64,000 bases of DNA from CBDCVA01 sp965222935 [NCBI: Candidatus Latescibacterota bacterium] (lineage in GTDB: Bacteria; Latescibacterota; CBDCVA01): contig CBDCVA010000002.1 in assembly GCA_965222935.1 (NCBI GenBank), positions 1 to 64,000 of the forward strand, read 5' to 3'. Each line of letters starts with the position of its first letter. The stretch's first letter is position 1. Made by a program: the position numbers and the translations under genes. Shown piece by piece: positions 1-64,000 of this stretch. The notes beneath the pieces are model-generated. The model saw only the letters and a list, made by a program, of their open reading frames with translations. It was not told the origin of the DNA and did not search any database.

Positions 1-409
1 CATCCACGTCCGCGACGCGTGGGATGCCGTGCTGGATGTGCTGGAAGACGAGGGCGCCGGTGAGGTGGGTGGGGTACTGCACTGCTTTTCGGGGACGGTC
101 GCACACGCGGAGCGCGGCGCAGCGCTCGGGTTCCACCTGGGGATCGGGGGCGTCGTAACTTTCAAGAATGCGGGTCTATGGGAGATGATCGGAGACCTGC
201 AGCACGACCGCCTTCTGCTCGAGACCGACTGCCCGTACCTTGCGCCCCATCCCCACCGGGGCCGACGCAGCGAGCCCGCCCACATCCGCCTGGTCGCTGA
301 GCATGTTACTCTGGCCCTTGGGAGCGACCTCGAAGCGGTAGCCGCTCAGACATCCGCCGAGGCCCTGCGCCTGTTCGGTCCCTCGTTGAGCGCCAAAACC
401 CCAAGATAA
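1..409 (+). CDS. tatD: TatD-family metal-dependent DNase, C-terminal part (cut by window start)
   Basis: The reading frame is open from base 2, so the gene enters from outside the window and only the C-terminal ~135 residues are seen. They match the TatD hydrolase barrel: HVRDAWD (a metal-binding His), GVLHCFSG (a second metal-site His in the usual HCFSG motif), and ETDCPYLAP with the conserved Asp. Family members are Mg-dependent 3'-5' DNases of the amidohydrolase fold acting in the cytoplasm in DNA repair. The stop codon overlaps the rsmA start by one base (TAATG), suggesting translational coupling. The N-terminal HxH metal motif lies outside the window and cannot be checked. Confidence 0.9.
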   Translation, partial: IHVRDAWDAVLDVLEDEGAGEVGGVLHCFSGTVAHAERGAALGFHLGIGGVVTFKNAGLWEMIGDLQHDRLLLETDCPYLAPHPHRGRRSEPAHIRLVAEHVTLALGSDLEAVAAQTSAEALRLFGPSLSAKTPR

Positions 410-1251
410 TGCAGCGGCCCGAATACCGTCCGAACCGGGCGCGTCTGCCATCTGGTTTTCGCGCCTCCCGACGGCTCGGGCAGCACTTCCTCTATCGCGA
501 AGATGTCCTGCGGGTTATCGTCGAGGCTTGCGCCCTCGAACCCGACGACTCCGTCGTGGAGATTGGTCCTGGACCCGGCTCGCTGACGAAGCTCCTTGTA
601 GAACGCTGTGCCCGGCTCTACGCCGTTGAGATCGACCCCAGGTTGTGGGGATCTCTTCTGGAGCGGTTCGGGAACGCGCCCGGCTTCGTCCTCGTTAAAG
701 AGGACGTGCTGAGGCTGGACTTGACGACGCTGCGATCCCCCGGTCGGCGGCTGGTCGCTGTGGGGAACATCCCGTATAGCATCACCAGCGACCTCCTGCG
801 GGTGCTACTCGATGCGGGCGAGGTGCTGGCGCGCGCCGTACTCACCTTGCAGCGGGAGGTGGCGGAGCGGCTGGTGGCCCGCCCGGGCGATAGGGCCTAT
901 GGTCTTCTGTCGGTCCTCACGACGGCGCGAGGCCGGGCTGAGATTCGCGCCAGGGTTCCCGGTCGGTGGTTCCACCCTCCGAGCGGAGTCGGTTCCGCGG
1001 TCGTACGTCTGGATCTGGCCGAATCAGGACCCGGAGTTCGAAAGGCAGACCGCCCGGCCTTAGCCTTGGCGAAAGCGGCATTCCACCGGCGCCGCAGGAA
1101 GCTCGTCAACGTTGTCGCGAGCCACTCCGGCATGCCCGCAGCCGAGGCGCGAGAGCACGTGGTCACGGCCCTGGGCGCTGAAGCAGCCGACCGCCGCGCA
1201 GATAGCCTGAGCCTGGAAGAGTTCCGTGCGCTGTGCATGGCGCGACCTTAA
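409..1251 (+). CDS. rsmA: 16S rRNA (adenine1518-N6/adenine1519-N6)-dimethyltransferase RsmA/KsgA
   Basis: This 280-residue protein has the expected length and motifs of RsmA, which uses S-adenosylmethionine to dimethylate two adjacent adenines in the 3' terminal helix 45 of 16S rRNA during 30S maturation. Visible motifs are LGQHFL (23-28), the SAM-binding EIGPGPGSLT (51-60), the acidic VEID after strand 2, and the catalytic NIPY (120-123). The C-terminal small helical domain includes FHRRRRKLVN. ATG overlaps the tatD stop. The 3' end overlaps the next gene by 26 bases. Confidence 0.96.
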   Translation: MQRPEYRPNRARLPSGFRASRRLGQHFLYREDVLRVIVEACALEPDDSVVEIGPGPGSLTKLLVERCARLYAVEIDPRLWGSLLERFGNAPGFVLVKEDVLRLDLTTLRSPGRRLVAVGNIPYSITSDLLRVLLDAGEVLARAVLTLQREVAERLVARPGDRAYGLLSVLTTARGRAEIRARVPGRWFHPPSGVGSAVVRLDLAESGPGVRKADRPALALAKAAFHRRRRKLVNVVASHSGMPAAEAREHVVTALGAEAADRRADSLSLEEFRALCMARP

Positions 1252-3061
1252 GGGGAACGGGCTCGCCGCAGTGCTGAGCCTCGGCCTGGTCCTGGGTCAG
1301 TCCGCCGGTGCGGAGGCCCAAGAGAAACCCAATTACAGCCTTGCCTTCTCCCAGAATGACGATAACCTGTCTTGGTCCCACAGCTTTGGCTTCGGCTCTA
1401 ACCTAGGCGAGGGAGGCTCGATCCGCGTCTCGAATCAGATCAGGAACGCGCTGAACAAGGGCTTCGGCGGCAGCAACCGTTGGAGCGACAGCAACTCGGG
1501 CAATCTCTCCATAGCCGTGCCACTACAGGAGGCGCTCGACTTCAACATCAACGTGAGTCTTCAACGCAGCTCCGATAACTTCGGCGGTCGCAGACGGCCT
1601 CTGGAGACAAAAAACTTCGGCTCGGGTATGACGCTCAGGCCGTTTGCATCGTTCGGAACGGTGAGCCTCCGGCAGACGCTGGGCGGACAACTCGACCAGC
1701 GTCTGGGTCGGCGTGACGCGGGCTTGAGCTTCTCATCCTCGCTGGACGTCAAGCCAAAGGCTCTCGAAAAGCGAGACGTCAGCTTCTCGTGGAGTCGCTC
1801 GGGCAACACCAGCGCCCGCAGTGCGGTAGCGACATCCGTCACAGGCCGGGGCAATCTGGACGCGGGCAAGTTTGCCAACTTCGCCGCGTCGTTCTCCGGT
1901 AGGGTGAACGCGCTCAAGCGGGTCTCGACCGTCGATTCCACTCTCCTGGATAACCTGAAGACCAGCCACAGTTTTCGCCTCAGCGCCAAGCCCGTCGAAA
2001 GCGGTAAAGCTTGGCAGTTGTCGCTGAATTTCTCCCAGAACCGGACCGAAGACGATGCCAACGACGACCCGCGCGACCGCGTGCGATTTCAAAAGGACCA
2101 GCGTAATCGGAACTTCAAGCTCAGTGCCGACAACGAGAGCGCTATGCTGGGCACCTCCATCAAATACGGACTGGATTACTCGGTCGACGACAAGAATGTG
2201 GACGACCCTCTTCTGGATCGACGGACCATTGACGTGGGGCTGAACAGCTCCACGCGGCTCTGGGACAAGGGGGATGGAGCATCGGGCGCCAGCGGTTGGT
2301 GGGGAGGGCCATGGACGATCAGCGGGAACATTCGCAAGCTACAGATTGACACGCCCGAGGGCGTCATCAACGACAAGGACGAGTGGCGGGGGAGCCTGAA
2401 CGTCACCCACGTGCGGGAGTTCAAGGATGGCCTGAAGCTCACCATCCCGATCTTTACGTCCCAATCGCATAGTGTGAGCCTCAATGCCCGCGAGTCGGCT
2501 AACAACCGCTGGAGCCGGATCTACGCAATCAAACCCAAGATCGCGTTCGAGGTCAGCCCCGATCTTGACCTCAAGCAAAGGGTGGAACTCTCCGTCAACC
2601 GATCCGACTTCGATTTCGACGATGCTGACAAGCCGCGCAGCGATATCATCCGAAAATTCCGCATGGATAATGACATCGATTGGAAGGTAGGGGATAAGCT
2701 CTCGACGCATCTCGGCTACGACATACAGATCCAGGATTCGGGTAAGCTCTTCCCCGGCGGGTTCCAGCGCGTCGACGAAAAGAGGTTCTGGCAGACGCTG
2801 TCGTTGTCCTTTAACTACCCCTGGTCGCAAACGCTGAATATCTCGCCCGCTTTCGAGTACAGGCGCAACCGTAACTGGCAGCCCGCCACGGGCCGCCTTC
2901 GCCGCCGCGACATTGATAAGAACTTGACCGCCAATGTAACCTATAACCCAGCTTCATCTAATCGCATCACGTTCAGAGCCACCCGTTCCATTCGCAACGG
3001 TTTGCGCGTCCATGGCCGCGTGCGAGACCGCATTAGCGCAACTTACAGCCGTACCTTCTGA
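1226..3061 (+). CDS. Predicted outer-membrane beta-barrel protein, function unknown
   Basis: 611 residues with a cleavable signal peptide (hydrophobic core GLAAVLSLGLVLG, likely cleavage after the AEA at 28-30). The rest is rich in alternating polar/hydrophobic stretches and Ser, Asn, Asp and Arg, with repeated short strand-like segments such as KLSLNFSQNR and TLNISPAFEYR, and ends in Phe (YSRTF), the usual last residue of barrel proteins inserted by BamA. No named family is recognised. It starts inside the end of rsmA (26-base overlap) and recJ follows 6 bases later, so it is probably cotranscribed with housekeeping genes. An alternative is a surface protein with a beta-rich passenger; the C-terminal Phe favours a barrel. 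Confidence 0.7.
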   Translation: MRCAWRDLKGNGLAAVLSLGLVLGQSAGAEAQEKPNYSLAFSQNDDNLSWSHSFGFGSNLGEGGSIRVSNQIRNALNKGFGGSNRWSDSNSGNLSIAVPLQEALDFNINVSLQRSSDNFGGRRRPLETKNFGSGMTLRPFASFGTVSLRQTLGGQLDQRLGRRDAGLSFSSSLDVKPKALEKRDVSFSWSRSGNTSARSAVATSVTGRGNLDAGKFANFAASFSGRVNALKRVSTVDSTLLDNLKTSHSFRLSAKPVESGKAWQLSLNFSQNRTEDDANDDPRDRVRFQKDQRNRNFKLSADNESAMLGTSIKYGLDYSVDDKNVDDPLLDRRTIDVGLNSSTRLWDKGDGASGASGWWGGPWTISGNIRKLQIDTPEGVINDKDEWRGSLNVTHVREFKDGLKLTIPIFTSQSHSVSLNARESANNRWSRIYAIKPKIAFEVSPDLDLKQRVELSVNRSDFDFDDADKPRSDIIRKFRMDNDIDWKVGDKLSTHLGYDIQIQDSGKLFPGGFQRVDEKRFWQTLSLSFNYPWSQTLNISPAFEYRRNRNWQPATGRLRRRDIDKNLTANVTYNPASSNRITFRATRSIRNGLRVHGRVRDRISATYSRTF

Positions 3062-3067
3062 AGCTCG

Positions 3068-4810
3068 ATGGACCTGCGTACAGCCCTCCGCGGAACCCCG
3101 CAGCCCATGACGTGGAACCTGCCCTCGCCCGTTATGCAGGAGCGTGCGGCAGCCTTTGCGCGGGAGCTAAACGTGCCCCCGGCCTTCGCAGCGACCCTGC
3201 TCGCGCGCGGCGCGGAGACGCTCGAGGCGGCAAGCCAGTTCTGCCGGCCGGCCCTCGAGGCGCTGCATGATCCTTTGGCGCTGCCCGACATGCCCCAAGC
3301 CGTCGAGCGGATCGTACGCGCCATTAGGGATGACGAGACGGTGGGCATCTTCGGCGACTACGATACCGACGGCCTTGCCAGCACAGCGCTTCTGGCGCGG
3401 GCGCTGCGCGACCTCGGTGCTCGGGCGGATCCTTACGTGCCAGACCGGCTGGCTGAGGGCTACGGCCTTTCGTCGCGTGGACTGGATGCGCTAGCGAAGG
3501 CTGGCGCGTCGGTGGTCATCTCATCGGACTGCGGCATCACGGCTGGGGCCGAGGCTACCCACGCGACCGGGCGGGGCATGGACCTCATCATCACCGACCA
3601 CCACGAACCGGATGGTCCTCTGCCAGAGGCGCTGGCAGTCATCGATCCGAAGCGACCCGACACCACATATCCCTTCCGCGAGCTAGCGGGCGTGGGCGTC
3701 GCGTTCAAGCTAGTACAGGCGGTCTACGAGCGGCTCGGGCACCCACCGGAGGCCGCTTTCCGCTTCCTGGATTTCGTCGCTCTGGGCACGGCCGCCGACA
3801 TCGTCCCGATGGTGGACGAAAACCGCATCCTCGTCCGCCACGGCCTGGATAGGCTCGGCCAGACGCCACACGTCGGCCTTCAGGCGCTGATGGAAAGCGT
3901 AGATCCGGCGGTCGAGCGGCTTCAGACCCGGCACGTCGTCTTCACGCTTGCTCCCCGGTTGAACGCTGCGGGACGACTCGGCAGTGCGCGCAGGGCACTG
4001 CGGATGCTCCTCACCGATAGTGCCGCCCAGGCACGTAACACCGCACGGATGCTCGAAGCGGAGAACCGCCGACGCCGTGAACTGGACGAAGCCACTCTCG
4101 CCGAGGCGCTTGGTCTGATGGCCGATGGAGACTACCGCGACGGCGACTCGGCCATCGTCCTGTGGAGGGCAGGCTGGCACCCCGGCGTCATCGGCATTGT
4201 CGCGTCGCGGCTCGTGGATCGGTTTCATCTCCCAACCATCGTGATTGCGATGGAAGGTGATTCGGGCCGCGGCTCCGGTCGAAGCGTGCTGGGGTTCCAT
4301 CTGCACGCAGCACTCCACGCCGTCGCCGGCCATTTGGTGAGTTTCGGGGGCCACGAGATGGCGTGCGGCCTGGAGGTCCGGGCGAAGGCGGCCGAAGCGT
4401 TCAAGGCAGCATTCCTCGAGGAGGCAGCGCAAAAGCTCACCCCGGCAATGCGGCGTAGGACGCTGGAGGTGGATGCCGTCGTGGTTGTCGAGGAGTTGAA
4501 TGCCGAACTGGGGCGCCTGCAACGGCACCTCGAGCCCTTTGGGCCACAGAACCGGCGTCCGGTCTACGCCGTGCTCGACGCACAGCTTGTGGGGGAGCCG
4601 CGGATCGTCGGGCGGGACCACAGCCGCTTGCGCCTGCGGGCAGGGGACGGTGCGTTGGAGGCAATTGCCTTCCGCATGGGTGAGCGGCTTCTGACCGCGT
4701 TGCGTGAGCACCGCCGCCTGGATGTAGCGGGTACTTTCACCGAGGATCGGTGGCAGCAAAGACATCGCTGGCAGTTGGAGATCAAGGACTTCCGGCCAAC
4801 CGATAGTTGA
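3068..4810 (+). CDS. recJ: Single-stranded-DNA-specific 5'-3' exonuclease RecJ
   Basis: 580 residues, normal for RecJ, a Mn/Mg-dependent DHH-family exonuclease in RecF-pathway recombination, mismatch and base excision repair. Metal-binding motifs are visible: GDYDTDG (96-102), SDCG (153-156) and the name-giving DHH (177-179, ITDHHEP). The DHHA1 part has SGRGSGRSVLGFHLHAAL and FGGHEMACGLEV, and an OB-fold-like C-terminal region follows. Start is uncertain: ATG at 3068 is used, but ATG at 3107 would give a protein 13 residues shorter that still keeps all domains; neither has a strong ribosome binding site. Confidence 0.96.
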   Translation: MDLRTALRGTPQPMTWNLPSPVMQERAAAFARELNVPPAFAATLLARGAETLEAASQFCRPALEALHDPLALPDMPQAVERIVRAIRDDETVGIFGDYDTDGLASTALLARALRDLGARADPYVPDRLAEGYGLSSRGLDALAKAGASVVISSDCGITAGAEATHATGRGMDLIITDHHEPDGPLPEALAVIDPKRPDTTYPFRELAGVGVAFKLVQAVYERLGHPPEAAFRFLDFVALGTAADIVPMVDENRILVRHGLDRLGQTPHVGLQALMESVDPAVERLQTRHVVFTLAPRLNAAGRLGSARRALRMLLTDSAAQARNTARMLEAENRRRRELDEATLAEALGLMADGDYRDGDSAIVLWRAGWHPGVIGIVASRLVDRFHLPTIVIAMEGDSGRGSGRSVLGFHLHAALHAVAGHLVSFGGHEMACGLEVRAKAAEAFKAAFLEEAAQKLTPAMRRRTLEVDAVVVVEELNAELGRLQRHLEPFGPQNRRPVYAVLDAQLVGEPRIVGRDHSRLRLRAGDGALEAIAFRMGERLLTALREHRRLDVAGTFTEDRWQQRHRWQLEIKDFRPTDS

Positions 4811-5032
4811 CGGGCAGTGACATTTCCCTTGACAGAGACGGTGAAGCACCGCACCATAACCGAGCTATGGTCATTCGCGCTGTGAGGCGCCAGCGCGCGG
4901 CGGTTGCTGCTTGGCGGCCGTGGCGCCGAGCGCAGGGCCTCGGGCGCGATGATGGATCGGTTGGTTCCCCGGGCCAGGAGCGGGAGAGATGCCTGGGGCT
5001 TTCATATCGTCGGAATGTGCCGGGGGGACGCG

Positions 5033-6025
5033 ATGGCCCCATCGATGCCTGCATCGGAGAAAATCTGGTTCAACGGAGAATTCGTGGACTGGGCCGACGC
5101 GAAGATTCACGTGCTCAGCCACGTGGTCCATTATGGCTCAAGCGTCTTCGAGGGCTTTCGCTGCTATAAGACGAAGCGGGGGCCGGCGTGTTTCCGCTTG
5201 CCCGAGCACATGGAGCGCATATGCAATTCAGCCAAGATCTACCGCATGACGCTGCCTTACAGCTCCAATGAACTTGGCGAAGCCGTACTTGAGACTATAC
5301 GAGTTAACTCTCTGCAGGGTTGTTATGTAAGGCCCATCGCATTTCGCGGTTACGGGCCTCTGGGTGTCGATCCGACGACCTGCCCGGTGGACATCGTCAT
5401 TGCCGTCTGGCGCTGGGGACGTTACCTAGGGGCCGACGCCATCGACAAGGGCATCCATGTGCGCGTCGCCTCATGGAACCGGATGGCGCCCAACACGCTC
5501 CCTGCGGCAGCGAAGGCGGGCGGCAACTATATCAACAGCCAACTCATCAAGCTTGAAGCCGTGAGCGACGGCTATGACGAGGGCATCGCCCTCGACGCCT
5601 TCGGCTATGTCTCCGAGGGCAGCGGCGAGAATGTCTTCCTCATGCGTGAAGGCGCCCTCTACACGCCTCCTCTGAGCGCATCCATCCTGCCAGGGATCAC
5701 GCGGCGCTCGGTGATAACACTGGCTCATGAGCTGGACCTTCCGGTTGTGGAAACGGCCATCCCGCGCGAGCAACTCTACGTGGCAGACGAGATCTTCCTG
5801 ACCGGTAGCGCCGCGGAGATCACGCCTGTCAGCTCGGTGGATCGCATCGACGTTGGAACTGGCGAGCGCGGTCCCATCACCAAAAAGCTGCAGGACGCCT
5901 TCTTCGCCATCACCTCCGGGGAGGTCGAGGACCGGCACGGTTGGCTGACGCCCGTCTGGCCTTCGGAGGCGACGGCTGCCTCCGCATCCTCCCGCACTGT
6001 GGAGCGTCGGAAGATCGGCACCTGA
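5033..6025 (+). CDS. ilvE: Branched-chain amino acid aminotransferase IlvE
   Basis: 330 residues from the chosen ATG, a class IV PLP-dependent aminotransferase catalysing the last step of Leu, Ile and Val synthesis. The N-terminus ([20 protein letters not shown], then [13 protein letters not shown]) is typical of IlvE, and the PLP lysine sits in [19 protein letters not shown] and ITRRSVI are further class IV motifs. The frame stays open upstream to 4904, but the ATG at 5033 follows a G-rich Shine-Dalgarno (GGGGGGA) and gives the family start; ATG at 5045 is also possible. A TTGACA box at 4829-4834 suggests a promoter in the 222-bp space after recJ, though its -10 is poor. Confidence 0.95.
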
Positions 6026-6038
6026 AGCGAGGGAACGG

Positions 6039-6848
6039 ATGGCTCGCTGGCAGAACCTGACGGTCCTCGGCGCCGGCAAAATGGGCGGGATGATCGTCCG
6101 CAGCGTCCTAGCGGCCGGGATGTGCGAACCCGCCTCGGTTCGCGTCTTCGACATCGACCGTAGCCGCACGGATGCTCTCGTTGCTTCGCACGGGGTGCGA
6201 GAGGCGACTGACGCCACCGAGGCTGTGCGCGGTGCTCACCTCGTCCTGCTCGCCGTCCTACCCCAACAGATGGCCGAGCTTCTTGACCAGACCGGCCCAG
6301 CCATCGAGGCTGAGCAGTTGGTCATCTCCATCGCGCCCGGGATTCGCGCTGAGACGATCGAGGCCGCGTGCGGTCCCCGGACGCGGGTCGTGCGGGTGAT
6401 GCCCAACATGCCACTTTTGGTGGGGGCCGGGATGTCCGCTGTCGCCCGCGGGGCGAATGCCACCGAGGCGGACACCGCGATGGTCGTGGAGATCTTCCAA
6501 GAACTGGGAGAGGCCATCCCCTTCGAGGAAAAGGACCTGGACGCTGTGACGGGGCTTTCAGGTTCGGGACCGGCGTACATCTTTTTGGTGCTCGAGGGAC
6601 TGGCGGATGGCGGCGTCAAGATGGGCCTGCCCAGGGACCTCAGCATACGGCTGGCTGCGCAGACGATCCTGGGCGCCGCTCAACTGGTCCTGACCGACGG
6701 CGAGCACCCCGCGATCCTGCGCGAACGAGTCACCTCGCCCGGAGGCACGACGACGGCGGGTCTTTTCGAGCTGGAATCGCGCGGCGTGCGGCCGGCTCTC
6801 GCGGCGGCGGTCGAAGCGGCAACGCGTCGAGCGGCCGAGCTCGGCTAG
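6039..6848 (+). CDS. proC: Pyrroline-5-carboxylate reductase ProC
   Basis: 269 residues. The N-terminal Rossmann fold starts TVLGAGKMGGM for NADPH binding, and the C-terminal dimerisation domain carries the family signature around VTGLSGSGPAYIFLVLEGLADGGVKMGL and VTSPGGTTTAGL. It reduces 1-pyrroline-5-carboxylate to L-proline, the last proline step. It lies 13 bases after ilvE. The first proline enzyme, proB, is about 2.2 kb downstream in the same run; proA is not in the window. Confidence 0.96.
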   Translation: MARWQNLTVLGAGKMGGMIVRSVLAAGMCEPASVRVFDIDRSRTDALVASHGVREATDATEAVRGAHLVLLAVLPQQMAELLDQTGPAIEAEQLVISIAPGIRAETIEAACGPRTRVVRVMPNMPLLVGAGMSAVARGANATEADTAMVVEIFQELGEAIPFEEKDLDAVTGLSGSGPAYIFLVLEGLADGGVKMGLPRDLSIRLAAQTILGAAQLVLTDGEHPAILRERVTSPGGTTTAGLFELESRGVRPALAAAVEAATRRAAELG

Positions 6849-6925
6849 GCCGTAAAAGATTTGTGCCGCTGACTTAAGCTTTTAGTATTGTGTAGGTTTG
6901 TCAACTTTCCCCAGCAACGGATTTC

Positions 6926-7531
6926 ATGATGATCGGCATCGTGGACTACGGCATGGGCAACCTCCGAAGCGTCGAGAAGGCCTTCGAGTGCGTCGGGGGC
7001 GAGGTCCGGATCATCACGCGACCGGAGGAGGTGCCCGAAGCGTCTAAGCTGGTGGTCCCAGGCCAGGGTGAGTTCGGAGACGCTGTCGCCAACCTGGCAC
7101 GCAGCGGGCTCGACCGCGCTGTCCGCGAGGCCATCGAGCGGGGGACGCCGTTTTTGGGCATCTGCCTGGGGTTCCAGCTTCTCTTCGAGTCGAGCGAAGA
7201 GAGCCCGGGTGCCAAAGGCTTTGGGATTCTGCCTGGTAAGGTCGCCCGCTTTCCGCCGGGTGAGCGGGTTCCGCACATCGGCTGGAACCAGATCGCTGTC
7301 CACCGTTCCGCGCCGCTCCTCTCCGGCATAGCCGATGGCGGTTTCTTCTATTTCGCGCACAGTTACTACTGCATCCCCGCCGACCCCAGCGACGTGGTGG
7401 CGACGACCGATTATGGGTTTGAGTACGCCTCCGTAGTCGCCCGCGACGGGCTCTTAGGGGTACAGTTCCACCCGGAGAAGAGTCAGGACCTTGGGCTACG
7501 CATTCTGGCGAACTTTGCGGGGATGGCATAA
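6926..7531 (+). CDS. hisH: Imidazole glycerol phosphate synthase, glutaminase subunit HisH
   Basis: 201 residues, a class I glutamine amidotransferase supplying ammonia to HisF. The nucleophile Cys is in GICLGFQLLF and the His-Glu pair in GVQFHPEKSQ. N-terminal IVDYGMGNLRSVEKAF is characteristic of HisH. ATG at 6926 or the adjacent ATG at 6929 can start it. hisA and hisF follow at 8 and 10 bases, forming a hisH-hisA-hisF block; other his genes are not present, so the pathway is split. A 77-bp AT-richer space separates it from proC. Confidence 0.96.
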   Translation: MMIGIVDYGMGNLRSVEKAFECVGGEVRIITRPEEVPEASKLVVPGQGEFGDAVANLARSGLDRAVREAIERGTPFLGICLGFQLLFESSEESPGAKGFGILPGKVARFPPGERVPHIGWNQIAVHRSAPLLSGIADGGFFYFAHSYYCIPADPSDVVATTDYGFEYASVVARDGLLGVQFHPEKSQDLGLRILANFAGMA

Positions 7532-7539
7532 TCCGCGCG

Positions 7540-8289
7540 ATGCTGGTCTTACCGGCCATCGATCTCCTCGACGGACACTGTGTGCGGCTCGTCCAGGGAC
7601 GCCGTGAACACGCAACCGTTTATTCGAATGCCCCTGCTGACGTTGCGCTTCGCTGGCGCGATGCCGGCGCTCAGGCCCTGCATGTGGTGGACCTGAACGC
7701 CGCCTTCGATGATGGGACGGACCACACTGACCTGATCGGCCGGATCGCTCGCACATCGGGGTTTCGGGTTCAGGTCGGCGGCGGCGTGCGGACCGTTGCG
7801 CGGGCACGTATTCTCCTGGAAAGTGGCGTAAGCCGCATCATTGTGGGCACGCGCGCGCTGGAGGCGCCCGAGTTCATGGACGAGCTGATCGGGACGTTCG
7901 GCGCCGGACGCGTCGTGGCGGGCGTGGATGCCAGGGAGGGCCGCGTCGTAACCCACGGCTGGGTCCACGAGAGCGAGGTACGGGCGGCCGACCTCGGGGT
8001 GAGGCTGAGCGCCCAGGGGGCGAGAACGGCAGTCTATACGGACATCACGCGCGACGGTGCGCTCGCAGGCCCGAATCTCGAACGGACGGGCGCCTTCGCG
8101 GAGACGACGAGTCTTGAGACCATCGCTTCGGGCGGCATCGCAACGCTCGAGGATGTCCGTCGTGTGGCGGCGCTAGGGGGTGTAGGGGTTGTGGGAATGA
8201 TCATTGGCGTAGCGCTCTACGAAGAGCGATTCACCTTCGAGGCGGCCCAGCGCGCTGCGCGCGAAACGGCGACGCTGACCGCGACGTGA
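7540..8289 (+). CDS. hisA: ProFAR isomerase HisA
   Basis: 249 residues, a (beta/alpha)8 barrel that isomerises 5'-ProFAR to PRFAR, the substrate of HisF-HisH. Recognised by [17 protein letters not shown] at the N-terminus (Asp8 is the general acid/base), VGGGVRT, and [14 protein letters not shown] bearing the second catalytic Asp. Phosphate-binding [10 protein letters not shown] is present. It sits between hisH and hisF with tight spacing. Confidence 0.95.
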
Positions 8290-8299
8290 GGGCAGAACG

Positions 8300-9070
8300 A
8301 TGCTCGCACGACGCCTGATTCCCTGCCTCGACGTCGACCGGGGCCGCGTCGTCAAGGGCGTTCAGTTCGTGAACCTCGTGGACGGTGGTGATCCGGTCGA
8401 GCAGGCGAGGTTCTATGACGCGGAGGGCGCGGACGAGCTCGTCTTCCTGGACATCACCGCGTCGGCCGAATCGCGCCCGATCGTGCTGGACGTGGTGAGT
8501 CGTACCGCCGAACAGGTCTTCATCCCACTGACCGTGGGCGGCGGCATTCGGACCGTGGGGGATATTCGCGAGCTGCTGAAGGCGGGCGCGGATAAGGTCT
8601 CGGTTAACACCGCGGCGGTGGAGGATCCGGGGCTCATCAGCGAGGCGTCGAAAGCCGTCGGATCGCAGTGTACCGTTGTCGCGATCGACGCGCGGCGTCG
8701 CATCCCCGACAACCCGCTGGGCGGCTGGGAAGTATACGTCCACGGCGGGCGCACGTCGACGGGCGCCGACGCCATCGAGTGGGCCATGCGGGCGGAACGG
8801 CTGGGTGCGGGGGAGATTCTGCTCACAAGCATGGACCGCGACGGTACCAAGGGTGGCTATGACTTGGAGCTCATCCGTGCGGTCGTCGATCACGTCAATA
8901 TTCCCGTCATCGCTTCAGGTGGGTGCGGAACGCTCGAACACCTGCACCAAGCCTTCGCGGAGGGGGATGCGAGCGCAGCCCTGGCCGCATCCATCTTCCA
9001 CTTCCGCGAGCACACCCTCGCGGAGGCGAAGGCGTACTTAGGCCAGCGCGGGATCGTGGTGCGGTCGTGA
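8300..9070 (+). CDS. hisF: Imidazole glycerol phosphate synthase cyclase subunit HisF
   Basis: 256 residues, barrel paralogue of His[18 protein letters not shown] carries the catalytic Asp and the start motif of His[19 protein letters not shown] carries the second catalytic Asp; VGGGIRT and [10 protein letters not shown] bind the substrate phosphates. It closes PRFAR to imidazole glycerol phosphate and AICAR with ammonia from HisH. The AICAR links to purine synthesis. A G-rich ribosome binding site precedes ATG at 8300. Its stop overlaps the GTG start of proB by 4 bases. Confidence 0.96.
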
Positions 9071-10272
9071 GCGGGCGGACCGATCGCGTTACCTGCTGCG
9101 CTTCGGCGTCGCGCATCGTCGTCAAGCTCGGCACCCGGATGGTGACTCGTTCTGACCGGGCGCTTGACCGGCGGGCGCTCGGGCGAATCGCCGAGGACGT
9201 CGCCGCGCTCTCCGAACAGGGCCGCCAGTTCACCATCGTCAGTTCCGGTGCCATTGGCGCGGGGATCGGTCGGCTCGGGCTTCGGAGCAGGCCACGGGAC
9301 GTGCCTCGCCTACAGGCAGCCGCGAGCGTAGGCCAAGCCAAACTGATGGAAGCCTACGACCGCATCTTCAGCCGCCTCGGCCGCCACATCGGGCAGGTCC
9401 TGTTGACCGCCGAGGACCTGAGTAATCCCCAGCGCCGTCGAAACGTGCAGCGCACGATGGAAACGCTATGGGATTGGGGCATCATACCCATCGTGAATGA
9501 GAACGACACCGTTGCGACGGAGGAGATCACTTACGGCGACAACGATACGCTTTCCGCGCACCTGGCCGGCCTGATCAGCGCCCAGTTGCTCGTGATCCTC
9601 ACCGACGTGGACGGGCTTCTCACAGTGGAGGGCGATGTTTTGCCCGAGGTGCGCGGTGTGACGGCGGAGGTGGCCGCGCTGGCCCAGGACGGATGGCATC
9701 TCGGTGTTGGCGGAGCGCACTTCAGTGTCGGTGGTATGCAGAGCAAGTTGGCGGCGGCTGGCCTCGCCACGCGCGCTGGCAAGGCGGTCCTCCTGGCGAA
9801 TGGCAAGACCCACCGGCTCGCCGATCTTCTGGCGGGCGCGTCCCTGGGAACCTTTTTCGCCCCCGTGAGCGGGCTGATCGCCTCGCGGCGACTTTGGCTG
9901 GCGCATGCGGCTCGGTCCCGGGGCACCATCGTGATCGATGACGGCGCGGTGCGCGCCCTGACTGAACGGCGCACAAGCCTCCTGCCCTCGGGGATCGCGG
10001 CGGTCGTCGGCTCGTTCGATAGCCGGGATCCTGTGGAAATCGCGGACGAGCGGGGTCGGCCGGTGGCGATGGGGCTGTCACGGTACGCGGCGGAGGAGCT
10101 GGCGCGCATCAAAGGACGGCGGTCGTCGGAGATTGTATCTCTCCTCGGTTACGCGCGGGGGAACGCTGTGGTGCATAGGGATGACCTCGTGCTGGTGGAT
10201 GTCCCCGTGAACGACAACGCAGTCGAGTTGGCCACCACGGGGGCGGTGGCCGGAGAGGAAGGTGGACGATGA
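9067..10272 (+). CDS. proB: Glutamate 5-kinase ProB with C-terminal PUA domain
   Basis: 401 residues from a GTG overlapping the hisF stop (GTGA). The amino-acid-kinase domain starts [10 protein letters not shown] and contains [35 protein letters not shown] and GIGGM-like [15 protein letters not shown] domain occupies about residues 300-385 ([14 protein letters not shown] onward). ProB phosphorylates glutamate for proline synthesis and is usually feedback-inhibited by proline. The frame is open upstream to 8923 inside hisF, but that stretch has no family similarity, so the GTG is preferred. Confidence 0.94.
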
Positions 10273-11858
10273 TGGCCGATCCTAAAAGCAGGAGACGCTG
10301 GTTCGGAGCAACGCTCGTCCTATGGGCCGCCTTGGCGCTGTGGCCCGGCGGGACACTGGCGGCGACTCGGGGTACGCTCGGCCAACTCGAGGTCTTGGGT
10401 GAAATCCTCCAGCTCGCACGGAAGCAATATGTGGACGAGGTGGATCTGTCGGTACTCTTAGAGGGCGCCATCGACGGCGTGCTCCAGCAGCTCGATCCAC
10501 ACTCCAACTATCTCCCGCCCAAAAGCTTCGATGAGATGTCCGAGCGCATCCAGGGAAGCTTTTACGGCATCGGGGTCTACTTCACCATACGCGACAACTA
10601 CCTGACTGTCATCAGCCCCGTCGAAGACTCGCCCTCCGACCACTTGGGTATCCGTGCGGGCGACCGGATTGTCGAGATCGAAAGCGAAAGCGCGATTGGC
10701 ATCACCCACCTAGAGGTCAAGCACAAGCTCCGTGGGCCGCAGGGAACGAAGGTCCGGATCGGGGTCGAGCGTGACGGCGAGGACGATCTGCTTTATTTCA
10801 CCATCACGCGCGACAAGATTCCCATAAGAAGCGTGCCCTATGCTTTCCTGATCCACCCGGGTACGGGTTACATTCGCGTAGCGCAGTTCAACACCTCCAC
10901 GAGCCAAGAACTGGAAAAGGCGCTCTCAGAACTCGAGTCGGCGGGGATGGAGCGTCTCTTACTCGACCTGCGGGGCAACGGCGGCGGCTTGCTCTCCCAG
11001 GCGGTGGAGGTGACCGACAAGTTCCTGAGTGAGGGTATGATCGTCTACACTCAGGGTCGGACGCATGAGTCGCGCAGCGAATACCACGCCACTGCTGCGG
11101 GCACGCATCCCGGCTATCCCGTCGTCTTGCTGATCAACGAGGGTAGCGCTAGCGCTTCGGAGATTCTCTCTGGCGCCTTGCAGGACTGGGACCGGGCCCT
11201 CGTGGTCGGGAGACCCAGTTTCGGCAAGGGCTCCGTCCAAAGCCAGTACCCCCTGCGTAATGGCGGCGCCGTGCTTCTGACCGTGTCCAAATGGTACACG
11301 CCGTCAGGGCGGCTGATTCACAAACCCCTAGCCCGCGCCGCGGTCCCACATCGCGAGCAGGTCGAGACCGATACCTCTCGATCGCCCGTATACCATACCG
11401 CCGATGGCCGCCTTGTTTACGGTGGTGGCGGCATCAAGCCGGACGTGACGGTCGAACCAGCGGCGCTCCTCGACGTCTTCGTGGCGCGCTTGCGCACCGA
11501 AGGGCGTTTCCTCGGCTTCGCGACGGAGTACGTCGCGACCCACAGCGAACCCCAGGCCCAGTTCGAGGCCTTTCTGGCAGCCTTCGCCGTCGATGACGCC
11601 ATGCTCGACACTTTCCACGCTCATCTTGTGAAGCAGGGGGTTGAACTCGACGAGGAGGCTTTCGCCGACGGCGAGGACTTCATTCGCCGCAGCATCAAAG
11701 CGGAAATCGCCGGTGTCCTTTGGGGCCGAAGCGAGCGCTACCAAGTGGTGGCGCTGGGTGACCCCGAGATCGAGAAGGCACTAGGTCTCTTCGAGCAAGC
11801 CGCGACGCTCCTGGCAGGGCCGCCGAATACAGATCCCGAGCCGTGGGACCGCAACTGA
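10269..11858 (+). CDS. S41-family carboxyl-terminal processing protease (CtpA/Prc type) with PDZ domain
   Basis: 529 residues. An N-terminal hydrophobic segment (about 11-31) exports or anchors it, so it likely acts in the periplasm. A PDZ domain (about 95-180, GIGVYFTIRDNYLTV, GIRAGDRIVEI) precedes the S41 protease fold. The catalytic dyad is visible: Ser295 in EGSASASEIL and Lys320 in SFGKGSVQ. Family members trim C-termini of secreted or membrane proteins. A ~150-residue C-terminal extension after the protease domain is not assigned. ATG at 10269 overlaps the proB stop; ATG at 10272 is an alternative. Confidence 0.93.
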   Translation: MMADPKSRRRWFGATLVLWAALALWPGGTLAATRGTLGQLEVLGEILQLARKQYVDEVDLSVLLEGAIDGVLQQLDPHSNYLPPKSFDEMSERIQGSFYGIGVYFTIRDNYLTVISPVEDSPSDHLGIRAGDRIVEIESESAIGITHLEVKHKLRGPQGTKVRIGVERDGEDDLLYFTITRDKIPIRSVPYAFLIHPGTGYIRVAQFNTSTSQELEKALSELESAGMERLLLDLRGNGGGLLSQAVEVTDKFLSEGMIVYTQGRTHESRSEYHATAAGTHPGYPVVLLINEGSASASEILSGALQDWDRALVVGRPSFGKGSVQSQYPLRNGGAVLLTVSKWYTPSGRLIHKPLARAAVPHREQVETDTSRSPVYHTADGRLVYGGGGIKPDVTVEPAALLDVFVARLRTEGRFLGFATEYVATHSEPQAQFEAFLAAFAVDDAMLDTFHAHLVKQGVELDEEAFADGEDFIRRSIKAEIAGVLWGRSERYQVVALGDPEIEKALGLFEQAATLLAGPPNTDPEPWDRN

Positions 11859-11887
11859 CCGGCCTTCGCCTGGCGAGGTGAATCCGC

Positions 11888-12922
11888 TTGGAAGCTCAAG
11901 ACGATCGAGGCACCTGGCATGCTATCGGTGTGGCACGCGGCCGCGCGCTGCGTCAGACGTTGCGGCTGCCGTCGTACGATACCACAAAGCGCGCTTTCGC
12001 CCAGGACTGCAGCACCATCGCCGGGGAGATGTTCCCGCCGCTGCTCGAGTTGGTATACGGCATGATAGAAGGGAGCGGCTTCGTCAGCGAGGACCTGTGG
12101 ACCGCCTACTTCGCGCGTGACCCCATCCTCCTCGGCGGTTGCACGAGCTTCGCCGTCGAGAGCGAGGAGGAGACGCCCACGGTCGTCGGACGCAACTACG
12201 ACTGGCTTTGCTCGGACCGGGCATGGTGCCATGCGGTGACGCAGATTCCCAAGCCGGGCCTCGCTACCACCGGCTACACGCACACCTGGACGGGTCGCCC
12301 GGATCTTCTCAATGCTGAGGGGGTGCTCGTCACGCTCGCATCGCTGCACTATAGGCCGCCCTCGAGGCCGGGGCTGTCCTGGAACGTGCTGAACGAACTG
12401 GTGGGCGCGCTCGCGACGACGACCGCCGAGGCCGTGGAGCTTCTGATGAGTGCACCCCACCTACGGCCCATGAGCTACCTCATCGCCGACGCAGCGGGAG
12501 ACGCCCAGGTGATCGAAGCGACGGGATCGGGCGTGCGCGCCCGCGGTCCCGAGAACGGTGTCCTGGTGGCGACGAACTGGCCCGCTGCGGTCGAGTTGGA
12601 AGACGGCGACGCAGTAGGGACGCTGAATGATGGCCGAGGTGGAGCACGGTCGCGCTACTGGCGGGTGAAGGAGTTGATCGCCGAGCGTCGTCCCGGCTTC
12701 GATCTGGCTCATGCGCGCGAAGTGCTTAGCGAGCACGATGAGCCCGTCTGCTCGGGCGATCACAACGGCGGGATAGGCCTGCGGCACGAGGGGTGGGCCA
12801 CGCTGTGGTCACTGACCCACCTATGTGGGAGTAGCACGCTATGGTTGGCCGAGGGCCAGCCTTGCAGGACGCGCTACCGGCCGCTGGTCCGTCCGCACGC
12901 AGTGGTCTCAGATGCCGCTTAG
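11888..12922 (+). CDS. C45-like autoproteolytic NTN hydrolase/acyltransferase
   Basis: 344 residues starting at TTG, placed after an AGGTG-like ribosome binding site; no good ATG is in frame nearby. The centre carries GGCTSFAV (Cys85) followed by GRNYDW, the pattern of the C45/choloylglycine-hydrolase-like NTN family, in which cleavage before the Cys frees the nucleophile. Members hydrolyse or transfer acyl groups on amides such as 6-aminopenicillanate or peptidic lipids; the substrate here is unknown. No signal peptide is seen. The 3' end overlaps coaB by 11 bases. That coupling could be accidental, but an amidase beside CoA-synthesis genes might act on a pantothenate-type amide; this is inference. 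Confidence 0.75.
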   Translation: MEAQDDRGTWHAIGVARGRALRQTLRLPSYDTTKRAFAQDCSTIAGEMFPPLLELVYGMIEGSGFVSEDLWTAYFARDPILLGGCTSFAVESEEETPTVVGRNYDWLCSDRAWCHAVTQIPKPGLATTGYTHTWTGRPDLLNAEGVLVTLASLHYRPPSRPGLSWNVLNELVGALATTTAEAVELLMSAPHLRPMSYLIADAAGDAQVIEATGSGVRARGPENGVLVATNWPAAVELEDGDAVGTLNDGRGGARSRYWRVKELIAERRPGFDLAHAREVLSEHDEPVCSGDHNGGIGLRHEGWATLWSLTHLCGSSTLWLAEGQPCRTRYRPLVRPHAVVSDAA

Positions 12923-13589
12923 CGGGCTACGCGTGCTGATCACGGGAGGCGCGACGCGAAACTATCTCGACGAAATGCGCTTCGTGACGAACAAGGCCAC
13001 GGGGGCGCTTGGTGCGCTCTTGGCCGAGCGAGCCCTGGCGCGCGGGGCGGAGGTCACGTATGTGGTCGGGGTGGGAGGCGCACGGCCGCAGGCACCGGAT
13101 GGCACGCTAAGGATCGTCGAGATCGAGACGATAGAGGACCTGGTGCTTGCCATGCAACTGGAGTTGGTCCTCCGACGCCAAGACATCGTCATTCACAACA
13201 TGGCTGTCTCCGACTTTAGGGTCGCCGACCGAGCGGAAGGGAAGGTCTCTTCCGACGCGGAGGTATGGACCGTGCGTATGGTGCGCGCGCCCAAGGTTGT
13301 GTCGCTGATAAAGCGGTTGGACGCGGGTGTCTTTTTGGTGGGATTCAAGCTCGAGGTCGGTGCTGACCGCGAAGAGTTGCGCCGCCGCGCTCATGCGTGG
13401 CGCGAACGGTACTGCGCTGATCTCGTGGTCGCCAACGAGCTGCACAGTATTGAGCGCGGACGTCACACGATCGCAATCATCGACCGTTCCGGAAAGGTCG
13501 TGGCGACCGCCGAGGGCAAGCCCCAGGTCGCTGAGGTCGTGCTTGACGCGGTGCAGGGCCATGCTCGCCGAAGGGGGTGGGCTAAGTGA
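12912..13589 (+). CDS. coaB: Monofunctional phosphopantothenate-cysteine ligase CoaB
   Basis: 225 residues from ATG at 12912. The sequence follows the stand-alone CoaB type known from streptococci rather than the usual CoaBC fusion: LRVLITGGATRNYLDEMRFV, TNKATGALG (nucleotide-binding), IHNMAVSDFRV, KVSSDAEVWTV, PKVVSLIKR, GFKLEVGADREEL and ADLVVANEL. It joins cysteine to 4'-phosphopantothenate in CoA synthesis. The upstream part of the open frame (12825-12911) lies within the previous gene and lacks similarity. Its stop overlaps the GTG start of coaC by 4 bases, so decarboxylase and ligase are coupled but in reversed order relative to the fusion. Confidence 0.9.
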   Translation: MPLSGLRVLITGGATRNYLDEMRFVTNKATGALGALLAERALARGAEVTYVVGVGGARPQAPDGTLRIVEIETIEDLVLAMQLELVLRRQDIVIHNMAVSDFRVADRAEGKVSSDAEVWTVRMVRAPKVVSLIKRLDAGVFLVGFKLEVGADREELRRRAHAWRERYCADLVVANELHSIERGRHTIAIIDRSGKVVATAEGKPQVAEVVLDAVQGHARRRGWAK

Positions 13590-14182
13590 CGGAAGCTCGT
13601 GAATCGCTGGCTGGCAGGCGGCTTATCCTGGGCGTGACGGGCTGCATTGCCGCTTACAAGGCGGCGACCGTTCTCCGCGAGTTCATGTACAGGGGCGCGA
13701 CCGTCCGTGTTGTGATGACCCCAAACGCGACCAAGTTCGTGGCTCCTTTGACCTTCCGCGCCCTCAGCGGTCATACCGTCTACGTGGACCCGTTCACCGC
13801 CTACGATCCCGCCGGCTGGCAGGTGGACCATATCGAGCTAGCCGTGAACGCCGACGCCGTCGTGGTTGCCCCAGCCACGGCGAATGTCATCGGAAAGTTG
13901 TGCGCCGGGATCACGGATGATTTCCTGACCACGCTCATCTGTGCAACCCGAGCGCCAGTCATCTTCTGCCCCGCGATGAACCCGAACATGTACACGAACC
14001 CCATCGTGCAGCGAAACGTTGCGAGCCTGCGCGAGTTGGGTTACTATTTCGTGGATCCCGAGGTGGGACCGCTGGCCGCTCTCCAGGAGGGAGAAGGCCA
14101 GGGCCGCCTGGCCGAGCCGGCCACGATCATCACCGCCGTGGAACGGCTGCTGATTGAGACCACCACATCAGGGGAAGATTGA
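13586..14182 (+). CDS. coaC: Phosphopantothenoylcysteine decarboxylase CoaC (flavoprotein)
   Basis: 198 residues from GTG. This is the HFCD flavoprotein domain: LGVTGCIAAYKA at the N-terminus, VDHIELA with the active-site His, and the substrate-clamp motif CPAMNPNMYTN. It decarboxylates 4'-phosphopantothenoylcysteine to 4'-phosphopantetheine using bound FMN. In most bacteria it is fused ahead of CoaB; here it is a separate protein directly after coaB. A 168-bp spacer with no recognised gene lies before uvrB. Confidence 0.93.
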   Translation: MTEARESLAGRRLILGVTGCIAAYKAATVLREFMYRGATVRVVMTPNATKFVAPLTFRALSGHTVYVDPFTAYDPAGWQVDHIELAVNADAVVVAPATANVIGKLCAGITDDFLTTLICATRAPVIFCPAMNPNMYTNPIVQRNVASLRELGYYFVDPEVGPLAALQEGEGQGRLAEPATIITAVERLLIETTTSGED

Positions 14183-14350
14183 CGCGTGGCATCGCGTGAG
14201 ACTCCGGCTAGGCAGAGTTGTCTATGCCGTCCTGTGTGGATGACCGAGGGCTTTCGCCGCTGCCTTCCGCCCTCACTCCGGACCCCAACATGCTCTATCC
14301 GGGCGATCATCATGGATGGGCGCGATGTCATCTCCAAGACGTGAGAGCCG

Positions 14351-16342
14351 ATGCAGAAGTTTGAACTGGTGGCGGACTATCTCCCTGCGGGTCATCAGCC
14401 TCGAGCCATCGCCGAGTTGACCAACAGCATCCGTCGCGGCCACAAGTTACAGACACTTCTGGGCGTTACGGGTTCGGGCAAGACCTTCACGATCGCCAAC
14501 GTCGTCGCGGAGCTCCAGATGCCGACTTTGGTGATCAGTCACAACAAGACGCTGGCCGCACAGCTTTATGGCGAGCTCAAGGAGTACTTTCCCCGCAACG
14601 CCGTCGAGTACTTCATCAGCTACTATGACTACTACCAGCCCGAAGCCTACATCCCGGTTACCGACACCTACATCGAGAAGGATGCTACGATCAACGATGA
14701 CATCGAGCGCCTGCGCCTGCGGACGACCAGTGCGCTCATCGAGCGTCGGGACGTGATCGTCGTCGCTTCCGTCTCCAGCATCTATGGCCTGGGTTCGCCC
14801 AAAGAGTACGCCGAGATGCACTTGATCGTGGAGGCTGGCGAACGGATCGAACGCGACGCCATCCTGCGCAAGCTCGTGGACATCCACTACACCCGTAACG
14901 ACATCGAGTTCGCGCCGGGGACATTCCGTGTCCGCGGCGACGTGATCGAGGTCATGCCCGCTTACGACCAGACCGCCTACCGAATCGAGCTCTTCGGCGA
15001 CGAGATCGAACGACTGACGCGGGTCCACCCACTACGCGGCGCAGTGCTCGAGGAGTTGGACAGAATCGCCATCTACCCCGCCAAACACTTCGTCACGACC
15101 TATCCAACCATCGAGCGGGCCTGCAAGGCGATTCTTCTGGAGATGGAAGAGCGCGTGACGGAGCTCCGTGCCGAGAACCAACTCGTCGAGGCCCAGAGGC
15201 TGGAAACGCGGACCCGGTTCGATGTCGAGATGCTGCTCGAGGTGGGCTACTGCTCGGGCGTCGAGAATTACTCTCGCCATATCTCCGGCCGCAAACCGGG
15301 GGAGCGTCCGGCCGTTTTACTCGACTACTTCCCGAGCGAGTTTCTGACGATCATCGACGAGTCACACGCTACGACCCCGCAAGTGCGCGGCATGTACGCC
15401 GGCGACCGTTCGCGCAAGGAACAGCTCGTTCGCTACGGCTTCCGGTTGCCCTCCGCTCTTGACAACCGCCCCTTGAACTTCGACGAGTTCGAGGCCATGC
15501 TCGATCACTGCATCTTCGTCTCAGCCACGCCAGGTGACTACGAGCTGGAGAACTCGGGCGGCGTCGTGGTCGAGCAGATCATTCGACCGACCGGCCTGCT
15601 TGACCCCAAGATCTCCGTGCGACCCGTGGACAACCAGGTGGACGACCTGCTCGAAGAGGTCCGTGTCCGCGTGGCCCGTAGAGAGCGCGTACTCGTGACA
15701 ACCTTGACCAAGCGCATGGCCGAAGACCTCGCCGACTACCTGGCACAGATGGGCGTCCGCGTCCGCTACCTCCACTCGGAGATCGACGCGCTCGAGCGCG
15801 TGGTCATCCTGCGCGACCTGCGCCTCGAGAAGTTCGACGTGCTCGTCGGCATCAACCTCTTACGCGAGGGGCTGGACCTTCCGGAGGTTTCCCTCGTCGC
15901 CATCCTCGACGCGGACAAGGAGGGGTATCTGCGTAGCGCGCGTTCGCTCATTCAAACCGCCGGCCGCGCCGCACGCAACGCCGAGGGCAAGGTCATCCTT
16001 TACGCGGACCGCATCACGGACTCGATGCGCAAAGCCATCGATGAGACTGAGCGCAGGCGTCTCATCCAGGAAACGCACAACCGCGAGCATGACATCACGC
16101 CCCGTTCCATCGTCAAATCTCCCGATCAGGTGCTTAGGACCACGGCCGTTGCGGACCAACGCACGACGGTCGAACAACCGAAGGAGCTCGCCCTAAAGGC
16201 GCTCGAGGAGCTTGACCATGAAGAGCGGCTCACAGTCCTGCGCAAGCTCATGAAGGAGGCGTCTGCGCGCCTGGAGTTCGAGCAGGCGGCCGAGCTGCGC
16301 GACGAGATCGCTCGCCTGACGACGTCGCAGGCCGTTTCGTGA
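14351..16342 (+). CDS. uvrB: UvrABC excinuclease subunit B
   Basis: 663 residues, standard UvrB length. Walker A is [10 protein letters not shown] (38-47), the damage-probing beta-hairpin is [15 protein letters not shown] (88-102), and helicase motifs include TIIDESHAT and [27 protein letters not shown] and TAGRAARN are further SF2 motifs. The C-terminal UVR domain (about 625-660, [22 protein letters not shown]) contacts UvrC/UvrA. It verifies damage after UvrA loading in nucleotide excision repair. Confidence 0.98.
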
Positions 16343-16472
16343 TGCGCTGATCGTCTTTGGAAGAGAGGAATGGTTCATCCGCTCCCGTGTCGCCGCTGCC
16401 CTGAGGCAAATAGGCACCTCTGAGGCGATGCGGGCATTGGAGGACTTGGCGCAGGCACGGACCGGGCCTTGA
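16338..16472 (+). pseudogene. Possible HEAT-repeat fragment before nadC
   Basis: In the frame of bases 16338-16472 the translation ends with SRVAAALRQIGTSEAMRALEDLAQARTGP and a stop, which looks like one HEAT-type helical repeat (VR..AA.AL..IG..EA...L). No convincing start codon exists in this frame after uvrB ends. The stop TGA overlaps the TTG start of nadC (TTGA), as coupled genes do. It may be the remnant of a longer repeat protein, or a chance match; weak call. Confidence 0.3.
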
Positions 16473-17397
16473 GCACCTCGCGACTCCTTTGCCGCGACTT
16501 CACACGCGCACCCGTTGAGCACCTGGATCCCGTCGAGGTAGCTGCGCTCGCGGAGGCGGCCCTCGCCGAGGACCTCGGCGACGAAGGCGACCTCACCTCA
16601 CTGGCCCTCATTCCCGAGGGTCAGGGCGGCACGGCCGAGATCCGCGCGAAGGAGCAAGGGATCATCTGCGGTCTCCACGTGGCTGGAGCCGTTTTTGCCG
16701 CCGCCGACCCCACTATCCGCTGGCATGCGCGCTGCGGAGAGGGGGCGGAGGTCGAGGCTGGCGCTGTGGTGGCGGAAATCGCGGGTTTCTTGCGCGGAAT
16801 CCTTGCCGCGGAACGCACAGCGCTCAACTTCCTGGGGCGAATGAGCGGGATCGCGACGCTCACGCGTCGTTTTGTTAGTGCCATCGAGGGCACGGGCGCT
16901 GCCATCACCGACACGCGCAAGACCGCACCCGGCCTGCGTCGCCTTGATAAGTACGCCGTCCGCACCGGCGGGGGCGTCAGCCACAGGCTCGGGCTTTGGA
17001 CATGCTACTCATCAAGGACAACCACATCGCCGTTGGAAGTGGTGTACACGCTGCCGTCGATAGCGCGAAAACCTCCATCCGTGAACGTCCCGATGGCAAA
17101 GCCATCTGTATTGCGGTCGAGACGACGACGACGGACGATGTGGACGAGGCCCTCGCCGCTGGCGCCGACAGGATCATGCTGGACAACATGTCGATCGACG
17201 AGGTGCGCGCTGCCGTCAAGCGCATCCGTGGCGTGCGGGACCCCGCGACAGGCCTTCCCGAGATCGAGGTCTCCGGCAACGTGACGCTGAGGAATGTGCG
17301 TTCTCTGGCCGAGTGTGGCCCCGACGTGATATCCATCGGCGCATTGACCCACTCGCCTTACTGCCTCGACCTCTCCTTGTGCCTCGTCGTTCCTTGA
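16469..17397 (+). pseudogene. nadC: Nicotinate-nucleotide pyrophosphorylase NadC, frame broken by one base
   Basis: Two overlapping frames together encode one NadC (quinolinate phosphoribosyltransferase), which makes nicotinate mononucleotide from quinolinate and PRPP. The first frame (TTG at 16469) carries the N-terminal lid and ITDTRKTAPGLR, then GGGVSHRLGL at about 16975-16996. After that the similarity continues one frame away with DMLLIKDNHIA and runs through ETTTTDDVDEAL and the barrel end to the stop at 17395-17397. One base is missing between 16994 and 17001; restoring a G in the GG at 16998-16999 would give the expected LWDMLLIKDNH. No slippery heptamer is present. This is either a sequence/assembly error or a real inactivating deletion. 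Confidence 0.88.
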
Positions 17398-17402
17398 CCG
17401 CT

Positions 17403-18206
17403 ATGGACCGCGAGCTTTCGCTTTCCGACCGCGTGGCTCTGGCCTTTCATGAGGCGGAGGGGGACCAACTCTCGCCCCACGAGTTACGCGAGGTGGTAGG
17501 CGCAGAGCCCAGTGCATTGAGGACGGCGCTATCGGAGTTGACCCGCGCGGGCTACGTCATCGAGAAACGCCCCGGCCAGGGGCTGCGAATGATCGAGAGC
17601 CCCGATCGACTCCTGGAAGCCGAGGTCCTACGATGGCTGCGCTCCCGGACTCTCGGCCGCACCGTGCGCGCGTACGGGGTCGTCGGCTCGACCATGGACG
17701 TCGCTGCACGTATGGCGTCGCGTGGGGCCGAGGAGGGTCTGATGGTCGTGGCCGAACGGCAGACGCGGGGAAGGGGTCGACGCGGTGCGAGCTGGCACTC
17801 GACGTCGGGGCTGGGCCTTTGGTTTTCGCTTGTCCTTCGACCGGACTCAACCCGCATGACGGACGCGGCCCTCGCTCGTCTTGGAGTTCAAGCCGTCGCG
17901 AACGCGGCACGCGTGGGACTCGGTGCCGATGCCAGATGGGATGCGCCCAACGATGTAGCCATCGAAGGACGCAAGATCGCGGGCTCTCTGGCAGAGGCGA
18001 CGTGGATGGGTGAGCACACCGCGTTCGTGATCCTGGGCATCGGCGTCAACGTCAACCATGAGCTGACTGACTTCCCTCCCGAGCTGCGCGAAAGCGCGGG
18101 GTCGCTCAGGATGGTTCTCGACCGGAAGATCAGCCGGCCGTGGTTTCTGGCGCGCATTCTCGAACAGTTCGAGGGCCTCTATTACGGCCTCGACGCTGCC
18201 CGATAG
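17403..18206 (+). CDS. birA: Biotin-[acetyl-CoA-carboxylase] ligase BirA with N-terminal helix-turn-helix
   Basis: 267 residues from ATG at 17403, five bases after the nadC stop. Residues 1-65 form a winged-helix-like domain (SPHELREVVGAEPSALRTALSELTRAGY), as in BirA proteins that also repress biotin genes. The catalytic core follows: biotin/ATP loop RQTRGRGRRGASW, APNDV (usual WPNDV) and GRKIAGSL. It makes biotinyl-AMP and transfers biotin to carrier lysines. The short C-terminal SH3-like domain seems reduced. The frame is open upstream to 17313 inside nadC, but without similarity. Confidence 0.92.
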   Translation: MDRELSLSDRVALAFHEAEGDQLSPHELREVVGAEPSALRTALSELTRAGYVIEKRPGQGLRMIESPDRLLEAEVLRWLRSRTLGRTVRAYGVVGSTMDVAARMASRGAEEGLMVVAERQTRGRGRRGASWHSTSGLGLWFSLVLRPDSTRMTDAALARLGVQAVANAARVGLGADARWDAPNDVAIEGRKIAGSLAEATWMGEHTAFVILGIGVNVNHELTDFPPELRESAGSLRMVLDRKISRPWFLARILEQFEGLYYGLDAAR

Positions 18207-18225
18207 ATGCGCTGCTTTCAATCGG

Positions 18226-18993
18226 ATGCTCCTAGCCTTTGACGCGGGGAATTCCCGTCTAAGCGCTGGCCTGTTCGTAGGCGATGAGTCGAGGTCCCTC
18301 TGGCACTGGCCCCGCGTGCAGGCGTCCGACCCGGCTTGGCTGGCGGCCGAACTGGAGGGAGTCCTGGCCTCCAGCGGTGTCGAACCCGAAGCGGTCGAAG
18401 CCCTAGCGGTTGCCTCGGTGATACGCGCCCTATCCGCGAGCCTGGCCGCTGCATGCCGCGAGGTCTTCGGACGAGAACCCGACGTTTTGGACGCGAACGC
18501 GCCCTACGGGCTGAACCTGGAGGCGGTGGATGCGGGGAGCGTCGGCGCGGACCGCCTTGCGGAAGCGGGGGCGGCAGTTCAGCTATTCGGGGCGCCCGTC
18601 ATCGTCGTGGACGTGGGCACCGCGATCACGGTGGATCTCGTGGACGCTCGGAGCGCCTTCCGTGGCGGGGCCATCTTGCCAGGGCCACGGCTGATGTACG
18701 ATGCCCTTCATAGCGGCACAGACCTTTTGCCTGAACTGTCGCCCGCCCCTCCGCAGGGGCCGGTGGGGACGATGACATCGGCCGCGATCCACGCGGGCGT
18801 CGGTTACGGCGCTGCCGGCGCCATCGAGCGATTAATGACAGCACAGCGGGAGGTGATCGGCGCTCAGGCGCCAGTGGTCATCACGGGTGGGCTCGCCGAG
18901 CTTGTCTTGCCGCTCGTGCCGAAGCCGGCCCACTACGTGGCGGACCTTGTACTACGCGGCGTGGCCTGGGTAGCGAGCCGGGAGCAAGCTTGA
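18226..18993 (+). CDS. coaX: Type III pantothenate kinase CoaX
   Basis: 255 residues of the ASKHA fold. The phosphate-1 motif is FDAGNSRLSAGLF (5-17), GADRLAEAGAA is the conserved adenosine-side motif, and VDVGTAITVDLVD with GGAILPGPRLMYDALHSGTDLLP matches CoaX. It phosphorylates pantothenate, the first step of CoA synthesis; type III enzymes are not inhibited by CoA. It follows birA by 19 bases, an arrangement (birA-coaX) common in many bacteria. panB and panC are near 37 kb. Confidence 0.93.
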   Translation: MLLAFDAGNSRLSAGLFVGDESRSLWHWPRVQASDPAWLAAELEGVLASSGVEPEAVEALAVASVIRALSASLAAACREVFGREPDVLDANAPYGLNLEAVDAGSVGADRLAEAGAAVQLFGAPVIVVDVGTAITVDLVDARSAFRGGAILPGPRLMYDALHSGTDLLPELSPAPPQGPVGTMTSAAIHAGVGYGAAGAIERLMTAQREVIGAQAPVVITGGLAELVLPLVPKPAHYVADLVLRGVAWVASREQA

Positions 18994-19160
18994 CATCCGC
19001 TGCTATGGCGCGGTACGTTGCGTTCGGAAAGATTGTGTGGGTAACCGAAACAACCGTTGCCGGTGTGCAACAGAAATCTCGGGTTGGTGCTGGTGAATCG
19101 CTGCTTGTGCCCGGTCATTCCTGGCGGCGCGATGCGTTCGACAGCGGGAGGTGAACTACC

Positions 19161-20150
19161 ATGACAAGCCATGACAGCAGGACCACCCCGGTGGTGGCCC
19201 TTGTCGCTTTGACCGTGGCTCTCGTTGCGGCGTGCGCGTCCAAGCCCGCCGGCGAGTGGAAAGTGTACACATCGGCGGATGGACTCGCTGCTGACTGGGT
19301 GCGTGCATTTACCATTGATGCGACTGGCGCGGTGTGGTTTGCGACCAACAAGGGCACTAGCCGCTTCGATGGGACGACGTGGAAGACGTTTACCACGGCC
19401 GATGGTCTGGCCAACGACAACGTTTATGTCGTGATGGTGGATGGTCAGGGGACCGTGTGGTTTGGCACCAAAGGGGGCGTCAGCCGTTACGACGGTGAAG
19501 CGTGGATGAGTTACGGCAAGGACGATGGCCTGGCCGCAGACTGGATCACCTCCATTGAGCCAACCCCGGAGGGGTCCATCTGGTTCGGAACGCGCTTGGC
19601 AGGGCTAACCGTTAGGGACGCTGACGGTGCTTTCAAGAACTATTCGAGCCTCGATGGTATCCCGCATGACGCGATCCTGTCCATGGCCTGGGACGCGGAG
19701 GCCAATCGGCTCTATGTCGGCGCCGATGGTGGCGGCTTAACGTACTTCGGCGGAGAGATGTGGGTCACCCACCGCGAGGAAGACCAGATGCCGGGCCAAT
19801 CGTTCACAGGTATGGTCCCAGACGGGAAGGGCGGCATTTGGCTCGGCAGTGCCAAGGGCGGAGCGGCACATTTCAGCGGTGCAGGCAAAGCCGCATTTGA
19901 ACGGTTCACCCGCGATCGAGGCCTAGGCTCCAACGCGATCCAGTGCGTTGCGCTCGGCCCCGATGGGACCGTCTGGTTCGGTACCGACAAGGGCGCAGCC
20001 TCCTATGATGGCGATGGCTGGCGGCAGTACACCCTCGAATCCGGCCTCCCCTCTGAGAGCGTGACCGCCATCACAGTGGCAGGGGACGGCACCGTCTGGT
20101 TCGGAACTGTCAAGGGTGTAGCGAGCTTCAGGCCTGCACCCAAGGTCTAA
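19161..20150 (+). CDS. Lipoprotein with two-component-regulator-type beta-propeller repeats
   Basis: 329 residues. The N-terminus has a lipoprotein signal with lipobox VAAC (Cys at about 29), so it should be anchored to a membrane. The rest consists of about seven ~43-residue repeats with core GTVWFGTKGGVSRYDG and linker YTSADGLAADWV, the Reg_prop pattern found in sensor domains of hybrid two-component systems. Here it stands alone without kinase or transmembrane parts. Function is unknown; a surface or periplasmic sensing or binding role is a guess. A GGGAGGTG ribosome binding site lies upstream. The 166 bases before it hold no recognised feature. Confidence 0.8.
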   Translation: MTSHDSRTTPVVALVALTVALVAACASKPAGEWKVYTSADGLAADWVRAFTIDATGAVWFATNKGTSRFDGTTWKTFTTADGLANDNVYVVMVDGQGTVWFGTKGGVSRYDGEAWMSYGKDDGLAADWITSIEPTPEGSIWFGTRLAGLTVRDADGAFKNYSSLDGIPHDAILSMAWDAEANRLYVGADGGGLTYFGGEMWVTHREEDQMPGQSFTGMVPDGKGGIWLGSAKGGAAHFSGAGKAAFERFTRDRGLGSNAIQCVALGPDGTVWFGTDKGAASYDGDGWRQYTLESGLPSESVTAITVAGDGTVWFGTVKGVASFRPAPKV

Positions 20151-20236
20151 AAGCCCGCACAAGGGAGGCCTGTCCCGTTTCGAGGCCAAGTAGCAAATTT
20201 CCTTCTAAAGATAATCAGGCGACCTGAAAAAATCTC

Positions 20237-20265
20237 TTGACAGGCACGAGATAGAGACTTATATA
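20237..20265 (+). promoter_or_regulatory. Sigma70-type promoter of groES-groEL
   Basis: Perfect -35 TTGACA at 20237-20242, 17-bp spacer, -10 TATATA at 20260-20265. The expected start site near 20272 falls just before the CIRCE operator. No sigma32-type box is evident, so heat control probably works through HrcA. Confidence 0.85.
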
Positions 20266-20277
20266 GGCGTGCGCTTT

Positions 20278-20304
20278 TTAGCACTTGAAACTTCAGAGTG
20301 CTAA
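20278..20304. promoter_or_regulatory. CIRCE operator (HrcA binding site)
   Basis: TTAGCACTT, nine bases, GAGTGCTAA: the CIRCE inverted repeat with a single mismatch to the TTAGCACTC/GAGTGCTAA consensus. It overlaps the predicted transcription start of groES-groEL, where HrcA represses in the absence of heat stress. hrcA itself is not in this window. Confidence 0.93.
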
Positions 20305-20358
20305 TAGAGAGGTCTCTGGATTTCTCCATGGTGGGTCATCGCAAGGAGGCAGCGACAG

Positions 20359-20670
20359 ATGGCCACGCAGACCGCGACGAAGATGGAGCTCCGTCCCTTG
20401 TCGGACCGTGTTTTGGTGAAGCCGGACGCGGACGCGGCGGAGAAGGTGGGCAGCATTTACGTGCCCGATACGGCCAAGGAGCGACCGCAGCGGGGCGAGG
20501 TGGTTGCGGTGGGCCCGGGTCGGAAGAGCGACAAGGGCGACGTGGTGGCGATGAACGTGAAGGCGGGCGACAAGGTGCTCTACAGCAAGTATGGGGGCAC
20601 GGAGCTCGAGATCGAAGGCGAAGACTATCTGATCATGTCCGAATCGGACATCCTGGGGGTGTACGCGTAG
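20359..20670 (+). CDS. groES: Co-chaperonin GroES
   Basis: 103 residues: [44 protein letters not shown], the mobile loop being around residues 22-36. It forms the heptameric lid of GroEL. A strong AAGGAGG ribosome binding site at 20343-20349 precedes ATG. groEL follows after 34 bases; both are controlled by the CIRCE promoter upstream. Confidence 0.98.
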
Positions 20671-20689
20671 GTCTGCCAGAGGTCGTTAG

Positions 20690-22336
<1,647 letters not shown>

Positions 22337-22382
22337 TCCATTCCGAGCCGCTCCTGCAACCTAAGACAGACATCACACTTGC

Positions 22383-22415
22383 CAGGCCCGCATGAACTTG
22401 CGGGCCTGTTTCTTT
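22383..22415 (+). terminator. Rho-independent terminator after groEL
   Basis: Perfect 10-bp stem CAGGCCCGCA (22383-22392) with TGCGGGCCTG (22399-22408), loop TGAACT, followed by a T-rich tail TTTCTTT. Confidence 0.88.
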
Positions 22416-22862
22416 GTGCTCCAGTCAGTACTCGTTGTATCCATTCAGGGCCGGAGCACGGGTTGTTCCCTGTGGGGCAGGGAGAGACTCTACACCCCTT
22501 CAAAGTGCAGAGGTGACCCGTTGAAACCGCACACTGCTCAGAGTCTAGGTCCAGTGCCGCAGGAGACAGCGGTTCCTCGGAACCTTGATGAGAGTGCCAT
22601 GGACGAATTGGTAGGGACACTCTTGATGTTCAGCCTTGGGCCCAAGCGTTCGAGTGTAGGGCGCATGAAACCGTTCTTCGGGCGTCCAGGGGACGTGCGG
22701 TGACCATCGCTCGCTGGGCAGCCAACGTAGGCGTGACGCTGATGACTCGAGGTACATCGCCCGGCGGAGGCGTTGCCGTTCTTATTGCGGCTGAGTTGGA
22801 GAACTCGGTGGGACGAACTGGCGGTCTGATGAAGCGCGACGCTGCCGGGGGATGGAGACGTT
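22416..22862. other. Intergenic stretch with no recognised gene
   Basis: About 450 bp between the groEL terminator and the convergent DUF4159 gene. A plus-strand frame of about 100 codons runs through 22392-22703, but its proposed start is within the terminator stem and its translation matches nothing I know. No promoter, tRNA or repeat was recognised. Confidence 0.5.
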
Positions 22863-24131
22863 TTAGTCGCTGCTTGCGACGGTGCGCGTAGCGATCGATC
22901 CCTCCTGGGTGAGGGCGAAGACGATAATGTTGATGCCCAGTTTCTGAATGTCGATGTTGTTCCGCTGCGTACCTAAGGTCCCGAGGGTGCTGAGGTATTT
23001 GTTTCGTCTCCAGTGGCCAACGTAGTCTTTCGTCTCGTAGATGGCCACGAGACGCCCATCGAGCGTGATACCTTCAATATAGTCGCGTGCTTCCAGAGGG
23101 TACTTGTAGAACTGGATTTCCTGCGTGTAGTAGCTCGCCCTATTATGGAAGAGATTGCCCCCCCAGGGGGCACCGTCGAAGTCGAAGTAAGAGTGGTATA
23201 TCGGGTGTTCATTGGGCAGAATTTCGAACTCCCAGTGCGCCCCCTGCCGCAGCCCGGCAGCTTCTAGTGATTTTCGGAAAAAGTTACGGCAGTGATTCTC
23301 GCTCTTCCAACTGCCTTCGACCATCACGAAACCGCCTCCGGTCATGTATTTTCCCATGGCTTTGGCCTGAAACGGCAGGACAAATTGCCAAGTCCAGACC
23401 AGCACCCATGGGATCTTCATGAGCCGTGGGTCGGCCACTGAAATGCCCTCGACGACCCTGACGTTGATGTCCGTTAGGCTGTTGAAGGCCTCCGCCAAAT
23501 CTTTCAGATGGGCACTTCCCCAGGGCTGGCCGCCGCCAAGGGTTACCGTGGCGATGTCGAAGTAGCCCTTGATGCGGCGCCGGTCCGTCAGGTCCTGGAC
23601 CACCATAGCTCGGTCGCGCCCATAGTGGAAGGCCTCGACGTCCACCATTTCCAACTTCATATCGAGCTGGCGACCGCTCGACTTTGCGGCCCGAACCACG
23701 CCCGACTCGATCATGGGCTCCAGAGCGGGACGCTCGAAGTTCGCCGACTGGCTCACCACCATCTGGGGACGTACCAGGCTGTCTAGCACTTTGCTTGCTT
23801 TTGGCGCACGGCTGATCCCTCGCGTATCCACCTTAGCGCGCACGCGCTTCATCCGCCGCCGCATCTGACGCCGCTTGGGCTTCGGCGCTTTCCGAAGTTC
23901 CAGGGGCTTGACCAGGCGCGGCTCGCGCTTGATGAAGCGGGTCGTCAGCGGCTTGACGGCTCGCCTTTCCGCTGAAACCTTCCAGATCGCCAGAGATCCA
24001 TGAAGCGCGATGGCCACAATAAGACTGATGATGCGGATCTTTCGCGTCTGCTTCGCTGCCATCGCCCCGAGGTCTAGCCGCGCTGAAGGTGTGTTGAACC
24101 GTGATGCTCTGCTGGTTGGCTGGTCGGCCAT
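22863..24131 (-). CDS. DUF4159 protein with TonB-like membrane anchor
   Basis: 422 residues. A single transmembrane segment (about 33-50, RIISLIVAIALHGSLAIW) is followed by a basic, Pro/Arg/Lys-rich spacer (60-100), resembling the N-terminal layout of TonB. The C-terminal half (about 180-405) matches DUF4159: FDIATVTLGGGQPWGS, GKYMTGGGFVMVEGSW, NEHPIYHSYFDFDG and LEGITLDGRLVAIYETKDYVGHW. DUF4159 is related to the glutamine-amidotransferase-like flavodoxin fold and is seen with von Willebrand and gliding-type gene sets; its biochemical role is unknown. It is divergent from the barrel-like gene at 24366. Confidence 0.78.
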   Translation of the reverse strand: MADQPTSRASRFNTPSARLDLGAMAAKQTRKIRIISLIVAIALHGSLAIWKVSAERRAVKPLTTRFIKREPRLVKPLELRKAPKPKRRQMRRRMKRVRAKVDTRGISRAPKASKVLDSLVRPQMVVSQSANFERPALEPMIESGVVRAAKSSGRQLDMKLEMVDVEAFHYGRDRAMVVQDLTDRRRIKGYFDIATVTLGGGQPWGSAHLKDLAEAFNSLTDINVRVVEGISVADPRLMKIPWVLVWTWQFVLPFQAKAMGKYMTGGGFVMVEGSWKSENHCRNFFRKSLEAAGLRQGAHWEFEILPNEHPIYHSYFDFDGAPWGGNLFHNRASYYTQEIQFYKYPLEARDYIEGITLDGRLVAIYETKDYVGHWRRNKYLSTLGTLGTQRNNIDIQKLGINIIVFALTQEGSIATRTVASSD

Positions 24132-24274
24132 GGAGGTCTCCCACTATCAATCGGATTTTATGATCGAAATATGGGCCTTCACAGGCGCAGCCGCAAGGGG
24201 CACGCACCCGACGGATGAGGCTGGCCTTCGCAGCCCTTCTTGCAAAAGCAGAATCCCAGTGAAGGGTAAGAGTC

Positions 24275-24304
24275 TTGACAACTCCACGAGCCTTCGTCTT
24301 GATT
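24275..24304 (+). promoter_or_regulatory. Possible promoter for the barrel-like gene at 24366
   Basis: A perfect -35 TTGACA at 24275-24280 is followed 18 bases later by TTGATT (24299-24304), a poor -10. It lies in the divergent space before the 24366 gene. Confidence 0.35.
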
Positions 24305-24365
24305 ATCGCTCGTGCACGGTAGCCTCAAAACGGACATCCAATGTCGTGGGATAGAGGGGAGGCAC

Positions 24366-27095
24366 ATGCCGTTGTGGCGGTGGAGCCTCGTCCAACTCAC
24401 ATTGCTTGCGGTCGCGACGCTGCTCGCATCGGGCGTACGGGCCCAGGTGATTAAAGGAACGAAGCGCGTTCACCCGTTCATAGGGCGTGCGTGGCTGGAG
24501 CCCTATCAGAATTACGCCAAGTCAGATTTGTGGTATTATGCAGGTGCGGGGCGAATACATAAACAGTACGACCCGCTTGGGGGGCTCTTAGCGCGCGAAG
24601 GCCTGTTGGCGTGGACTTGGGTCGAGCATCGGCCGGGCATGGGCGTGGGGAACAGGGACATTCGTGACGGCAGTGTGAGGCTAAGGGACAGAAGCTTCTG
24701 GGGTGAGATCAACATGATGAGCATCTCTAGCGATCGTTACAAGGGCTGGAGATGGAACTTCACCGTCGCAACCCTCGACCTCCGAGCGAACTTCACGAGC
24801 TTCACCTTACGGCTCCCTCGTTTCACCGGCATCGCCCTGAATATGGCGTCCGAGAAGAACGCCCTGACTCTGCTTTACACCCGCGGTTACCCCACGTGGC
24901 GGCAGAACATCGAAAACCTGGAGCCAGGACCGCTCAGCGGCGACGCCGACAACCGGTCGCGAGTGGCACTGAGCCCGCAACCCCTCTTCGGTGCCCACTG
25001 GCAGACGGCGATCGGTGATGCGGTGAAGCTGGGCGCGACCTTTGTGAACATGCACGCCGAAAGCGCCAGAAGCAAGGAATTCATCACCCAGGTGCGCGGT
25101 GGTCTTCCCTACGAAATGTTACCCCCTGAGCGCATCATCCTCACTTTCAGCGACGATTCGCCGGAGGATGGCATCGGCGGCGCGGCCGTCTTCGGGGAAC
25201 CGATCGTGCGCGTGATCGCCGAGGGGGATAGCGTGCTGACGCGGTTCATTCCGGCCATCCTGGGCGGGCAGCGGGTAGGGGGTCACTGGGAGGCGAACGG
25301 CTTCGAGGATCTCTCGTTCGCGTACGACATGCCCCTGAGCCCCATCCCGATAGCGATGGAGATCGAGGCGACTGTTGCCAACGACTATCGGATTGGGGTC
25401 AATCAGGAGCACAAGTTCTTCAACCCGTTGAACGAACTGCTCAAGCTACAGCTGGATGAGAAGGGCGATCCCGTGCTGTTTGTAGATCGCGGCACTGAGC
25501 CGGTCATCATCGATCGGGCTGAAGGCAACATCCGTGATTTCTCGAATAAGCGAAAGGTGAGATTCCGTTACGGCTTCAACACGGGCACGACCCGTTACGG
25601 CGTCGATCTGGAGGCGGACTTCGGTGGCCTAGCGCTCAGCGGTGAACTCGCGCTCTCATCGACCTACCAGCAGTTTCCGACGCCTCGGGGCGAGCAGCTC
25701 TCGCCCACGCGAGACTCCGCCTGGTTCATCAACGCGGTCAAGACCCTGGGGGACGGGTTGGACGTGGGGCTGGAGCTCTTTCACGTGGGACCCAAGTACG
25801 GCGGCTACCAGGGGAGCCGGGAAGGCTATCGCGGCGGCATGCTGTTCTACCACGATCGAGGCGGCAGCAACAGGAACGAGACCATCAACTTTGAGCTCCC
25901 GCTCGTGGACGATAACGATGATTGGGATAAATGGTCGGATGACGACGCCTCGAACGAGGCGGTCTCGGAGCTTCAAAACAACCGGGACGCCGGTGTCTTC
26001 CCCGGTCAAGACGAGGACCGGGACGCCACGTGGGATGAGGACAAGAACGAAAACCGCATCCCGGATTTCGAGGAACCCTTCCTCCTCTACCATTCCGACC
26101 CCGTGGACTTCCTCTACGGTTTCGACTGGAACAACAACCTCCAGGTCGATCAGCACGAAGATGATGAGAAACCCGACTTTCGGTACGATAAGGATCTTGA
26201 AGGCAGCCACGTTTTCGCGGCCTACAGGCCGATACGGCCCCTTGAAGTGGCGGTGGGCAGGTTCGACAGTCGCGGGATAGCGGAAGGTACCCGCAACGAC
26301 GTACGCTACGTTCGGACCCGCTTCGTGTTGAGCGATCCAGCCCGCGGCGAGATTGAGATTCGCCACGATACCAAACGCGTTCGCGATGACATTCGCAATA
26401 GCTACTATACGTTCGCCGAGTTCCCTGTTCCGGCGGGACCCCAACCGGGTGATCCCGGCTACGACACGCTGCTGATGCGCAACTCCATCGCCAGCACGCT
26501 CTGGCTGGGCACGCGGTACTCGCAGGTGTTGAACCTGCATGCGGAGAACAACGTCCGTATCCTGGACAACCACCAGCTTCCCGAAGTGTTCAAAGACGGC
26601 ACGTCCCAGGACGACGTGCGCCGGACCCAGTTCACGATGGTCAACCGGTTCGACTACCGGTTCCGTTTCGGCAAGTGGCGGATCACGCCGATGTTCAAGC
26701 GGCTGACGTTGGTCGAGACCGCAAAGCCCAAGGGTTCCCCGCGTGTGGCCGCCAGGAGCCAGTCCTGGACGGCGCCGATCCTGAAGGTGGATTACCAAAT
26801 CAGCAAGAACACGATTCTCCGGCTCGGGCAGCAGGGCTTCCGGCTGGGGTTCGTGGACAATCGTCGCACGCGCAATTTCGCCGCCTTCCGGTTCCGCGAT
26901 AAGCGGGACCCGCTGGCAGAGTTCGCGTCAAGCGACTTCATCATCCTCTTCCAGAACCGGTCGAACTACTTTGGGAAAGCGTTGATCTCGGTGGTGGGCT
27001 ATCACCGGCAGACGAAGGAATTCATGGACCGGAGCGCCTCGCTCCGCAATCAACGCTTCAGCCGCCTCTTCATCGAACTCGTCTCCGGCGTCTGA
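24366..27095 (+). CDS. Large secreted/outer-membrane barrel-like protein with an Asp-rich insert
   Basis: 909 residues from ATG at 24366, preceded by GGGGAGG. Signal peptide MPLWRWSLVQLTLLAVATLLASGVRA. Most of the protein shows alternating strand-like segments with aromatic ends, as in outer-membrane barrels. Residues around 515-610 are a strongly acidic insert (DNDDWDKWSDDD, DEDRDATWDEDKNENRIPDF, DWNNNLQVDQHEDD) with D-x-D/N-x-D spacing like dockerin or thrombospondin-type calcium loops. It does not end in a typical barrel Phe (LVSGV). The family is not recognised. Its divergent neighbour is an energy-transducer-like DUF4159 protein, which fits a cell-envelope role, but that is inference. 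Confidence 0.7.
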   Translation: MPLWRWSLVQLTLLAVATLLASGVRAQVIKGTKRVHPFIGRAWLEPYQNYAKSDLWYYAGAGRIHKQYDPLGGLLAREGLLAWTWVEHRPGMGVGNRDIRDGSVRLRDRSFWGEINMMSISSDRYKGWRWNFTVATLDLRANFTSFTLRLPRFTGIALNMASEKNALTLLYTRGYPTWRQNIENLEPGPLSGDADNRSRVALSPQPLFGAHWQTAIGDAVKLGATFVNMHAESARSKEFITQVRGGLPYEMLPPERIILTFSDDSPEDGIGGAAVFGEPIVRVIAEGDSVLTRFIPAILGGQRVGGHWEANGFEDLSFAYDMPLSPIPIAMEIEATVANDYRIGVNQEHKFFNPLNELLKLQLDEKGDPVLFVDRGTEPVIIDRAEGNIRDFSNKRKVRFRYGFNTGTTRYGVDLEADFGGLALSGELALSSTYQQFPTPRGEQLSPTRDSAWFINAVKTLGDGLDVGLELFHVGPKYGGYQGSREGYRGGMLFYHDRGGSNRNETINFELPLVDDNDDWDKWSDDDASNEAVSELQNNRDAGVFPGQDEDRDATWDEDKNENRIPDFEEPFLLYHSDPVDFLYGFDWNNNLQVDQHEDDEKPDFRYDKDLEGSHVFAAYRPIRPLEVAVGRFDSRGIAEGTRNDVRYVRTRFVLSDPARGEIEIRHDTKRVRDDIRNSYYTFAEFPVPAGPQPGDPGYDTLLMRNSIASTLWLGTRYSQVLNLHAENNVRILDNHQLPEVFKDGTSQDDVRRTQFTMVNRFDYRFRFGKWRITPMFKRLTLVETAKPKGSPRVAARSQSWTAPILKVDYQISKNTILRLGQQGFRLGFVDNRRTRNFAAFRFRDKRDPLAEFASSDFIILFQNRSNYFGKALISVVGYHRQTKEFMDRSASLRNQRFSRLFIELVSGV

Positions 27096-27497
27096 TCTTC
27101 TTCCTTCGACGCCTCCATGACCGCCCTGGTCTCCGGCGTCATTTACCTCTCCGGTGCCAAGTTGAGACGGCACTTGAGCTTCGTGTTCAGCCGGGCTTTA
27201 TATCAGCGCCAGGGGCGGGTGGAGGAGACCGTTGTGGCTCACGAGAGGGCGGTTGCGCCTCGCCTAGACTGCCGGGGAGGGGTTAAACGGACCGGAGCGC
27301 AAGCAAACCATCGCCATGCCGGAGAAGGTCCCCGACCTCAAGCCCGGCAACGCCCTCGCGACGCACCATGTGCGGGAACTGCACGAGTAAGCGCTTCCTT
27401 GACTGCCCCCCATCAAACGAAGCGGGGCAGCCGAACCACAGGCTCGACTGCCCCGTACGTGCATGACTTTAGAGCACCTTGGTGCTCCAAACGAACC
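27096..27497. other. Intergenic stretch between convergent genes
   Basis: About 400 bp with no recognised gene. It holds two copies of a GACTGCCCC word (near 27401 and 27446), the first paired with a downstream GGGGCAG, and a short perfect hairpin GAGCAC/GTGCTC at 27472-27487 that could end transcription of the minus-strand gene, though it lacks a T-run. Short frames here match nothing known. Confidence 0.45.
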
Positions 27498-28370
27498 TTA
27501 CTTGAACAGCGCCTTGACGGTACCCCAGGTGCTGCTCTCGACGGCCACGCCTTCGCCGGGCGCAAAAGTCCAGTCGCCCCACTCGCCGTCGTCGTCACCC
27601 GTCGAGTTGAGACAGAACTGACCGCCGAAGTCTTCTTCACCGAGATCGGCGTCGGTGTGGACGATCATGCCACCGCCGATCGTCAGCCCCACCGCTGGTT
27701 GGAACTCGGGGTTCACGGCGATGAGCGTCTCGGCGAAGGGCACGAACGCCTCGATCACGTAGCTCGTCCCCGAAACCGCGTCGATGGCAACAGCGTACTG
27801 GACCGTATCGGGTAGATCGGCACCGCGCTGGTGGCCATCGGCATCGCCGTGGTCCCATTTCTTTCCGTTGCTCGGATACGTGTCGTCCGCTACGAAGTCG
27901 ATGACGTGGTCGCCCTGGATGTACGGCACTCCGTCACCATCGTGCGGCACGTCGAAGTACCACGCGCAGGAGTCCTTGAGCCACCAGTCGTTGGCATCGT
28001 CGATACTGGTTACCGTATCGTGGACGTTGTCGGTGGTCTTCACTCCCAGATAGACCCCATCCATATCCCAGGCATGGAAGTACTCGCCTGAGAGGTCTGC
28101 GGCGGTCAGTGGAGTACCTTCCGGCTCAACGCCACTGTCGAAGATGCCCGAGCACGCGGTGAAATAGGGTTGCTGCTGCAACCGCTGCAGGTCCCAGACG
28201 CCGTCCGTCCAGGCAAAATCCTCCCAGTCCGAGAGGTCGCCGTCGATGGTCGGTTTGAAGCTCAGCATGGGCGCTTCAACCGTGACGGCGCTCGAAAGGT
28301 GCGCCGACGCACTCGTCGCAAGCAGCATCGACAGGCCGACACCGATAGCGACAACTGCTACCTTACGCAT
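27498..28370 (-). CDS. Secreted protein with CBM9-like (sugar-binding) fold
   Basis: 290 residues with a signal peptide (cleavage after SASA, about residue 23). The opening PTIDGDLSDWEDFAW and the later strands GVYLGVKTTDN, CAWYFDVPHDGDGVPYIQGDHVIDFVAD and YVIEAFVPFAE match the carbohydrate-binding family 9-like domain (DOMON-related fold) found in secreted glycan-binding and cytochrome-containing proteins. No catalytic or haem motif is visible. A GGAGG ribosome binding site precedes ATG. It is a more distant relative of the close pair at 54098 and 55174, and has the same length as the first of them. Confidence 0.75.
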   Translation of the reverse strand: MRKVAVVAIGVGLSMLLATSASAHLSSAVTVEAPMLSFKPTIDGDLSDWEDFAWTDGVWDLQRLQQQPYFTACSGIFDSGVEPEGTPLTAADLSGEYFHAWDMDGVYLGVKTTDNVHDTVTSIDDANDWWLKDSCAWYFDVPHDGDGVPYIQGDHVIDFVADDTYPSNGKKWDHGDADGHQRGADLPDTVQYAVAIDAVSGTSYVIEAFVPFAETLIAVNPEFQPAVGLTIGGGMIVHTDADLGEEDFGGQFCLNSTGDDDGEWGDWTFAPGEGVAVESSTWGTVKALFK

Positions 28371-28812
28371 AGACCTAACCTCCTACTACATGTCTACATG
28401 AACCCCTGAGAAGCTTTCGCTTCCAGGAACGACTTGGAACGGGTTTACTAACTGCGTTCTGCTGACATGTCCCCCCTTTCTCCCTATCATCGTCAGCATC
28501 GGTGCTTCTTAGTTTACAGAATACTTCTTATGCACATCAAAGGTAGTTACGGCACTAGACGCCCTAACATCAACTCCAATAACCTAAGCACTGTATTACG
28601 GTGTTTAGTCCGCACGAGTTAAGACGCAATTTATACTGAGGACTCTACCAAGTCAAGGTTCAAATTGCACGGATCCGTATCCAACGGGCAGCTCCGGCCA
28701 GACTCGACGGGCCCGATTCGTCCTCCGGTTGCTTTTGCAACCGGCAACCGTTAAACTTGGTGTGCATTCACGGGGCCGTGACAGGCGGCGACCCAGCACC
28801 AACAGGCGGGAC
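28371..28812. other. AT-richer regulatory space between divergent secreted-protein genes
   Basis: About 440 bp clearly richer in A/T than the surroundings. On the minus strand TTGACT (28656-28651) and TATAAA (28635-28630) are spaced 15 bp, a weak promoter candidate for the CBM9-like gene. A perfect 8-bp hairpin CCGGTTGC/GCAACCGG with loop TTTT spans 28725-28744, in the leader of the FG-GAP gene; it has no T-tail, so it could be an operator or an RNA structure. Confidence 0.45.
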
Positions 28813-30630
28813 ATGGAAAGGGTCGGAAGTCAAGGGCCACAGGTGAGATCACGAAGCCTTTTCATCGCGCTCTGGCTCGCGTCGGTGACGGTGGCGGGAG
28901 CTGGGGAGCTAGCCTTCACGGACGTCACTGAAGAAGCGAGAGTCAAAAGTGACGTGCGGATCACGCGCGGCAACTATGGCGCTGCCTTCGTGGATTTCGA
29001 CGGAGATGGGCGGCTGGACATCCATACGGCCAACCGCCTCGGGGATTTCCTCTACCACAACAACGGCGATGGCACGTTCACCGACGTCGCCGTTCTGGCG
29101 GGCGTCGTCAACCTCAGTCAAAGGCGCCAAACTGGCTGCGGCATCTTCGCCGATGTGGACAATGACGGTGACCTCGACCTGTTCACCACCGCCATGCAGA
29201 CGTCGAATGCCCTCTATCTCAACGATGGCACAGGGCGTTTCGAAGATGCGGCGGATCAGCTTGGGCTGGCGGACGGCGAGAACAACTTCTACACGAGCGC
29301 CGCCTTTGCGGATATCGACCTCGATGCCGATCTGGATCTCTACGTCGTGCAGGTCGGCCACGACAGCCTCAACGTGCTCTACCGCAACGACGGCGCCGCC
29401 GGCTTCGCGGACATCACCGAGCTCTGGGGCGGGGTAGCCAACGGCGGCTGGAGCCTGCAACCCCTGTTCGCCGACTACGACAACGACGGTGATCCCGACC
29501 TCTACGTCATCAACGACTACGGGCCCGACGTCTTCTACCGCAACGAACACCCCGAGCCGCGCTTCACCGACGTGACGGCCGAGAGCGGTCTGGTGGAACG
29601 GGGCCTCGGCATGGGCGGCATGTGGGCCGACTACGATCAGGACGGCGACCTCGATCTCTATATCACCAATCACGGCGACAATGCCCTCGCCCGTAACCGC
29701 GGCGATGGAACCTTCGAGTGGGTCACGGATGCGGGAGTGTACGACTATCTCACCGGCTGGGGCACCGGGTTCTTCGACGTCGAAAACGACGGCGACCTGG
29801 ACCTCTACGTGGTCAACGGCTACATCGGCAAAGGGTTGAACCCGCACCAGCCGGACGTCTTCTACGTGAATCCGGGCAACGGCCACTTCGAGGACGCCAC
29901 GGCAGCGATCGGCCTGGACACCCGAAAAGCCAACGGCCGAGGCTCAGCACTGGGTGACTATGACCGCGATGGCGACCTGGATCTCTACGTCGTCAACATC
30001 GATGCGCCCAACGTCCTCTATCGCAATGACAGCGTGGGCGGCCACTGGTTGAACGTCGCGACGGTTGGCACCCTCTCCAACCGCGACGGCGTCGGGACGC
30101 GGGTCACCGTCGAGACGGATGGCCGCCGTTGGATGCAAGAGGTCGCCATCGGCTCATCGTTCGCCAGCCAGGATAGCCCCGAGCTCGAGTTCGGCTTTGG
30201 CACGGCAACCCGTATCGAGCGGATTCACGTACGCTGGCCCAGCGGAATAGAGCAGGAGCTTCGAGACGTCGAGGTCGATCAGCGACTCACGCTCATCGAG
30301 CCCACCCCGACGGCCGTCCTCGAACGCAACGACACCGAAGGCACAGCGCCGACGGCCTTCCGGTTGGGTCTCCCTACGCCGAACCCCTTCAACGCTGAGA
30401 CAGGGGTCGTTTTCGATCTCCCGCGAGGGACCGACATCCGGCTTGTCGTCTTCGATCCGTTGGGCCGGGTCGTCCGCACCCTCGTCAACGACGCGATCGC
30501 CCCTGGGCGCTACCTCATCACCTGGGACGGCCGAGATGACGCCGGTCGAGCTGCCGCGAGCGGTCTCTTCTTCGTCCATCTACAGGCGGACGACTTCTCC
30601 GCAACCCGCAAGCTCGCCCTCGTGCGCTGA
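28813..30630 (+). CDS. CRTAC-type FG-GAP/VCBS protein with UnbV/ASPIC and FlgD-like C-terminal domains
   Basis: 605 residues from ATG at 28813 (a GTG at 28843 would give a tighter signal peptide). A signal sequence (FIALWLASVTVAGAG) leads into about seven FG-GAP/VCBS repeats, each with a calcium-loop-like core such as DNDGDLDLY, forming a predicted beta-propeller (about 45-400). The UnbV/ASPIC domain follows (HWLNVATVGTLSNRDGVGTRV ... VRWPSGIEQEL). The end, NPFNAETGVVFDLP ... WDGRDDAGRAAASGLFFV, is a FlgD-like Ig domain used as a C-terminal sorting domain in type IX-type secretion and relatives. Likely a secreted, surface-attached protein; ligand unknown. Confidence 0.88.
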   Translation: MERVGSQGPQVRSRSLFIALWLASVTVAGAGELAFTDVTEEARVKSDVRITRGNYGAAFVDFDGDGRLDIHTANRLGDFLYHNNGDGTFTDVAVLAGVVNLSQRRQTGCGIFADVDNDGDLDLFTTAMQTSNALYLNDGTGRFEDAADQLGLADGENNFYTSAAFADIDLDADLDLYVVQVGHDSLNVLYRNDGAAGFADITELWGGVANGGWSLQPLFADYDNDGDPDLYVINDYGPDVFYRNEHPEPRFTDVTAESGLVERGLGMGGMWADYDQDGDLDLYITNHGDNALARNRGDGTFEWVTDAGVYDYLTGWGTGFFDVENDGDLDLYVVNGYIGKGLNPHQPDVFYVNPGNGHFEDATAAIGLDTRKANGRGSALGDYDRDGDLDLYVVNIDAPNVLYRNDSVGGHWLNVATVGTLSNRDGVGTRVTVETDGRRWMQEVAIGSSFASQDSPELEFGFGTATRIERIHVRWPSGIEQELRDVEVDQRLTLIEPTPTAVLERNDTEGTAPTAFRLGLPTPNPFNAETGVVFDLPRGTDIRLVVFDPLGRVVRTLVNDAIAPGRYLITWDGRDDAGRAAASGLFFVHLQADDFSATRKLALVR

Positions 30631-30687
30631 ACCAAGAGGGCTCGCACCGCACGTAGGGTCAGCCTGGGCCCCTGCTGCACAGGGCGG

Positions 30688-32760
30688 CTAGCCGGTGGCC
30701 GGCCCTGTGGGCCAGAGCAAGATATCCATGATAAGCGGGAAGCCCATCCCGCACATGTGGCCCAGGATCATCCCGAAAAAGAACGGCTTCGACTGCTCGT
30801 ACAATCGGCTGCTGCCCACGCGCAGGATGACCATCTTGGTTACCCAGGTGACGAAACCGAGAAAGACCATATGCCTAAGTGTGAAGGATGCGGCCACCGC
30901 CAGTCCGACGGGGTGGAACGGCCACCACACAAACCGATAGCGTAGGTAGGTGAGGGCTCCCGTCAGCACCGCACCGAAGGCCAGAAAGCCCATCCGCGCC
31001 CAGCTTGGCCCGTGCGGACTGCGGACCTTCGACACGGTGTCCTCCCACGCGCCGATGCCCACGCCCTTCAGAACGCCAGTGCCGAAGTTGTAAGCCCCGA
31101 CCTCGTAGCCGCTGTAGACGATGTAGACTGTCCCCGCTAGGATCGACAGCGCCGCCGCTCCTAAAAAGGTGACGGCAAACCGACGTCTGTGGGATCTGAT
31201 GCGGTCGAGGAGGTTCGTCGAGTTGGCTGCGTTGGCCATGAAGACCGCCTGCACGTCGCCGTGCCACGTGCCCTGATAGCCCAGAGCGACGAGGTTCTGG
31301 GGGCCGAGAAAGTTGGAGCCCAGCATCTCGTAGGTGAACTGCTGCCCGATCATCGGCGGCACGAAGTAGAAGAGACCCACCTGCGCGACGATCTTGGTTA
31401 GCCCGATGTAAACGACCAGCACAAACGGGACGAAGAGGAGCATGGCGGGCCAGTCCATGCCCAGTCGCGCGAAGAAGGCCAAGAGAAAGACCAGGCTCGC
31501 TAGACCACCCCAGACCGCCGTGCGATAAGACAGGAGCTCGCCTTCGCCACCACCCGGTTCGGCACGCCACACCTGGCGGAAGACCTCTTTGAGGTGACCG
31601 CGGGCGATCCACAAGCTGAAGCCGACCACCACGATGAAAGCGCCTGCACTCTGCCAGGCGGAGGCGGCCGCCGACCAGAGAAAGTACCCCGTCCCTCCGA
31701 GGCCGACGCCCAGTCGGTTGTAAACGCCTTCCTGGACGATAACCATAGCGCCGAAAAACCAGACGCTCAAAAGAAGCTCTGTCGGGATCAAGTAAAAGAA
31801 GCCGATGGCCGCGAAGTAGACGCAGAGGACGATGGGCGGAAAGCCCCGGGCGACGGAGATCGAGATGCTGTTGTAGTAGCCGATGCCGGGGAGCCTAGGC
31901 CATGGCGGGTAGAATTCATGGATGAGGTTCCAGCCATAAATCAGCGCGGGGATGGCGAAGCCCATCCAGAACAGCCGGTTGCGGAAGAGGTTCGGTAGAA
32001 GGCTTGGGCCGTCGCTGTCCTCGATCATGGCCTGGGGCAGCTCCATCAGAGGGAAGGCGAGGCGCTCATTCACGGTCCACTGTTTGCGAAACAGGACTAA
32101 GAGGCAGAGGCACAGGAAGTAGAACGCCGCCAGCAGCGCGAACCACCAGAGGATCCCCGGCACCCAGGCGGACCAAGGGATGGGAAACCCCTGCGGCAGC
32201 CCCTCGAAGAACCACCGCATGGCGTCAGCCTCGTTAGTAGGGAGGGACCACGACCGCAGGTAAGGATGCAGCACATGCTCCCAAGCGTTCTCCAAGCTCG
32301 CGAAGTAGTACGGAGAGGTCAGGATCGAGAGTCCAAAGCCCAAGAGGAAGATGGGCGCGGTGACGGCCGCCATACCCATGGCGAAGATGATCGCCAGTTC
32401 TGCCGGTCGCAGGGCCCACCCGCGCCTGATCCACTTCAAGAACGGGTTCAAGATGGCGACCAGCAGGAAGAACGGTAACAGCACGGCGAGCGGCAAAAAC
32501 GTGCGGGTCGTCTCCGTGCGTTCGAGTTCGATGCCCTGGAACTGGTAGCGGAAGCCCACAGCCGCTGCGCCCACCCCCACCAGCAACACCATGCCGAGCC
32601 CGATGAGCACGGCGCGTGGCGTCACCCCGGAGAGGGCTAGCGGTGCGCGATCCGCCTCGGTTCCCGTTCCCGGCTGGGGGCCGGCAGGTCGCTCGCTCGC
32701 GCCCGAGGTCAGGTCCCGACCGCTTCCGCTACCCGACATGGGCTCCGTGCGTTTCTTCAC
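30688..32760 (-). CDS. DUF6785-family polytopic membrane protein
   Basis: 690 residues with a Pro/Gly/Ser-rich cytoplasmic start (1-45) and about a dozen hydrophobic segments from residue 49 onward (AVLIGLGMVLLVGVGAAAVGF first). Segments such as FLPLAVLLPFFLLVAILNPFLK, RPAELAIIFAMGMAAVTAPIF and QWTVNERLAFPLMELPQAMI match DUF6785/DUF6784 proteins, which resemble oligopeptide-transporter (OPT) proteins and are common in Planctomycetes and Poribacteria-like genomes. It is probably a transporter, substrate unknown. It begins 12 bases after the bicupin gene on the same strand. A 7-bp stem at 30679-30708 overlaps its stop and may be a two-way terminator with the convergent FG-GAP gene. Confidence 0.82.
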   Translation of the reverse strand: MKKRTEPMSGSGSGRDLTSGASERPAGPQPGTGTEADRAPLALSGVTPRAVLIGLGMVLLVGVGAAAVGFRYQFQGIELERTETTRTFLPLAVLLPFFLLVAILNPFLKWIRRGWALRPAELAIIFAMGMAAVTAPIFLLGFGLSILTSPYYFASLENAWEHVLHPYLRSWSLPTNEADAMRWFFEGLPQGFPIPWSAWVPGILWWFALLAAFYFLCLCLLVLFRKQWTVNERLAFPLMELPQAMIEDSDGPSLLPNLFRNRLFWMGFAIPALIYGWNLIHEFYPPWPRLPGIGYYNSISISVARGFPPIVLCVYFAAIGFFYLIPTELLLSVWFFGAMVIVQEGVYNRLGVGLGGTGYFLWSAAASAWQSAGAFIVVVGFSLWIARGHLKEVFRQVWRAEPGGGEGELLSYRTAVWGGLASLVFLLAFFARLGMDWPAMLLFVPFVLVVYIGLTKIVAQVGLFYFVPPMIGQQFTYEMLGSNFLGPQNLVALGYQGTWHGDVQAVFMANAANSTNLLDRIRSHRRRFAVTFLGAAALSILAGTVYIVYSGYEVGAYNFGTGVLKGVGIGAWEDTVSKVRSPHGPSWARMGFLAFGAVLTGALTYLRYRFVWWPFHPVGLAVAASFTLRHMVFLGFVTWVTKMVILRVGSSRLYEQSKPFFFGMILGHMCGMGFPLIMDILLWPTGPATG

Positions 32761-32772
32761 TCTCTTGAAGGC

Positions 32773-33426
32773 TCAGGTGTGTGCTGGCTCGACGTTCGGC
32801 ATCGTGGAACGCAAGAGGAGCAGGGGCTCGGCGCCCAAGCTTTCGATTTCGTGCGCCGTATCGGGCGGGATGTACTGCACCCTATCGGCATCCAGCGTCG
32901 TTTCCGTCGTCCCCATGCGCACGCCCGCTCGTCCCTTGACCACATAAATCACCTGGTCCGCGCCTGGGAAGCTCTCGGGTCCGCTAACCTGCCCTGGCTC
33001 TAGGTGGACGACCTCACAGCGGAAGCCGCGCGTCTCGGGGACCCTGGCACCGGGCACCACCCCGATGGCTTCGAGCCGCAGTCGCTCGTGCTCGCGCTTG
33101 AAGGGTGGGTAGGTGTGCTCGCCCGGGTCGAGGTTAGGGGCCACAAGCAAGAAGTGCGGGATGGCCCCTTCGCCCGTGCCCTCGACGAAGTGGGGGCAGC
33201 CCTCGGGTGCATAGATGAGATCGCCGTGTCCGGCAATGAGGGCCTTACCCTGAGCGTCCGTGAACTTACAGCGGCCCAGAGGGAAGTAGAAGATTTCCAC
33301 GGCGCCGGTGTGGCAGTGAATGGGAAAACTGAAATCCGCGGGCCAGACGCCCACAAATGCGCGGAAATTGGCGTTCTGAGAGAGCGACTGGCGACCGTAC
33401 GCTTCCGTTTCCACAAAGGCCATCAC
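32773..33426 (-). CDS. Bicupin protein
   Basis: 217 residues with two cupin barrels. The first has FPIHCHTGAVEIFYFPLG and APEGCPHFVEG (His and Glu metal ligands); the second has GPESFPGADQVIYVVKGRAGV and IPPDTAHEIESL, with fewer clear ligands. Such small cytosolic bicupins act as sugar-acid isomerases, dioxygenases or binding proteins; the substrate cannot be told. It is the first gene of a minus-strand pair with the DUF6785 transporter, which suggests uptake and handling of one compound. Confidence 0.82.
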   Translation of the reverse strand: MMAFVETEAYGRQSLSQNANFRAFVGVWPADFSFPIHCHTGAVEIFYFPLGRCKFTDAQGKALIAGHGDLIYAPEGCPHFVEGTGEGAIPHFLLVAPNLDPGEHTYPPFKREHERLRLEAIGVVPGARVPETRGFRCEVVHLEPGQVSGPESFPGADQVIYVVKGRAGVRMGTTETTLDADRVQYIPPDTAHEIESLGAEPLLLLRSTMPNVEPAHT

Positions 33427-33441
33427 AGACCCTCCTTTGAC

Positions 33442-33608
33442 CTAGTGTGCCGTCCCAGGAAGAACCTTCAGAATCGAAGGCGCCGAGGCGCCCGATCTGC
33501 AAGGCGCCTGAGCGAGTCGTGCCGGGGAGTACGGCGAGAGAAGGCAACGCAGCAGGTCGGGATGCATCGGCGAATGAATTCCAAGGTATTTGTGGGACGA
33601 CACACTAG
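33442..33608. mobile_element. MITE-like element with 16-bp terminal inverted repeats
   Basis: CTAGTGTGCCGTCCCA (33442-33457) and TGGGACGACACACTAG (33593-33608) are inverted repeats with one mismatch, 167 bp end to end, in the space between two genes. Similarity appears to extend inward weakly (CCTT, GAAT). The ends begin with CTAG, containing the TA target of Tc1/mariner-IS630-type transposons. No transposase is encoded inside, so it would be a non-autonomous element. Confidence 0.55.
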
Positions 33609-33639
33609 AAGCCCGGCCACACTCTGCCAGGTCGTTGCA

Positions 33640-34545
33640 CTAACCCTCCGGAACCTCTCCGATTGCCTCCAGCTGCCTCTTCGCCTCCTCGTAGACATCG
33701 GACGGCAGCGGGCCAGCCTCGGCCGCCGCCACATTGGAAGCCAGATGATCGAGGTCGAGGGTGCCTACGATGGTCGTGTGGCAGCCGGAATGCGTCAGAG
33801 TGAAGCGCAATATGAACTCGTACCGGCTCATTCCATCGGCGAGGCCATCTAGATGAGCCTGATCCCACTTGGCCCAATTTCCCCCTCTGTCAAGGTGACC
33901 CTGAGCGACGCCGCCTCGGATGATCGCCCCGGCCCCGGCCTCCGCGGCTTCCTGGATCGACGCTTCGTGCGCACGGTCCAAAGCAGAGTAGGGGATCTGA
34001 AAGGTGTCAAAGGCCCCCAATCGCACGAAGCCCGATAGCTCGGGGTGTCTCGTAGAAATGCCTATGAACCGGGCCTTACCCGCCTCTTTGATCTCCCCGA
34101 GAGCCTCGACAAGGCCACCCTGCTGGACTTCCCTAAGAGTCCCCCCATGCATTTGCAGGATGTCCACATGATCGGTCTTCATCCGCTCGAGGCTCATGAC
34201 GATGTTCTTGCGGAACTGATCGGCAGTCCAGCGGTGCCCCGGGTCTCCGAGCGTGTGGCCATCCGGTGTGACGTTACAGCCGCATTTGGTCGCCAGGTAG
34301 AACTCATCCCGGCGATGGCTGATGTACCTGCCGATGCGGTCCTCGCTTGCCCCGTAGTCTGGGGAGGTGTCGATGAAGTTGATGCCCGCGTCGAGGACTG
34401 AATTGAGGACGCGCTCGGCCTGCTCACCGCTCACCGGTCGGCTGCGCGGTGTGTCGCGGAGCTCCATCGCCCCGAAGCCGAGCCGGGTGACTTCCAATCC
34501 CGTGCGGCCAAGGGTCCGTGTCGGCAGTTCCGTCCCCATGATCAA
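33640..34545 (-). CDS. Aldo/keto reductase
   Basis: 301 residues, NAD(P)H-dependent TIM-barrel oxidoreductase. The start TRTLGRTGLEVTRLGFGAMEL is typical of AKR class YgbJ/Tas-like proteins. Catalytic tetrad candidates are Asp59 and Tyr64 (FIDTSPDYGASE), Lys87 (LATKCG) and His133 (LQMHGG). Substrate unknown; relatives in sugar or inositol catabolism are common. ATG at 34539 is an alternative start. It lies upstream of the MITE-like element and the bicupin, on the same strand. Confidence 0.9.
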   Translation of the reverse strand: MIMGTELPTRTLGRTGLEVTRLGFGAMELRDTPRSRPVSGEQAERVLNSVLDAGINFIDTSPDYGASEDRIGRYISHRRDEFYLATKCGCNVTPDGHTLGDPGHRWTADQFRKNIVMSLERMKTDHVDILQMHGGTLREVQQGGLVEALGEIKEAGKARFIGISTRHPELSGFVRLGAFDTFQIPYSALDRAHEASIQEAAEAGAGAIIRGGVAQGHLDRGGNWAKWDQAHLDGLADGMSRYEFILRFTLTHSGCHTTIVGTLDLDHLASNVAAAEAGPLPSDVYEEAKRQLEAIGEVPEG

Positions 34546-34782
34546 CCTCCGTTACCGCGTACCTCGGGAAGTGCGGCCACCCCTCGACACCCTCAGGGTG
34601 GCAACTCTCACAGAAAAGCTGAAATCGTATATAGGTACGGATCGGCGGCGGCTTGTCGCAAGAGGGTTCACTCGGCCAGCGGCTCCGGTGCTTCCACAGC
34701 CCGATGCAAGCCCTAGGGCAGCGGGCTCGCGTGGTCTGCGGTGATGCCGACAACGGTCACACGTTCCCCCATCCGTCTTGCG

Positions 34783-35748
34783 TTACGGCGACCGCTCCCA
34801 CTCCAGCCCCAGCGCATCAACGGCCTGATGCAACTCGGTGGGCAGCGGGCCCTCTTGCGCCGCAGCGACACTCTCCTCCAGTTCCGCTGGCGTCGCCGCA
34901 CCCACCAGGATCATGGCGATATCCGGGTCGGCCACTAAATACCGGATCGCGAGTGTCACGAGCGAAAGGCCACAGTCGCGCTGGAGCGTATACAGCCGCC
35001 CGACGGGGTCGCGGAGTTCCGGCGTTATCCAATCTGGCGGAGACGAGGGCCACTCGGGGTGGATTTCCACTAGGCGCCCGTTCTGGAAGACGCCGCCTAG
35101 GATGAGGGCCACCCCCCTCTTCCGCGCCAATGGCAGGGCCTCTCGGCGCGTGCGGCGCCGGATCAGATCGTAGTTGAACGCGACCAGGCACGTGTCCACA
35201 TCGACGCCTTCGAGGACCCGGGCCATCGCGTCGGCGTTATTTCCAGTAATCCCAATGAAGCGGCACAGGCCGGCCGCCTTCGCCTCGCGAAGGACCTGCA
35301 AGACGGGCGCATCTGTGAAATCGTACTCTATGTCTCCGAGCATGGCCTCCTCGGGACGCGTCTCATCCGACCACCAGCAGTGCCAGTTGGCGTCGTGGAT
35401 CTGGAGGACGTCCACGTAGTCACGACGGAGGCGACGGAGGTTGTCCTCGAGTTGGGCGCGCAGTGCGTCTGCCGAGCGGAAGTCGCCCGGGCTCGCCAGG
35501 TGTCCAAGCTTCGTCGCCAACAGGTACGACTCCGTCCGCCCATCCAGGGCCTCGCCCAGGATGAGCTGCGACGCGCCGCCTCCGTACATGGGCGCGGTAT
35601 CAAAGTAGGTGATGCCCAGTTCCAGCGCATGGCGCACAGTGGCGACGCCGTCGGCATGAGACAGCTTGCCCAGCCGCGCCCCGCCCAGGCCGATGGTCGT
35701 GACGCGCTCGCCGGTTTGGCCGAAGGGTCGGGTTTCCAAAACTGCCAC
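34783..35748 (-). CDS. Aldo/keto reductase (L-fucose/galactose-dehydrogenase-like)
   Basis: 321 residues. N-terminus RPFGQTGERVTTIGLGGARLG; tetrad candidates Asp50 and Tyr55 (YFDTAPMYGGGASQ), Lys80 (LATKLG) and His118 (LQIHDANW). The pattern resembles bacterial AKRs acting on deoxysugars such as L-fucose or D-threo-aldose dehydrogenases, but the substrate cannot be set from sequence. It is separated by 237 bp, with no recognised feature, from the other reductase. A C-terminal relic of a third copy lies just upstream at 35839-35913. Confidence 0.9.
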   Translation of the reverse strand: MAVLETRPFGQTGERVTTIGLGGARLGKLSHADGVATVRHALELGITYFDTAPMYGGGASQLILGEALDGRTESYLLATKLGHLASPGDFRSADALRAQLEDNLRRLRRDYVDVLQIHDANWHCWWSDETRPEEAMLGDIEYDFTDAPVLQVLREAKAAGLCRFIGITGNNADAMARVLEGVDVDTCLVAFNYDLIRRRTRREALPLARKRGVALILGGVFQNGRLVEIHPEWPSSPPDWITPELRDPVGRLYTLQRDCGLSLVTLAIRYLVADPDIAMILVGAATPAELEESVAAAQEGPLPTELHQAVDALGLEWERSP

Positions 35749-35838
35749 GTCACGATCCTCAATGGGTTCTCAGGCGCGGGATGGCGGAATGTTCCCCTGC
35801 AAAGGGTCCGCCACCGCAAACGACAGGGCGGCTGCGGA

Positions 35839-35913
35839 TTAATAAAGGGGAAGGCGCGCTGAAGGCAAGCCCAGCGCCTCGATGGCGCGGTGCAGGGCGG
35901 GGGGCGGCGGACA
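35839..35913 (-). pseudogene. C-terminal relic of an aldo/keto reductase
   Basis: Minus-strand translation ending at 35839 reads PPPPALHRAIEALGLPSARL..., closely like the C-terminus of the adjacent reductase (EGPLPTELHQAVDALGLEW). Nothing similar extends upstream, so only the last ~25 codons of a third copy remain. Confidence 0.5.
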
Positions 35914-35942
35914 ACGCGATCTGACCCCCAGCCGCACGAACC

Positions 35943-36060
35943 CTACCCAATTGGAAGCTCGATGTAGACGGCCCCGTCACCCTTCATGGGCGGGATCTCG
36001 GGCATGTCGGAAGGCACAGCTTGACCGGAGCGCCACCGTCCTGCTAATTTCCGAGGCGTG
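35943..36060 (-). pseudogene. Possible 3' relic of an unrecognised gene
   Basis: The minus-strand frame ending at 35943 reads SDMPEIPPMKGDGAVYIELPIG and stop, which looks like the real end of a protein, but nothing recognisable continues upstream. With the reductase relic it suggests gene decay in 35.75-36.1 kb. The rest of this ~400-bp space holds nothing I recognise except the promoter candidate at 36021. Confidence 0.3.
36021..36050 (+). promoter_or_regulatory. Candidate promoter for folK-panB-panC
   Basis: TTGACC (36021-36026), 18-bp spacer, TAATTT (36045-36050) with an extended TGC just before the -10. It lies 97 bp upstream of the folK start. Confidence 0.45.
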
Positions 36061-36146
36061 TATGACTTGACCAAAGCCACCCCGAGCCTGTCGAAGGTTG
36101 GCATTGCCGTTCGCGCGCTTTGCGCTATCGCTCTCGTCGGGGCTTG

Positions 36147-36653
36147 ATGCCGACATGCTTTCTGGGGCTGGGGTCCAATCGCGGCGACCGGCTGGCCCAC
36201 CTACGCGCGGCCGTCCGTGCGCTCGCCACATCCGACATCGCGGTCGCGGCCGCCTCGCCGGTCTACGTCACGTCGCCTGTGGGCTTCGTGCGCCAGCCGC
36301 CGTTTCTGAATGGGGTTGTTCGCGCCCAGACAACGCTTACGCCAGAGGCGCTTCTAGTTGTCGTCAGAGTTATTGAGGCATCTCGCCTGCGCGAGAGATC
36401 GGTGCGATGGGGCCCGCGCACACTGGACATCGACCTGCTTCTATACGACAGCTTGGTGATGCGTGACATGGACCTGACCATACCGCACCGCGAGTTGGCA
36501 CGGCGAGCGTTCGTTCTCGCCCCGCTGTGCGACCTTGCACCCGAATTGTGGCTGCCTCCTTCAGGCCCGACGGTGCAGGAAGCGCTAAAAGCCTTGAATG
36601 CGGAACCCGGCTTCGCCCAAGGCGTCTGGCGAACAAGTTGGACGCTCGTATGA
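36147..36653 (+). CDS. folK: 6-hydroxymethyl-7,8-dihydropterin pyrophosphokinase FolK
   Basis: 168 residues from ATG at 36147 (the frame opens 9 codons earlier, without similarity). Motifs are FLGLGSNRGDRLAHLRAAV at the start, SPVGFVRQPPFLNGVV, and the ATP/Mg signature GPRTLDIDLLLYD followed by LTIPHRELARRAFVLAPL. It pyrophosphorylates the pterin before condensation with p-aminobenzoate in folate synthesis. It is followed 10 bases later by panB; folate and pantothenate genes share this kind of cluster in many bacteria, as PanB uses methylene-tetrahydrofolate. Confidence 0.94.
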   Translation: MPTCFLGLGSNRGDRLAHLRAAVRALATSDIAVAAASPVYVTSPVGFVRQPPFLNGVVRAQTTLTPEALLVVVRVIEASRLRERSVRWGPRTLDIDLLLYDSLVMRDMDLTIPHRELARRAFVLAPLCDLAPELWLPPSGPTVQEALKALNAEPGFAQGVWRTSWTLV

Positions 36654-36663
36654 GCCCTAGACG

Positions 36664-37506
36664 ATGACCTCAGCCGAACCGAAGCGCGTGACGGCTTTCG
36701 ATCTAGTCCGTCGCAAGGCACATGGACCCAAGATCGTGGGTCTGACGGCCTATGAAACCGTCTTCGCAAGCCTGGTCGATCAGAGCGGCGCCGATTTCAT
36801 CCTTGTGGGCGATAGCCTTGCCCAGGTTTTTGCCGGATACGAGCATACGGTCTCAGCCACCATGGACCAGATGGTCTACCACACCGAGGTAGTGGCACGC
36901 GCCGTCGGGAGAGCGTTGGTCATCGGAGATATGCCCTTCCTCTCTTATCGGCTATCGTCCGAGGAAACCCTGCGCAATGCCGGACGCCTCGTGCAAGAAG
37001 GACGCGCCCAGGCGGTCAAGCTCGAAGGGACCGGAGAGGTCGTCGCGGTGACGAAGAAGGTGACCGAGTCGGGGATCCCCGCCATGGGCCATCTCGGCTT
37101 GACACCCCAAGCCGTGCATCAGACGGGCTACCACCTCCAGGCGAAGACGGAGGTGGGCCAACGCCAACTCCTGGACGACGCGCGAAGGCTACAGGACGCG
37201 GGCGCGTTTTCCCTTGTGCTGGAGATGATCCCGACCGAGGTGGCAGCGGCTGTGACGGAAAGCCTCGAAATCCCCACGGTCGGCATTGGCGCTGGGCCCC
37301 ATACGGACGGACAGATTCTCGTGACGCAGGACCTCCTCGGGCTCTTTGAGCACTTCGCGCCAAGCTTCGTGAGGCGCTACGCCAATGTGGCCGAAGAGGT
37401 TCGCCGCGCCTGCCGCGCCTATGCCAACGACGTGCGAGAGGGCCGATTCCCGGGCGCAGCCGAGAGTTTCAAGGGCGAGGCCGCACACAGCACGAAAGCC
37501 ACTTGA
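36664..37506 (+). CDS. panB: Ketopantoate hydroxymethyltransferase PanB
   Basis: 280 residues. LTAYETVFASLVDQSGADFILVGDSLAQ starts the barrel, with VVARAVGRALVIGDMPFLSY, VKLEG, and MGHLGLTPQ; IPTVGIGAGPHTDGQILV is the C-terminal signature. It transfers a one-carbon unit from methylene-tetrahydrofolate to 2-oxoisovalerate, the first committed step to pantothenate; 2-oxoisovalerate is also the IlvE substrate for valine. Its stop overlaps the TTG start of panC (TTGA). Confidence 0.96.
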   Translation: MTSAEPKRVTAFDLVRRKAHGPKIVGLTAYETVFASLVDQSGADFILVGDSLAQVFAGYEHTVSATMDQMVYHTEVVARAVGRALVIGDMPFLSYRLSSEETLRNAGRLVQEGRAQAVKLEGTGEVVAVTKKVTESGIPAMGHLGLTPQAVHQTGYHLQAKTEVGQRQLLDDARRLQDAGAFSLVLEMIPTEVAAAVTESLEIPTVGIGAGPHTDGQILVTQDLLGLFEHFAPSFVRRYANVAEEVRRACRAYANDVREGRFPGAAESFKGEAAHSTKAT

Positions 37507-38372
37507 AAGTTTTCAACGCTGTCGACGCCATGCGACAGGCGGCTGAAGCGGCGCGATGTGATGGCTATCGGGTCGGGCTCGTGCCCACGATGGGCGCGCT
37601 TCATGCTGGTCACCTCAGCCTCCTCGAAACCGCGCGTGCCCGCGCCGACATCGTGGTGATGAGCCTCTTCGTCAACCCGGCGCAGTTTGGGGCGGAGGAG
37701 GACTTTGCGAGCTACCCGCGCGACCGCGAGAGCGATCTCGCCAAAGCCGAAGCGGCCGCTGTGGACTGGGTCTTTGAACCCGCATCTGAGGCGATCTATC
37801 CCAAAGGCTTCGCCTCGTCCATCGACGTCGGCCCGGTCGCTGCGGCGATGGAAGGAGCGGCCCGCCCTGACCACTTTGGAGGTGTCGCCACCGTGGTCGC
37901 CAAGCTCCTGAACATCGTTCGACCGCACTTTACCGTCTTCGGTCGGAAAGACGGCCAGCAGTGCGCCGTGATCCGCCGTCTGATCGCCGATCTCGATCTG
38001 AACGTCGAGCTCGTCATCGGTCCGACGGTCCGTGAAGCCGATGGTCTGGCGCTCAGTTCCCGCAACGCGTATCTCAAAGGCAACCGACGCGCTGCAGCCT
38101 CGGCCCTCTACGACAGCCTGGCCTGGGGGTCGGCGCAGATCCTGAGCGGAGCCTGGACCGCGGAGACGCTGACGGAGGCGGTGCGGACGCGCCTTGGCGT
38201 CTGGCCTGATCTGGAGGTCGAATACGTCAAGGTCTCAGACCCACTGACGATGGCCCCTGTGGACGGCAGCATCCCTCTGGGGGCGCGGTTATTCGTCGCG
38301 GCGCGCGTGGGCGGGGCTCGCCTGATCGACAACGTCGCCATCGGGCACAGTCGAGGGGTCGGTCAAGATTGA
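37503..38372 (+). CDS. panC: Pantothenate synthetase PanC
   Basis: 289 residues from TTG. The nucleotidyl-transferase HIGH motif is in VPTMGALHAGHLSL, followed by VMSLFVNPAQFG, FGRKDGQQCAVIRRL and the KMSKS-equivalent SSRNAYL. It condenses pantoate and beta-alanine via pantoyl-AMP. TTG overlaps the panB stop by 4 bases, indicating translational coupling. The stop overlaps the next promoter candidate. Confidence 0.96.
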   Translation: MKVFNAVDAMRQAAEAARCDGYRVGLVPTMGALHAGHLSLLETARARADIVVMSLFVNPAQFGAEEDFASYPRDRESDLAKAEAAAVDWVFEPASEAIYPKGFASSIDVGPVAAAMEGAARPDHFGGVATVVAKLLNIVRPHFTVFGRKDGQQCAVIRRLIADLDLNVELVIGPTVREADGLALSSRNAYLKGNRRAAASALYDSLAWGSAQILSGAWTAETLTEAVRTRLGVWPDLEVEYVKVSDPLTMAPVDGSIPLGARLFVAARVGGARLIDNVAIGHSRGVGQD

Positions 38373-38397
38373 CTTTTGGTGTAGAACGGTCTACTCT
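38369..38397 (+). promoter_or_regulatory. Candidate promoter before the LytR_C gene
   Basis: TTGACT (38369-38374), overlapping the panC stop, 17-bp spacer, TACTCT (38392-38397). It would drive the 38436-41368 gene set. Confidence 0.5.
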
Positions 38398-38435
38398 GGA
38401 TTAAGGGTAGCCGCTAGCGGGGTCAACGCGTTTAG

Positions 38436-38945
38436 GTGACACGAAAAAAGGCTCAAACTCGGCGGAAGAGGCGTGCAACTAGCCGGGCTAGAGCGCGGTG
38501 GCCTTGGGTGGTTCTCGGGGTCATGGTCGGTGCTGGCAGCGCCATCGGTGGCCTGGCATGGTGGCGAACCACGCAGCAGGAGTTGCCCGTTCCAGCGCAG
38601 GTGATAGACCACGTTCAAGCGCCGGTGGCGGTTCGGATCGAGGTTCTTAACGGCTGCGGCCGGCCCGGAGCAGCGCGGAAGGTGGCGCAGCTTCTACGCG
38701 CGAAGGGTTTCGACGTCATCAACGGCAACGGCGAGAATGCCGATTCGTTCCGCTACCTCGAAACGGTGGTGGTGGACCGCACGGGTGACCTTGAGAAAGC
38801 CCGCATCGTGGCAGATGCCATTGGGGTGGATAGCTTCGTTCAACAAGTGCGGTCCGGTAGCTATGGCATCGAAGAGGTGAGCGTTGTCGTCGGTTGGGAC
38901 CTCGGCGGCCGACCGGAGGGCTATGACATCATCGGTGGCCGGTGA
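38436..38945 (+). CDS. LytR_C-domain membrane-anchored protein
   Basis: 169 residues from GTG. A very basic N-terminus (about 1-20) and one transmembrane helix (WVVLGVMVGAGSAIGGLAWW) put the C-terminal domain outside the cytoplasmic membrane. VAVRIEVLNGCGRPGAARKVAQLLRAKGFDV is the hallmark of the LytR C-terminal (LytR_C) domain, found after LytR-CpsA-Psr catalytic domains; here it stands alone, as it often does next to rsfS. Its role is unknown, possibly cell-envelope polymer attachment. The 3' end overlaps rsfS by 23 bases. Confidence 0.85.
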   Translation: MTRKKAQTRRKRRATSRARARWPWVVLGVMVGAGSAIGGLAWWRTTQQELPVPAQVIDHVQAPVAVRIEVLNGCGRPGAARKVAQLLRAKGFDVINGNGENADSFRYLETVVVDRTGDLEKARIVADAIGVDSFVQQVRSGSYGIEEVSVVVGWDLGGRPEGYDIIGGR

Positions 38946-39360
38946 CGCCAAGACGCAAGTACAGGAACAGCCGTCGCACGATGAGGGCATGATGCGGGCG
39001 ATGGCTCTGGCGGAACTGGTACGCAGCAAGCATGCCGTGGCCACGACGCTTCTGGATCTCCGCGGGCTTTCGCACGTTTCCGACTACTTCGTCATCTGCC
39101 ACGGCACAAGCGGTCGACAGGTCAAGGCCATCGCCGATGCCGTGCAGCAATGGACCGAAAAACCCTTCGTCGTCGAGGGATACGAGGGCCTGCGCTGGGT
39201 GCTGGTGGACTTCGTCGATGTTGTGGTGCACACCTTCGATGCCCAGGCGCGCGAGTTCTATGCCATCGAACGTCTGTGGGGCGACGCACCGGCGCAAGTC
39301 TTCCCCGATGACGTTGAGCCCGCACAGGCGGAGAGCGCCGCACGGCGGTCGGAGCGATGA
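38923..39360 (+). CDS. rsfS: Ribosome silencing factor RsfS
   Basis: 145 residues from ATG at 38923, which follows GGAGGG closely. The conserved core is present: KHAVATTLLDLRGLSHVSDYFVICHGTSGRQVKAIADAV, then GYEGLRWVLVDFVDVVVHTFDAQAREFYAIERLWGDA. RsfS binds L14 on the 50S subunit and blocks subunit joining under starvation. The frame is also open upstream to 38884. The stop overlaps the PfkB kinase start (ATGA). Confidence 0.93.
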   Translation: MTSSVAGDAKTQVQEQPSHDEGMMRAMALAELVRSKHAVATTLLDLRGLSHVSDYFVICHGTSGRQVKAIADAVQQWTEKPFVVEGYEGLRWVLVDFVDVVVHTFDAQAREFYAIERLWGDAPAQVFPDDVEPAQAESAARRSER

Positions 39361-40289
39361 GCGCTCTCGTCGTGGGTTCCATCGGCCTGGATAGCATTGA
39401 GACGCCCCACGGACGCGTCACCGACGTCCTGGGCGGCTCCGCCGTCTACTTTGCTTGGGCGGCCAGCGCCTTCGGTCCGGTTCGCTTGGTCGGCGCGGTG
39501 GGGGAGGATTTCACCACGGAAGCGCTCGAACCCCTCGGCGCCCGCGGCGTCGACCTTCGCGGCGTCAGCGCCGACCCCGGTCGGACCTTTCGTTGGGCCG
39601 GTCGCTATGGCGCCGACCCCAACCAGCGCGAGACGCTGACGACGGAACTCGGCGTCTTCGAGCATTTCCAGCCGGAACTGCCCCTGGAGTACCGGGACTC
39701 GCGGTTCATCTTTCTCGCCAACATTGACCCCAGCCTCCAGCTTTCGGTCCTCGAGCAGATCGGCGAACCGGAACTGGTTGCTCTCGACACGATGGATTTT
39801 TGGATCACGTCTAAGCCCGACGAGCTCCGGCGTGCGCTTGCACGTGCACAGGTTGTCGTCATTAACGATGCGGAACTCCGCCAGCTCGCCGATGAGGTGC
39901 ACCTCATCGGTGCCGCGCGCCGCGTGCTCGAGATGGGGCCGGAAGCGGTCGTGGTCAAAAAGGGCGAGCACGGCGCGATGCTTGTGACGCATGACTCCTG
40001 CTTTCTCGCCCCGGCGTACCCCACAGAAGGCGTCATGGATCCCACCGGCGCCGGGGACACCTTCGCGGGGGGCTTCATGGGCTACCTCGCCCGCGCTGCT
40101 CGGATTGACGAGGCCGCGATGCGGACGGCCGTCCTGATGGGGACCGTCCTAGCATCCTTCTGCGTCGAGAGCTTCGGGATCGACCGGTTGGCGTGCCTGA
40201 CGCCCGACCAGACGCACGCGCGGCTGGCGGAGCTCGGCGCGATGATTCACGTTGATCTCGATGGATCGCTCTTCGAGGGAACACCATGA
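39357..40289 (+). CDS. PfkB-family carbohydrate/nucleoside kinase
   Basis: 310 residues of the ribokinase-like fold. GGSAVYFAWAASAFG is the N-terminal substrate motif and DPTGAGDTFAGGFMGYLA carries the catalytic Asp and anion hole. Substrate cannot be set from sequence. Stop and start overlap by 4 bases on both sides (rsfS before, mtnA after), so it is tightly coupled to mtnA; see findings for a possible joint role in thioribose or deoxyribose salvage. Confidence 0.88.
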   Translation: MSALVVGSIGLDSIETPHGRVTDVLGGSAVYFAWAASAFGPVRLVGAVGEDFTTEALEPLGARGVDLRGVSADPGRTFRWAGRYGADPNQRETLTTELGVFEHFQPELPLEYRDSRFIFLANIDPSLQLSVLEQIGEPELVALDTMDFWITSKPDELRRALARAQVVVINDAELRQLADEVHLIGAARRVLEMGPEAVVVKKGEHGAMLVTHDSCFLAPAYPTEGVMDPTGAGDTFAGGFMGYLARAARIDEAAMRTAVLMGTVLASFCVESFGIDRLACLTPDQTHARLAELGAMIHVDLDGSLFEGTP

Positions 40290-41368
40290 AGACCGTCCAG
40301 GCACTCCGCTGGACGGGCGATGCGCTGGAGATCCTCGACCAGACCCAGTTGCCGCATCGGGAGGCGTGGGTCGCCATCAGCGATGTCGAGCGCCTCGCGG
40401 TCGCCATCGAACGGCTGGAGGTCAGGGGGGCGCCGGCCATTGGGGTTGCGGCGGCCTTCGGGGTCGCGCTCGGTGCTCTGGGCTCACGGACGGGCGGCTA
40501 CGGCGGTTTCGTGGCCGATGTCGAGGCGGCCATCGAAAGGCTCGCGCGGACGCGTCCGACGGCGGTCAACCTCTTCTGGGCGCTGGGCCGAATGCGCGAA
40601 ACCCTCGAGTCCGTCGCCGGGCCGGATCGCGAAGCGGCGACGGAGCGGCTGCTCGCTGAGGCGTGCTGCATCCAGGAGGAGGACCGGCGGACGTGTCAGG
40701 ACATAGGCGATCACGGGGCGGCGCTGATTCCAGATGGCACGTCGGTTCTCACGCACTGCAACGCCGGCGCGCTCGCGACGGCGGGCTGGGGCACGGCCCT
40801 GGGGATCGTCTACGCTGCGGTCAAAGCCGGCAAACGCGTTTCTGTGCTGGCCGACGAGACACGGCCCCTCATGCAGGGAGCGCGCCTGACGGCGTGGGAA
40901 CTGGGGCGCGCGGGCATCGAGGTCAAGCTCCTGTGCGATGGTGCAGCACCTTTCGCCATGCAGCGGCGGCTGGTGGATGTCGTCATCGTGGGTGCGGACC
41001 GCATCGCGGCCAACGGCGACGTCGCCAACAAAATTGGCACCTACGGCGTCGCGCTTGCGGCGTCGCGTCACGGGATTCCCTTCTATGTCGCTTCGCCTGT
41101 TTCCACCATTGACGTAGCCACTCCCACGGGCGCGGACATTCCCATCGAGACCCGCAGCGCGTCGGAGGTGATGATGTTCGGGGGCGCGGCTGTGGCGCCT
41201 GAGAGCGTTGACGCCCTGAACCTGGCGTTTGACGTGACACCCGCAGACTTGGTGAGCGCCATCATCACCGAGCGCGGCGTCGCACGACCGCCCTATGAGC
41301 CCACCTTGCGCGCCTGGACGAAGAGGGAAAAAAGGCTTGACAGTTTCGGATCGGATGGTGTACCTTGA
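40286..41368 (+). CDS. mtnA: S-methyl-5-thioribose-1-phosphate isomerase MtnA
   Basis: 360 residues, of the eIF2B-alpha-like isomerase family. AIERLEVRGAPAIGVAAAFG, THCNAGALATAGWGTALGI (Cys general base), LADETRPLMQGARLTAWEL and VIVGADRIAANGDVANKIGTYGVA (Asp general acid) are typical. It converts MTR-1-phosphate to MTRu-1-phosphate in methionine salvage, and in other species 5-deoxyribose-1-phosphate. No other mtn gene is in the window. Confidence 0.94.
   Translation: MKTVQALRWTGDALEILDQTQLPHREAWVAISDVERLAVAIERLEVRGAPAIGVAAAFGVALGALGSRTGGYGGFVADVEAAIERLARTRPTAVNLFWALGRMRETLESVAGPDREAATERLLAEACCIQEEDRRTCQDIGDHGAALIPDGTSVLTHCNAGALATAGWGTALGIVYAAVKAGKRVSVLADETRPLMQGARLTAWELGRAGIEVKLLCDGAAPFAMQRRLVDVVIVGADRIAANGDVANKIGTYGVALAASRHGIPFYVASPVSTIDVATPTGADIPIETRSASEVMMFGGAAVAPESVDALNLAFDVTPADLVSAIITERGVARPPYEPTLRAWTKREKRLDSFGSDGVP
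41337..41366 (+). promoter_or_regulatory. Candidate promoter for the PEGA lipoprotein, inside the mtnA 3' end
   Basis: TTGACA (41337-41342) and TACCTT (41361-41366) with an 18-bp spacer, about 75 bp before the lipoprotein start. A separate TATACT lies at 41377-41382 without a matching -35. Confidence 0.4.
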
Positions 41369-41443
41369 TGGCTGGGTATACTGCTATTCTAAGGCATATG
41401 TCCCTCAGTTGATGGGGCCGGTCTGCATGGAAAGGGGAGGAAA

Positions 41444-42454
41444 ATGAGCGCACGATGGTTTCGATGCGGGTGGCTCGCAGCGCTCGTCCCGGTACTGCTG
41501 CTGGCGGCGTGTTCCGAGGAGAACGAGGGCGTCAGCTATAGCGGGTTCATCTTTTTCACGACCGAGCCCCAGGGCGCTCGCATTCTCCTGCGCGCCAGTG
41601 ATGAGGAGGGCGAGTCCGAGGGTGAGTTCACGGATACCGGTCAGGTCACTCCAACTCGCGTCGAGGCGAGGGGGGGTAAGCACGAATGGCGCCTGGTACT
41701 GGAGGGGTATGCTCTTGAAGAAGGCACTGTGACCATCACAGGTCCCGGGCAGACCAAGCGCGTCGAACGCTCGGGCGAAAACGATACGCCTCCCCTGCGC
41801 AGGCTGGTCACCTTCACGCTCGGTATCGATCCGGCCGAAGCGCCAGTCAGGATCATCATCAATGAAGCGACCGTGACCGATGTAGATGCCGCGACGCCCG
41901 GCTTCCAGCTCACCTTGCCCGAAACCTTGCCCGGAGGGACGCATCGTCTGCAGGCCACTGCGGCTGGCTTCTTCGAGGAAGATCAGGAGATCCGCATTGC
42001 CCGTTCGACCCGAACCATTCCCTTGGTGCTTCTGCCTCTGCCGGAGTTCGAGGAGATCACCTTCCACCTTTCTGTGGCCATCGGCGGGAGCGGGCGTGAG
42101 TACTCGGACGAGATCGTCATCTTCAACGAACGGGATTTCGACCGCGGCCTGCGGGGCATCAACGAGGTGGAGACGGCCATCTGGGGGCTGTTTGAGGTCA
42201 AAACCCGCATCCACCGCACCTTTGAGCCCCGGGTCATCATGCTCTTCAACGGCAGGGACCCGCGCACCTTCCAGCAGGTCGTCAGGGTTGAGAGGTCCAA
42301 AGGCGTGGGTGAGTTGATCAATGTCATCGTCCAGAATGCCAACCTGGTGCCTGGTGAGTCTCGCGGCGTGTTCATGCAGGCCGGGGAGTACGAGGTCCAG
42401 ATCGTCTGGAGGGGTCAGATACTGACGCGGGGTCCCTTTACCGTCAAACCGTGA
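41444..42454 (+). CDS. PEGA-domain lipoprotein
   Basis: 336 residues. Signal peptide ending in lipobox LAAC (Cys at about 24) anchors it to the membrane. FIFFTTEPQGARILLRASDEE ... TPTRVEARGGKHEWRLVLEGY is a PEGA domain (about 36-95), followed by a second, weaker one (FTLGIDPAEAPVRIIINEATV ... LPGGTHRLQATAAGFFEED). The C-terminal 140 residues are beta-rich and unassigned. PEGA domains are found in surface-layer and envelope proteins of many phyla. A GGGGAGG ribosome binding site precedes ATG. Confidence 0.8.
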   Translation: MSARWFRCGWLAALVPVLLLAACSEENEGVSYSGFIFFTTEPQGARILLRASDEEGESEGEFTDTGQVTPTRVEARGGKHEWRLVLEGYALEEGTVTITGPGQTKRVERSGENDTPPLRRLVTFTLGIDPAEAPVRIIINEATVTDVDAATPGFQLTLPETLPGGTHRLQATAAGFFEEDQEIRIARSTRTIPLVLLPLPEFEEITFHLSVAIGGSGREYSDEIVIFNERDFDRGLRGINEVETAIWGLFEVKTRIHRTFEPRVIMLFNGRDPRTFQQVVRVERSKGVGELINVIVQNANLVPGESRGVFMQAGEYEVQIVWRGQILTRGPFTVKP

Positions 42455-42621
42455 TTCGGTGGCGATTCGGCCCCTGTACATCGCATCCTGGCCAGGTCTG
42501 CTCCTGCGTGGCCGATTCATGGAGCCCGCCGTCGCGTCTACAGCCGTGGGGTTAAGAGCCTTTTCACGTCGTTCCGCTTGCGCCTCGACCTGAGGAGAAT
42601 CTGAGCGGCGTCGAGTTTTCG

Positions 42622-42688
42622 CAACGGCCCCCTCCCTGCTCGCGGGGAGGGGGTTGAGGGGTGGGGTCTCCCCGCCCGTGTCACCCTC
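42622..42688 (+). repeat. G-run dispersed element, copy R1
   Basis: First of ten copies. In this orientation it has C-runs, then a G-rich strand with four runs of at least 4 G, then TCTCCCCGCC and GTGTCAC. It lies in the 296-bp space between the PEGA lipoprotein and comM; the rest of that space holds nothing I recognise. Confidence 0.8.
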
Positions 42689-42750
42689 ATTGACGAGGCA
42701 GCCGATCCTCTGCGGGGTCGACTGCTTTTTTCATCCGATACACGCCGGTT

Positions 42751-44289
42751 ATGTTCGCCAAGATTCGCTCCGCTGCCATCCTGGGCGTTGACGCCTACAT
42801 CGTCGATGTCGAAACGCACATCGAATCCCAGGTCCCCACGTTCACGGTTGTGGGCCTGCCCGACAGCGCGGTCAAGGAGAGCAAGGAACGCGTCGCTGCT
42901 GCCATCCGTAACAGCGGCTTCGCTTTTCCCCCAAGGCGCATCACGGTCAATCTGGCGCCGGCGGACGTCCGCAAGGAGGGATCGGGGTTCGACTTGGCCA
43001 TCGCCGCAGGCATCTTGGCGGCCACCGGCCAGGTGGCGCCGGAGGGCCTCGGGTCCTGGGTGCTGGTCGGCGAGCTGTCCCTTGATGGCTCCGTGCGTCC
43101 GGTGCGGGGAGCGCTGTCAATGGCGGTGGAGGCGCGGAACTCGGGGGCGCGGGCGCTCCTTGTGCCGCTGGCCAATGCCAACGAGGCGGCCATCGTGCGG
43201 GGAGTGGATGTCTACCCGGTAGCTCATCTGCGTGAAGCTGCGGATCTCCTCCGGGGAGAAGGGGGCGCGGCCCCTCGCCGGAGCGGCCATGTCGCCGGGC
43301 CGGATCAAGGGGCCGCCTACCCCGTGGACCTCCGCGATGTGCGCGGCCAGGAGCATGTCAAACGAGCCCTGGAGGTGGGCTGCGCCGGAGGCCACAACAT
43401 CTTGATGATCGGGCCGCCTGGTTCGGGCAAGACCATGCTCGCCCGCCGACTGCCGACGATCCTGCCCGAACTCACGCTGGAGGAGGGCATCGAGACGACC
43501 AAGGTCCACTCCGTTGCGGGACTGCTCGGCCGCGAGACCGGCCTGGTGCTGGCGCGTCCTTTTCGCGCACCGCACCACTCCATCAGCGATGTCGGGCTCG
43601 TGGGCGGCGGCGCGTTCCCTCGTCCCGGCGAGGTCAGCTTGGCGCACAATGGGGTGCTCTTTCTCGACGAGTTGTCCGAGTTCTACCGGAACGTTCTCGA
43701 AGTGCTGCGCCAGCCCCTGGAAGACGGTGAGGTCACGATCTCCCGGGCGAGCGCGACGGTGACTTTTCCGGCCCGTTGCATGCTAGCCGCTGCGATGAAC
43801 CCTTGTCCCTGCGGCTACTACTCCGACCCGAACCGGGAGTGTGCTTGCAGACCGCAGGCGATCCGCAGTTATCTTTCGCGCATCTCTGGACCCTTGCTAG
43901 ACCGCATCGATATCCACGTCGAAGTCCCGGCCGTTCGTTATCAGGATCTGGCAGGTAAGCCTTCGGGCGAGACATCGGCTTCCATCCGCGAGCGTGTGGT
44001 GACCGCACGGCGCCGGCAAATCGAACGCTTCGGCGGTCATGACGGCGTGTACACGAACGCGCACATGGGTTCGCGTCACATCCGGGAGGTCGGCAAGGTT
44101 GATGCCGCGGGCGAAGAACTGCTTCGTTTGGCGATCACCCGTTTGGGGCTCTCCGCACGGGCGTACGATCGCATCTTGAAAGTCGCGCGCACCGTGGCGG
44201 ACCTGGAAGGGGCGTCGGGCCTGAACGCCGCCCACGTGAGCGAGGCGATCCAGTATCGCAGCCTGGACCGAAGCTCCTGGGCCACCTGA
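42751..44289 (+). CDS. comM: ComM/YifB-family Mg-chelatase-like AAA+ ATPase
   Basis: 512 residues. The N-terminal Lon-like domain (about 1-165, MFAKIRSAAILGVDAYIVDVE, FTVVGLPDSAVKESKERV) is followed by the AAA+ module with Walker A GPPGSGKT (221-228), Walker B LFLDELSEF and a Cys-rich loop NPCPCGYYSDPNRECAC, then a Mg-chelatase C-terminal domain. ComM is a hexameric helicase aiding branch migration during integration of transforming DNA; homologues are broadly conserved, including in non-competent species. Its last 30 bases recur at 44619-44648. An R2 element begins at its stop codon. Confidence 0.93.
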   Translation: MFAKIRSAAILGVDAYIVDVETHIESQVPTFTVVGLPDSAVKESKERVAAAIRNSGFAFPPRRITVNLAPADVRKEGSGFDLAIAAGILAATGQVAPEGLGSWVLVGELSLDGSVRPVRGALSMAVEARNSGARALLVPLANANEAAIVRGVDVYPVAHLREAADLLRGEGGAAPRRSGHVAGPDQGAAYPVDLRDVRGQEHVKRALEVGCAGGHNILMIGPPGSGKTMLARRLPTILPELTLEEGIETTKVHSVAGLLGRETGLVLARPFRAPHHSISDVGLVGGGAFPRPGEVSLAHNGVLFLDELSEFYRNVLEVLRQPLEDGEVTISRASATVTFPARCMLAAAMNPCPCGYYSDPNRECACRPQAIRSYLSRISGPLLDRIDIHVEVPAVRYQDLAGKPSGETSASIRERVVTARRRQIERFGGHDGVYTNAHMGSRHIREVGKVDAAGEELLRLAITRLGLSARAYDRILKVARTVADLEGASGLNAAHVSEAIQYRSLDRSSWAT

Positions 44290-44377
44290 GGGGCAACCTC
44301 GGTTCACTCTCTTGGCCCCCTCTCCTCTGGCGGGGAGGGGTTTTAGGGGGGTGGGGTTTACCCGCCAGAGAGGAGCC
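44289..44377 (+). repeat. G-run dispersed element, copy R2
   Basis: Starts at the comM stop codon with GGGGCAACCTCGG, then GTTCACTCTCTTGG, the C-run/G-run hairpin part and GTTTACCCGCC. Same orientation as R1 and R3. Confidence 0.85.
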
Positions 44378-44453
44378 CTCCGGAGCTAGCGGTCACCGAC
44401 CGCGCCGAGTGGCTGACGGCCTGGAAGTTCGCCAAGGTGTTGAGCCGGCCTGG

Positions 44454-44608
44454 GGCGGCTGGAGCGACCTCGGTTCACTCTCTTGTCCCCCTCTCCGCCA
44501 GCGGGGAGGGGGTTGGGGGGTGGGGTTTCCCCGCCCGTGTCACTCTTCCGACACTGACAGCGGGCCTCGCGTTCGCTATATTCTCCAGGCGCTCGGAAGG
44601 GTCGGTCT
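44454..44608 (+). repeat. G-run dispersed element, long copy R3
   Basis: Long form of the element: GTTCACTCTCTTG box, G-run part, then a tail with a small hairpin (GTGTC/GACAC) and a segment ending GCTCGGAAGGGTCGGTC. The reverse complement of the whole unit matches R5 at 53936-54090. Frames that read across it are repeat-derived and not genes. Confidence 0.85.
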
Positions 44609-44659
44609 CTCACCCTTCAGCCTGGACCGAAGCTCCTGGGCCCCCTGAAAGGATCTGCG

Positions 44660-47600
44660 ATGACCCTCCTCTTTTGGTCGCTCCTAATCGCCTCGGGCGC
44701 AGCGGGGCTCATCTATGAGATCCTGTGGACCCGCCAGCTTGCGTTGATCTTCGGCGTCTCCTCCTTTGCCATCGCCACGGTGCTGGCCGTCTTCATGGGT
44801 GGCCTCGCTTTGGGCAGCGCACTGTTCGGACGCTGGGTGGACCGAGGGCAGCGGCCCCTCCGCTGGTATGCAGCGCTCGAGGTCGGCATCGGGATCTGGG
44901 GGCTGCTGTCACCCGTCGGCCTGGCCGCACTCGACCCCATCTACATCGCGCTCTACCCCGCCATCCGCTCGGCTGAATGGGTGGGCGTGGCGCTCAAGTT
45001 CCTGCTCGCAGCCGCCGTGCTGCTTCCTCCCGCGACGCTCATGGGCGGGACTCTGCCCGTCTTGAGCCGCTTCGTCGTACGGCGCCTGGGCGAAGTGGGC
45101 TGGCGGGTCGGCACGCTGTACGCCTCGAACACGATCGGCGCCGTTCTAGGCTGTTTCCTGGCCGGGTTCGTGCTGGTCGCCGCCATGGGGGTACGCTCCA
45201 CACTCTGGTTGGCCGTCGCGCTCAACGCGCTCGTCGCTCTGGGCGCCCTGCTGCTCGACCGCGCCGTCAACGCACCAACCCTACCCGCCCGGGAGCCCGC
45301 CGCCGAGGGGCAACGCCCCCGTGCGGGTGAGGGAGGCGATGCTTTCGATGACCTGACCATCCGTCTGGTGACGTGGGGTTTCGCGGTCACCGGCTTCGCC
45401 GCGCTGTGCTACGAAGTGTTTTGGACCCGCCTGCTCGTCTACATCCTCGGGCAAACGACCTATGCCTTTGCCACCATGCTCACGACCTTCCTCCTGGGCA
45501 TCGCCGTCGGAAGCTTCATCTTCGCGCGCCTGGCGGACCGAAGCCGCGATCCGGTGCGTCTCTTCGCGCTCACCCAGATGACGGGGGCGGTGGCGGCCTT
45601 TTTGGTCCTGCCGGCGATCCCCCGGATCATGGCGTTCTTCAGCTTCGCCGGAGGCGCCTATGACGTGGAATCGTGGTGGCTCGCAGTCGGCGCCAAGTTC
45701 GCCACCGCGGGCGCGACGATGTTCGTACCGACGCTGCTCCTGGGCGGGGCCTTTCCCATCGTCGGCCGGATCGTGACGCGGCGGCTGAACGCCGTGGGCG
45801 GGACCGTCGGCAACCTGTACGCCGCCAACACGATCGGCGCGATCGTCGGTTCGGTCGCGAGCGGCTTCATACTGATCCCCGTGTTCGGGGTGCGGGTCAG
45901 CCTGGCCCTGGTGACCTGCCTCTCCTTCGGGCTGGGGATGCTCCTGTTCACGCGCTCACGGGCGTGGCGCCTGCCCGGCGCACGCGTCGGCGCGGTGGCC
46001 GCGGTGGCCGCGTTCCTGATCGCCAACGTGAGCCTGGCGCGCACCACGCCGCTCATCTTCTCGACGACGCGCATCGTCGAAACCCCCGACCGCTTCGAGG
46101 TGCTTTACAGCAAGGAGGGGATCGACGCCTCGCTGGCAGTCATCGAGCGGCGCCACGACGGGGTCAAGGAACTCAACATCAACGGCACGACCACGGCCTA
46201 TTCGGCCTACGAGGACATCCAGGTCCACCTGCTTTTAGGCCACCTTCCCATGCTCTTCCATCCTGATCCCGAGGAGGTGCTGGTCGTCGGGTTCGGCTTC
46301 GGCAGCACGGCGCGCGCCGCGCTCTGCTATGATGTCGAGCGCGTCGATTGCGTCGAACTGGTCCGGGATGAAGTGGAGACCGCTCCGCTTTTCTTCGAAC
46401 AGAACCGAGGCGCGCTCCATGACCCCCGCTTCCACCTCATCATCGGCGATGGCCGCAACCACATCCTGGCGACGCGAGAGACCTACGATGCCATCTCGTT
46501 CAACGCCGTCCACCCCAAGCACAGCCCCAATCTCTACACCAGGGACTTCTATGAACTCTGCCGGGCGCGCCTCAAGCCGAACGGCACCGTGTGCGCCTGG
46601 GTGCCCACCAACTGGATGACCGAACGCGAGTACCGGTCCGTCCTCGCCACCTTCGCCGCCGTCTTCCCCCACAGCACGCTGTGGTGGAACAACCCCGGAC
46701 ACACCGTCATCGTGGCCACCGGCGAAGCCCTGGAACTGGACTATGACCACCTGACCCAAAGGCTCGCGCAGCCGAAGGTCCGCGAGCACCTGGCGGAAGT
46801 CAACCTGGCCCAACCCATGACCCTCCTCGGCACGCTGCTGCTCAACGAGGCGGACCTGCACGCCTACATCGCGGGCGTGCCGCTGGATACCGACGACCAC
46901 CCCTTGATCGAGTTCTCGCGCGCGACGAATCTTCTCCCCGGCCGCGATGTGTTGCGAGGCCTCGAACGGGTCCGGTCGCATCCCGCCACCCTCCTCGATT
47001 CGCCCCTCGATCCGGACGTCGCCGCCGCCCTCGACCGGCAGTACGACGCGATGGGACACGTCCTCCACGGACAGATAGCCGATTGGCTCGACCACAACAT
47101 CCCCGGGGCTCTCGAATCCTTCCGCGCCGCCGAAGTGCTCGCGCCGGCCGACCGCAACCTGGCCTACCTCCTGACGGTGGCTGAACACGAGCGGCAGACC
47201 CTCCTGGCCAGCGACACCTCCCGGCTTTCCGACGTGACCGGCCTGACCATGAAGGCTCGGCTGGACCTGGCCGAAGGCAGGGCGCAAGCGGCGCTCGAGG
47301 CTTACCGCCGAGCGGCTGCCCTCGCGCCCGAGGCGCCGGAGGTCCACTACAACCTCGCTCGCGCTCTCGACGAGCTCGGCCGACCCGAGGAAGCCCTGCC
47401 GCTTTACGAAAAGGCCCTGGTCCTCGACCCCGAATACGTCAATGCGCTCCTGGGACTGGCCACCTCGGCGCAGACGATCGGCGACCTGGCGCGAGCGCGC
47501 GAGGCGCTCGAACGGGCGGTGGCCCTCGATCCCGATGACGCCGGGGCGCGTTCCGATCTGGGCGTGCTCCTCAGACGGATTGGCGACGAAGGTGGCGCCA

Positions 47601-48007
47601 TCGCGCAGTCGCTCGCCGCCATCCGCATCGATTCCACCCTGGCCGCCGCGCACGCCAATATGGGCTTGATTTACGCGCGCCGAGGCGATCTCGCCTCGGC
47701 CGAAGAGGCGTTCCTGCGCGTCCTGGACCTCACGCCGGACTGGGCGGAAGCCCACAACAACCTGGCGCTGCTCTACCTGAAGACCGGCGACGCCCAAAAA
47801 GCGGAGGCGGCGTTCCATCGCGCCATCGCGTTGGACAGCGGCTATGCGAGGGCCCACGCCAACCTCGGCGCCTTTTACGCCCAACAGGGGGATTTTACCC
47901 GCGCCATCGGTGAGTGGCGCCGGGCCCTGGAGATCGACCCGGACGAGCCCGTGGCCCGTGCGAACCTGGCGCGCACCCTCGATGCGCAAAGAAAGGCTGC
48001 GGAGTAA
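44660..48007 (+). CDS. Membrane spermidine-synthase-like protein fused to TPR repeats
   Basis: 1,115 residues in three parts. Residues 1-460 hold about a dozen hydrophobic segments in two related halves (FWSLLIASGAAGLIYEILWTRQLALIFG and FAVTGFAALCYEVFWTRLLVYILG). Residues about 470-760 form a spermidine-synthase-like Rossmann domain (VLVVGFGFGSTARAALCYDVERVDCVELV, IIGDGRNHIL). Residues about 860-1110 are at least six TPR repeats (for example AHNNLALLYLKTGDAQKAEAAFHRAIALD). Such fusions are widespread in uncultured lineages; whether they make polyamines or modify a lipid or protein is unproven. AAAGGA precedes ATG, directly after the copied comM end. Confidence 0.85.
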   Translation: MTLLFWSLLIASGAAGLIYEILWTRQLALIFGVSSFAIATVLAVFMGGLALGSALFGRWVDRGQRPLRWYAALEVGIGIWGLLSPVGLAALDPIYIALYPAIRSAEWVGVALKFLLAAAVLLPPATLMGGTLPVLSRFVVRRLGEVGWRVGTLYASNTIGAVLGCFLAGFVLVAAMGVRSTLWLAVALNALVALGALLLDRAVNAPTLPAREPAAEGQRPRAGEGGDAFDDLTIRLVTWGFAVTGFAALCYEVFWTRLLVYILGQTTYAFATMLTTFLLGIAVGSFIFARLADRSRDPVRLFALTQMTGAVAAFLVLPAIPRIMAFFSFAGGAYDVESWWLAVGAKFATAGATMFVPTLLLGGAFPIVGRIVTRRLNAVGGTVGNLYAANTIGAIVGSVASGFILIPVFGVRVSLALVTCLSFGLGMLLFTRSRAWRLPGARVGAVAAVAAFLIANVSLARTTPLIFSTTRIVETPDRFEVLYSKEGIDASLAVIERRHDGVKELNINGTTTAYSAYEDIQVHLLLGHLPMLFHPDPEEVLVVGFGFGSTARAALCYDVERVDCVELVRDEVETAPLFFEQNRGALHDPRFHLIIGDGRNHILATRETYDAISFNAVHPKHSPNLYTRDFYELCRARLKPNGTVCAWVPTNWMTEREYRSVLATFAAVFPHSTLWWNNPGHTVIVATGEALELDYDHLTQRLAQPKVREHLAEVNLAQPMTLLGTLLLNEADLHAYIAGVPLDTDDHPLIEFSRATNLLPGRDVLRGLERVRSHPATLLDSPLDPDVAAALDRQYDAMGHVLHGQIADWLDHNIPGALESFRAAEVLAPADRNLAYLLTVAEHERQTLLASDTSRLSDVTGLTMKARLDLAEGRAQAALEAYRRAAALAPEAPEVHYNLARALDELGRPEEALPLYEKALVLDPEYVNALLGLATSAQTIGDLARAREALERAVALDPDDAGARSDLGVLLRRIGDEGGAIAQSLAAIRIDSTLAAAHANMGLIYARRGDLASAEEAFLRVLDLTPDWAEAHNNLALLYLKTGDAQKAEAAFHRAIALDSGYARAHANLGAFYAQQGDFTRAIGEWRRALEIDPDEPVARANLARTLDAQRKAAE

Positions 48008-48065
48008 TCTTTCGTGGTCATGCCAAACCCTGTTCACGGCATCGTCGTCATGCACGAGACTGCAG

Positions 48066-48139
48066 GGGCGTCCCTCGTGGACGCCCAATCCGAGGGGCAT
48101 GGGGCCAACTGTGCATGGGGCAACCACAAGGGTTGCCCC
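48066..48139. terminator. Two strong hairpins between convergent genes
   Basis: GGGCGTCC/GGACGCCC (48066-48073, 48079-48086) and GGGGCAACC/GGTTGCCCC (48117-48125, 48131-48139), each with a 5-base loop. Neither has a clear T-run, so they may act as two-way terminators or be REP-like structures. Confidence 0.5.
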
Positions 48140-48182
48140 TCGTTGGGGGATCTGGATGCCCCTCACCGGGATCGTGGGTCGA

Positions 48183-48668
48183 TCAGGGCTGCTCATCGTA
48201 CCATCCCGAGCCGAAAAGCAACCCGGCGTGTCGGACGACCCACGTATGCTTCAGGGTCTCCTCTTCAGTCTCCGGGTTATAAAAGACGTAATCGACCCAC
48301 TTGCCTTCCTCGGTCGCAGAGGCGAACTCGGCGCCGTAGTCGTGGCCGTTTGCGTCGATCCGTTGGTCCCGGGTCCGTCCCAGGAGTTCCGAACGGGGGT
48401 GAGCGATGATGACGTCGTTCTCGTCGTGGATGAAGACATACCACTCGCCGTCTGCGCTCTCGGGAGAGTTGTAGTAGGCGAGGGTTGCCTCGCGCCCCTC
48501 GGTCTTGTAGCGGCTTACCGCCTGATCCACCAGATACTTCGTATATTCTGCGGGCGCCTTATCGGGATCGGGGATGAGCGGCTCCGTCGAATTACTGCAA
48601 GAGACGGCAACCCATAGCGCCGCTACCGCTACAACGACCGCGTTACCGTACCGCATTCGGTGATACAC
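48183..48668 (-). CDS. Cache-type sensory lipoprotein (complete copy)
   Basis: 161 residues from GTG (48668), preceded by a GGAGGAGG ribosome binding site; ATG at 48656 is an alternative. Signal peptide with lipobox-like VSC (VAALWVAVSCSNS). The rest matches a single Cache domain: AVSRYKTEGREATLAYYNSPESADGEWYVFIHDENDVIIAHPRSELLGR and GKWVDYVFYNPETEEETLKHTWVVRHAGLLFGSGWY. Cache domains bind small extracellular ligands; this one has no kinase or receptor attached. Bases 48312-48668 are duplicated at 51932-52288 with only a few differences, so the neighbouring large gene starts with the same ~117 residues. Confidence 0.85.
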   Translation of the reverse strand: MYHRMRYGNAVVVAVAALWVAVSCSNSTEPLIPDPDKAPAEYTKYLVDQAVSRYKTEGREATLAYYNSPESADGEWYVFIHDENDVIIAHPRSELLGRTRDQRIDANGHDYGAEFASATEEGKWVDYVFYNPETEEETLKHTWVVRHAGLLFGSGWYDEQP

Positions 48669-48734
48669 GAGGAACCCTCCTCCTTCTCGCTTATGGGAAT
48701 GGGTCGAATAGGGCCTGTGATCGGCAATATAGGC
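48312..48734. repeat. 423-bp direct repeat, copy 1
   Basis: Matches 51932-52354 at a constant offset of 3,620 bases with about five mismatches over 423 bp. It covers the upstream region, start and ~117 codons of the Cache lipoprotein. This copy belongs to the intact gene. Confidence 0.95.
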
Positions 48735-48760
48735 GACGGCCGCTCCTCGCAGGGTTTCAT

Positions 48761-51700
48761 TCACCCCCTGGGCCGGACGAACCCCGATTCTTGAACGATC
48801 AGACGATTGTTGTGCTTGGCGATCTCAGGGATCGCGTCCTTGGGATCGACCACGATCTCGTCGCCGACCTGAGCATTGGTGAAGTGCACAACCGCTACGC
48901 GCGGTTTCAGGTCGAGCGGTGCCTCAAGCTTGGACAAGATGATGCTCTGTATCTTTTCACCTTCGCGGATCAACGCCACTTCCACATTCTCAGCGGCGCG
49001 CGCGCCGATGTTGTGCACCCGAATCCGGAGAAGGCTTTCATATTGCCAAGAAGAGAAAACATCGCATGTGCTGTCCAGAGGCGACAGCGCCAAGTCGGGG
49101 CGATCCAGAAGGTCGTCCAGCCGCTCGACTTGCTCCACCTCGATGATGGTCTGGCGCCTCGGCGGCAGCGTCAAAGCGATCGGCGCATGGCGATGAAGGA
49201 CCATGACCTCTTCCTTTTCAACAGCGTCTAGCACACCGTCGTTATTCGCATCCGGGCCAACTCGGACTTTGTACCGCCCATGCTCCAGCCGCCACACCCG
49301 CATCCGGCCTTGAATGGATTTTCCTGCGAAGCTGTAGAACCTCACCTTGAGGGATGTCTCATCGGACGGGCCCACGAGCGCGGCGAAGTCCTTGCCGAGT
49401 CCCTCATAGCTCACTGCAAAGTTATGGGGAAAGATGTTACGGGCTGCGTAGCTCCCGAGATAGCAGTCGAAAACCTCCTTGAAGGGCAGGGGAAACACAC
49501 GATCCGAGTACGGCTCGGCTGCGGTGTACATGTAACCGAAGCGCTGCCACTCGGCGACGGCGGCTTCCAGGCTCTCCTCGAGACGGTCGGTTTTGCCGGT
49601 CGCCACGTAATAGGCATAGGTGGGCAACAGGGCCAACTTGCCTTTCTCGCGGAGATGCTCGAGGAAGGGCGACGCGTTGACGAAATCCGCCGCATAATGT
49701 GACACGATGGCGCTGTCTCCCGCGTCAACGGCCATCATGAACGGCTTCAGGAACCGCGGATCCTTCGTGACCTCGTAGATGCCGAGCCACGCTATGCCCT
49801 GGCTCCGGTACCCTCCGCCACCCACCGCTGTCTTCTCAGCCATGACCACCCTGCCAGTCTTGACATCAATGACCGTGGCGTAATTGCCCGGTTCCTGGTG
49901 CTCGATCCAGCCATCGGCCCACTGGCTGTAGAAGTCAACAGCCGCCGGGTTCCGGTTGTACCAGGCCACTTCATACGCCGGGTGAAGGAGCAAGGCATGG
50001 GTGTGCCCGGCCTCGCCGAGCGGTCCGGGCGCGTACAGATCGTTCGCTTCCATTTTCAGGGCGCGAAAATGGATGTGCCCGCAGCCGGCTTTCACCGTGA
50101 GTTTGCGAATCGAGTCGGCCGCGCGCATGGCCCGTTCATAGTGAACCGGGTCGCCATAATTCCACCAGGCATTCGTGGCGAGCTGATTGATGCCTTCTTC
50201 ATAGGAGTGGTGCGGGCTGTGCTTGAAGATGTTGAGGTAGTCTTCGGACAGGTACCGCTTGATCGCCAGGTCGGCCAGTTTGGCCCCCGCGTCGCGTATC
50301 GCGGCGCCAAGCGGCGCGTCCTCGACAAAAGGATAGGAGGCCCATTGCTGATACATGTCTCCATCGTCGTTCACGCGTTCGCCAATCTCCCCCGACTCGG
50401 GGGCCAGGCGATTCTCAATCCACCACTCCGGGATGCTGCGGGCGCCGAGCCACGCTTCGTGCAGCATGACGGCCCATCGCGGCGCGCCCGGCGTCTCCGG
50501 AAGGGTCGCCTTCCACGGGCGCGAGCGCGTAATCGCCTGGAAGATCCATTCATGGTATTGGCGGACGATATCGTCTTCGGGCGCCAGCACGCGGCACTGT
50601 TCCACTGTCTCGAAGAGGCTTTCCAGTCCCACCCGATAGCGGCGGCCTCTTTTGCCGGTGTCCGCAAGCATGGTTAGCCACTCGCGAATGTCGACTTTAC
50701 CACCACCGCGTTTCTCAACCTCGGCATAAAGTCCCATCCAGGGGCGCGGCTCGCTCATCACATAAAACTGCCCCTTCAGCAGGAGCTTCCGCCAGGCGAT
50801 GGCTTGTGGCAGGGCCTCTTCACGGGGGATGCACTCAAGCGTTACCCGAAGGCCAGCCAGCGTCAGGGAGCGCTCCGCGCCGATGCTCAGCCAGAGTCGG
50901 GCTGGCGACACCAGCGGCGGGCCGTAGATGAGCTCGACTTCGCCGAGATCGGCCGGAAGGAAGACCTGATTGGGGAAGTCCAGAGTGACTTCGTAAGCGC
51001 CCGGTTTGTCCACCACGCAATCAACGCCCATGATCTCGCGACGCGGATCGAGCGGATCCTGTATGCGGAACGTCAGCAACGTCGGCCCGTCCAGCGCTTC
51101 AACCGTCCAGCGAAAGGTCACCGCGTCCAGCCCCTGAGCGGGGTCCTGCAGCGGTGTCAGCAGATGAACAAACTCGCGTCCATCAAAGGAGAGCGTCTGG
51201 GCCTCTCCCGTGCCCAGAGCGAAAAGGCGTCCGCCTTCCCCGAAGCGCTCGGTCACCCAGCGCTGGAATACCTCCGACCCGGAAGCAGGTCCCGTCACGA
51301 CCAGGCCGGTGCCGGAGCCGCTTGGCGCGCCGTGCTCGATGCGCAAGAAGGAGGCGTCACACAGATCCCCGGAGCGTGTGCGCTCCCCCGCATAGAACAG
51401 GTCCACCCGGGACAGGTTGAGCCGCTCCGGAAAGATGCGTCGGAAGGCGCTACCCGGATTCGACACATCACAGATCTTCTTCGCGCCGGGGCCGGGGTAG
51501 AAATCCCCGGCATCCTGATACATCACGCCGCGATAATCACCGCGAAACAGGACCGCGTCGAATCCTTTCGCGTCGGCGAGGGTGATATGAAGCCCGTTGG
51601 CCTCGTTGAACTCGTACTGGGTGCCGGAGTACACCCAGCTCGGGTGTTCCCCCCACCCGTTATTGTAGTTGCGCGTGTCCAGCCGGCCGTCAACCGGGTA

Positions 51701-52288
51701 GTGGATGAATCCTCTGCCGACGCGGCAATCGGACACCGGCACTTTCTCCACGCGCACCGTACGCCCCGGCGCAAGCCGAATCGCGCCCTCGAGATGGCCG
51801 CCGCTCATGTGCTCTTCAATGGAGATCAGTTCGGCCTGTGTGGAATCATGACCCCCGGGCCGCGCCGGGCGAGCGGCGCCTAACATGACTGCACTCCCGA
51901 TAGAAACCAAGGCCGCCATGATAGCTGTCCTGGTCGCAGAGGCGAACTCGGCGCCGTAATCGTGGCCGTTTGCGTCGATCCGCTGGTCCCGGGTCCGTCC
52001 CAGGAGTTCCGAACGGGGGTGAGCGATGATGACGTCGTTCTCGTCGTGGATGGAGACATACCACTCGCCGTCTGCGCTCTCGGGAGAGTTGTAGTAGGCG
52101 AGGGTTGCCTCGCGCCCCTCGGTCTTGTAGCGGCTTACCGCCTGATCCACCAGATACTTCGTATATTCTGCGGGCGCCTTATCGGGATCGGGGATGAGCG
52201 GCTCCGTCGAATTACTGCAAGAGACGGCAACCCATAGCGCCGCTACCGCTACAACGACCGCGTTACCGTACCGCATTCGGTGATACAC
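48761..52288 (-). CDS. Chimeric protein: Cache lipoprotein N-terminus fused to large secreted protein of unknown function
   Basis: 1,175 codons in one frame. Residues 1-117 equal the Cache lipoprotein start; the junction (GAEFASAT to RTAIMAALVSIG) falls at the edge of the 423-bp repeat. What follows, MAALVSIGSAVMLGAARPA, looks like the original signal peptide of an independent protein of about 1,050 residues, whose own start (ATG near 51920) may still be used. That protein has a beta-rich N-terminal half, a helical middle with Trp/His-rich segments (HSPHHSYEEGINQLATNAWWNYG, DFYSQWADGWIEHQEPGN) reminiscent of alpha/alpha-toroid glycan-processing enzymes, and a CARDB-like C-terminal domain (LRIRVHNIGARAAENVEVALI ... 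HNNRLIV). I do not recognise a named family. Confidence 0.75.
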   Translation of the reverse strand: MYHRMRYGNAVVVAVAALWVAVSCSNSTEPLIPDPDKAPAEYTKYLVDQAVSRYKTEGREATLAYYNSPESADGEWYVSIHDENDVIIAHPRSELLGRTRDQRIDANGHDYGAEFASATRTAIMAALVSIGSAVMLGAARPARPGGHDSTQAELISIEEHMSGGHLEGAIRLAPGRTVRVEKVPVSDCRVGRGFIHYPVDGRLDTRNYNNGWGEHPSWVYSGTQYEFNEANGLHITLADAKGFDAVLFRGDYRGVMYQDAGDFYPGPGAKKICDVSNPGSAFRRIFPERLNLSRVDLFYAGERTRSGDLCDASFLRIEHGAPSGSGTGLVVTGPASGSEVFQRWVTERFGEGGRLFALGTGEAQTLSFDGREFVHLLTPLQDPAQGLDAVTFRWTVEALDGPTLLTFRIQDPLDPRREIMGVDCVVDKPGAYEVTLDFPNQVFLPADLGEVELIYGPPLVSPARLWLSIGAERSLTLAGLRVTLECIPREEALPQAIAWRKLLLKGQFYVMSEPRPWMGLYAEVEKRGGGKVDIREWLTMLADTGKRGRRYRVGLESLFETVEQCRVLAPEDDIVRQYHEWIFQAITRSRPWKATLPETPGAPRWAVMLHEAWLGARSIPEWWIENRLAPESGEIGERVNDDGDMYQQWASYPFVEDAPLGAAIRDAGAKLADLAIKRYLSEDYLNIFKHSPHHSYEEGINQLATNAWWNYGDPVHYERAMRAADSIRKLTVKAGCGHIHFRALKMEANDLYAPGPLGEAGHTHALLLHPAYEVAWYNRNPAAVDFYSQWADGWIEHQEPGNYATVIDVKTGRVVMAEKTAVGGGGYRSQGIAWLGIYEVTKDPRFLKPFMMAVDAGDSAIVSHYAADFVNASPFLEHLREKGKLALLPTYAYYVATGKTDRLEESLEAAVAEWQRFGYMYTAAEPYSDRVFPLPFKEVFDCYLGSYAARNIFPHNFAVSYEGLGKDFAALVGPSDETSLKVRFYSFAGKSIQGRMRVWRLEHGRYKVRVGPDANNDGVLDAVEKEEVMVLHRHAPIALTLPPRRQTIIEVEQVERLDDLLDRPDLALSPLDSTCDVFSSWQYESLLRIRVHNIGARAAENVEVALIREGEKIQSIILSKLEAPLDLKPRVAVVHFTNAQVGDEIVVDPKDAIPEIAKHNNRLIVQESGFVRPRG

Positions 52289-52354
52289 GAGGAACCCTCC
52301 TCCTTCTCACTTATGGGAATGGGTCGAATAGGGCCTGTGATCGACAATATAGGC
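51932..52354. repeat. 423-bp direct repeat, copy 2
   Basis: Second copy, carrying the Cache gene leader, ribosome binding site and 5' coding part, but cut before the domain ends and joined to the large gene. Differences from copy 1 are single bases, for example GTAATCG for GTAGTCG and GTGGATGGAG for GTGGATGAAG. Confidence 0.95.
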
Positions 52355-52432
52355 CGGCCGTACCGCATTGTCGAACGAGGCCCGAAACCGCGCCTTCCAT
52401 CGGCGGAACGCAGGTTGGCACGGGGGTCCTGG

Positions 52433-52759
52433 TCAATCCCTCCTCTCGTGCGCCCGCTCTTCGCGGAGGAGGTCGCTGACGATATGCTTGGCGCGGTCGT
52501 GGGAAAGGCAGAAGATCTCGGATGCGTGCCAGACCGCCTTTTCCCAGGAGAGGCCTAGACTGCGGAAGTGGTTGAAGGCGCGGAAGAGAGCCTGGTTTCG
52601 GCCCCTGGCGTCGTCGTAGCGGACGCCCTGGCAGCGGAGGATGTCGGCGACGCGGTGGGCGAGGGCATTCACGTCGGCATCCGGCGGGGCTGCCAAGGGA
52701 GGCGCGCTCGTCGGGACGTTCGCTCTCATCTCGGTCATCCATGCCTTCCCGAGGGCCAC
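52433..52759 (-). CDS. Small protein of unknown function
   Basis: 108 residues from a GTG that directly follows the stop of the upstream gene; an internal ATG (MTEMRANVP) could also start it. Helical content is predicted in the C-terminal 75 residues (DADVNALAHRVADILRCQGVRYDDARGRNQALFRAFNHF, SWEKAVWHASEIFCLSHDRAKHIVSDLLREE). I do not recognise it. It is paired with the small gene at 52760 and divergent from an S24-type repressor, an arrangement seen in phage and plasmid-type control regions. Confidence 0.5.
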   Translation of the reverse strand: MALGKAWMTEMRANVPTSAPPLAAPPDADVNALAHRVADILRCQGVRYDDARGRNQALFRAFNHFRSLGLSWEKAVWHASEIFCLSHDRAKHIVSDLLREERAHERRD

Positions 52760-52966
52760 TCAGTCCTCGGGCTCATCTTCATGGGCCCCGAGGGTGATCA
52801 GGTCGTCCCACCGGCCGCCTGGAAGATCGCAGGTGCCATCGTAATCGTCAAAGTGAACGCATTTACCGTCCACGAGCTCGACGACGCCATCTTCGGCTGC
52901 GAAAGGGCAATCGACGACATGCAGACCTCCGTAGCGGTCACGTTGGTAGCAGGCGATAGGTGCCAT
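52760..52966 (-). CDS. Small acidic protein of unknown function
   Basis: 68 residues from ATG at 52966, preceded by GGAG at proper spacing. Sequence features are three Cys (YQRDRYGGLHVVDCPFA, GKCVHFDDYDGTCDLPGG) and an acidic tail GAHEDEPED. The frame is open to a TTG at 53017 that overlaps the -10 box, so the inner ATG is preferred. Its stop abuts the GTG of the next gene, suggesting coupling. Function unknown. Confidence 0.5.
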   Translation of the reverse strand: MAPIACYQRDRYGGLHVVDCPFAAEDGVVELVDGKCVHFDDYDGTCDLPGGRWDDLITLGAHEDEPED

Positions 52967-53015
52967 GATATGACTCCGGGTGTGAGGATATACATGGATT
53001 CTTTCATGCATAGCC

Positions 53016-53044
53016 AAGATAAGTGCTCATACGTGCCCTGTCAA
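53016..53044 (-). promoter_or_regulatory. Promoter for the two small minus-strand genes
   Basis: On the minus strand TTGACA (53044-53039), 17-bp spacer, TATCTT (53021-53016). Same -10 as the purSL promoter. Confidence 0.65.
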
Positions 53045-53060
53045 GTCGAATGATTCCCCC

Positions 53061-53089
53061 TTGACACATGCTCAAGTGTTCAACACATT
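53061..53089 (+). promoter_or_regulatory. Candidate promoter and operator of the S24 repressor gene
   Basis: TTGACA at 53061-53066 with a weak -10 (CACATT, 53084-53089) 17 bases on. A short palindrome GTGTT-C-AACAC (53076-53086) overlaps this spacer and -10, a plausible operator shared with the divergent promoter 17 bp away. An R4 element lies between it and the coding start. Confidence 0.4.
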
Positions 53090-53133
53090 TGGGCATGCTC
53101 GCCCCTTGCGGCGCACGATGCGGACGGACACCG

Positions 53134-53192
53134 TGGAAACCCCACCCCCAACCCCCTCCCCGCCAGCGGGGAGGGGGCCAAGAGAGTGAACC
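53134..53192 (-). repeat. G-run dispersed element, copy R4
   Basis: Opposite orientation to R1-R3: AAACCCCACCCCC, C-runs, GGGGAGGGGGCC, AAGAGAGTGAACC. It sits in the leader of the S24 repressor gene, directly before its start. Confidence 0.85.
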
Positions 53193-53207
53193 GTGGAGTT
53201 CAGTAGG

Positions 53208-53936
53208 ATGGACGACTTTCGCCATGATGACCCGAGCGCGCCGTTCGTCGCCTACTTCCGGGAGCTTTTGGCTGCGCACGACGTGAGCCAGAACGCCCTG
53301 GCCAGGCGACTGGGCCATTCTCCCTCCTATATCAACGCCATCCTCAAGGGTCGGGCGCGGCCTCCCAAGCCGCCGGTCTGTGCGGAGATCGCGCGCGCGC
53401 TGGACGCTGCGTCCGCCGAGGCAGCGGAGCTCTGTGCGCGCTCGGAAGCCTTCTGGGCGCGGAGGCTCCGGGTATCCACGAGCGCGGCCAATCCGCCGGC
53501 GCGGTCGAGTTCGGGTCAGCCGGAATCGGTGGCGGTCTCTCCCTGGCCGCTTTTGACCAAGGTGCTCGCCGGCGCGCCGCAGGAGTGGCAGGACGTCTTC
53601 CAGCCGGGACATGCGGAGGAGATCCTGCCCGTGCCTTTCGACGACCCCAACGGATTCTGTCTCGAGATTCTGGGCGACTCCATGACGCCCAGGTACCTGC
53701 CCGGCGACATCATCGCCGTCGCTCCCAACCGGCCGGTGCATTCGGGCGACTGCGCCGTGGTGAGGGTGGGCGAGGGCGGTGTGGACGGTGAGCGGACGGT
53801 CAAGCACGTGCGCATCCTCCCCGGCGACCGCGTCGAACTGCGGCCGGAAAACCCGAAGTACCCGACGGTGACCTATCCTCTGCGCGAGGTCCAGATCCTC
53901 GGGAAGGTCGTCGCCCTGATCCGCAAGGAGGGTTGA
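53208..53936 (+). CDS. XRE-type helix-turn-helix repressor with S24 (LexA/CI-like) self-cleavage domain
   Basis: 242 residues from ATG at 53208 (GTG at 53193 possible). Residues 11-75 form a Cro/CI-type HTH (DVSQNALARRLGHSPSYINAILKGRARPP). The C-terminal S24 domain holds a candidate cleavage site Ala121-Gly122 (KVLAGAPQEW), Ser158 in LGDSMTPRYLPGD and Lys199 in ERTVKHVRI, matching the LexA Ser-Lys spacing. It is likely a DNA-damage- or stress-inactivated repressor of itself and the divergent small genes. A 34-base slice of this gene (53645-53678) recurs at 58001-58034. Confidence 0.88.
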   Translation: MDDFRHDDPSAPFVAYFRELLAAHDVSQNALARRLGHSPSYINAILKGRARPPKPPVCAEIARALDAASAEAAELCARSEAFWARRLRVSTSAANPPARSSSGQPESVAVSPWPLLTKVLAGAPQEWQDVFQPGHAEEILPVPFDDPNGFCLEILGDSMTPRYLPGDIIAVAPNRPVHSGDCAVVRVGEGGVDGERTVKHVRILPGDRVELRPENPKYPTVTYPLREVQILGKVVALIRKEG

Positions 53937-54090
53937 GGGACCGACCTTTCCGAGCGCCTGGAGAATATAGCGAGCGCGAGGGCCGCTGTCAGTGTCGGAA
54001 GGGTGACACCAGCGGGGAAACCCCACCCCCTAACCCCCTCCCCGCCAGCAGGGAGGGGGCAAAGAGAGTGAACCGAGGTTGCCCCAGCCG
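53936..54090 (-). repeat. G-run dispersed element, long copy R5
   Basis: Long form in inverse orientation to R3, starting at the S24 gene stop with GACCGACCTTTCCGAGCG, passing through the C-rich part and AAAGAGAGTGAAC and ending in the 17-base word CGAGGTTGCCCCAGCCG (54074-54090). Confidence 0.88.
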
Positions 54091-54097
54091 TCGGGGG

Positions 54098-54970
54098 TTA
54101 CTTCAGAAACCCGTCGGGCGTGCGGTGCACCTCGCGGTCGTACTTGTCAATGAAGACGAGGTTGCCCCAGCCGCTCTGCCGGTCGTCCGAGCCGCACCAG
54201 GCCAACTCGCCCCAGTCGAACTTCCCTTCTTCCGACAGGCGGGCCATCTCCCCGAAGGAGGCCTTCCGGGAATCGTCCTTGTCCACGGCCACCACCATGA
54301 AGCCGATCGTGCGGCCCAGGAAAGGCGGCGCCCAACGGTCGGTGTTGGAGGCAAGGCCCCGTTCGTTCATCGGGATACCCACCTCCATCACGTAGCCGTC
54401 ATCCAGAACCTTGACGCTGTACTCGAGGTCCGGCACCGGATCGATGTTCGCGATGTAATGATAGCCCTCCGCCTTTCCGGCGCCCCACCATAGCGTGCCG
54501 GGCCTGCGCTCCGGCTCGGCGGTGATCCACAAGTGATGGTCGCCGCTCCAGAAAGTACCCGTGTCGTCCTCATCGTGGTCGAGATCGAAGTAGGGCGCGA
54601 GACCGTCCACCCGGAAGCTTTTATGGGTCTCGAGGCCTTCGGTCTGGTGAACGTCATCGTAGACGCGCGCGCCGAAATAGAAGACGTCGTCGGTCCATGC
54701 CGTCACGATGTGGGCGTCCATATCCTCCGCGTTCGAGAACATCCCGTAGTGGAGCGGGCTGTGGTGCTGTTCGATGTTCATGTGCAGGGTGTCCGTCGCG
54801 GGCCACTCACCCAGGTCCGCGTCCACGGTGAGGGGTTCGGTCGCCCTCGCGCAGTAGAGGACGCGCTTGCCGGCTTTATAGCGTTCAAAGCGGCCAGCGG
54901 GCCCCTCGGCCCAGGCCGCGCAGGCAAGCACCAGACCGATGACCGTCGTACCGATCAGGAACGCTCTCAT
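54098..54970 (-). CDS. Secreted CBM9-like protein, paralogue 1
   Basis: 290 residues from ATG at 54970 (GGGAG upstream; the frame opens at 55003). Signal peptide ending near AWAEG. The pattern PLTVDADLGEWPATDTL, VTAWTDDVFYFGARVYDDVHQTEG, APYFDLDHDEDDTGTF and YVMEVGIPMNE is the CBM9/DOMON-like fold. The C-terminus is WCGSDDRQSGWGNLVFIDKYDREVHRTPDGFLK. The coding sequence at 54157-54173 contains the same 17-base word that ends the R-elements. It is a close relative of the next gene, with which it forms a minus-strand pair. Confidence 0.8.
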   Translation of the reverse strand: MRAFLIGTTVIGLVLACAAWAEGPAGRFERYKAGKRVLYCARATEPLTVDADLGEWPATDTLHMNIEQHHSPLHYGMFSNAEDMDAHIVTAWTDDVFYFGARVYDDVHQTEGLETHKSFRVDGLAPYFDLDHDEDDTGTFWSGDHHLWITAEPERRPGTLWWGAGKAEGYHYIANIDPVPDLEYSVKVLDDGYVMEVGIPMNERGLASNTDRWAPPFLGRTIGFMVVAVDKDDSRKASFGEMARLSEEGKFDWGELAWCGSDDRQSGWGNLVFIDKYDREVHRTPDGFLK

Positions 54971-55016
54971 CCCTCTCAGGCTCCCTTCCCTTGTCTCAGG
55001 CACCGGGTCGTGCCGC

Positions 55017-55059
55017 CTACTTCAGATACCCGTTGGGCGTGCGGTGCACCTCGCGGTCG
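55017..55059 (-). pseudogene. C-terminal relic of a third CBM9-like copy
   Basis: Minus-strand translation DREVHRTPNGYLK and stop, the exact C-terminal pattern of both paralogues, directly followed upstream by element R6. Only 13 codons remain. Confidence 0.8.
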
Positions 55060-55170
55060 GGGAAACCCAACCCCCTGACCCCCTCCCCGCAAGCAGGGAG
55101 GGGGCAAAGGCTCACTCCGCCCGGGCGGGGAAGGGGACAAGAGAGCGAACCGAGGTTGCCCTAGCTGTCG
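55060..55170 (-). repeat. G-run dispersed element, copy R6 (variant)
   Basis: Variant copy with an extra segment (GGCTCACTCCGCCCGGGCGGGGAAGG) before the AAGAGAGCGAACCGAGGTTGCC box; it seems to contain two overlapping element ends. Confidence 0.8.
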
Positions 55171-55173
55171 GGG

Positions 55174-56058
55174 CTATTTCAGAAACCAGTCGGGCGTGCG
55201 GTGCACCTCGCGGTCGTACGCGTCGATGAAGACGAGGTTGCCCCAGCCGCTCTGCCGGTCATCCGAGCCACACCAGGCCACTTCGCCCCAGTCGAAGGCG
55301 CCCTCCTCCTCGGACAGGCGCACCATCTCCCGGAACGGCATCTTCCGAGAATCGTCCTTGTCCACCGCCACCACCATGAAGCCGATGGTCCGTCCCAGAA
55401 AAGGCAGCGCCCACCTGTCGGTGTTGGAGGCCAAGCCCCGCTCGTCCATCGGGATACCCACCTCCATCACGTAGCCGTCGCCGGTGACCTTGACGGCGTA
55501 CTCGAAGCCCTCCGCCGGCTCGACGCCTTCTTCGTATCGGTAACCCTCCTCTTTCCCCTCGCGCCACCAAAGCGTGCCGGGGACGCGCTCCGGCTCGGCG
55601 GTGATCCACCAATTCTGGTCGCCGCTGTGGAAGCCTCCCGCATCATTCTCGTCGTGGTCGAGGTCGAAGTACGGCGAGAGGCCATCCACCTGGAAGGCTT
55701 TGTGGGGCTCGTGGCCCTCGGTCTGGTGAACATCGTCGACTACGCGAGCGCCGAAATAGAAGGTCTCGTCGGTCCAGGCCGTCACGACGTGGACGTCCAT
55801 GTCCTCGGCTCCGGAGAGAATGCCGTGGTGGAGCGGACTGCTGTGCATTTCGACGTTGAGGCGCAGGGTGTCCGTCGCGGGCCACTCCCTCAGGTCGCCG
55901 TCCAAGGTGATGGGTGACATCGCCTGAGCGCAGTATACAACGCGCTTGCCGGCTTTATAGAGTTCAAAGCGGCCAGCGGGCTCCTCGGCCCAGACGGCGC
56001 TAACGACCGCGAACCCCGTGATCGCGGTACAGGCCAACATCATCGTCATCTTTCGCAT
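55174..56058 (-). CDS. Secreted CBM9-like protein, paralogue 2
   Basis: 294 residues. Signal peptide MRKMTMMLACTAITGFAVV..WAE. Shares nearly every motif with paralogue 1 (ITLDGDLREWPATDTLRLNVEMHSSPLHHG, SPYFDLDHDENDAGGF, EVGIPMDERGLASNTDRWALPFLGRTIG, DREVHRTPDWFLK). Probably binds glycan or a small ligand at the surface or in the periplasm; no catalytic residues are evident. Together with the 27498 gene and several relics it is an expanded family in this genome. A GGAG-like ribosome binding site is near ATG at 56058. Confidence 0.8.
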   Translation of the reverse strand: MRKMTMMLACTAITGFAVVSAVWAEEPAGRFELYKAGKRVVYCAQAMSPITLDGDLREWPATDTLRLNVEMHSSPLHHGILSGAEDMDVHVVTAWTDETFYFGARVVDDVHQTEGHEPHKAFQVDGLSPYFDLDHDENDAGGFHSGDQNWWITAEPERVPGTLWWREGKEEGYRYEEGVEPAEGFEYAVKVTGDGYVMEVGIPMDERGLASNTDRWALPFLGRTIGFMVVAVDKDDSRKMPFREMVRLSEEEGAFDWGEVAWCGSDDRQSGWGNLVFIDAYDREVHRTPDWFLK

Positions 56059-56114
56059 GTTCCTATCGACTCCTTTCTTCCGTGGTCTCAGACGCAGAGA
56101 CGCACCAGAGAGAC

Positions 56115-56171
56115 GGCCCTCCCCGCGGGCGGAGAAGGGGCAAAGAGAGTGAACCGAGGTTGCCCTAGCCG
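56115..56171 (-). repeat. G-run dispersed element, short copy R7
   Basis: Truncated copy (CCCTCCCCGCGGGCGGAGAAGG, AAAGAGAGTGAACCGAGGTTGCC) that runs into the stop codon of the TPM gene: the stop lies within the CTAGCCG end of the element. Confidence 0.75.
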
Positions 56172-56821
56172 CTCCGCATGCCGCGGGCGGAACGCCGCCG
56201 GAACAGAAGGCGCCACCCGCCCAGCCCGGCGAGTATGCCGCCCGCAGTCAGAGTTCCGATCCAGCCCAGCGACCGCGCTTCGTCCTCGGGACGCTGGAGG
56301 CGAAGCTCACGCGGCAGGCCCGCAAGCTCAACGCCCGCATCCCGGGCACACAGGATGGCAAAGGCGTTGGCGCCTTCGACGCAGGCGGTCCCAAGATCCC
56401 CAGCGCGCAGATGCGGCGCCATGACTTCGCCGGCGATGCTCGAAGCCAGCGCCGGAGGGCAGACGCCCTCGAGCGCGGGTCCGACGACGACGCGCGGGTC
56501 GGGGCTATCGGTCGGAGCGAGGATCAATCCCCAGCGGCCATCCTCAGACAGATCAGCCGCGAGCCTCACCAGCGCATGTTCCAACGTGCTGGCGGGGGCG
56601 ATAGCGACGGTCAAGGCAACGCCCGTCTTCTCCCTGAGCTCGCTGGCGCGGACGATGATGGCGCCGCGCGCATCAGTGGACAACGCGCCGAAGAGATCCA
56701 CGATGGGATTCCACGGCTCCGCCGCCAGGACCGGGATTGCCCGTCCGATCAGGACCCAGAGCGCTACGCGGCACAAGATGCTCTTCAATCGGGACTCCAC
56801 GGCGTGATTTCCGCCATCCAT
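56165..56821 (-). CDS. TPM-domain membrane protein
   Basis: 218 residues. A signal/anchor (SILCRVALWVLIGRAIPVLA) is followed by a TPM domain (about 38-165: VDLFGALSTDARGAIIVRASELREKTGVALTVAIAPASTLE, GRWGLILAP). A C-terminal transmembrane helix (LGWIGTLTAGGILAGLGGWRLLF) and basic tail end it. TPM proteins occur in chloroplast photosystem repair and in bacterial envelope stress; activity here is unknown. The final codons (RGMRSG) run into element R7, so its original end may have been altered. Confidence 0.72.
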   Translation of the reverse strand: MDGGNHAVESRLKSILCRVALWVLIGRAIPVLAAEPWNPIVDLFGALSTDARGAIIVRASELREKTGVALTVAIAPASTLEHALVRLAADLSEDGRWGLILAPTDSPDPRVVVGPALEGVCPPALASSIAGEVMAPHLRAGDLGTACVEGANAFAILCARDAGVELAGLPRELRLQRPEDEARSLGWIGTLTAGGILAGLGGWRLLFRRRSARGMRSG

Positions 56822-56900
56822 CGAACCGTTCGCAGGCCCAAAGAGACACCCCCGGCGTCCTGCGTCAAGAGGCAGTGTCCCATCTCACGCCTCCCTGCTT

Positions 56901-56978
56901 GCGGAGAAACCCCACCCCCAACCCCCTCCCCGCGAGCAGGGAGAGGGACAAGAAGGTGAACTGAGGTTGCCCCAGCCG
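56901..56978 (-). repeat. G-run dispersed element, copy R8
   Basis: AAACCCCACCCCC, C-runs, then GGGACAAGAAGGTGAACTGAGG and the 17-base word (one mismatch, TGAGG). It is joined directly to a CBM9-like gene fragment. It lies in the 318-bp space between the TPM and Nmad3-like genes. Confidence 0.85.
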
Positions 56979-57102
56979 CTCTGCCGGTCGTCCGACCCGC
57001 ACCAGGCCAACTCGCCCCAGTCGAACTTCCCTTCTTCCGACAGGCGCGCCATTTCCCCGAAGGAGGCCTTCCGGGAGTCGTCCTTGTCCACGGCCACCAC
57101 AC
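56962..57102 (-). pseudogene. CBM9-like gene fragment joined to R8
   Basis: About 141 bp nearly identical to 54157-54297 of CBM9 paralogue 1. Minus-strand translation MVAVDKDDSRKASFGEMARLSEE..., DRQSGWGNL, then the frame runs into the element. Both the start and the true end of the gene are missing. Confidence 0.88.
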
Positions 57103-57139
57103 GGTGAGGGGTGGGGAAAGCCGTCCACCTTCGATTGGC

Positions 57140-57925
57140 TCAGGACGGCGACGGCGTGAGGATGTGGGCGGGGGTTCCATGATCGCACAGGTAGTCTCTC
57201 AGAAGGCGCAGTCGGGATCGGTCAGTGGGGCGGGTGTCATCGAGGATGGGACGTATCGTGCGCGCATAAGCGCCGATGGTCTGAAGCTCAGAACGGCCGC
57301 TTCGCCAGCGCCACTCATGGCCGCGCGCATCACGAAGAACGGCGCCGGCAAGCTCGCGCGTCAAGGGAATCGCCCGCTCGAAGCGCCTCGAACGCGATGA
57401 GCCAACGAATACCCAGAAGCCATCGAAGCGGCTGCCGGGGGCGAGCGCGGCGCGGACGTGGGCGTTGCGTCGGATCCGGCATAGCACCTCCTCCGGCGGG
57501 GGCGCGACCAGATCGGCGTGGATGGCGATCACCTCGATCACTCCGATGAAGGCGAAGCACGGCGCACCCAGAAAGCGGCCCTCCCTCCAAGGGACGAGAC
57601 GGGCGTAGAAAAGCAGCCAATCGCCCCCGATAGCGGCTCGAAGTGCGGCGGCGCGGGGTGAACGCCGGCAGTGGTCGCCGTAGGAGGGGGTGAGGAATTC
57701 AGGATCGGCGTGGGCGGGTCTGTCCCCGAAGCGTGGGGGGCAGTAGCGGGCGAGGGAACCACAGCCGTCAGCGGTACGCAGGTCGCGATAGCGGAGGACG
57801 GGCAGGGCGGCGCGGCCCGCAGGCTCGGGGATGGGGACGAACTCAAAGCGTCCGTCGCTGAAAAGCGGGCTTCTCAGCGCGCCGTGGCTCGCGTTGGCGC
57901 CGACGTTAACGAGGAAGACGCGCAT
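57140..57925 (-). CDS. Nmad3-like (nucleotide-modification-associated domain) protein
   Basis: 261 residues. The N-terminal pattern MRVFLVNVGANASHGALRSPLFSDGRFEFVPIPE, then VLRYRDL, HADPEF, GDWLLFYARL and FIGVIEVIAIHADL resembles the Nmad3 family, described with base-modification systems of phages and bacteria. The comparison is from memory of the family pattern, so it needs a profile search. No catalytic residues can be named. It is flanked by element R8 and by the gene-fragment mosaic at 57981-58268; a 26-base slice of it (57256-57281) recurs at 58222-58247. Confidence 0.5.
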   Translation of the reverse strand: MRVFLVNVGANASHGALRSPLFSDGRFEFVPIPEPAGRAALPVLRYRDLRTADGCGSLARYCPPRFGDRPAHADPEFLTPSYGDHCRRSPRAAALRAAIGGDWLLFYARLVPWREGRFLGAPCFAFIGVIEVIAIHADLVAPPPEEVLCRIRRNAHVRAALAPGSRFDGFWVFVGSSRSRRFERAIPLTRELAGAVLRDARGHEWRWRSGRSELQTIGAYARTIRPILDDTRPTDRSRLRLLRDYLCDHGTPAHILTPSPS

Positions 57926-58034
57926 GGCATCCCGAGCTTGCGGCTCTCCGAACTGTTCGATGCGATGGATGGCCGCGCCGGGTCACCTGGCCTGCGGGGG
58001 CCCCAACGGATTCTGTCTCAAGATTCTGGGCGAC

Positions 58035-58125
58035 CCCAACCCCCTCTCCGCCGGCGGGGAAACCCCACCCCCCTCCCCGCGAGCAGGGAGGGGGCAAAGA
58101 GAGTGAACCGAGGTTGCCCCAGCCG
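58035..58125 (-). repeat. G-run dispersed element, copy R9
   Basis: C-runs partly doubled and one G-tract shorter than in other copies, then GGGCAAAGAGAGTGAAC and the exact 17-base word at 58109-58125. Confidence 0.85.
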
Positions 58126-58221
58126 CTCTGCCGGTCGTCCGACCCGCACCAGGCCAACTCGCCCCAGTCGAACTTCCCTTCTTCCGACAGGCGGGCCATT
58201 TCCTCGAAGGAGGCCTTCCGG
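58109..58221 (-). pseudogene. CBM9-like gene fragment joined to R9
   Basis: Matches 56962-57075 and CBM9 paralogue 1, sharing with the R8-linked copy the variant GACCCGCACC (the genes have GAGCC). It is cut at GGCCTTCCGG and replaced by the Nmad3-gene slice. Confidence 0.85.
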
Positions 58222-58245
58222 TCGTGCGCGCATAAGCGCCGATGG

Positions 58246-59088
58246 TCACCTGGCCTGCGGGGGCCCCAGGCGGCCTTCGGGCGGGCTCAACAGCCCCAGG
58301 GGACGGCCGCCGGACGGCGGGATGCGGGTAACGAGGTGGTTGTGGGGACCGAAGACGCTGGCCAGGATCGTGGCGCCTGTGGAATCGTCGATGCCGGCGC
58401 TTCCGCCCCAGCGCAACAGCCTTAGAAACTCCTCCTGCTCGCTGGGGATCAGTGCGCTGCCGCGCTCGAGCGCGATGCGAACTCCCCACGCATCGAAGCG
58501 GAAGTTGTCGCGGTCGTCGAAGGCGAGCAGGAAGCAGGCCGTATAAGGGAGGGTGTTGGGACAGAAGACGGCGTTGACCGTGAGGGGGCCCTTCGGGCTC
58601 TTGTAGACGGGGAACACCTGACCGAAAGCGGCGTAGCGGCCCAGGGAATCGCCCCGGGTGACCTCGATACCGGGCCAGCGGCGGTACGGGAGCCCACGGG
58701 CGGTGTCGATCCCTGCGTTGGCGAATCGCGGCTCGGCCGGGAGCAGGACGCCGACGGCGTACTGGCCTGGTTCCACGACGGCCTCGTAGGGCGTGGACCC
58801 CACCCTGCGGCCCTCGCGGAAGACGCGCGAGGCGTCGGCGGGTAGGCGGCCCGGCCAGATATAAACATCCGCGCCCAGAGGAATGCTGCCGACCCACAGG
58901 ACGTCGCGGGTCGAATCGGGTGGGGAGAGGGTGATCCGTTCGAGGCCGCGCAGCGTGGCCACAGCGAGGGTGTCTTTCGGGAGAGCGGGTCGCTCGGCGG
59001 CGGGGCTCGGACGGATGGAGACGACGTCCATCGCGCATAGAGCGACCAGCAGGCAAACCACTTGACCTGGATTCTTGCTGCGCATCAT
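58246..59088 (-). CDS. Secreted PEGA-like protein with possibly overwritten C-terminus
   Basis: 280 residues from ATG at 59088 (MMRSKNPGQVVCLLVALCAMDVV signal; the frame opens further upstream to 59193). A PEGA-like unit spans about residues 60-120: LWVGSIPLGADVYIWPGRLPADASRVF, VGSTPYEAVVEPGQYAVGVLLP. The remainder is beta-rich and unassigned (FDDRDNFRFDAWGVRIALERGSALIP). The stop and last residues (GPPQAR) lie inside word A of the mosaic, so the natural end may have been replaced. Function unknown. Confidence 0.65.
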   Translation of the reverse strand: MMRSKNPGQVVCLLVALCAMDVVSIRPSPAAERPALPKDTLAVATLRGLERITLSPPDSTRDVLWVGSIPLGADVYIWPGRLPADASRVFREGRRVGSTPYEAVVEPGQYAVGVLLPAEPRFANAGIDTARGLPYRRWPGIEVTRGDSLGRYAAFGQVFPVYKSPKGPLTVNAVFCPNTLPYTACFLLAFDDRDNFRFDAWGVRIALERGSALIPSEQEEFLRLLRWGGSAGIDDSTGATILASVFGPHNHLVTRIPPSGGRPLGLLSPPEGRLGPPQAR

Positions 59089-59161
59089 ATTATTAAGATA
59101 ATAGAACGGATAGTGATGTGAGCGTTTGCTCTCATCGCTCTTTGGGCCCTTTCTCCTCTTC

Positions 59162-59254
59162 ATGCGCATGGGCGTCGTCACTCTCTCCCGCAAGCCAGGG
59201 ACGGGGACCCATGCGCTGATGATCGCGCGCGCGACGTGGGAGCTTCTGGGCTAA
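59162..59254 (+). pseudogene. Internally deleted relic of the cytidylate-kinase-like gene
   Basis: A 30-codon frame whose first half (MRMGVVTLSRKPGTGT) mirrors the start of the next gene (MHMSAITISRELGTDA) and whose second half (MIARATWELLG) mirrors its end (IIAHATWELLGQD), with everything between deleted. It sits 34 bases before the intact gene. Confidence 0.75.
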
Positions 59255-59288
59255 GGCCAGGGCGCAGCCCTCTTCTAGCGGAAGGTTC

Positions 59289-59987
59289 ATGCACATGAGC
59301 GCTATCACCATTTCCCGCGAGTTGGGAACAGACGCGCCAACGATTGCCCATCTCGTTGCCGACATGGTCGGCTATGAGTGGCTGGATAAGGCGCTCATTC
59401 GCGAGGTGGCGCGGGTGGCAGACGTGCCTGAGGCGGAGGTCGAGCGCTTCGATGAGGTGGGCGAGCGACCGTTCATTCGCTTTCTGAAAGATCTCCTGGA
59501 GCCCGGCGGCTCGGCGTCGTACGGGGCGTGGTGGGCGAGCGAGTTCCCCGGGGGCATGGTAGCCTCGGCACTGCCGCCGATCGAGGAGGAGGGAGGAGAA
59601 GCGCCCATCCTCGACCACGAGCGGTACAAGGACCTCGTGCGCACGGTGATGGCGCGCCTGGCGGACCGGGGCGATGTCGTCATCGTCGGGCGGGGCGGGC
59701 AGGTGCTGCTCAAGGGCAGGCGCGACGTCCTGAGTGTGCGGCTCGTGGCACCCCTCGAGTTCCGCAAGCAGGTGGTTGTGGCACGGGAGAAGATAGACGC
59801 CGAGGCGGCGGCAGACCTCATCCGGAAGACGGACATCGTGCGTCAGCGCTACATCCAGAACCTCGCGGGCGAGGACTGGGGGAATCCCGCGCTCTATCAC
59901 CTCATCCTCAACGTGCAGAACACGGGGACCGAAGGCGCGGCCAAGATCATCGCACACGCGACGTGGGAGCTTTTGGGCCAAGACTGA
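59289..59987 (+). CDS. Cytidylate-kinase-like family protein
   Basis: 232 residues of the CMP-kinase-like family (PF13189 type). The start SAITISRELGTDAPTIAHLVADMVGYEWLDKALIREVARVADV follows the family pattern, but the glycine-rich loop is altered (GTDAP in place of the usual GSGG), so nucleotide binding is uncertain. Later motifs are DVVIVGRGGQVLLKGRRDVLSVRLVAPLEFRK, LIRKTDIVRQRYIQNLAGEDWGNPALYHLILNV. Members are often regulators or kinases of unknown substrate. An internally deleted relative precedes it and element R10 follows the stop by about 47 bases. Confidence 0.82.
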   Translation: MHMSAITISRELGTDAPTIAHLVADMVGYEWLDKALIREVARVADVPEAEVERFDEVGERPFIRFLKDLLEPGGSASYGAWWASEFPGGMVASALPPIEEEGGEAPILDHERYKDLVRTVMARLADRGDVVIVGRGGQVLLKGRRDVLSVRLVAPLEFRKQVVVAREKIDAEAAADLIRKTDIVRQRYIQNLAGEDWGNPALYHLILNVQNTGTEGAAKIIAHATWELLGQD

Positions 59988-60034
59988 CGCTTCGTGAGGC
60001 TCTACCGCGCCAGCCGCATTATCTTGCGGGACCT

Positions 60035-60111
60035 TGGAGAACCCCACCCCCTAACCCCCTCCCCGCCAGCAGGGAGGGGGCAAAGAGAGTGAACCGAGGT
60101 TGCCCCAGCCG
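60035..60111 (-). repeat. G-run dispersed element, copy R10
   Basis: ACCCCACCCCCTAACCC, C-runs, AGCAGGGAGGGGGC, AAAGAGAGTGAACC and the exact 17-base word (60095-60111). It is followed by a ~20-base CBM9-like slice (to about 60131) that carries the CATCCGAGCC variant of paralogue 2. Confidence 0.88.
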
Positions 60112-60194
60112 CTCTGCCGGTCATCCGAGCCGCCCCCCTTCTTTTGACCTAACCGTCCCCCGCGCGCCGTTCCGGCGCATCTCCGAAGGACTGT

Positions 60195-60223
60195 TTGACT
60201 TCACCCCCGGGGCCGCATATCTT
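60195..60223 (+). promoter_or_regulatory. Promoter of purSL-purQ
   Basis: TTGACT (60195-60200), 17-bp spacer, TATCTT (60218-60223); predicted start near 60230 gives a ~30-base leader before the GTG of purSL. No PurR-type operator was recognised. Confidence 0.62.
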
Positions 60224-60261
60224 CCCGCTGGACATCGGTTATAGGGGGCCCCCATAGCTCT

Positions 60262-63141
60262 GTGGCTGGCTCACATCTTCCTGCTGGCGGCTTGATCCGC
60301 ATCGAAGTCGGCGTCCGTCCCGGCGTGCGCGATGCCGTGGGCGAGGCCGTTCTGGCGGATTGTCACGAACTCGGTATTGAAGGTGTACGGGCCGTCGCCG
60401 CCACGCGCGTCTATACCCTGGCCGGCCTGCCTCCCGACGCGGCCGAACCCCTCGCCAGCAACCTCTTCTGCGATCCCGTCGTTGAGTGCTACGCCATCGG
60501 CGCGCCTCTAGAGCCCCTCCCCGCCGACCGCACCGTCGAAATCGCCTATCACCCCGGAGTCACCGATCCCGTCGTCGCCAGCATCCAAAAAGGCGTCGGC
60601 GACCTTGGCTTCCCGCGTCCATCGGGCGTGTGGACATCCCGTCGGTACGCATTCGAGGGAAACCTCTCGGAGAGCGAGCTCGGGACGATCGTCGAGAAGC
60701 TTCTCGCCAACCGGGTGATCGAACGCATTGTGCGCAATGGGCCCGCGATGGCCGCACCACCGGAAGCGCCGTTCGAACTGCGTTACGTGCATCTGTCCGG
60801 CGCCGACGATGCGGCGCTTACGCGCATCAGCCACGAGGGGCATCTGGCGCTTTCGCTCGAGGAGATGCGGGCGATTGGAGCCCACTTCCGGGCACTGGGA
60901 CGTGAGCCGACGGATGCGGAACTGGAGACGCTGGCCCAGACCTGGAGCGAACACTGCGTCCACAAGACCATGAAGGACCTCATCGACTTCGACGGGGAGC
61001 GCATTGACGGCCTGCTCGCCTCCACGATCATGCGGACGACGGAACACTTGGCGCGGCCGTGGTGCATCTCGGTCTTCGAGGACAATAGCGGTGTGGTGGC
61101 TTTCGACGACCGTTATCACCTGAGCTTCAAGGTCGAAACGCACAACTTTCCCTCGGCGCTGGAGCCCTACGGCGGGGCCGCAACGGGCATCGGCGGGGTC
61201 ATTCGTGACGCGCTTGGAACGGGCCGCGGCGCTGACCCCATCCTGAACACCGACGTCTTCTGCGTGGCGCCCCTGGACACGCCGCCCGAGGCCGTGCCGC
61301 CGGGCTCGCACCATCCACGGCGCATCCTGCGCGGCGTCGTCGCTGGTGTCCGGGATTACGGCAACCGCATGGGCATTCCCACCGTGAACGGCGCCGTCTG
61401 CTTCGACCCGCTGTACGTGGCCAACCCGCTCGTCTACTGCGGGACGGTTGGCCTTTTGCCCGCTGACCGAGTGGAGAAGCGGCTTGGGCCAGGACATGTC
61501 ATCGTTCTCGTCGGCGGGAGAACGGGCCGCGACGGCATCCACGGCGCGACATTCAGCTCCGAAGCGCTCACAGCCGAGTCGGAGGCCATAGCGGGCAGTG
61601 CCGTGCAGATCGGCAACGCCATCGAGGAGAAGCGGGTGGCCGATGCGCTGCTGCGTGCGCGGGAACTGGACCTCTATGACACGATCACCGATTGCGGCGG
61701 CGGCGGGCTTTCATCGGCCATCGGGGAGATGGCGGAGGGCCTGGGAGCGGTCGTGCACCTGGACCGCGTACCCCTGAAGTACCCAGGGCTCTCCCATGCC
61801 GAGATCTGGATCAGCGAGGCGCAGGAGCGGATGGTCCTGGCGACCTCGCCCGAACGCGCCAACCGGCTAGCCCAGGTCTTCGAGGCGGAAGGGGTAGAGA
61901 CCGCGGTCCTGGGTGAGTTCACGGACACGGGACGGCTGGAGCTTCGCTACCACGGGACGGCCGTGTGCGACCTCGATCTAGCGTTTCTGCACGGCGGTCG
62001 TCCACGGGAAATCAAGCGCGCGACGCGCCGCCTCGGCTCGGAGCCGGTGCCTCAGATGCCCGAGCCGGACGACCTCAGCGATGACCTCATGCGCGTCCTG
62101 GCGCTGCCCACGGTGGCGAGCAAGGAGCGGATCATCCGGCAGTACGACCATGAGGTGCAGGGCCGCAGCGTCCTCAAGCCTTTGGTGGGCGTACGCGAGG
62201 ACGGCCCCGGAGATGCGGCGATCGTGCGGCCTCGCCTCGATTCGTCGCGAGCGATTGCGGTGGGCTGCGGGATCAACGCCCGCTACGGACAACTCGACGC
62301 CTACCGCATGGCGCAGGCTGTCACCGACGAGGCCATGCGGCAGATCGTGGCCGTTGGCGGGGATCCCGATCGCACGGCGCTTCTGGACAATTTCTCCTGG
62401 GGTGATGTGGACGAGCCCGAAACGCTGGGTGACCTGGTCCTGGCCGCGCGGGGCTGCGCGGAGTTGGCCTTGGCTTACGGGACCCCGTTCGTCTCGGGCA
62501 AGGACAGCCTGCGCAACTTCCACGAGGCCGCTGGGCACAGAGTCTCGATCCCGCCGACGCTTCTGATCTCGGCGCTCTCGGTCCTGCCGGACGCCGAGCG
62601 GGCAGTCTCGATGGACTTCAAAGGGCCGGGGCATTTCGTCTACGTCGTTGGACTGACTCAGGCCGAGCTGGGCGGCTCACAGTACTGGGCGCTCCATGGC
62701 GCGCTGGGCGACGCGCCACCCGCCGTGGACCCGGAGCTAGGTAAGAGCGTCCTCGCTGGCGTCGCGCGTGCGATTCAAGAGGGTTTGGTTCTCGCCTGCC
62801 ACGACCCCTCCGATGGCGGCTTGGGCATTGCTCTGGCAGAGATGGCCTTCAGCGGGGAGGTTGGAGCTGAGGTATCGCTGGAGCCTCTGCCCCGGAGTGA
62901 AGACCTCCGGCGCGACGATTGGGCGCTCTTCAGCGAATCGGCCTCGCGCTTCATCGTTGAGGTCGATCCGGTGCATCGAGCGGCATTCGAGGAGGCCCTC
63001 GGCGACGTCCCCGCATCAATCATCGGAACGACTACGGACGCATTGCGTTTACAGATCAGAGGCTTGCGCGGGCGGGGCATCTTGCAGGCGGAGCTAGCGG
63101 AGTTGAAAGCGGCATGGCAGGGGACGTTGGCGGACTTCTGA
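60262..63141 (+). CDS. purL: Phosphoribosylformylglycinamidine synthase, PurS-PurL fusion
   Basis: 959 residues from GTG. Residues about 10-85 and 90-165 each look like a PurS unit (IRIEVGVRPGVRDAVGEAVLADCHELG and VEIAYHPGVTDPVVASIQKGVGDLG), followed by PurL: TWSEHCVHKTMKDLIDFDG, FKVETHNFPSALEPYGGAATGIGGVIRD, GGRTGRDGIHGATFSSE, and CHDPSDGGLGIALAEMAFSG. It uses ATP and ammonia from PurQ to turn FGAR into FGAM in purine synthesis. TTG at 60292 is an alternative start, but the promoter position fits GTG 60262. purQ follows after 66 bp. Confidence 0.93.
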   Translation: MAGSHLPAGGLIRIEVGVRPGVRDAVGEAVLADCHELGIEGVRAVAATRVYTLAGLPPDAAEPLASNLFCDPVVECYAIGAPLEPLPADRTVEIAYHPGVTDPVVASIQKGVGDLGFPRPSGVWTSRRYAFEGNLSESELGTIVEKLLANRVIERIVRNGPAMAAPPEAPFELRYVHLSGADDAALTRISHEGHLALSLEEMRAIGAHFRALGREPTDAELETLAQTWSEHCVHKTMKDLIDFDGERIDGLLASTIMRTTEHLARPWCISVFEDNSGVVAFDDRYHLSFKVETHNFPSALEPYGGAATGIGGVIRDALGTGRGADPILNTDVFCVAPLDTPPEAVPPGSHHPRRILRGVVAGVRDYGNRMGIPTVNGAVCFDPLYVANPLVYCGTVGLLPADRVEKRLGPGHVIVLVGGRTGRDGIHGATFSSEALTAESEAIAGSAVQIGNAIEEKRVADALLRARELDLYDTITDCGGGGLSSAIGEMAEGLGAVVHLDRVPLKYPGLSHAEIWISEAQERMVLATSPERANRLAQVFEAEGVETAVLGEFTDTGRLELRYHGTAVCDLDLAFLHGGRPREIKRATRRLGSEPVPQMPEPDDLSDDLMRVLALPTVASKERIIRQYDHEVQGRSVLKPLVGVREDGPGDAAIVRPRLDSSRAIAVGCGINARYGQLDAYRMAQAVTDEAMRQIVAVGGDPDRTALLDNFSWGDVDEPETLGDLVLAARGCAELALAYGTPFVSGKDSLRNFHEAAGHRVSIPPTLLISALSVLPDAERAVSMDFKGPGHFVYVVGLTQAELGGSQYWALHGALGDAPPAVDPELGKSVLAGVARAIQEGLVLACHDPSDGGLGIALAEMAFSGEVGAEVSLEPLPRSEDLRRDDWALFSESASRFIVEVDPVHRAAFEEALGDVPASIIGTTTDALRLQIRGLRGRGILQAELAELKAAWQGTLADF

Positions 63142-63207
63142 GACGTGCGTTTCGTCCCTCTCTGTTTGCGAGAAAAGGCGAGGGTCGAGTAAGCTGAGGT
63201 GCCTACC

Positions 63208-63996
63208 GTGGCGAGTGTGAAAGTCGCTGTTCTTCGTGCCGCGGGGACCAACTGCGATGCCGAGACCGCGTGGGGCTTCGAGCTCGCGGGGGCGGAACCG
63301 GAACTCTGCCATGTCGAGGCCTTCGCCCGTGGCGAGAGACGGCTGGACGATTATGCCATCTGGGTGCTCCCAGGAGGGTTCACTTACGGGGACGACGTCT
63401 CGGCGGGGAAGCTCCTGGCGAACGAACTGCGCACCAAGCTCGCTGAGCCGCTGGCGCGGTTTCTGGAGGCCGGGAAGCTGATCCTGGGCATCTGCAACGG
63501 CTTTCAAGCGCTTGTCAAGGCGGGCCTTTTGCCTCTGGGCGAGGCCGGTGCCCCTCAGGTTGCGACGCTCACCTGGAACGATTCAGGGCGCTTCGAAGCG
63601 CGATGGGTGCGGCTGGGCCTCGAGCCGAGATCGCGTTGCGTCTTCACGCGCGAGATGCCCCAGGCCGTCGAGTTCCCCGTCGCCCACGGAGAGGGGAAGT
63701 TCATCATGACGGGGGAGGGCGGCGTGGACCGGCTCGCCGCAGCGGGCCAGGTCGTCCTGCGCTACCGCGCGCGCTCGGGAAATGGCGAGTCCGTCTACCC
63801 CGACGATCCCAACGGCTCCCAGGGCCACGTGGCGGGCATTTGCGATCCCTCGGGGCGCATTTTCGGTCTGATGCCCCACCCCGAGCGGGCGCTGGCCCGT
63901 ACGCAATACCCGCGCTGGACGCGCTGCGAATCCCCTGTCGAGCCCGATGGACTCTGGATTTTCAAGAACGCCGTCCGAGCGGCGAGGGAACTGTGA
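63208..63996 (+). CDS. purQ: Phosphoribosylformylglycinamidine synthase glutaminase subunit PurQ
   Basis: 262 residues from GTG at 63208, chosen because GAGGTG lies seven bases upstream; GTG at 63199 would add three residues. Class I amidotransferase motifs: VLRAAGTNCDAETAWGFELAGAE, LPGGFTYGDDVSAGKLLANE, the nucleophile Cys in LGICNGFQALVKAGLLP and the catalytic His-Glu in FGLMPHPERAL. It provides ammonia to PurL. The stop lies four bases from the window end. Confidence 0.95.
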   Translation: MASVKVAVLRAAGTNCDAETAWGFELAGAEPELCHVEAFARGERRLDDYAIWVLPGGFTYGDDVSAGKLLANELRTKLAEPLARFLEAGKLILGICNGFQALVKAGLLPLGEAGAPQVATLTWNDSGRFEARWVRLGLEPRSRCVFTREMPQAVEFPVAHGEGKFIMTGEGGVDRLAAAGQVVLRYRARSGNGESVYPDDPNGSQGHVAGICDPSGRIFGLMPHPERALARTQYPRWTRCESPVEPDGLWIFKNAVRAAREL

Positions 63997-64000
63997 GCTA

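What the first reader, a model, noticed from the sequence alone, without database searches (positions are those of the whole stretch)
42622..60111. Ten copies of a G-run dispersed element confined to 42.6-60.1 kb
Copies R1-R10 (42622, 44289, 44454, 53134, 53936, 55060, 56115, 56901, 58035, 60035) share a GTTCACTCTCTT box, a C-run/G-run hairpin and a GTTTCCCCGC end. On one strand most copies keep four runs of 4-6 G separated by loops of one to four bases, the textbook pattern of a G-quadruplex, although base-pairing complementarity alone could explain the hairpin. Two copies (R3, R5) have an extra ~70-base tail and are inverted relative to each other. Copies sit right at gene ends (comM, S24 and TPM stops) and I saw none in the first 42 kb. 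GC-rich intergenic palindromes of this general look occur in many genomes; this family and its G-run conservation may be undescribed.
Basis: partly seen in the sequence, partly recalled or inferred. Interest (0 to 1): 0.75.

Follow-up and report, generated by a model that had tools for sequence, protein, structure and literature searches.

The report
Triplex-type DNA repeats between genes
Ten copies of a short G- and C-rich DNA repeat sit at or between genes in this stretch of an uncultured bacterium's genome; their letters are laid out so that a single strand could fold into a three-stranded DNA helix, a kind of repeat already known from other bacteria, and some copies here are joined to scraps of neighbouring genes.

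Summary
In detail: ten related copies lie at 42.6-60.1 kb and a covariance model finds no other in the window. The quadruplex reading is not the best one. The element reads C-strand, loop, G-strand, short loop, second G-strand; the second G-strand mirrors the first, with T exactly opposite its single A. That is a class II purine-motif intrastrand triplex, the PIT/BoxC/TM kind of repeat. A triplex finder hits seven of ten copies and nothing else in the window. A pattern for this layout with informative letters left free matches 242 times in 30 of 262 genomes of three phylum-level groups (reversed pattern: 0), and there the third strand tracks the purine strand. An exact box-plus-hairpin pattern of the window family was found in no held GTDB contig. 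Copies R7-R10 carry scraps of the S24/R5/CBM9 junction, and three insertion units are flanked by 25, 31 and 42 bp duplications. Best-supported mechanism: local spread by replication template switching. That rests on this window only; fetched regions of two element-rich relatives show no such enrichment. Verdict: new member of a known kind, with a legible rearrangement record.

The parts
42626..42687 (+). R1: hairpin + third strand + start of the 3' tail, no box
44290..44366 (+). R2: box + hairpin + third strand, directly after the comM stop
44455..44618 (+). R3: long form with ~83-nt 3' tail
44259..44289 (+). last 31 bp of comM, left copy of the direct repeat that flanks R2+R3
44618..44648 (+). 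right copy of the 31-bp comM-end repeat (30 of 31 identical)
53131..53196 (-). R4: in front of the S24-type repressor gene
53928..54090 (-). R5: long form between the convergent S24 and CBM9 genes
55018..55059 (+). extra copy of the CBM9 gene's last 42 bp, left repeat flanking R6
55057..55165 (-). R6: box and half hairpin, then a second hairpin + third strand
55175..55216 (+). end of the second CBM9 gene, right repeat flanking R6
56117..56177 (-). R7: box + hairpin without third strand; overlaps the TPM gene stop
56901..57100 (-). R8 fused to a copy of CBM9 gene 54158-54295 (97%)
57981..58005 (+). left copy of the 25-bp identical direct repeat flanking the R9 block
58001..58247 (-). R9 block: S24 scrap (58001-58038), element (58051-58125), CBM9 scrap (58109-58221), Nmad3 scrap (58222-58247)
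58244..58268 (+). right copy of the 25-bp repeat flanking the R9 block
60036..60136 (-). R10: element (100% to R5 over 72 nt) fused to 42 bp of CBM9 gene sequence
53645..54295 (+). presumed source region (S24 end - R5 - CBM9 end) colinear with the scraps in R7-R10

Best explanation
A family of class II intrastrand-triplex repeats. On the G-rich strand a C/T arm folds back on a G/A arm as a hairpin, and the second G-strand can lie antiparallel along the purine arm (G on G-C, T on A-T) when the DNA is single-stranded. Inferred: this stalls replication or marks a break, and repair by template switching at short homologies copies the element together with nearby gene pieces into neighbouring sites. 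That would give local clustering, same-strand copies, colinear scraps and short variable-length duplications of the target. Shown: the sequence architecture, its mirror covariation in other genomes, and the scraps and duplications. Not shown: triplex formation, stalling, or that the element itself causes the switching.
For: Triplex finder: 7 hits in the window, all in copies, 0 in 6 simulated windows. Other genomes: a pattern with free third-strand letters gives 213 matches in 19 of 64, 21 in 6 of 119 and 8 in 5 of 79 genomes (a few nested); the reversed pattern 0 in all 262. Third strand follows the purine strand: 69 of 71 rows with A there have A/T opposite, against 6 of 36 rows with G (Fisher p 2.6e-18, rows not independent; one further row with T left out of the test); opposite the fixed A, 104 of 108 are A or T. 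Scraps in R7-R10 are colinear with 53645-54295. Junction overlaps of 16-17, 5 and 4 nt and duplications of 25, 31, 42 bp. Flanking direct repeats in the window: 4 against at most 3 in 200 random placements. Holder 2015 reports more rearrangement around such motifs in E. coli, mechanism unclear.
Against: In 40 fetched regions of two element-rich relatives, flanking repeats (1) and one-sided repeats (24) are not above random placement (means 1.0 and 32.7); in the window itself one-sided repeats (8) are within the control (mean 5.5, largest 14). One of the window's four flanking repeats is the tandem gene duplication itself. The junction between the CBM9 and Nmad3 scraps shares no bases. Holder 2015 saw no triplex in duplex DNA or by in vivo footprinting, and found most E. 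coli copies at fixed loci across strains. Third-strand tracking cannot be tested among the ten window copies, which hardly vary there. The finder- and model-based sets favour the triplex by selection.
Confidence: 0.6

Rival explanations
1. A G-quadruplex element: four G-runs of 4-6 are conserved because they stack as a quadruplex in DNA or RNA.
For: 8 of 10 window copies keep four runs of >=3 G; 28 of 35 elements in the G036 regions too. Archaeal repeats of similar make-up convert to a quadruplex after annealing in potassium (one of two long oligonucleotides; PMC8044849, passages).
Against: 44 of 56 elements in the G028 regions lack four runs of >=3 G (chosen by the triplex criterion). A quadruplex does not explain the mirror order, T opposite A, or tracking. 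NMR of the E. coli motif gave triplex, not quadruplex, signals (PMC4666352).
Confidence: 0.12
2. A REP/MITE-like mobile palindrome moved by a RAYT or another transposase.
For: Short, dispersed, palindromic core; flanking duplications at three units; Y1_Tnp domains in 10 of 16 genomes searched.
Against: No transposase domain at E <= 0.001 among 50 of the 185 listed window ORFs. Y1_Tnp in 6 of 9 element-bearing and 4 of 7 element-free genomes by the pattern. Duplications differ in length (25, 31, 42 bp); two of the three are gene ends (comM, CBM9).
Confidence: 0.13
3. A transcription terminator or mRNA 3'-end stabiliser placed after genes: five consecutive minus-strand ORFs (as I chose them) each end near one copy on their own strand.
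For: R5-R9 positions and strands; strong predicted RNA fold, z -4.7.
Against: No T-run after the hairpin; R1 and R4 lie before genes and R10 is opposite to its gene. Among 98 finder elements (7 of them the window's) 36 of 79 three-prime neighbours are on the same strand, and median distances to 3' and 5' neighbours are 71 and 84 nt (simple ORF rule). PIT elements had no terminator activity (as told in PMC4666352).
Confidence: 0.1
4. Metagenome assembly error produced the mosaic around R8-R10.
For: Window has no held genome; exact 25-bp repeats at the R9 block edges and an exact 26-bp Nmad3 scrap.
Against: S24 and CBM9 scraps differ from the S24 gene and first CBM9 gene by about 3-5%, and R8 and R9 share changes absent from both CBM9 genes.
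Confidence: 0.05

Closest known systems
PIT / BoxC / TMECO class II intrastrand triplex motifs (Holder et al. 2015, PMC4666352: abstract, introduction part 1, finder method, results parts 1-2 of 4 plus two further result sections, discussion part 1 read; earlier Maher papers only as told there)
   Same: Order pyrimidine arm - purine arm - third strand, stems 9-11, short loops, third strand antiparallel to the purine arm, mostly intergenic, multi-copy; that paper links the motif to rearranged flanks.
   Different: Different letters (GGGGAGGGGG / GGGGGTGGGG instead of GGGNGAGGG twice), private GTTCACTCTCTT box and long 3' tail, host outside Proteobacteria by its protein relatives, gene scraps and target duplications visible.
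Recurrent potential quadruplex repeats of Methanomicrobiaceae (PMC8044849, passages read)
   Same: Intergenic G-run repeats beside a C3TC3 strand that fold as hairpin, antiparallel triplex or quadruplex in vitro.
   Different: Archaea; the C-rich strand lies at the 3' end (class I order), here at the 5' end (class II).
REP elements with RAYT transposases (recalled)
   Same: Short intergenic GC-rich imperfect palindromes in many copies.
   Different: No transposase linked here, third strand present; the recalled REP head motif was not looked for.

Membership tests
Class II purine-motif intrastrand triplex repeats (PIT/TM kind) | Y arm, R arm, third strand in this order, stem 6-15, at most one mismatch, loops 1-6 | tested here: met
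   7 of 10 copies with stems 9-11 when loop 1 may be up to 9. Read from the printed loops, four copies (R3, R4, R5, R10) keep the published loop limit of 6; R1, R6, R8 have a first loop of 8. R2 (longer second loop), R7 (no third strand) and R9 (no second loop) fail.
Class II purine-motif intrastrand triplex repeats (PIT/TM kind) | Third strand letters fit G on G-C, A or T on A-T, tracking the purine arm | tested here: met
   in other genomes, with exceptions told in the report; window copies consistent but hardly variable.
Class II purine-motif intrastrand triplex repeats (PIT/TM kind) | Forms a triplex in vitro (CD, NMR) | not testable with these tools
   No bench data for this sequence.
TMECO (E. 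coli BoxC) proper | Consensus CCCTCNCCC N3-6 GGGNGAGGG N3 GGGNGAGGG | tested here: not met
   Window arms are GGGGAGGGGG and GGGGGTGGGG; no blastn match of the R5 core in 20,395 E. coli records.
REP/RAYT system | Y1 tyrosine transposase encoded near or in the genome | tested here: inconclusive
   None in 50 of 185 listed window ORFs; whole genome not held; no association in 16 other genomes.
G-quadruplex repeat | Four G-runs >=3 conserved as the constant feature | tested here: not met
   8 of 10 in the window and 28 of 35 in the G036 regions, but 12 of 56 in the G028 regions.
Known Rfam RNA family | Match at gathering score | tested here: not met
   0 matches in the window.

The most novel reading that the evidence does not exclude
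The triplex element is its own engine of spread without a transposase: by stalling forks it triggers template switches that copy it, with pieces of nearby genes, into neighbouring gene ends, leaving 25-42 bp target duplications. This would be the missing mechanism behind the instability reported at such repeats.
Probability: 0.25. Interest if true: 0.7.

Novelty: new member of a known kind. Interest (0 to 1): 0.45.

Why it matters
Two points go beyond one more repeat family. First, the third-strand letters follow the purine strand in genomes of different phylum-level groups and inside single genomes. That is evolutionary evidence that the triplex layout, not only a hairpin or G-richness, is what is kept; a word search of the Holder 2015 main text finds no covariation term. 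Second, Holder 2015 states that the mechanism of the instability around such motifs is unclear. The R7-R10 mosaics are a readable record that points to template switching and can be tested in a laboratory strain.

Tried and rejected
Exact box+hairpin pattern in genome and viral contigs: 0 and 0. ComM relatives in viral contigs gave 13 loci that were used only in loci-wide scans. Placing the organism: best listed PurL 57% (a Latescibacterota record; capped list), best UvrB 70% in the phylum of that genome, so no relative close enough for an empty-site comparison was found. Outer stem between the box and the third strand, predicted by folding, rejected: upstream Watson-Crick complementarity is not above shuffles in the window (7 elements) or G036 (35); in G028 6 or so of 56 (11%) reach p < 0.05. 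Gene-end preference rejected as general. Local duplication near elements rejected as general in the G028/G036 regions. Plasmids: one weak Nostoc hit, E 0.6. E. coli: none. A paper search on Latescibacter intergenic palindromes gave one paper, listing only.

Repeated identical strings within a genome and two nested overlapping G036 matches were left out, leaving 108 rows. In one search repeated identical strings were likewise left out: 26 rows from the 29. Of the four G036 exceptions, two could be extended in held DNA and both continue with GG, which restores the match in another frame; the other two are not held. Against the tracking rule stand one row each of G021, G022 and G041, two G028 rows (one with T in the purine strand), the two unresolved G036 rows, and G163. 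Of the 22 model matches, 20 were held as loci; 19 of these loci pass the triplex finder and L119 does not.
Full report
Observation. The consensus, read on the G-rich strand, is GGGGCAACCTCGGTTCACTCTCTTGGCCCCCTCCCTGCTnGCGGGGAGGGGGTTnGGGGGTGGGGTTTCCCCGC. R1-R3 are on the plus strand and R4-R10 on the minus strand. R3 and R5 are long forms that match over 163 bp at 89%, inverted. R7 lacks the second G-strand, R9 lacks the loop before it, R1 lacks the box, and R6 has an extra half hairpin inside. A covariance model made from nine copies finds all ten and no further place in the window up to E = 1 apart from reverse readings of the same places. Rfam has no match at gathering scores.

Confinement. 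Under random placement in ORF-free bases (a simple ORF rule) the span is unlikely for nine or ten independent units (0.5% and 0.26%), but not if R5-R10 descend from one another (16% for four units). Most ORFs scanned in the first 42 kb are recognisable metabolic and housekeeping genes; the ORF-free fraction there is similar (7.4% against 7.9%).

What it is. The two G-strands are mirror images: GGGGAGGGGG and, after two or three bases, GGGGGTGGGG. Laid antiparallel on the purine arm of the hairpin, every G meets a G-C pair and the T meets the A-T pair. This is the class II purine-motif intrastrand triplex layout described for the PIT/BoxC/TMECO repeats (PMC4666352). A finder written after the published method (stem >= 8, at most one mismatch, first loop up to 9) reports seven places in 64 kb, all of them copies, and none in six first-order Markov simulations. 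By the loops it printed, four copies also keep the published loop limit of six. Among nine aligned copies the purine arm is invariant and the third strand has mean pairwise identity 0.956, against 0.72 to 0.78 for loop, box and tail.

Test in other genomes. The window has no held genome. The nearest proteins seen are 57% (PurL, a Latescibacterota record) and 67-70% (UvrB, KSB1 and the phylum of that Latescibacterota genome). The model finds 22 matches in 8 of the 64 genomes of that phylum; 19 of the 20 held as loci pass the triplex finder, L119 does not. A pattern that leaves the informative letters free gives 213 matches in 19 of 64, 21 in 6 of 119 and 8 in 5 of 79 genomes of three phylum-level groups (a few matches are nested). 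The same pattern read backwards gives none in any of the 262. In 108 distinct typed rows of the first group, purine position 3 and third-strand position 7 agree: A with A or T in 69 of 71, G with G in 30 of 36; one row has T in the purine strand (p 2.6e-18, but rows share ancestry). Opposite the fixed A the third strand has T in 69, A in 35 and G in 4. G036, G039, G040 and G041 hold both kinds side by side; G227 does too. Where pyrimidine and purine arms disagree, rows with pyrimidine T and purine G have third-strand G in 10 of 14, and the one such row of the second set has A; rows with pyrimidine G and purine A have A in 6 of 6 and 4 of 4, and the one C/A row has A. In the second set 25 of 26 rows agree; G163 does not. 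A quadruplex predicts none of this. In the G028 regions 44 of 56 elements have no four-run pattern (elements chosen by the triplex finder, which favours the triplex reading). In the G036 regions 28 of 35 do have it, as do the seven finder-positive window copies, so the quadruplex remains possible as an alternative fold there.

Rearrangement record. Self-comparison and junction alignments show three insertion units flanked by direct repeats: R2+R3 by 31 bp of the comM end (30 of 31 identical), R6 by 42 bp of a CBM9 gene end, and the R9 block by 25 identical bp. R7, R8, R9 and R10 continue from the element straight into sequence of the CBM9 gene interior through 16-17 bp that element and gene share. 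The pieces are colinear with 53645-54295: R9 has the S24 scrap, element and a 113-bp CBM9 scrap in order, R8 element and 138 bp, R10 element and 42 bp, R7 element and 23 bp. The R9 block then jumps to 26 bp of the Nmad3 gene, with no overlap, and returns with a 4-bp overlap to a point 25 bp before it left. The seven copies at 53-60 kb have one orientation. S24 and CBM9 scraps differ by about 3-5% from the S24 gene and the first CBM9 gene (the R10 scrap is identical over 37 bp to the second CBM9 gene, the Nmad3 scrap is identical to its source), and R8 and R9 share changes absent from both CBM9 genes, which speaks against an assembly artefact. A random join shares >= 4 bp in 0.6% and >= 5 bp in 0.16% of draws.

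How it most likely works. Inference: the single-stranded G-strand folds during replication, the fork stalls or breaks, and repair restarts on nearby templates at short homologies. The published work found rearranged flanks around such motifs and left the mechanism open; it found no triplex in duplex DNA or by footprinting in cells, and most copies at fixed loci across E. coli strains. Against a general rule: in 40 fetched regions of G028 and G036, local repeats flank (1, control mean 1.0) or touch (24, control mean 32.7) the elements no more than randomly placed intergenic points do. In the window the flanking repeats (4) exceed all 200 random placements (largest 3), one of the four being the tandem gene duplication, while one-sided repeats (8) do not (mean 5.5, largest 14). 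So the link between element and mosaic is shown for this window only and may be local history.

Rivals. A transposase-moved REP is not supported: no transposase domain in 50 of the 185 listed window ORFs, and Y1_Tnp domains in 6 of 9 element-bearing against 4 of 7 element-free genomes. A terminator or 3'-end function is suggested by R5-R9, one near the end of each of five consecutive minus-strand ORFs, but the elements of other genomes show no such placement.

Literature. Seven searches were made. PMC4666352 was read in the sections named under Closest known systems, PMC4692102 in abstract and outline, and PMC8044849 in passages. The word starts covari, compensat, microhomology, template switch and direct repeat do not occur in the main text of PMC4666352. 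I did not find this family or its box described, within those searches.

Noticed in passing
window 48307-48742 and 51928-52360: Direct repeat of 436 bp at 98%, one copy around the start and one beyond the end of the 1175-aa CARDB-type ORF 48761-52288.
   Followed up: no
window 59162-59254: A 30-codon open frame that joins a beginning and an end resembling the cytidylate-kinase-like protein encoded just downstream (59289-59987); probably the remnant of a deleted tandem copy.
   Followed up: partly
window 54098-56058: Two tandem CBM9-domain genes, each followed by one element; the gene-plus-element unit looks duplicated.
   Followed up: partly
window 56165-56177: The TPM-domain gene takes its stop codon from copy R7 (GGCTAG where most other copies read GGCTGG).
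   Followed up: no
262 genomes of three phylum-level groups: The motif occurs in the class II order only: 242 matches against 0 for the pattern read backwards, which is the class I order, while the archaeal repeats of PMC8044849 have the class I order.
   Followed up: no
   Followed up: partly
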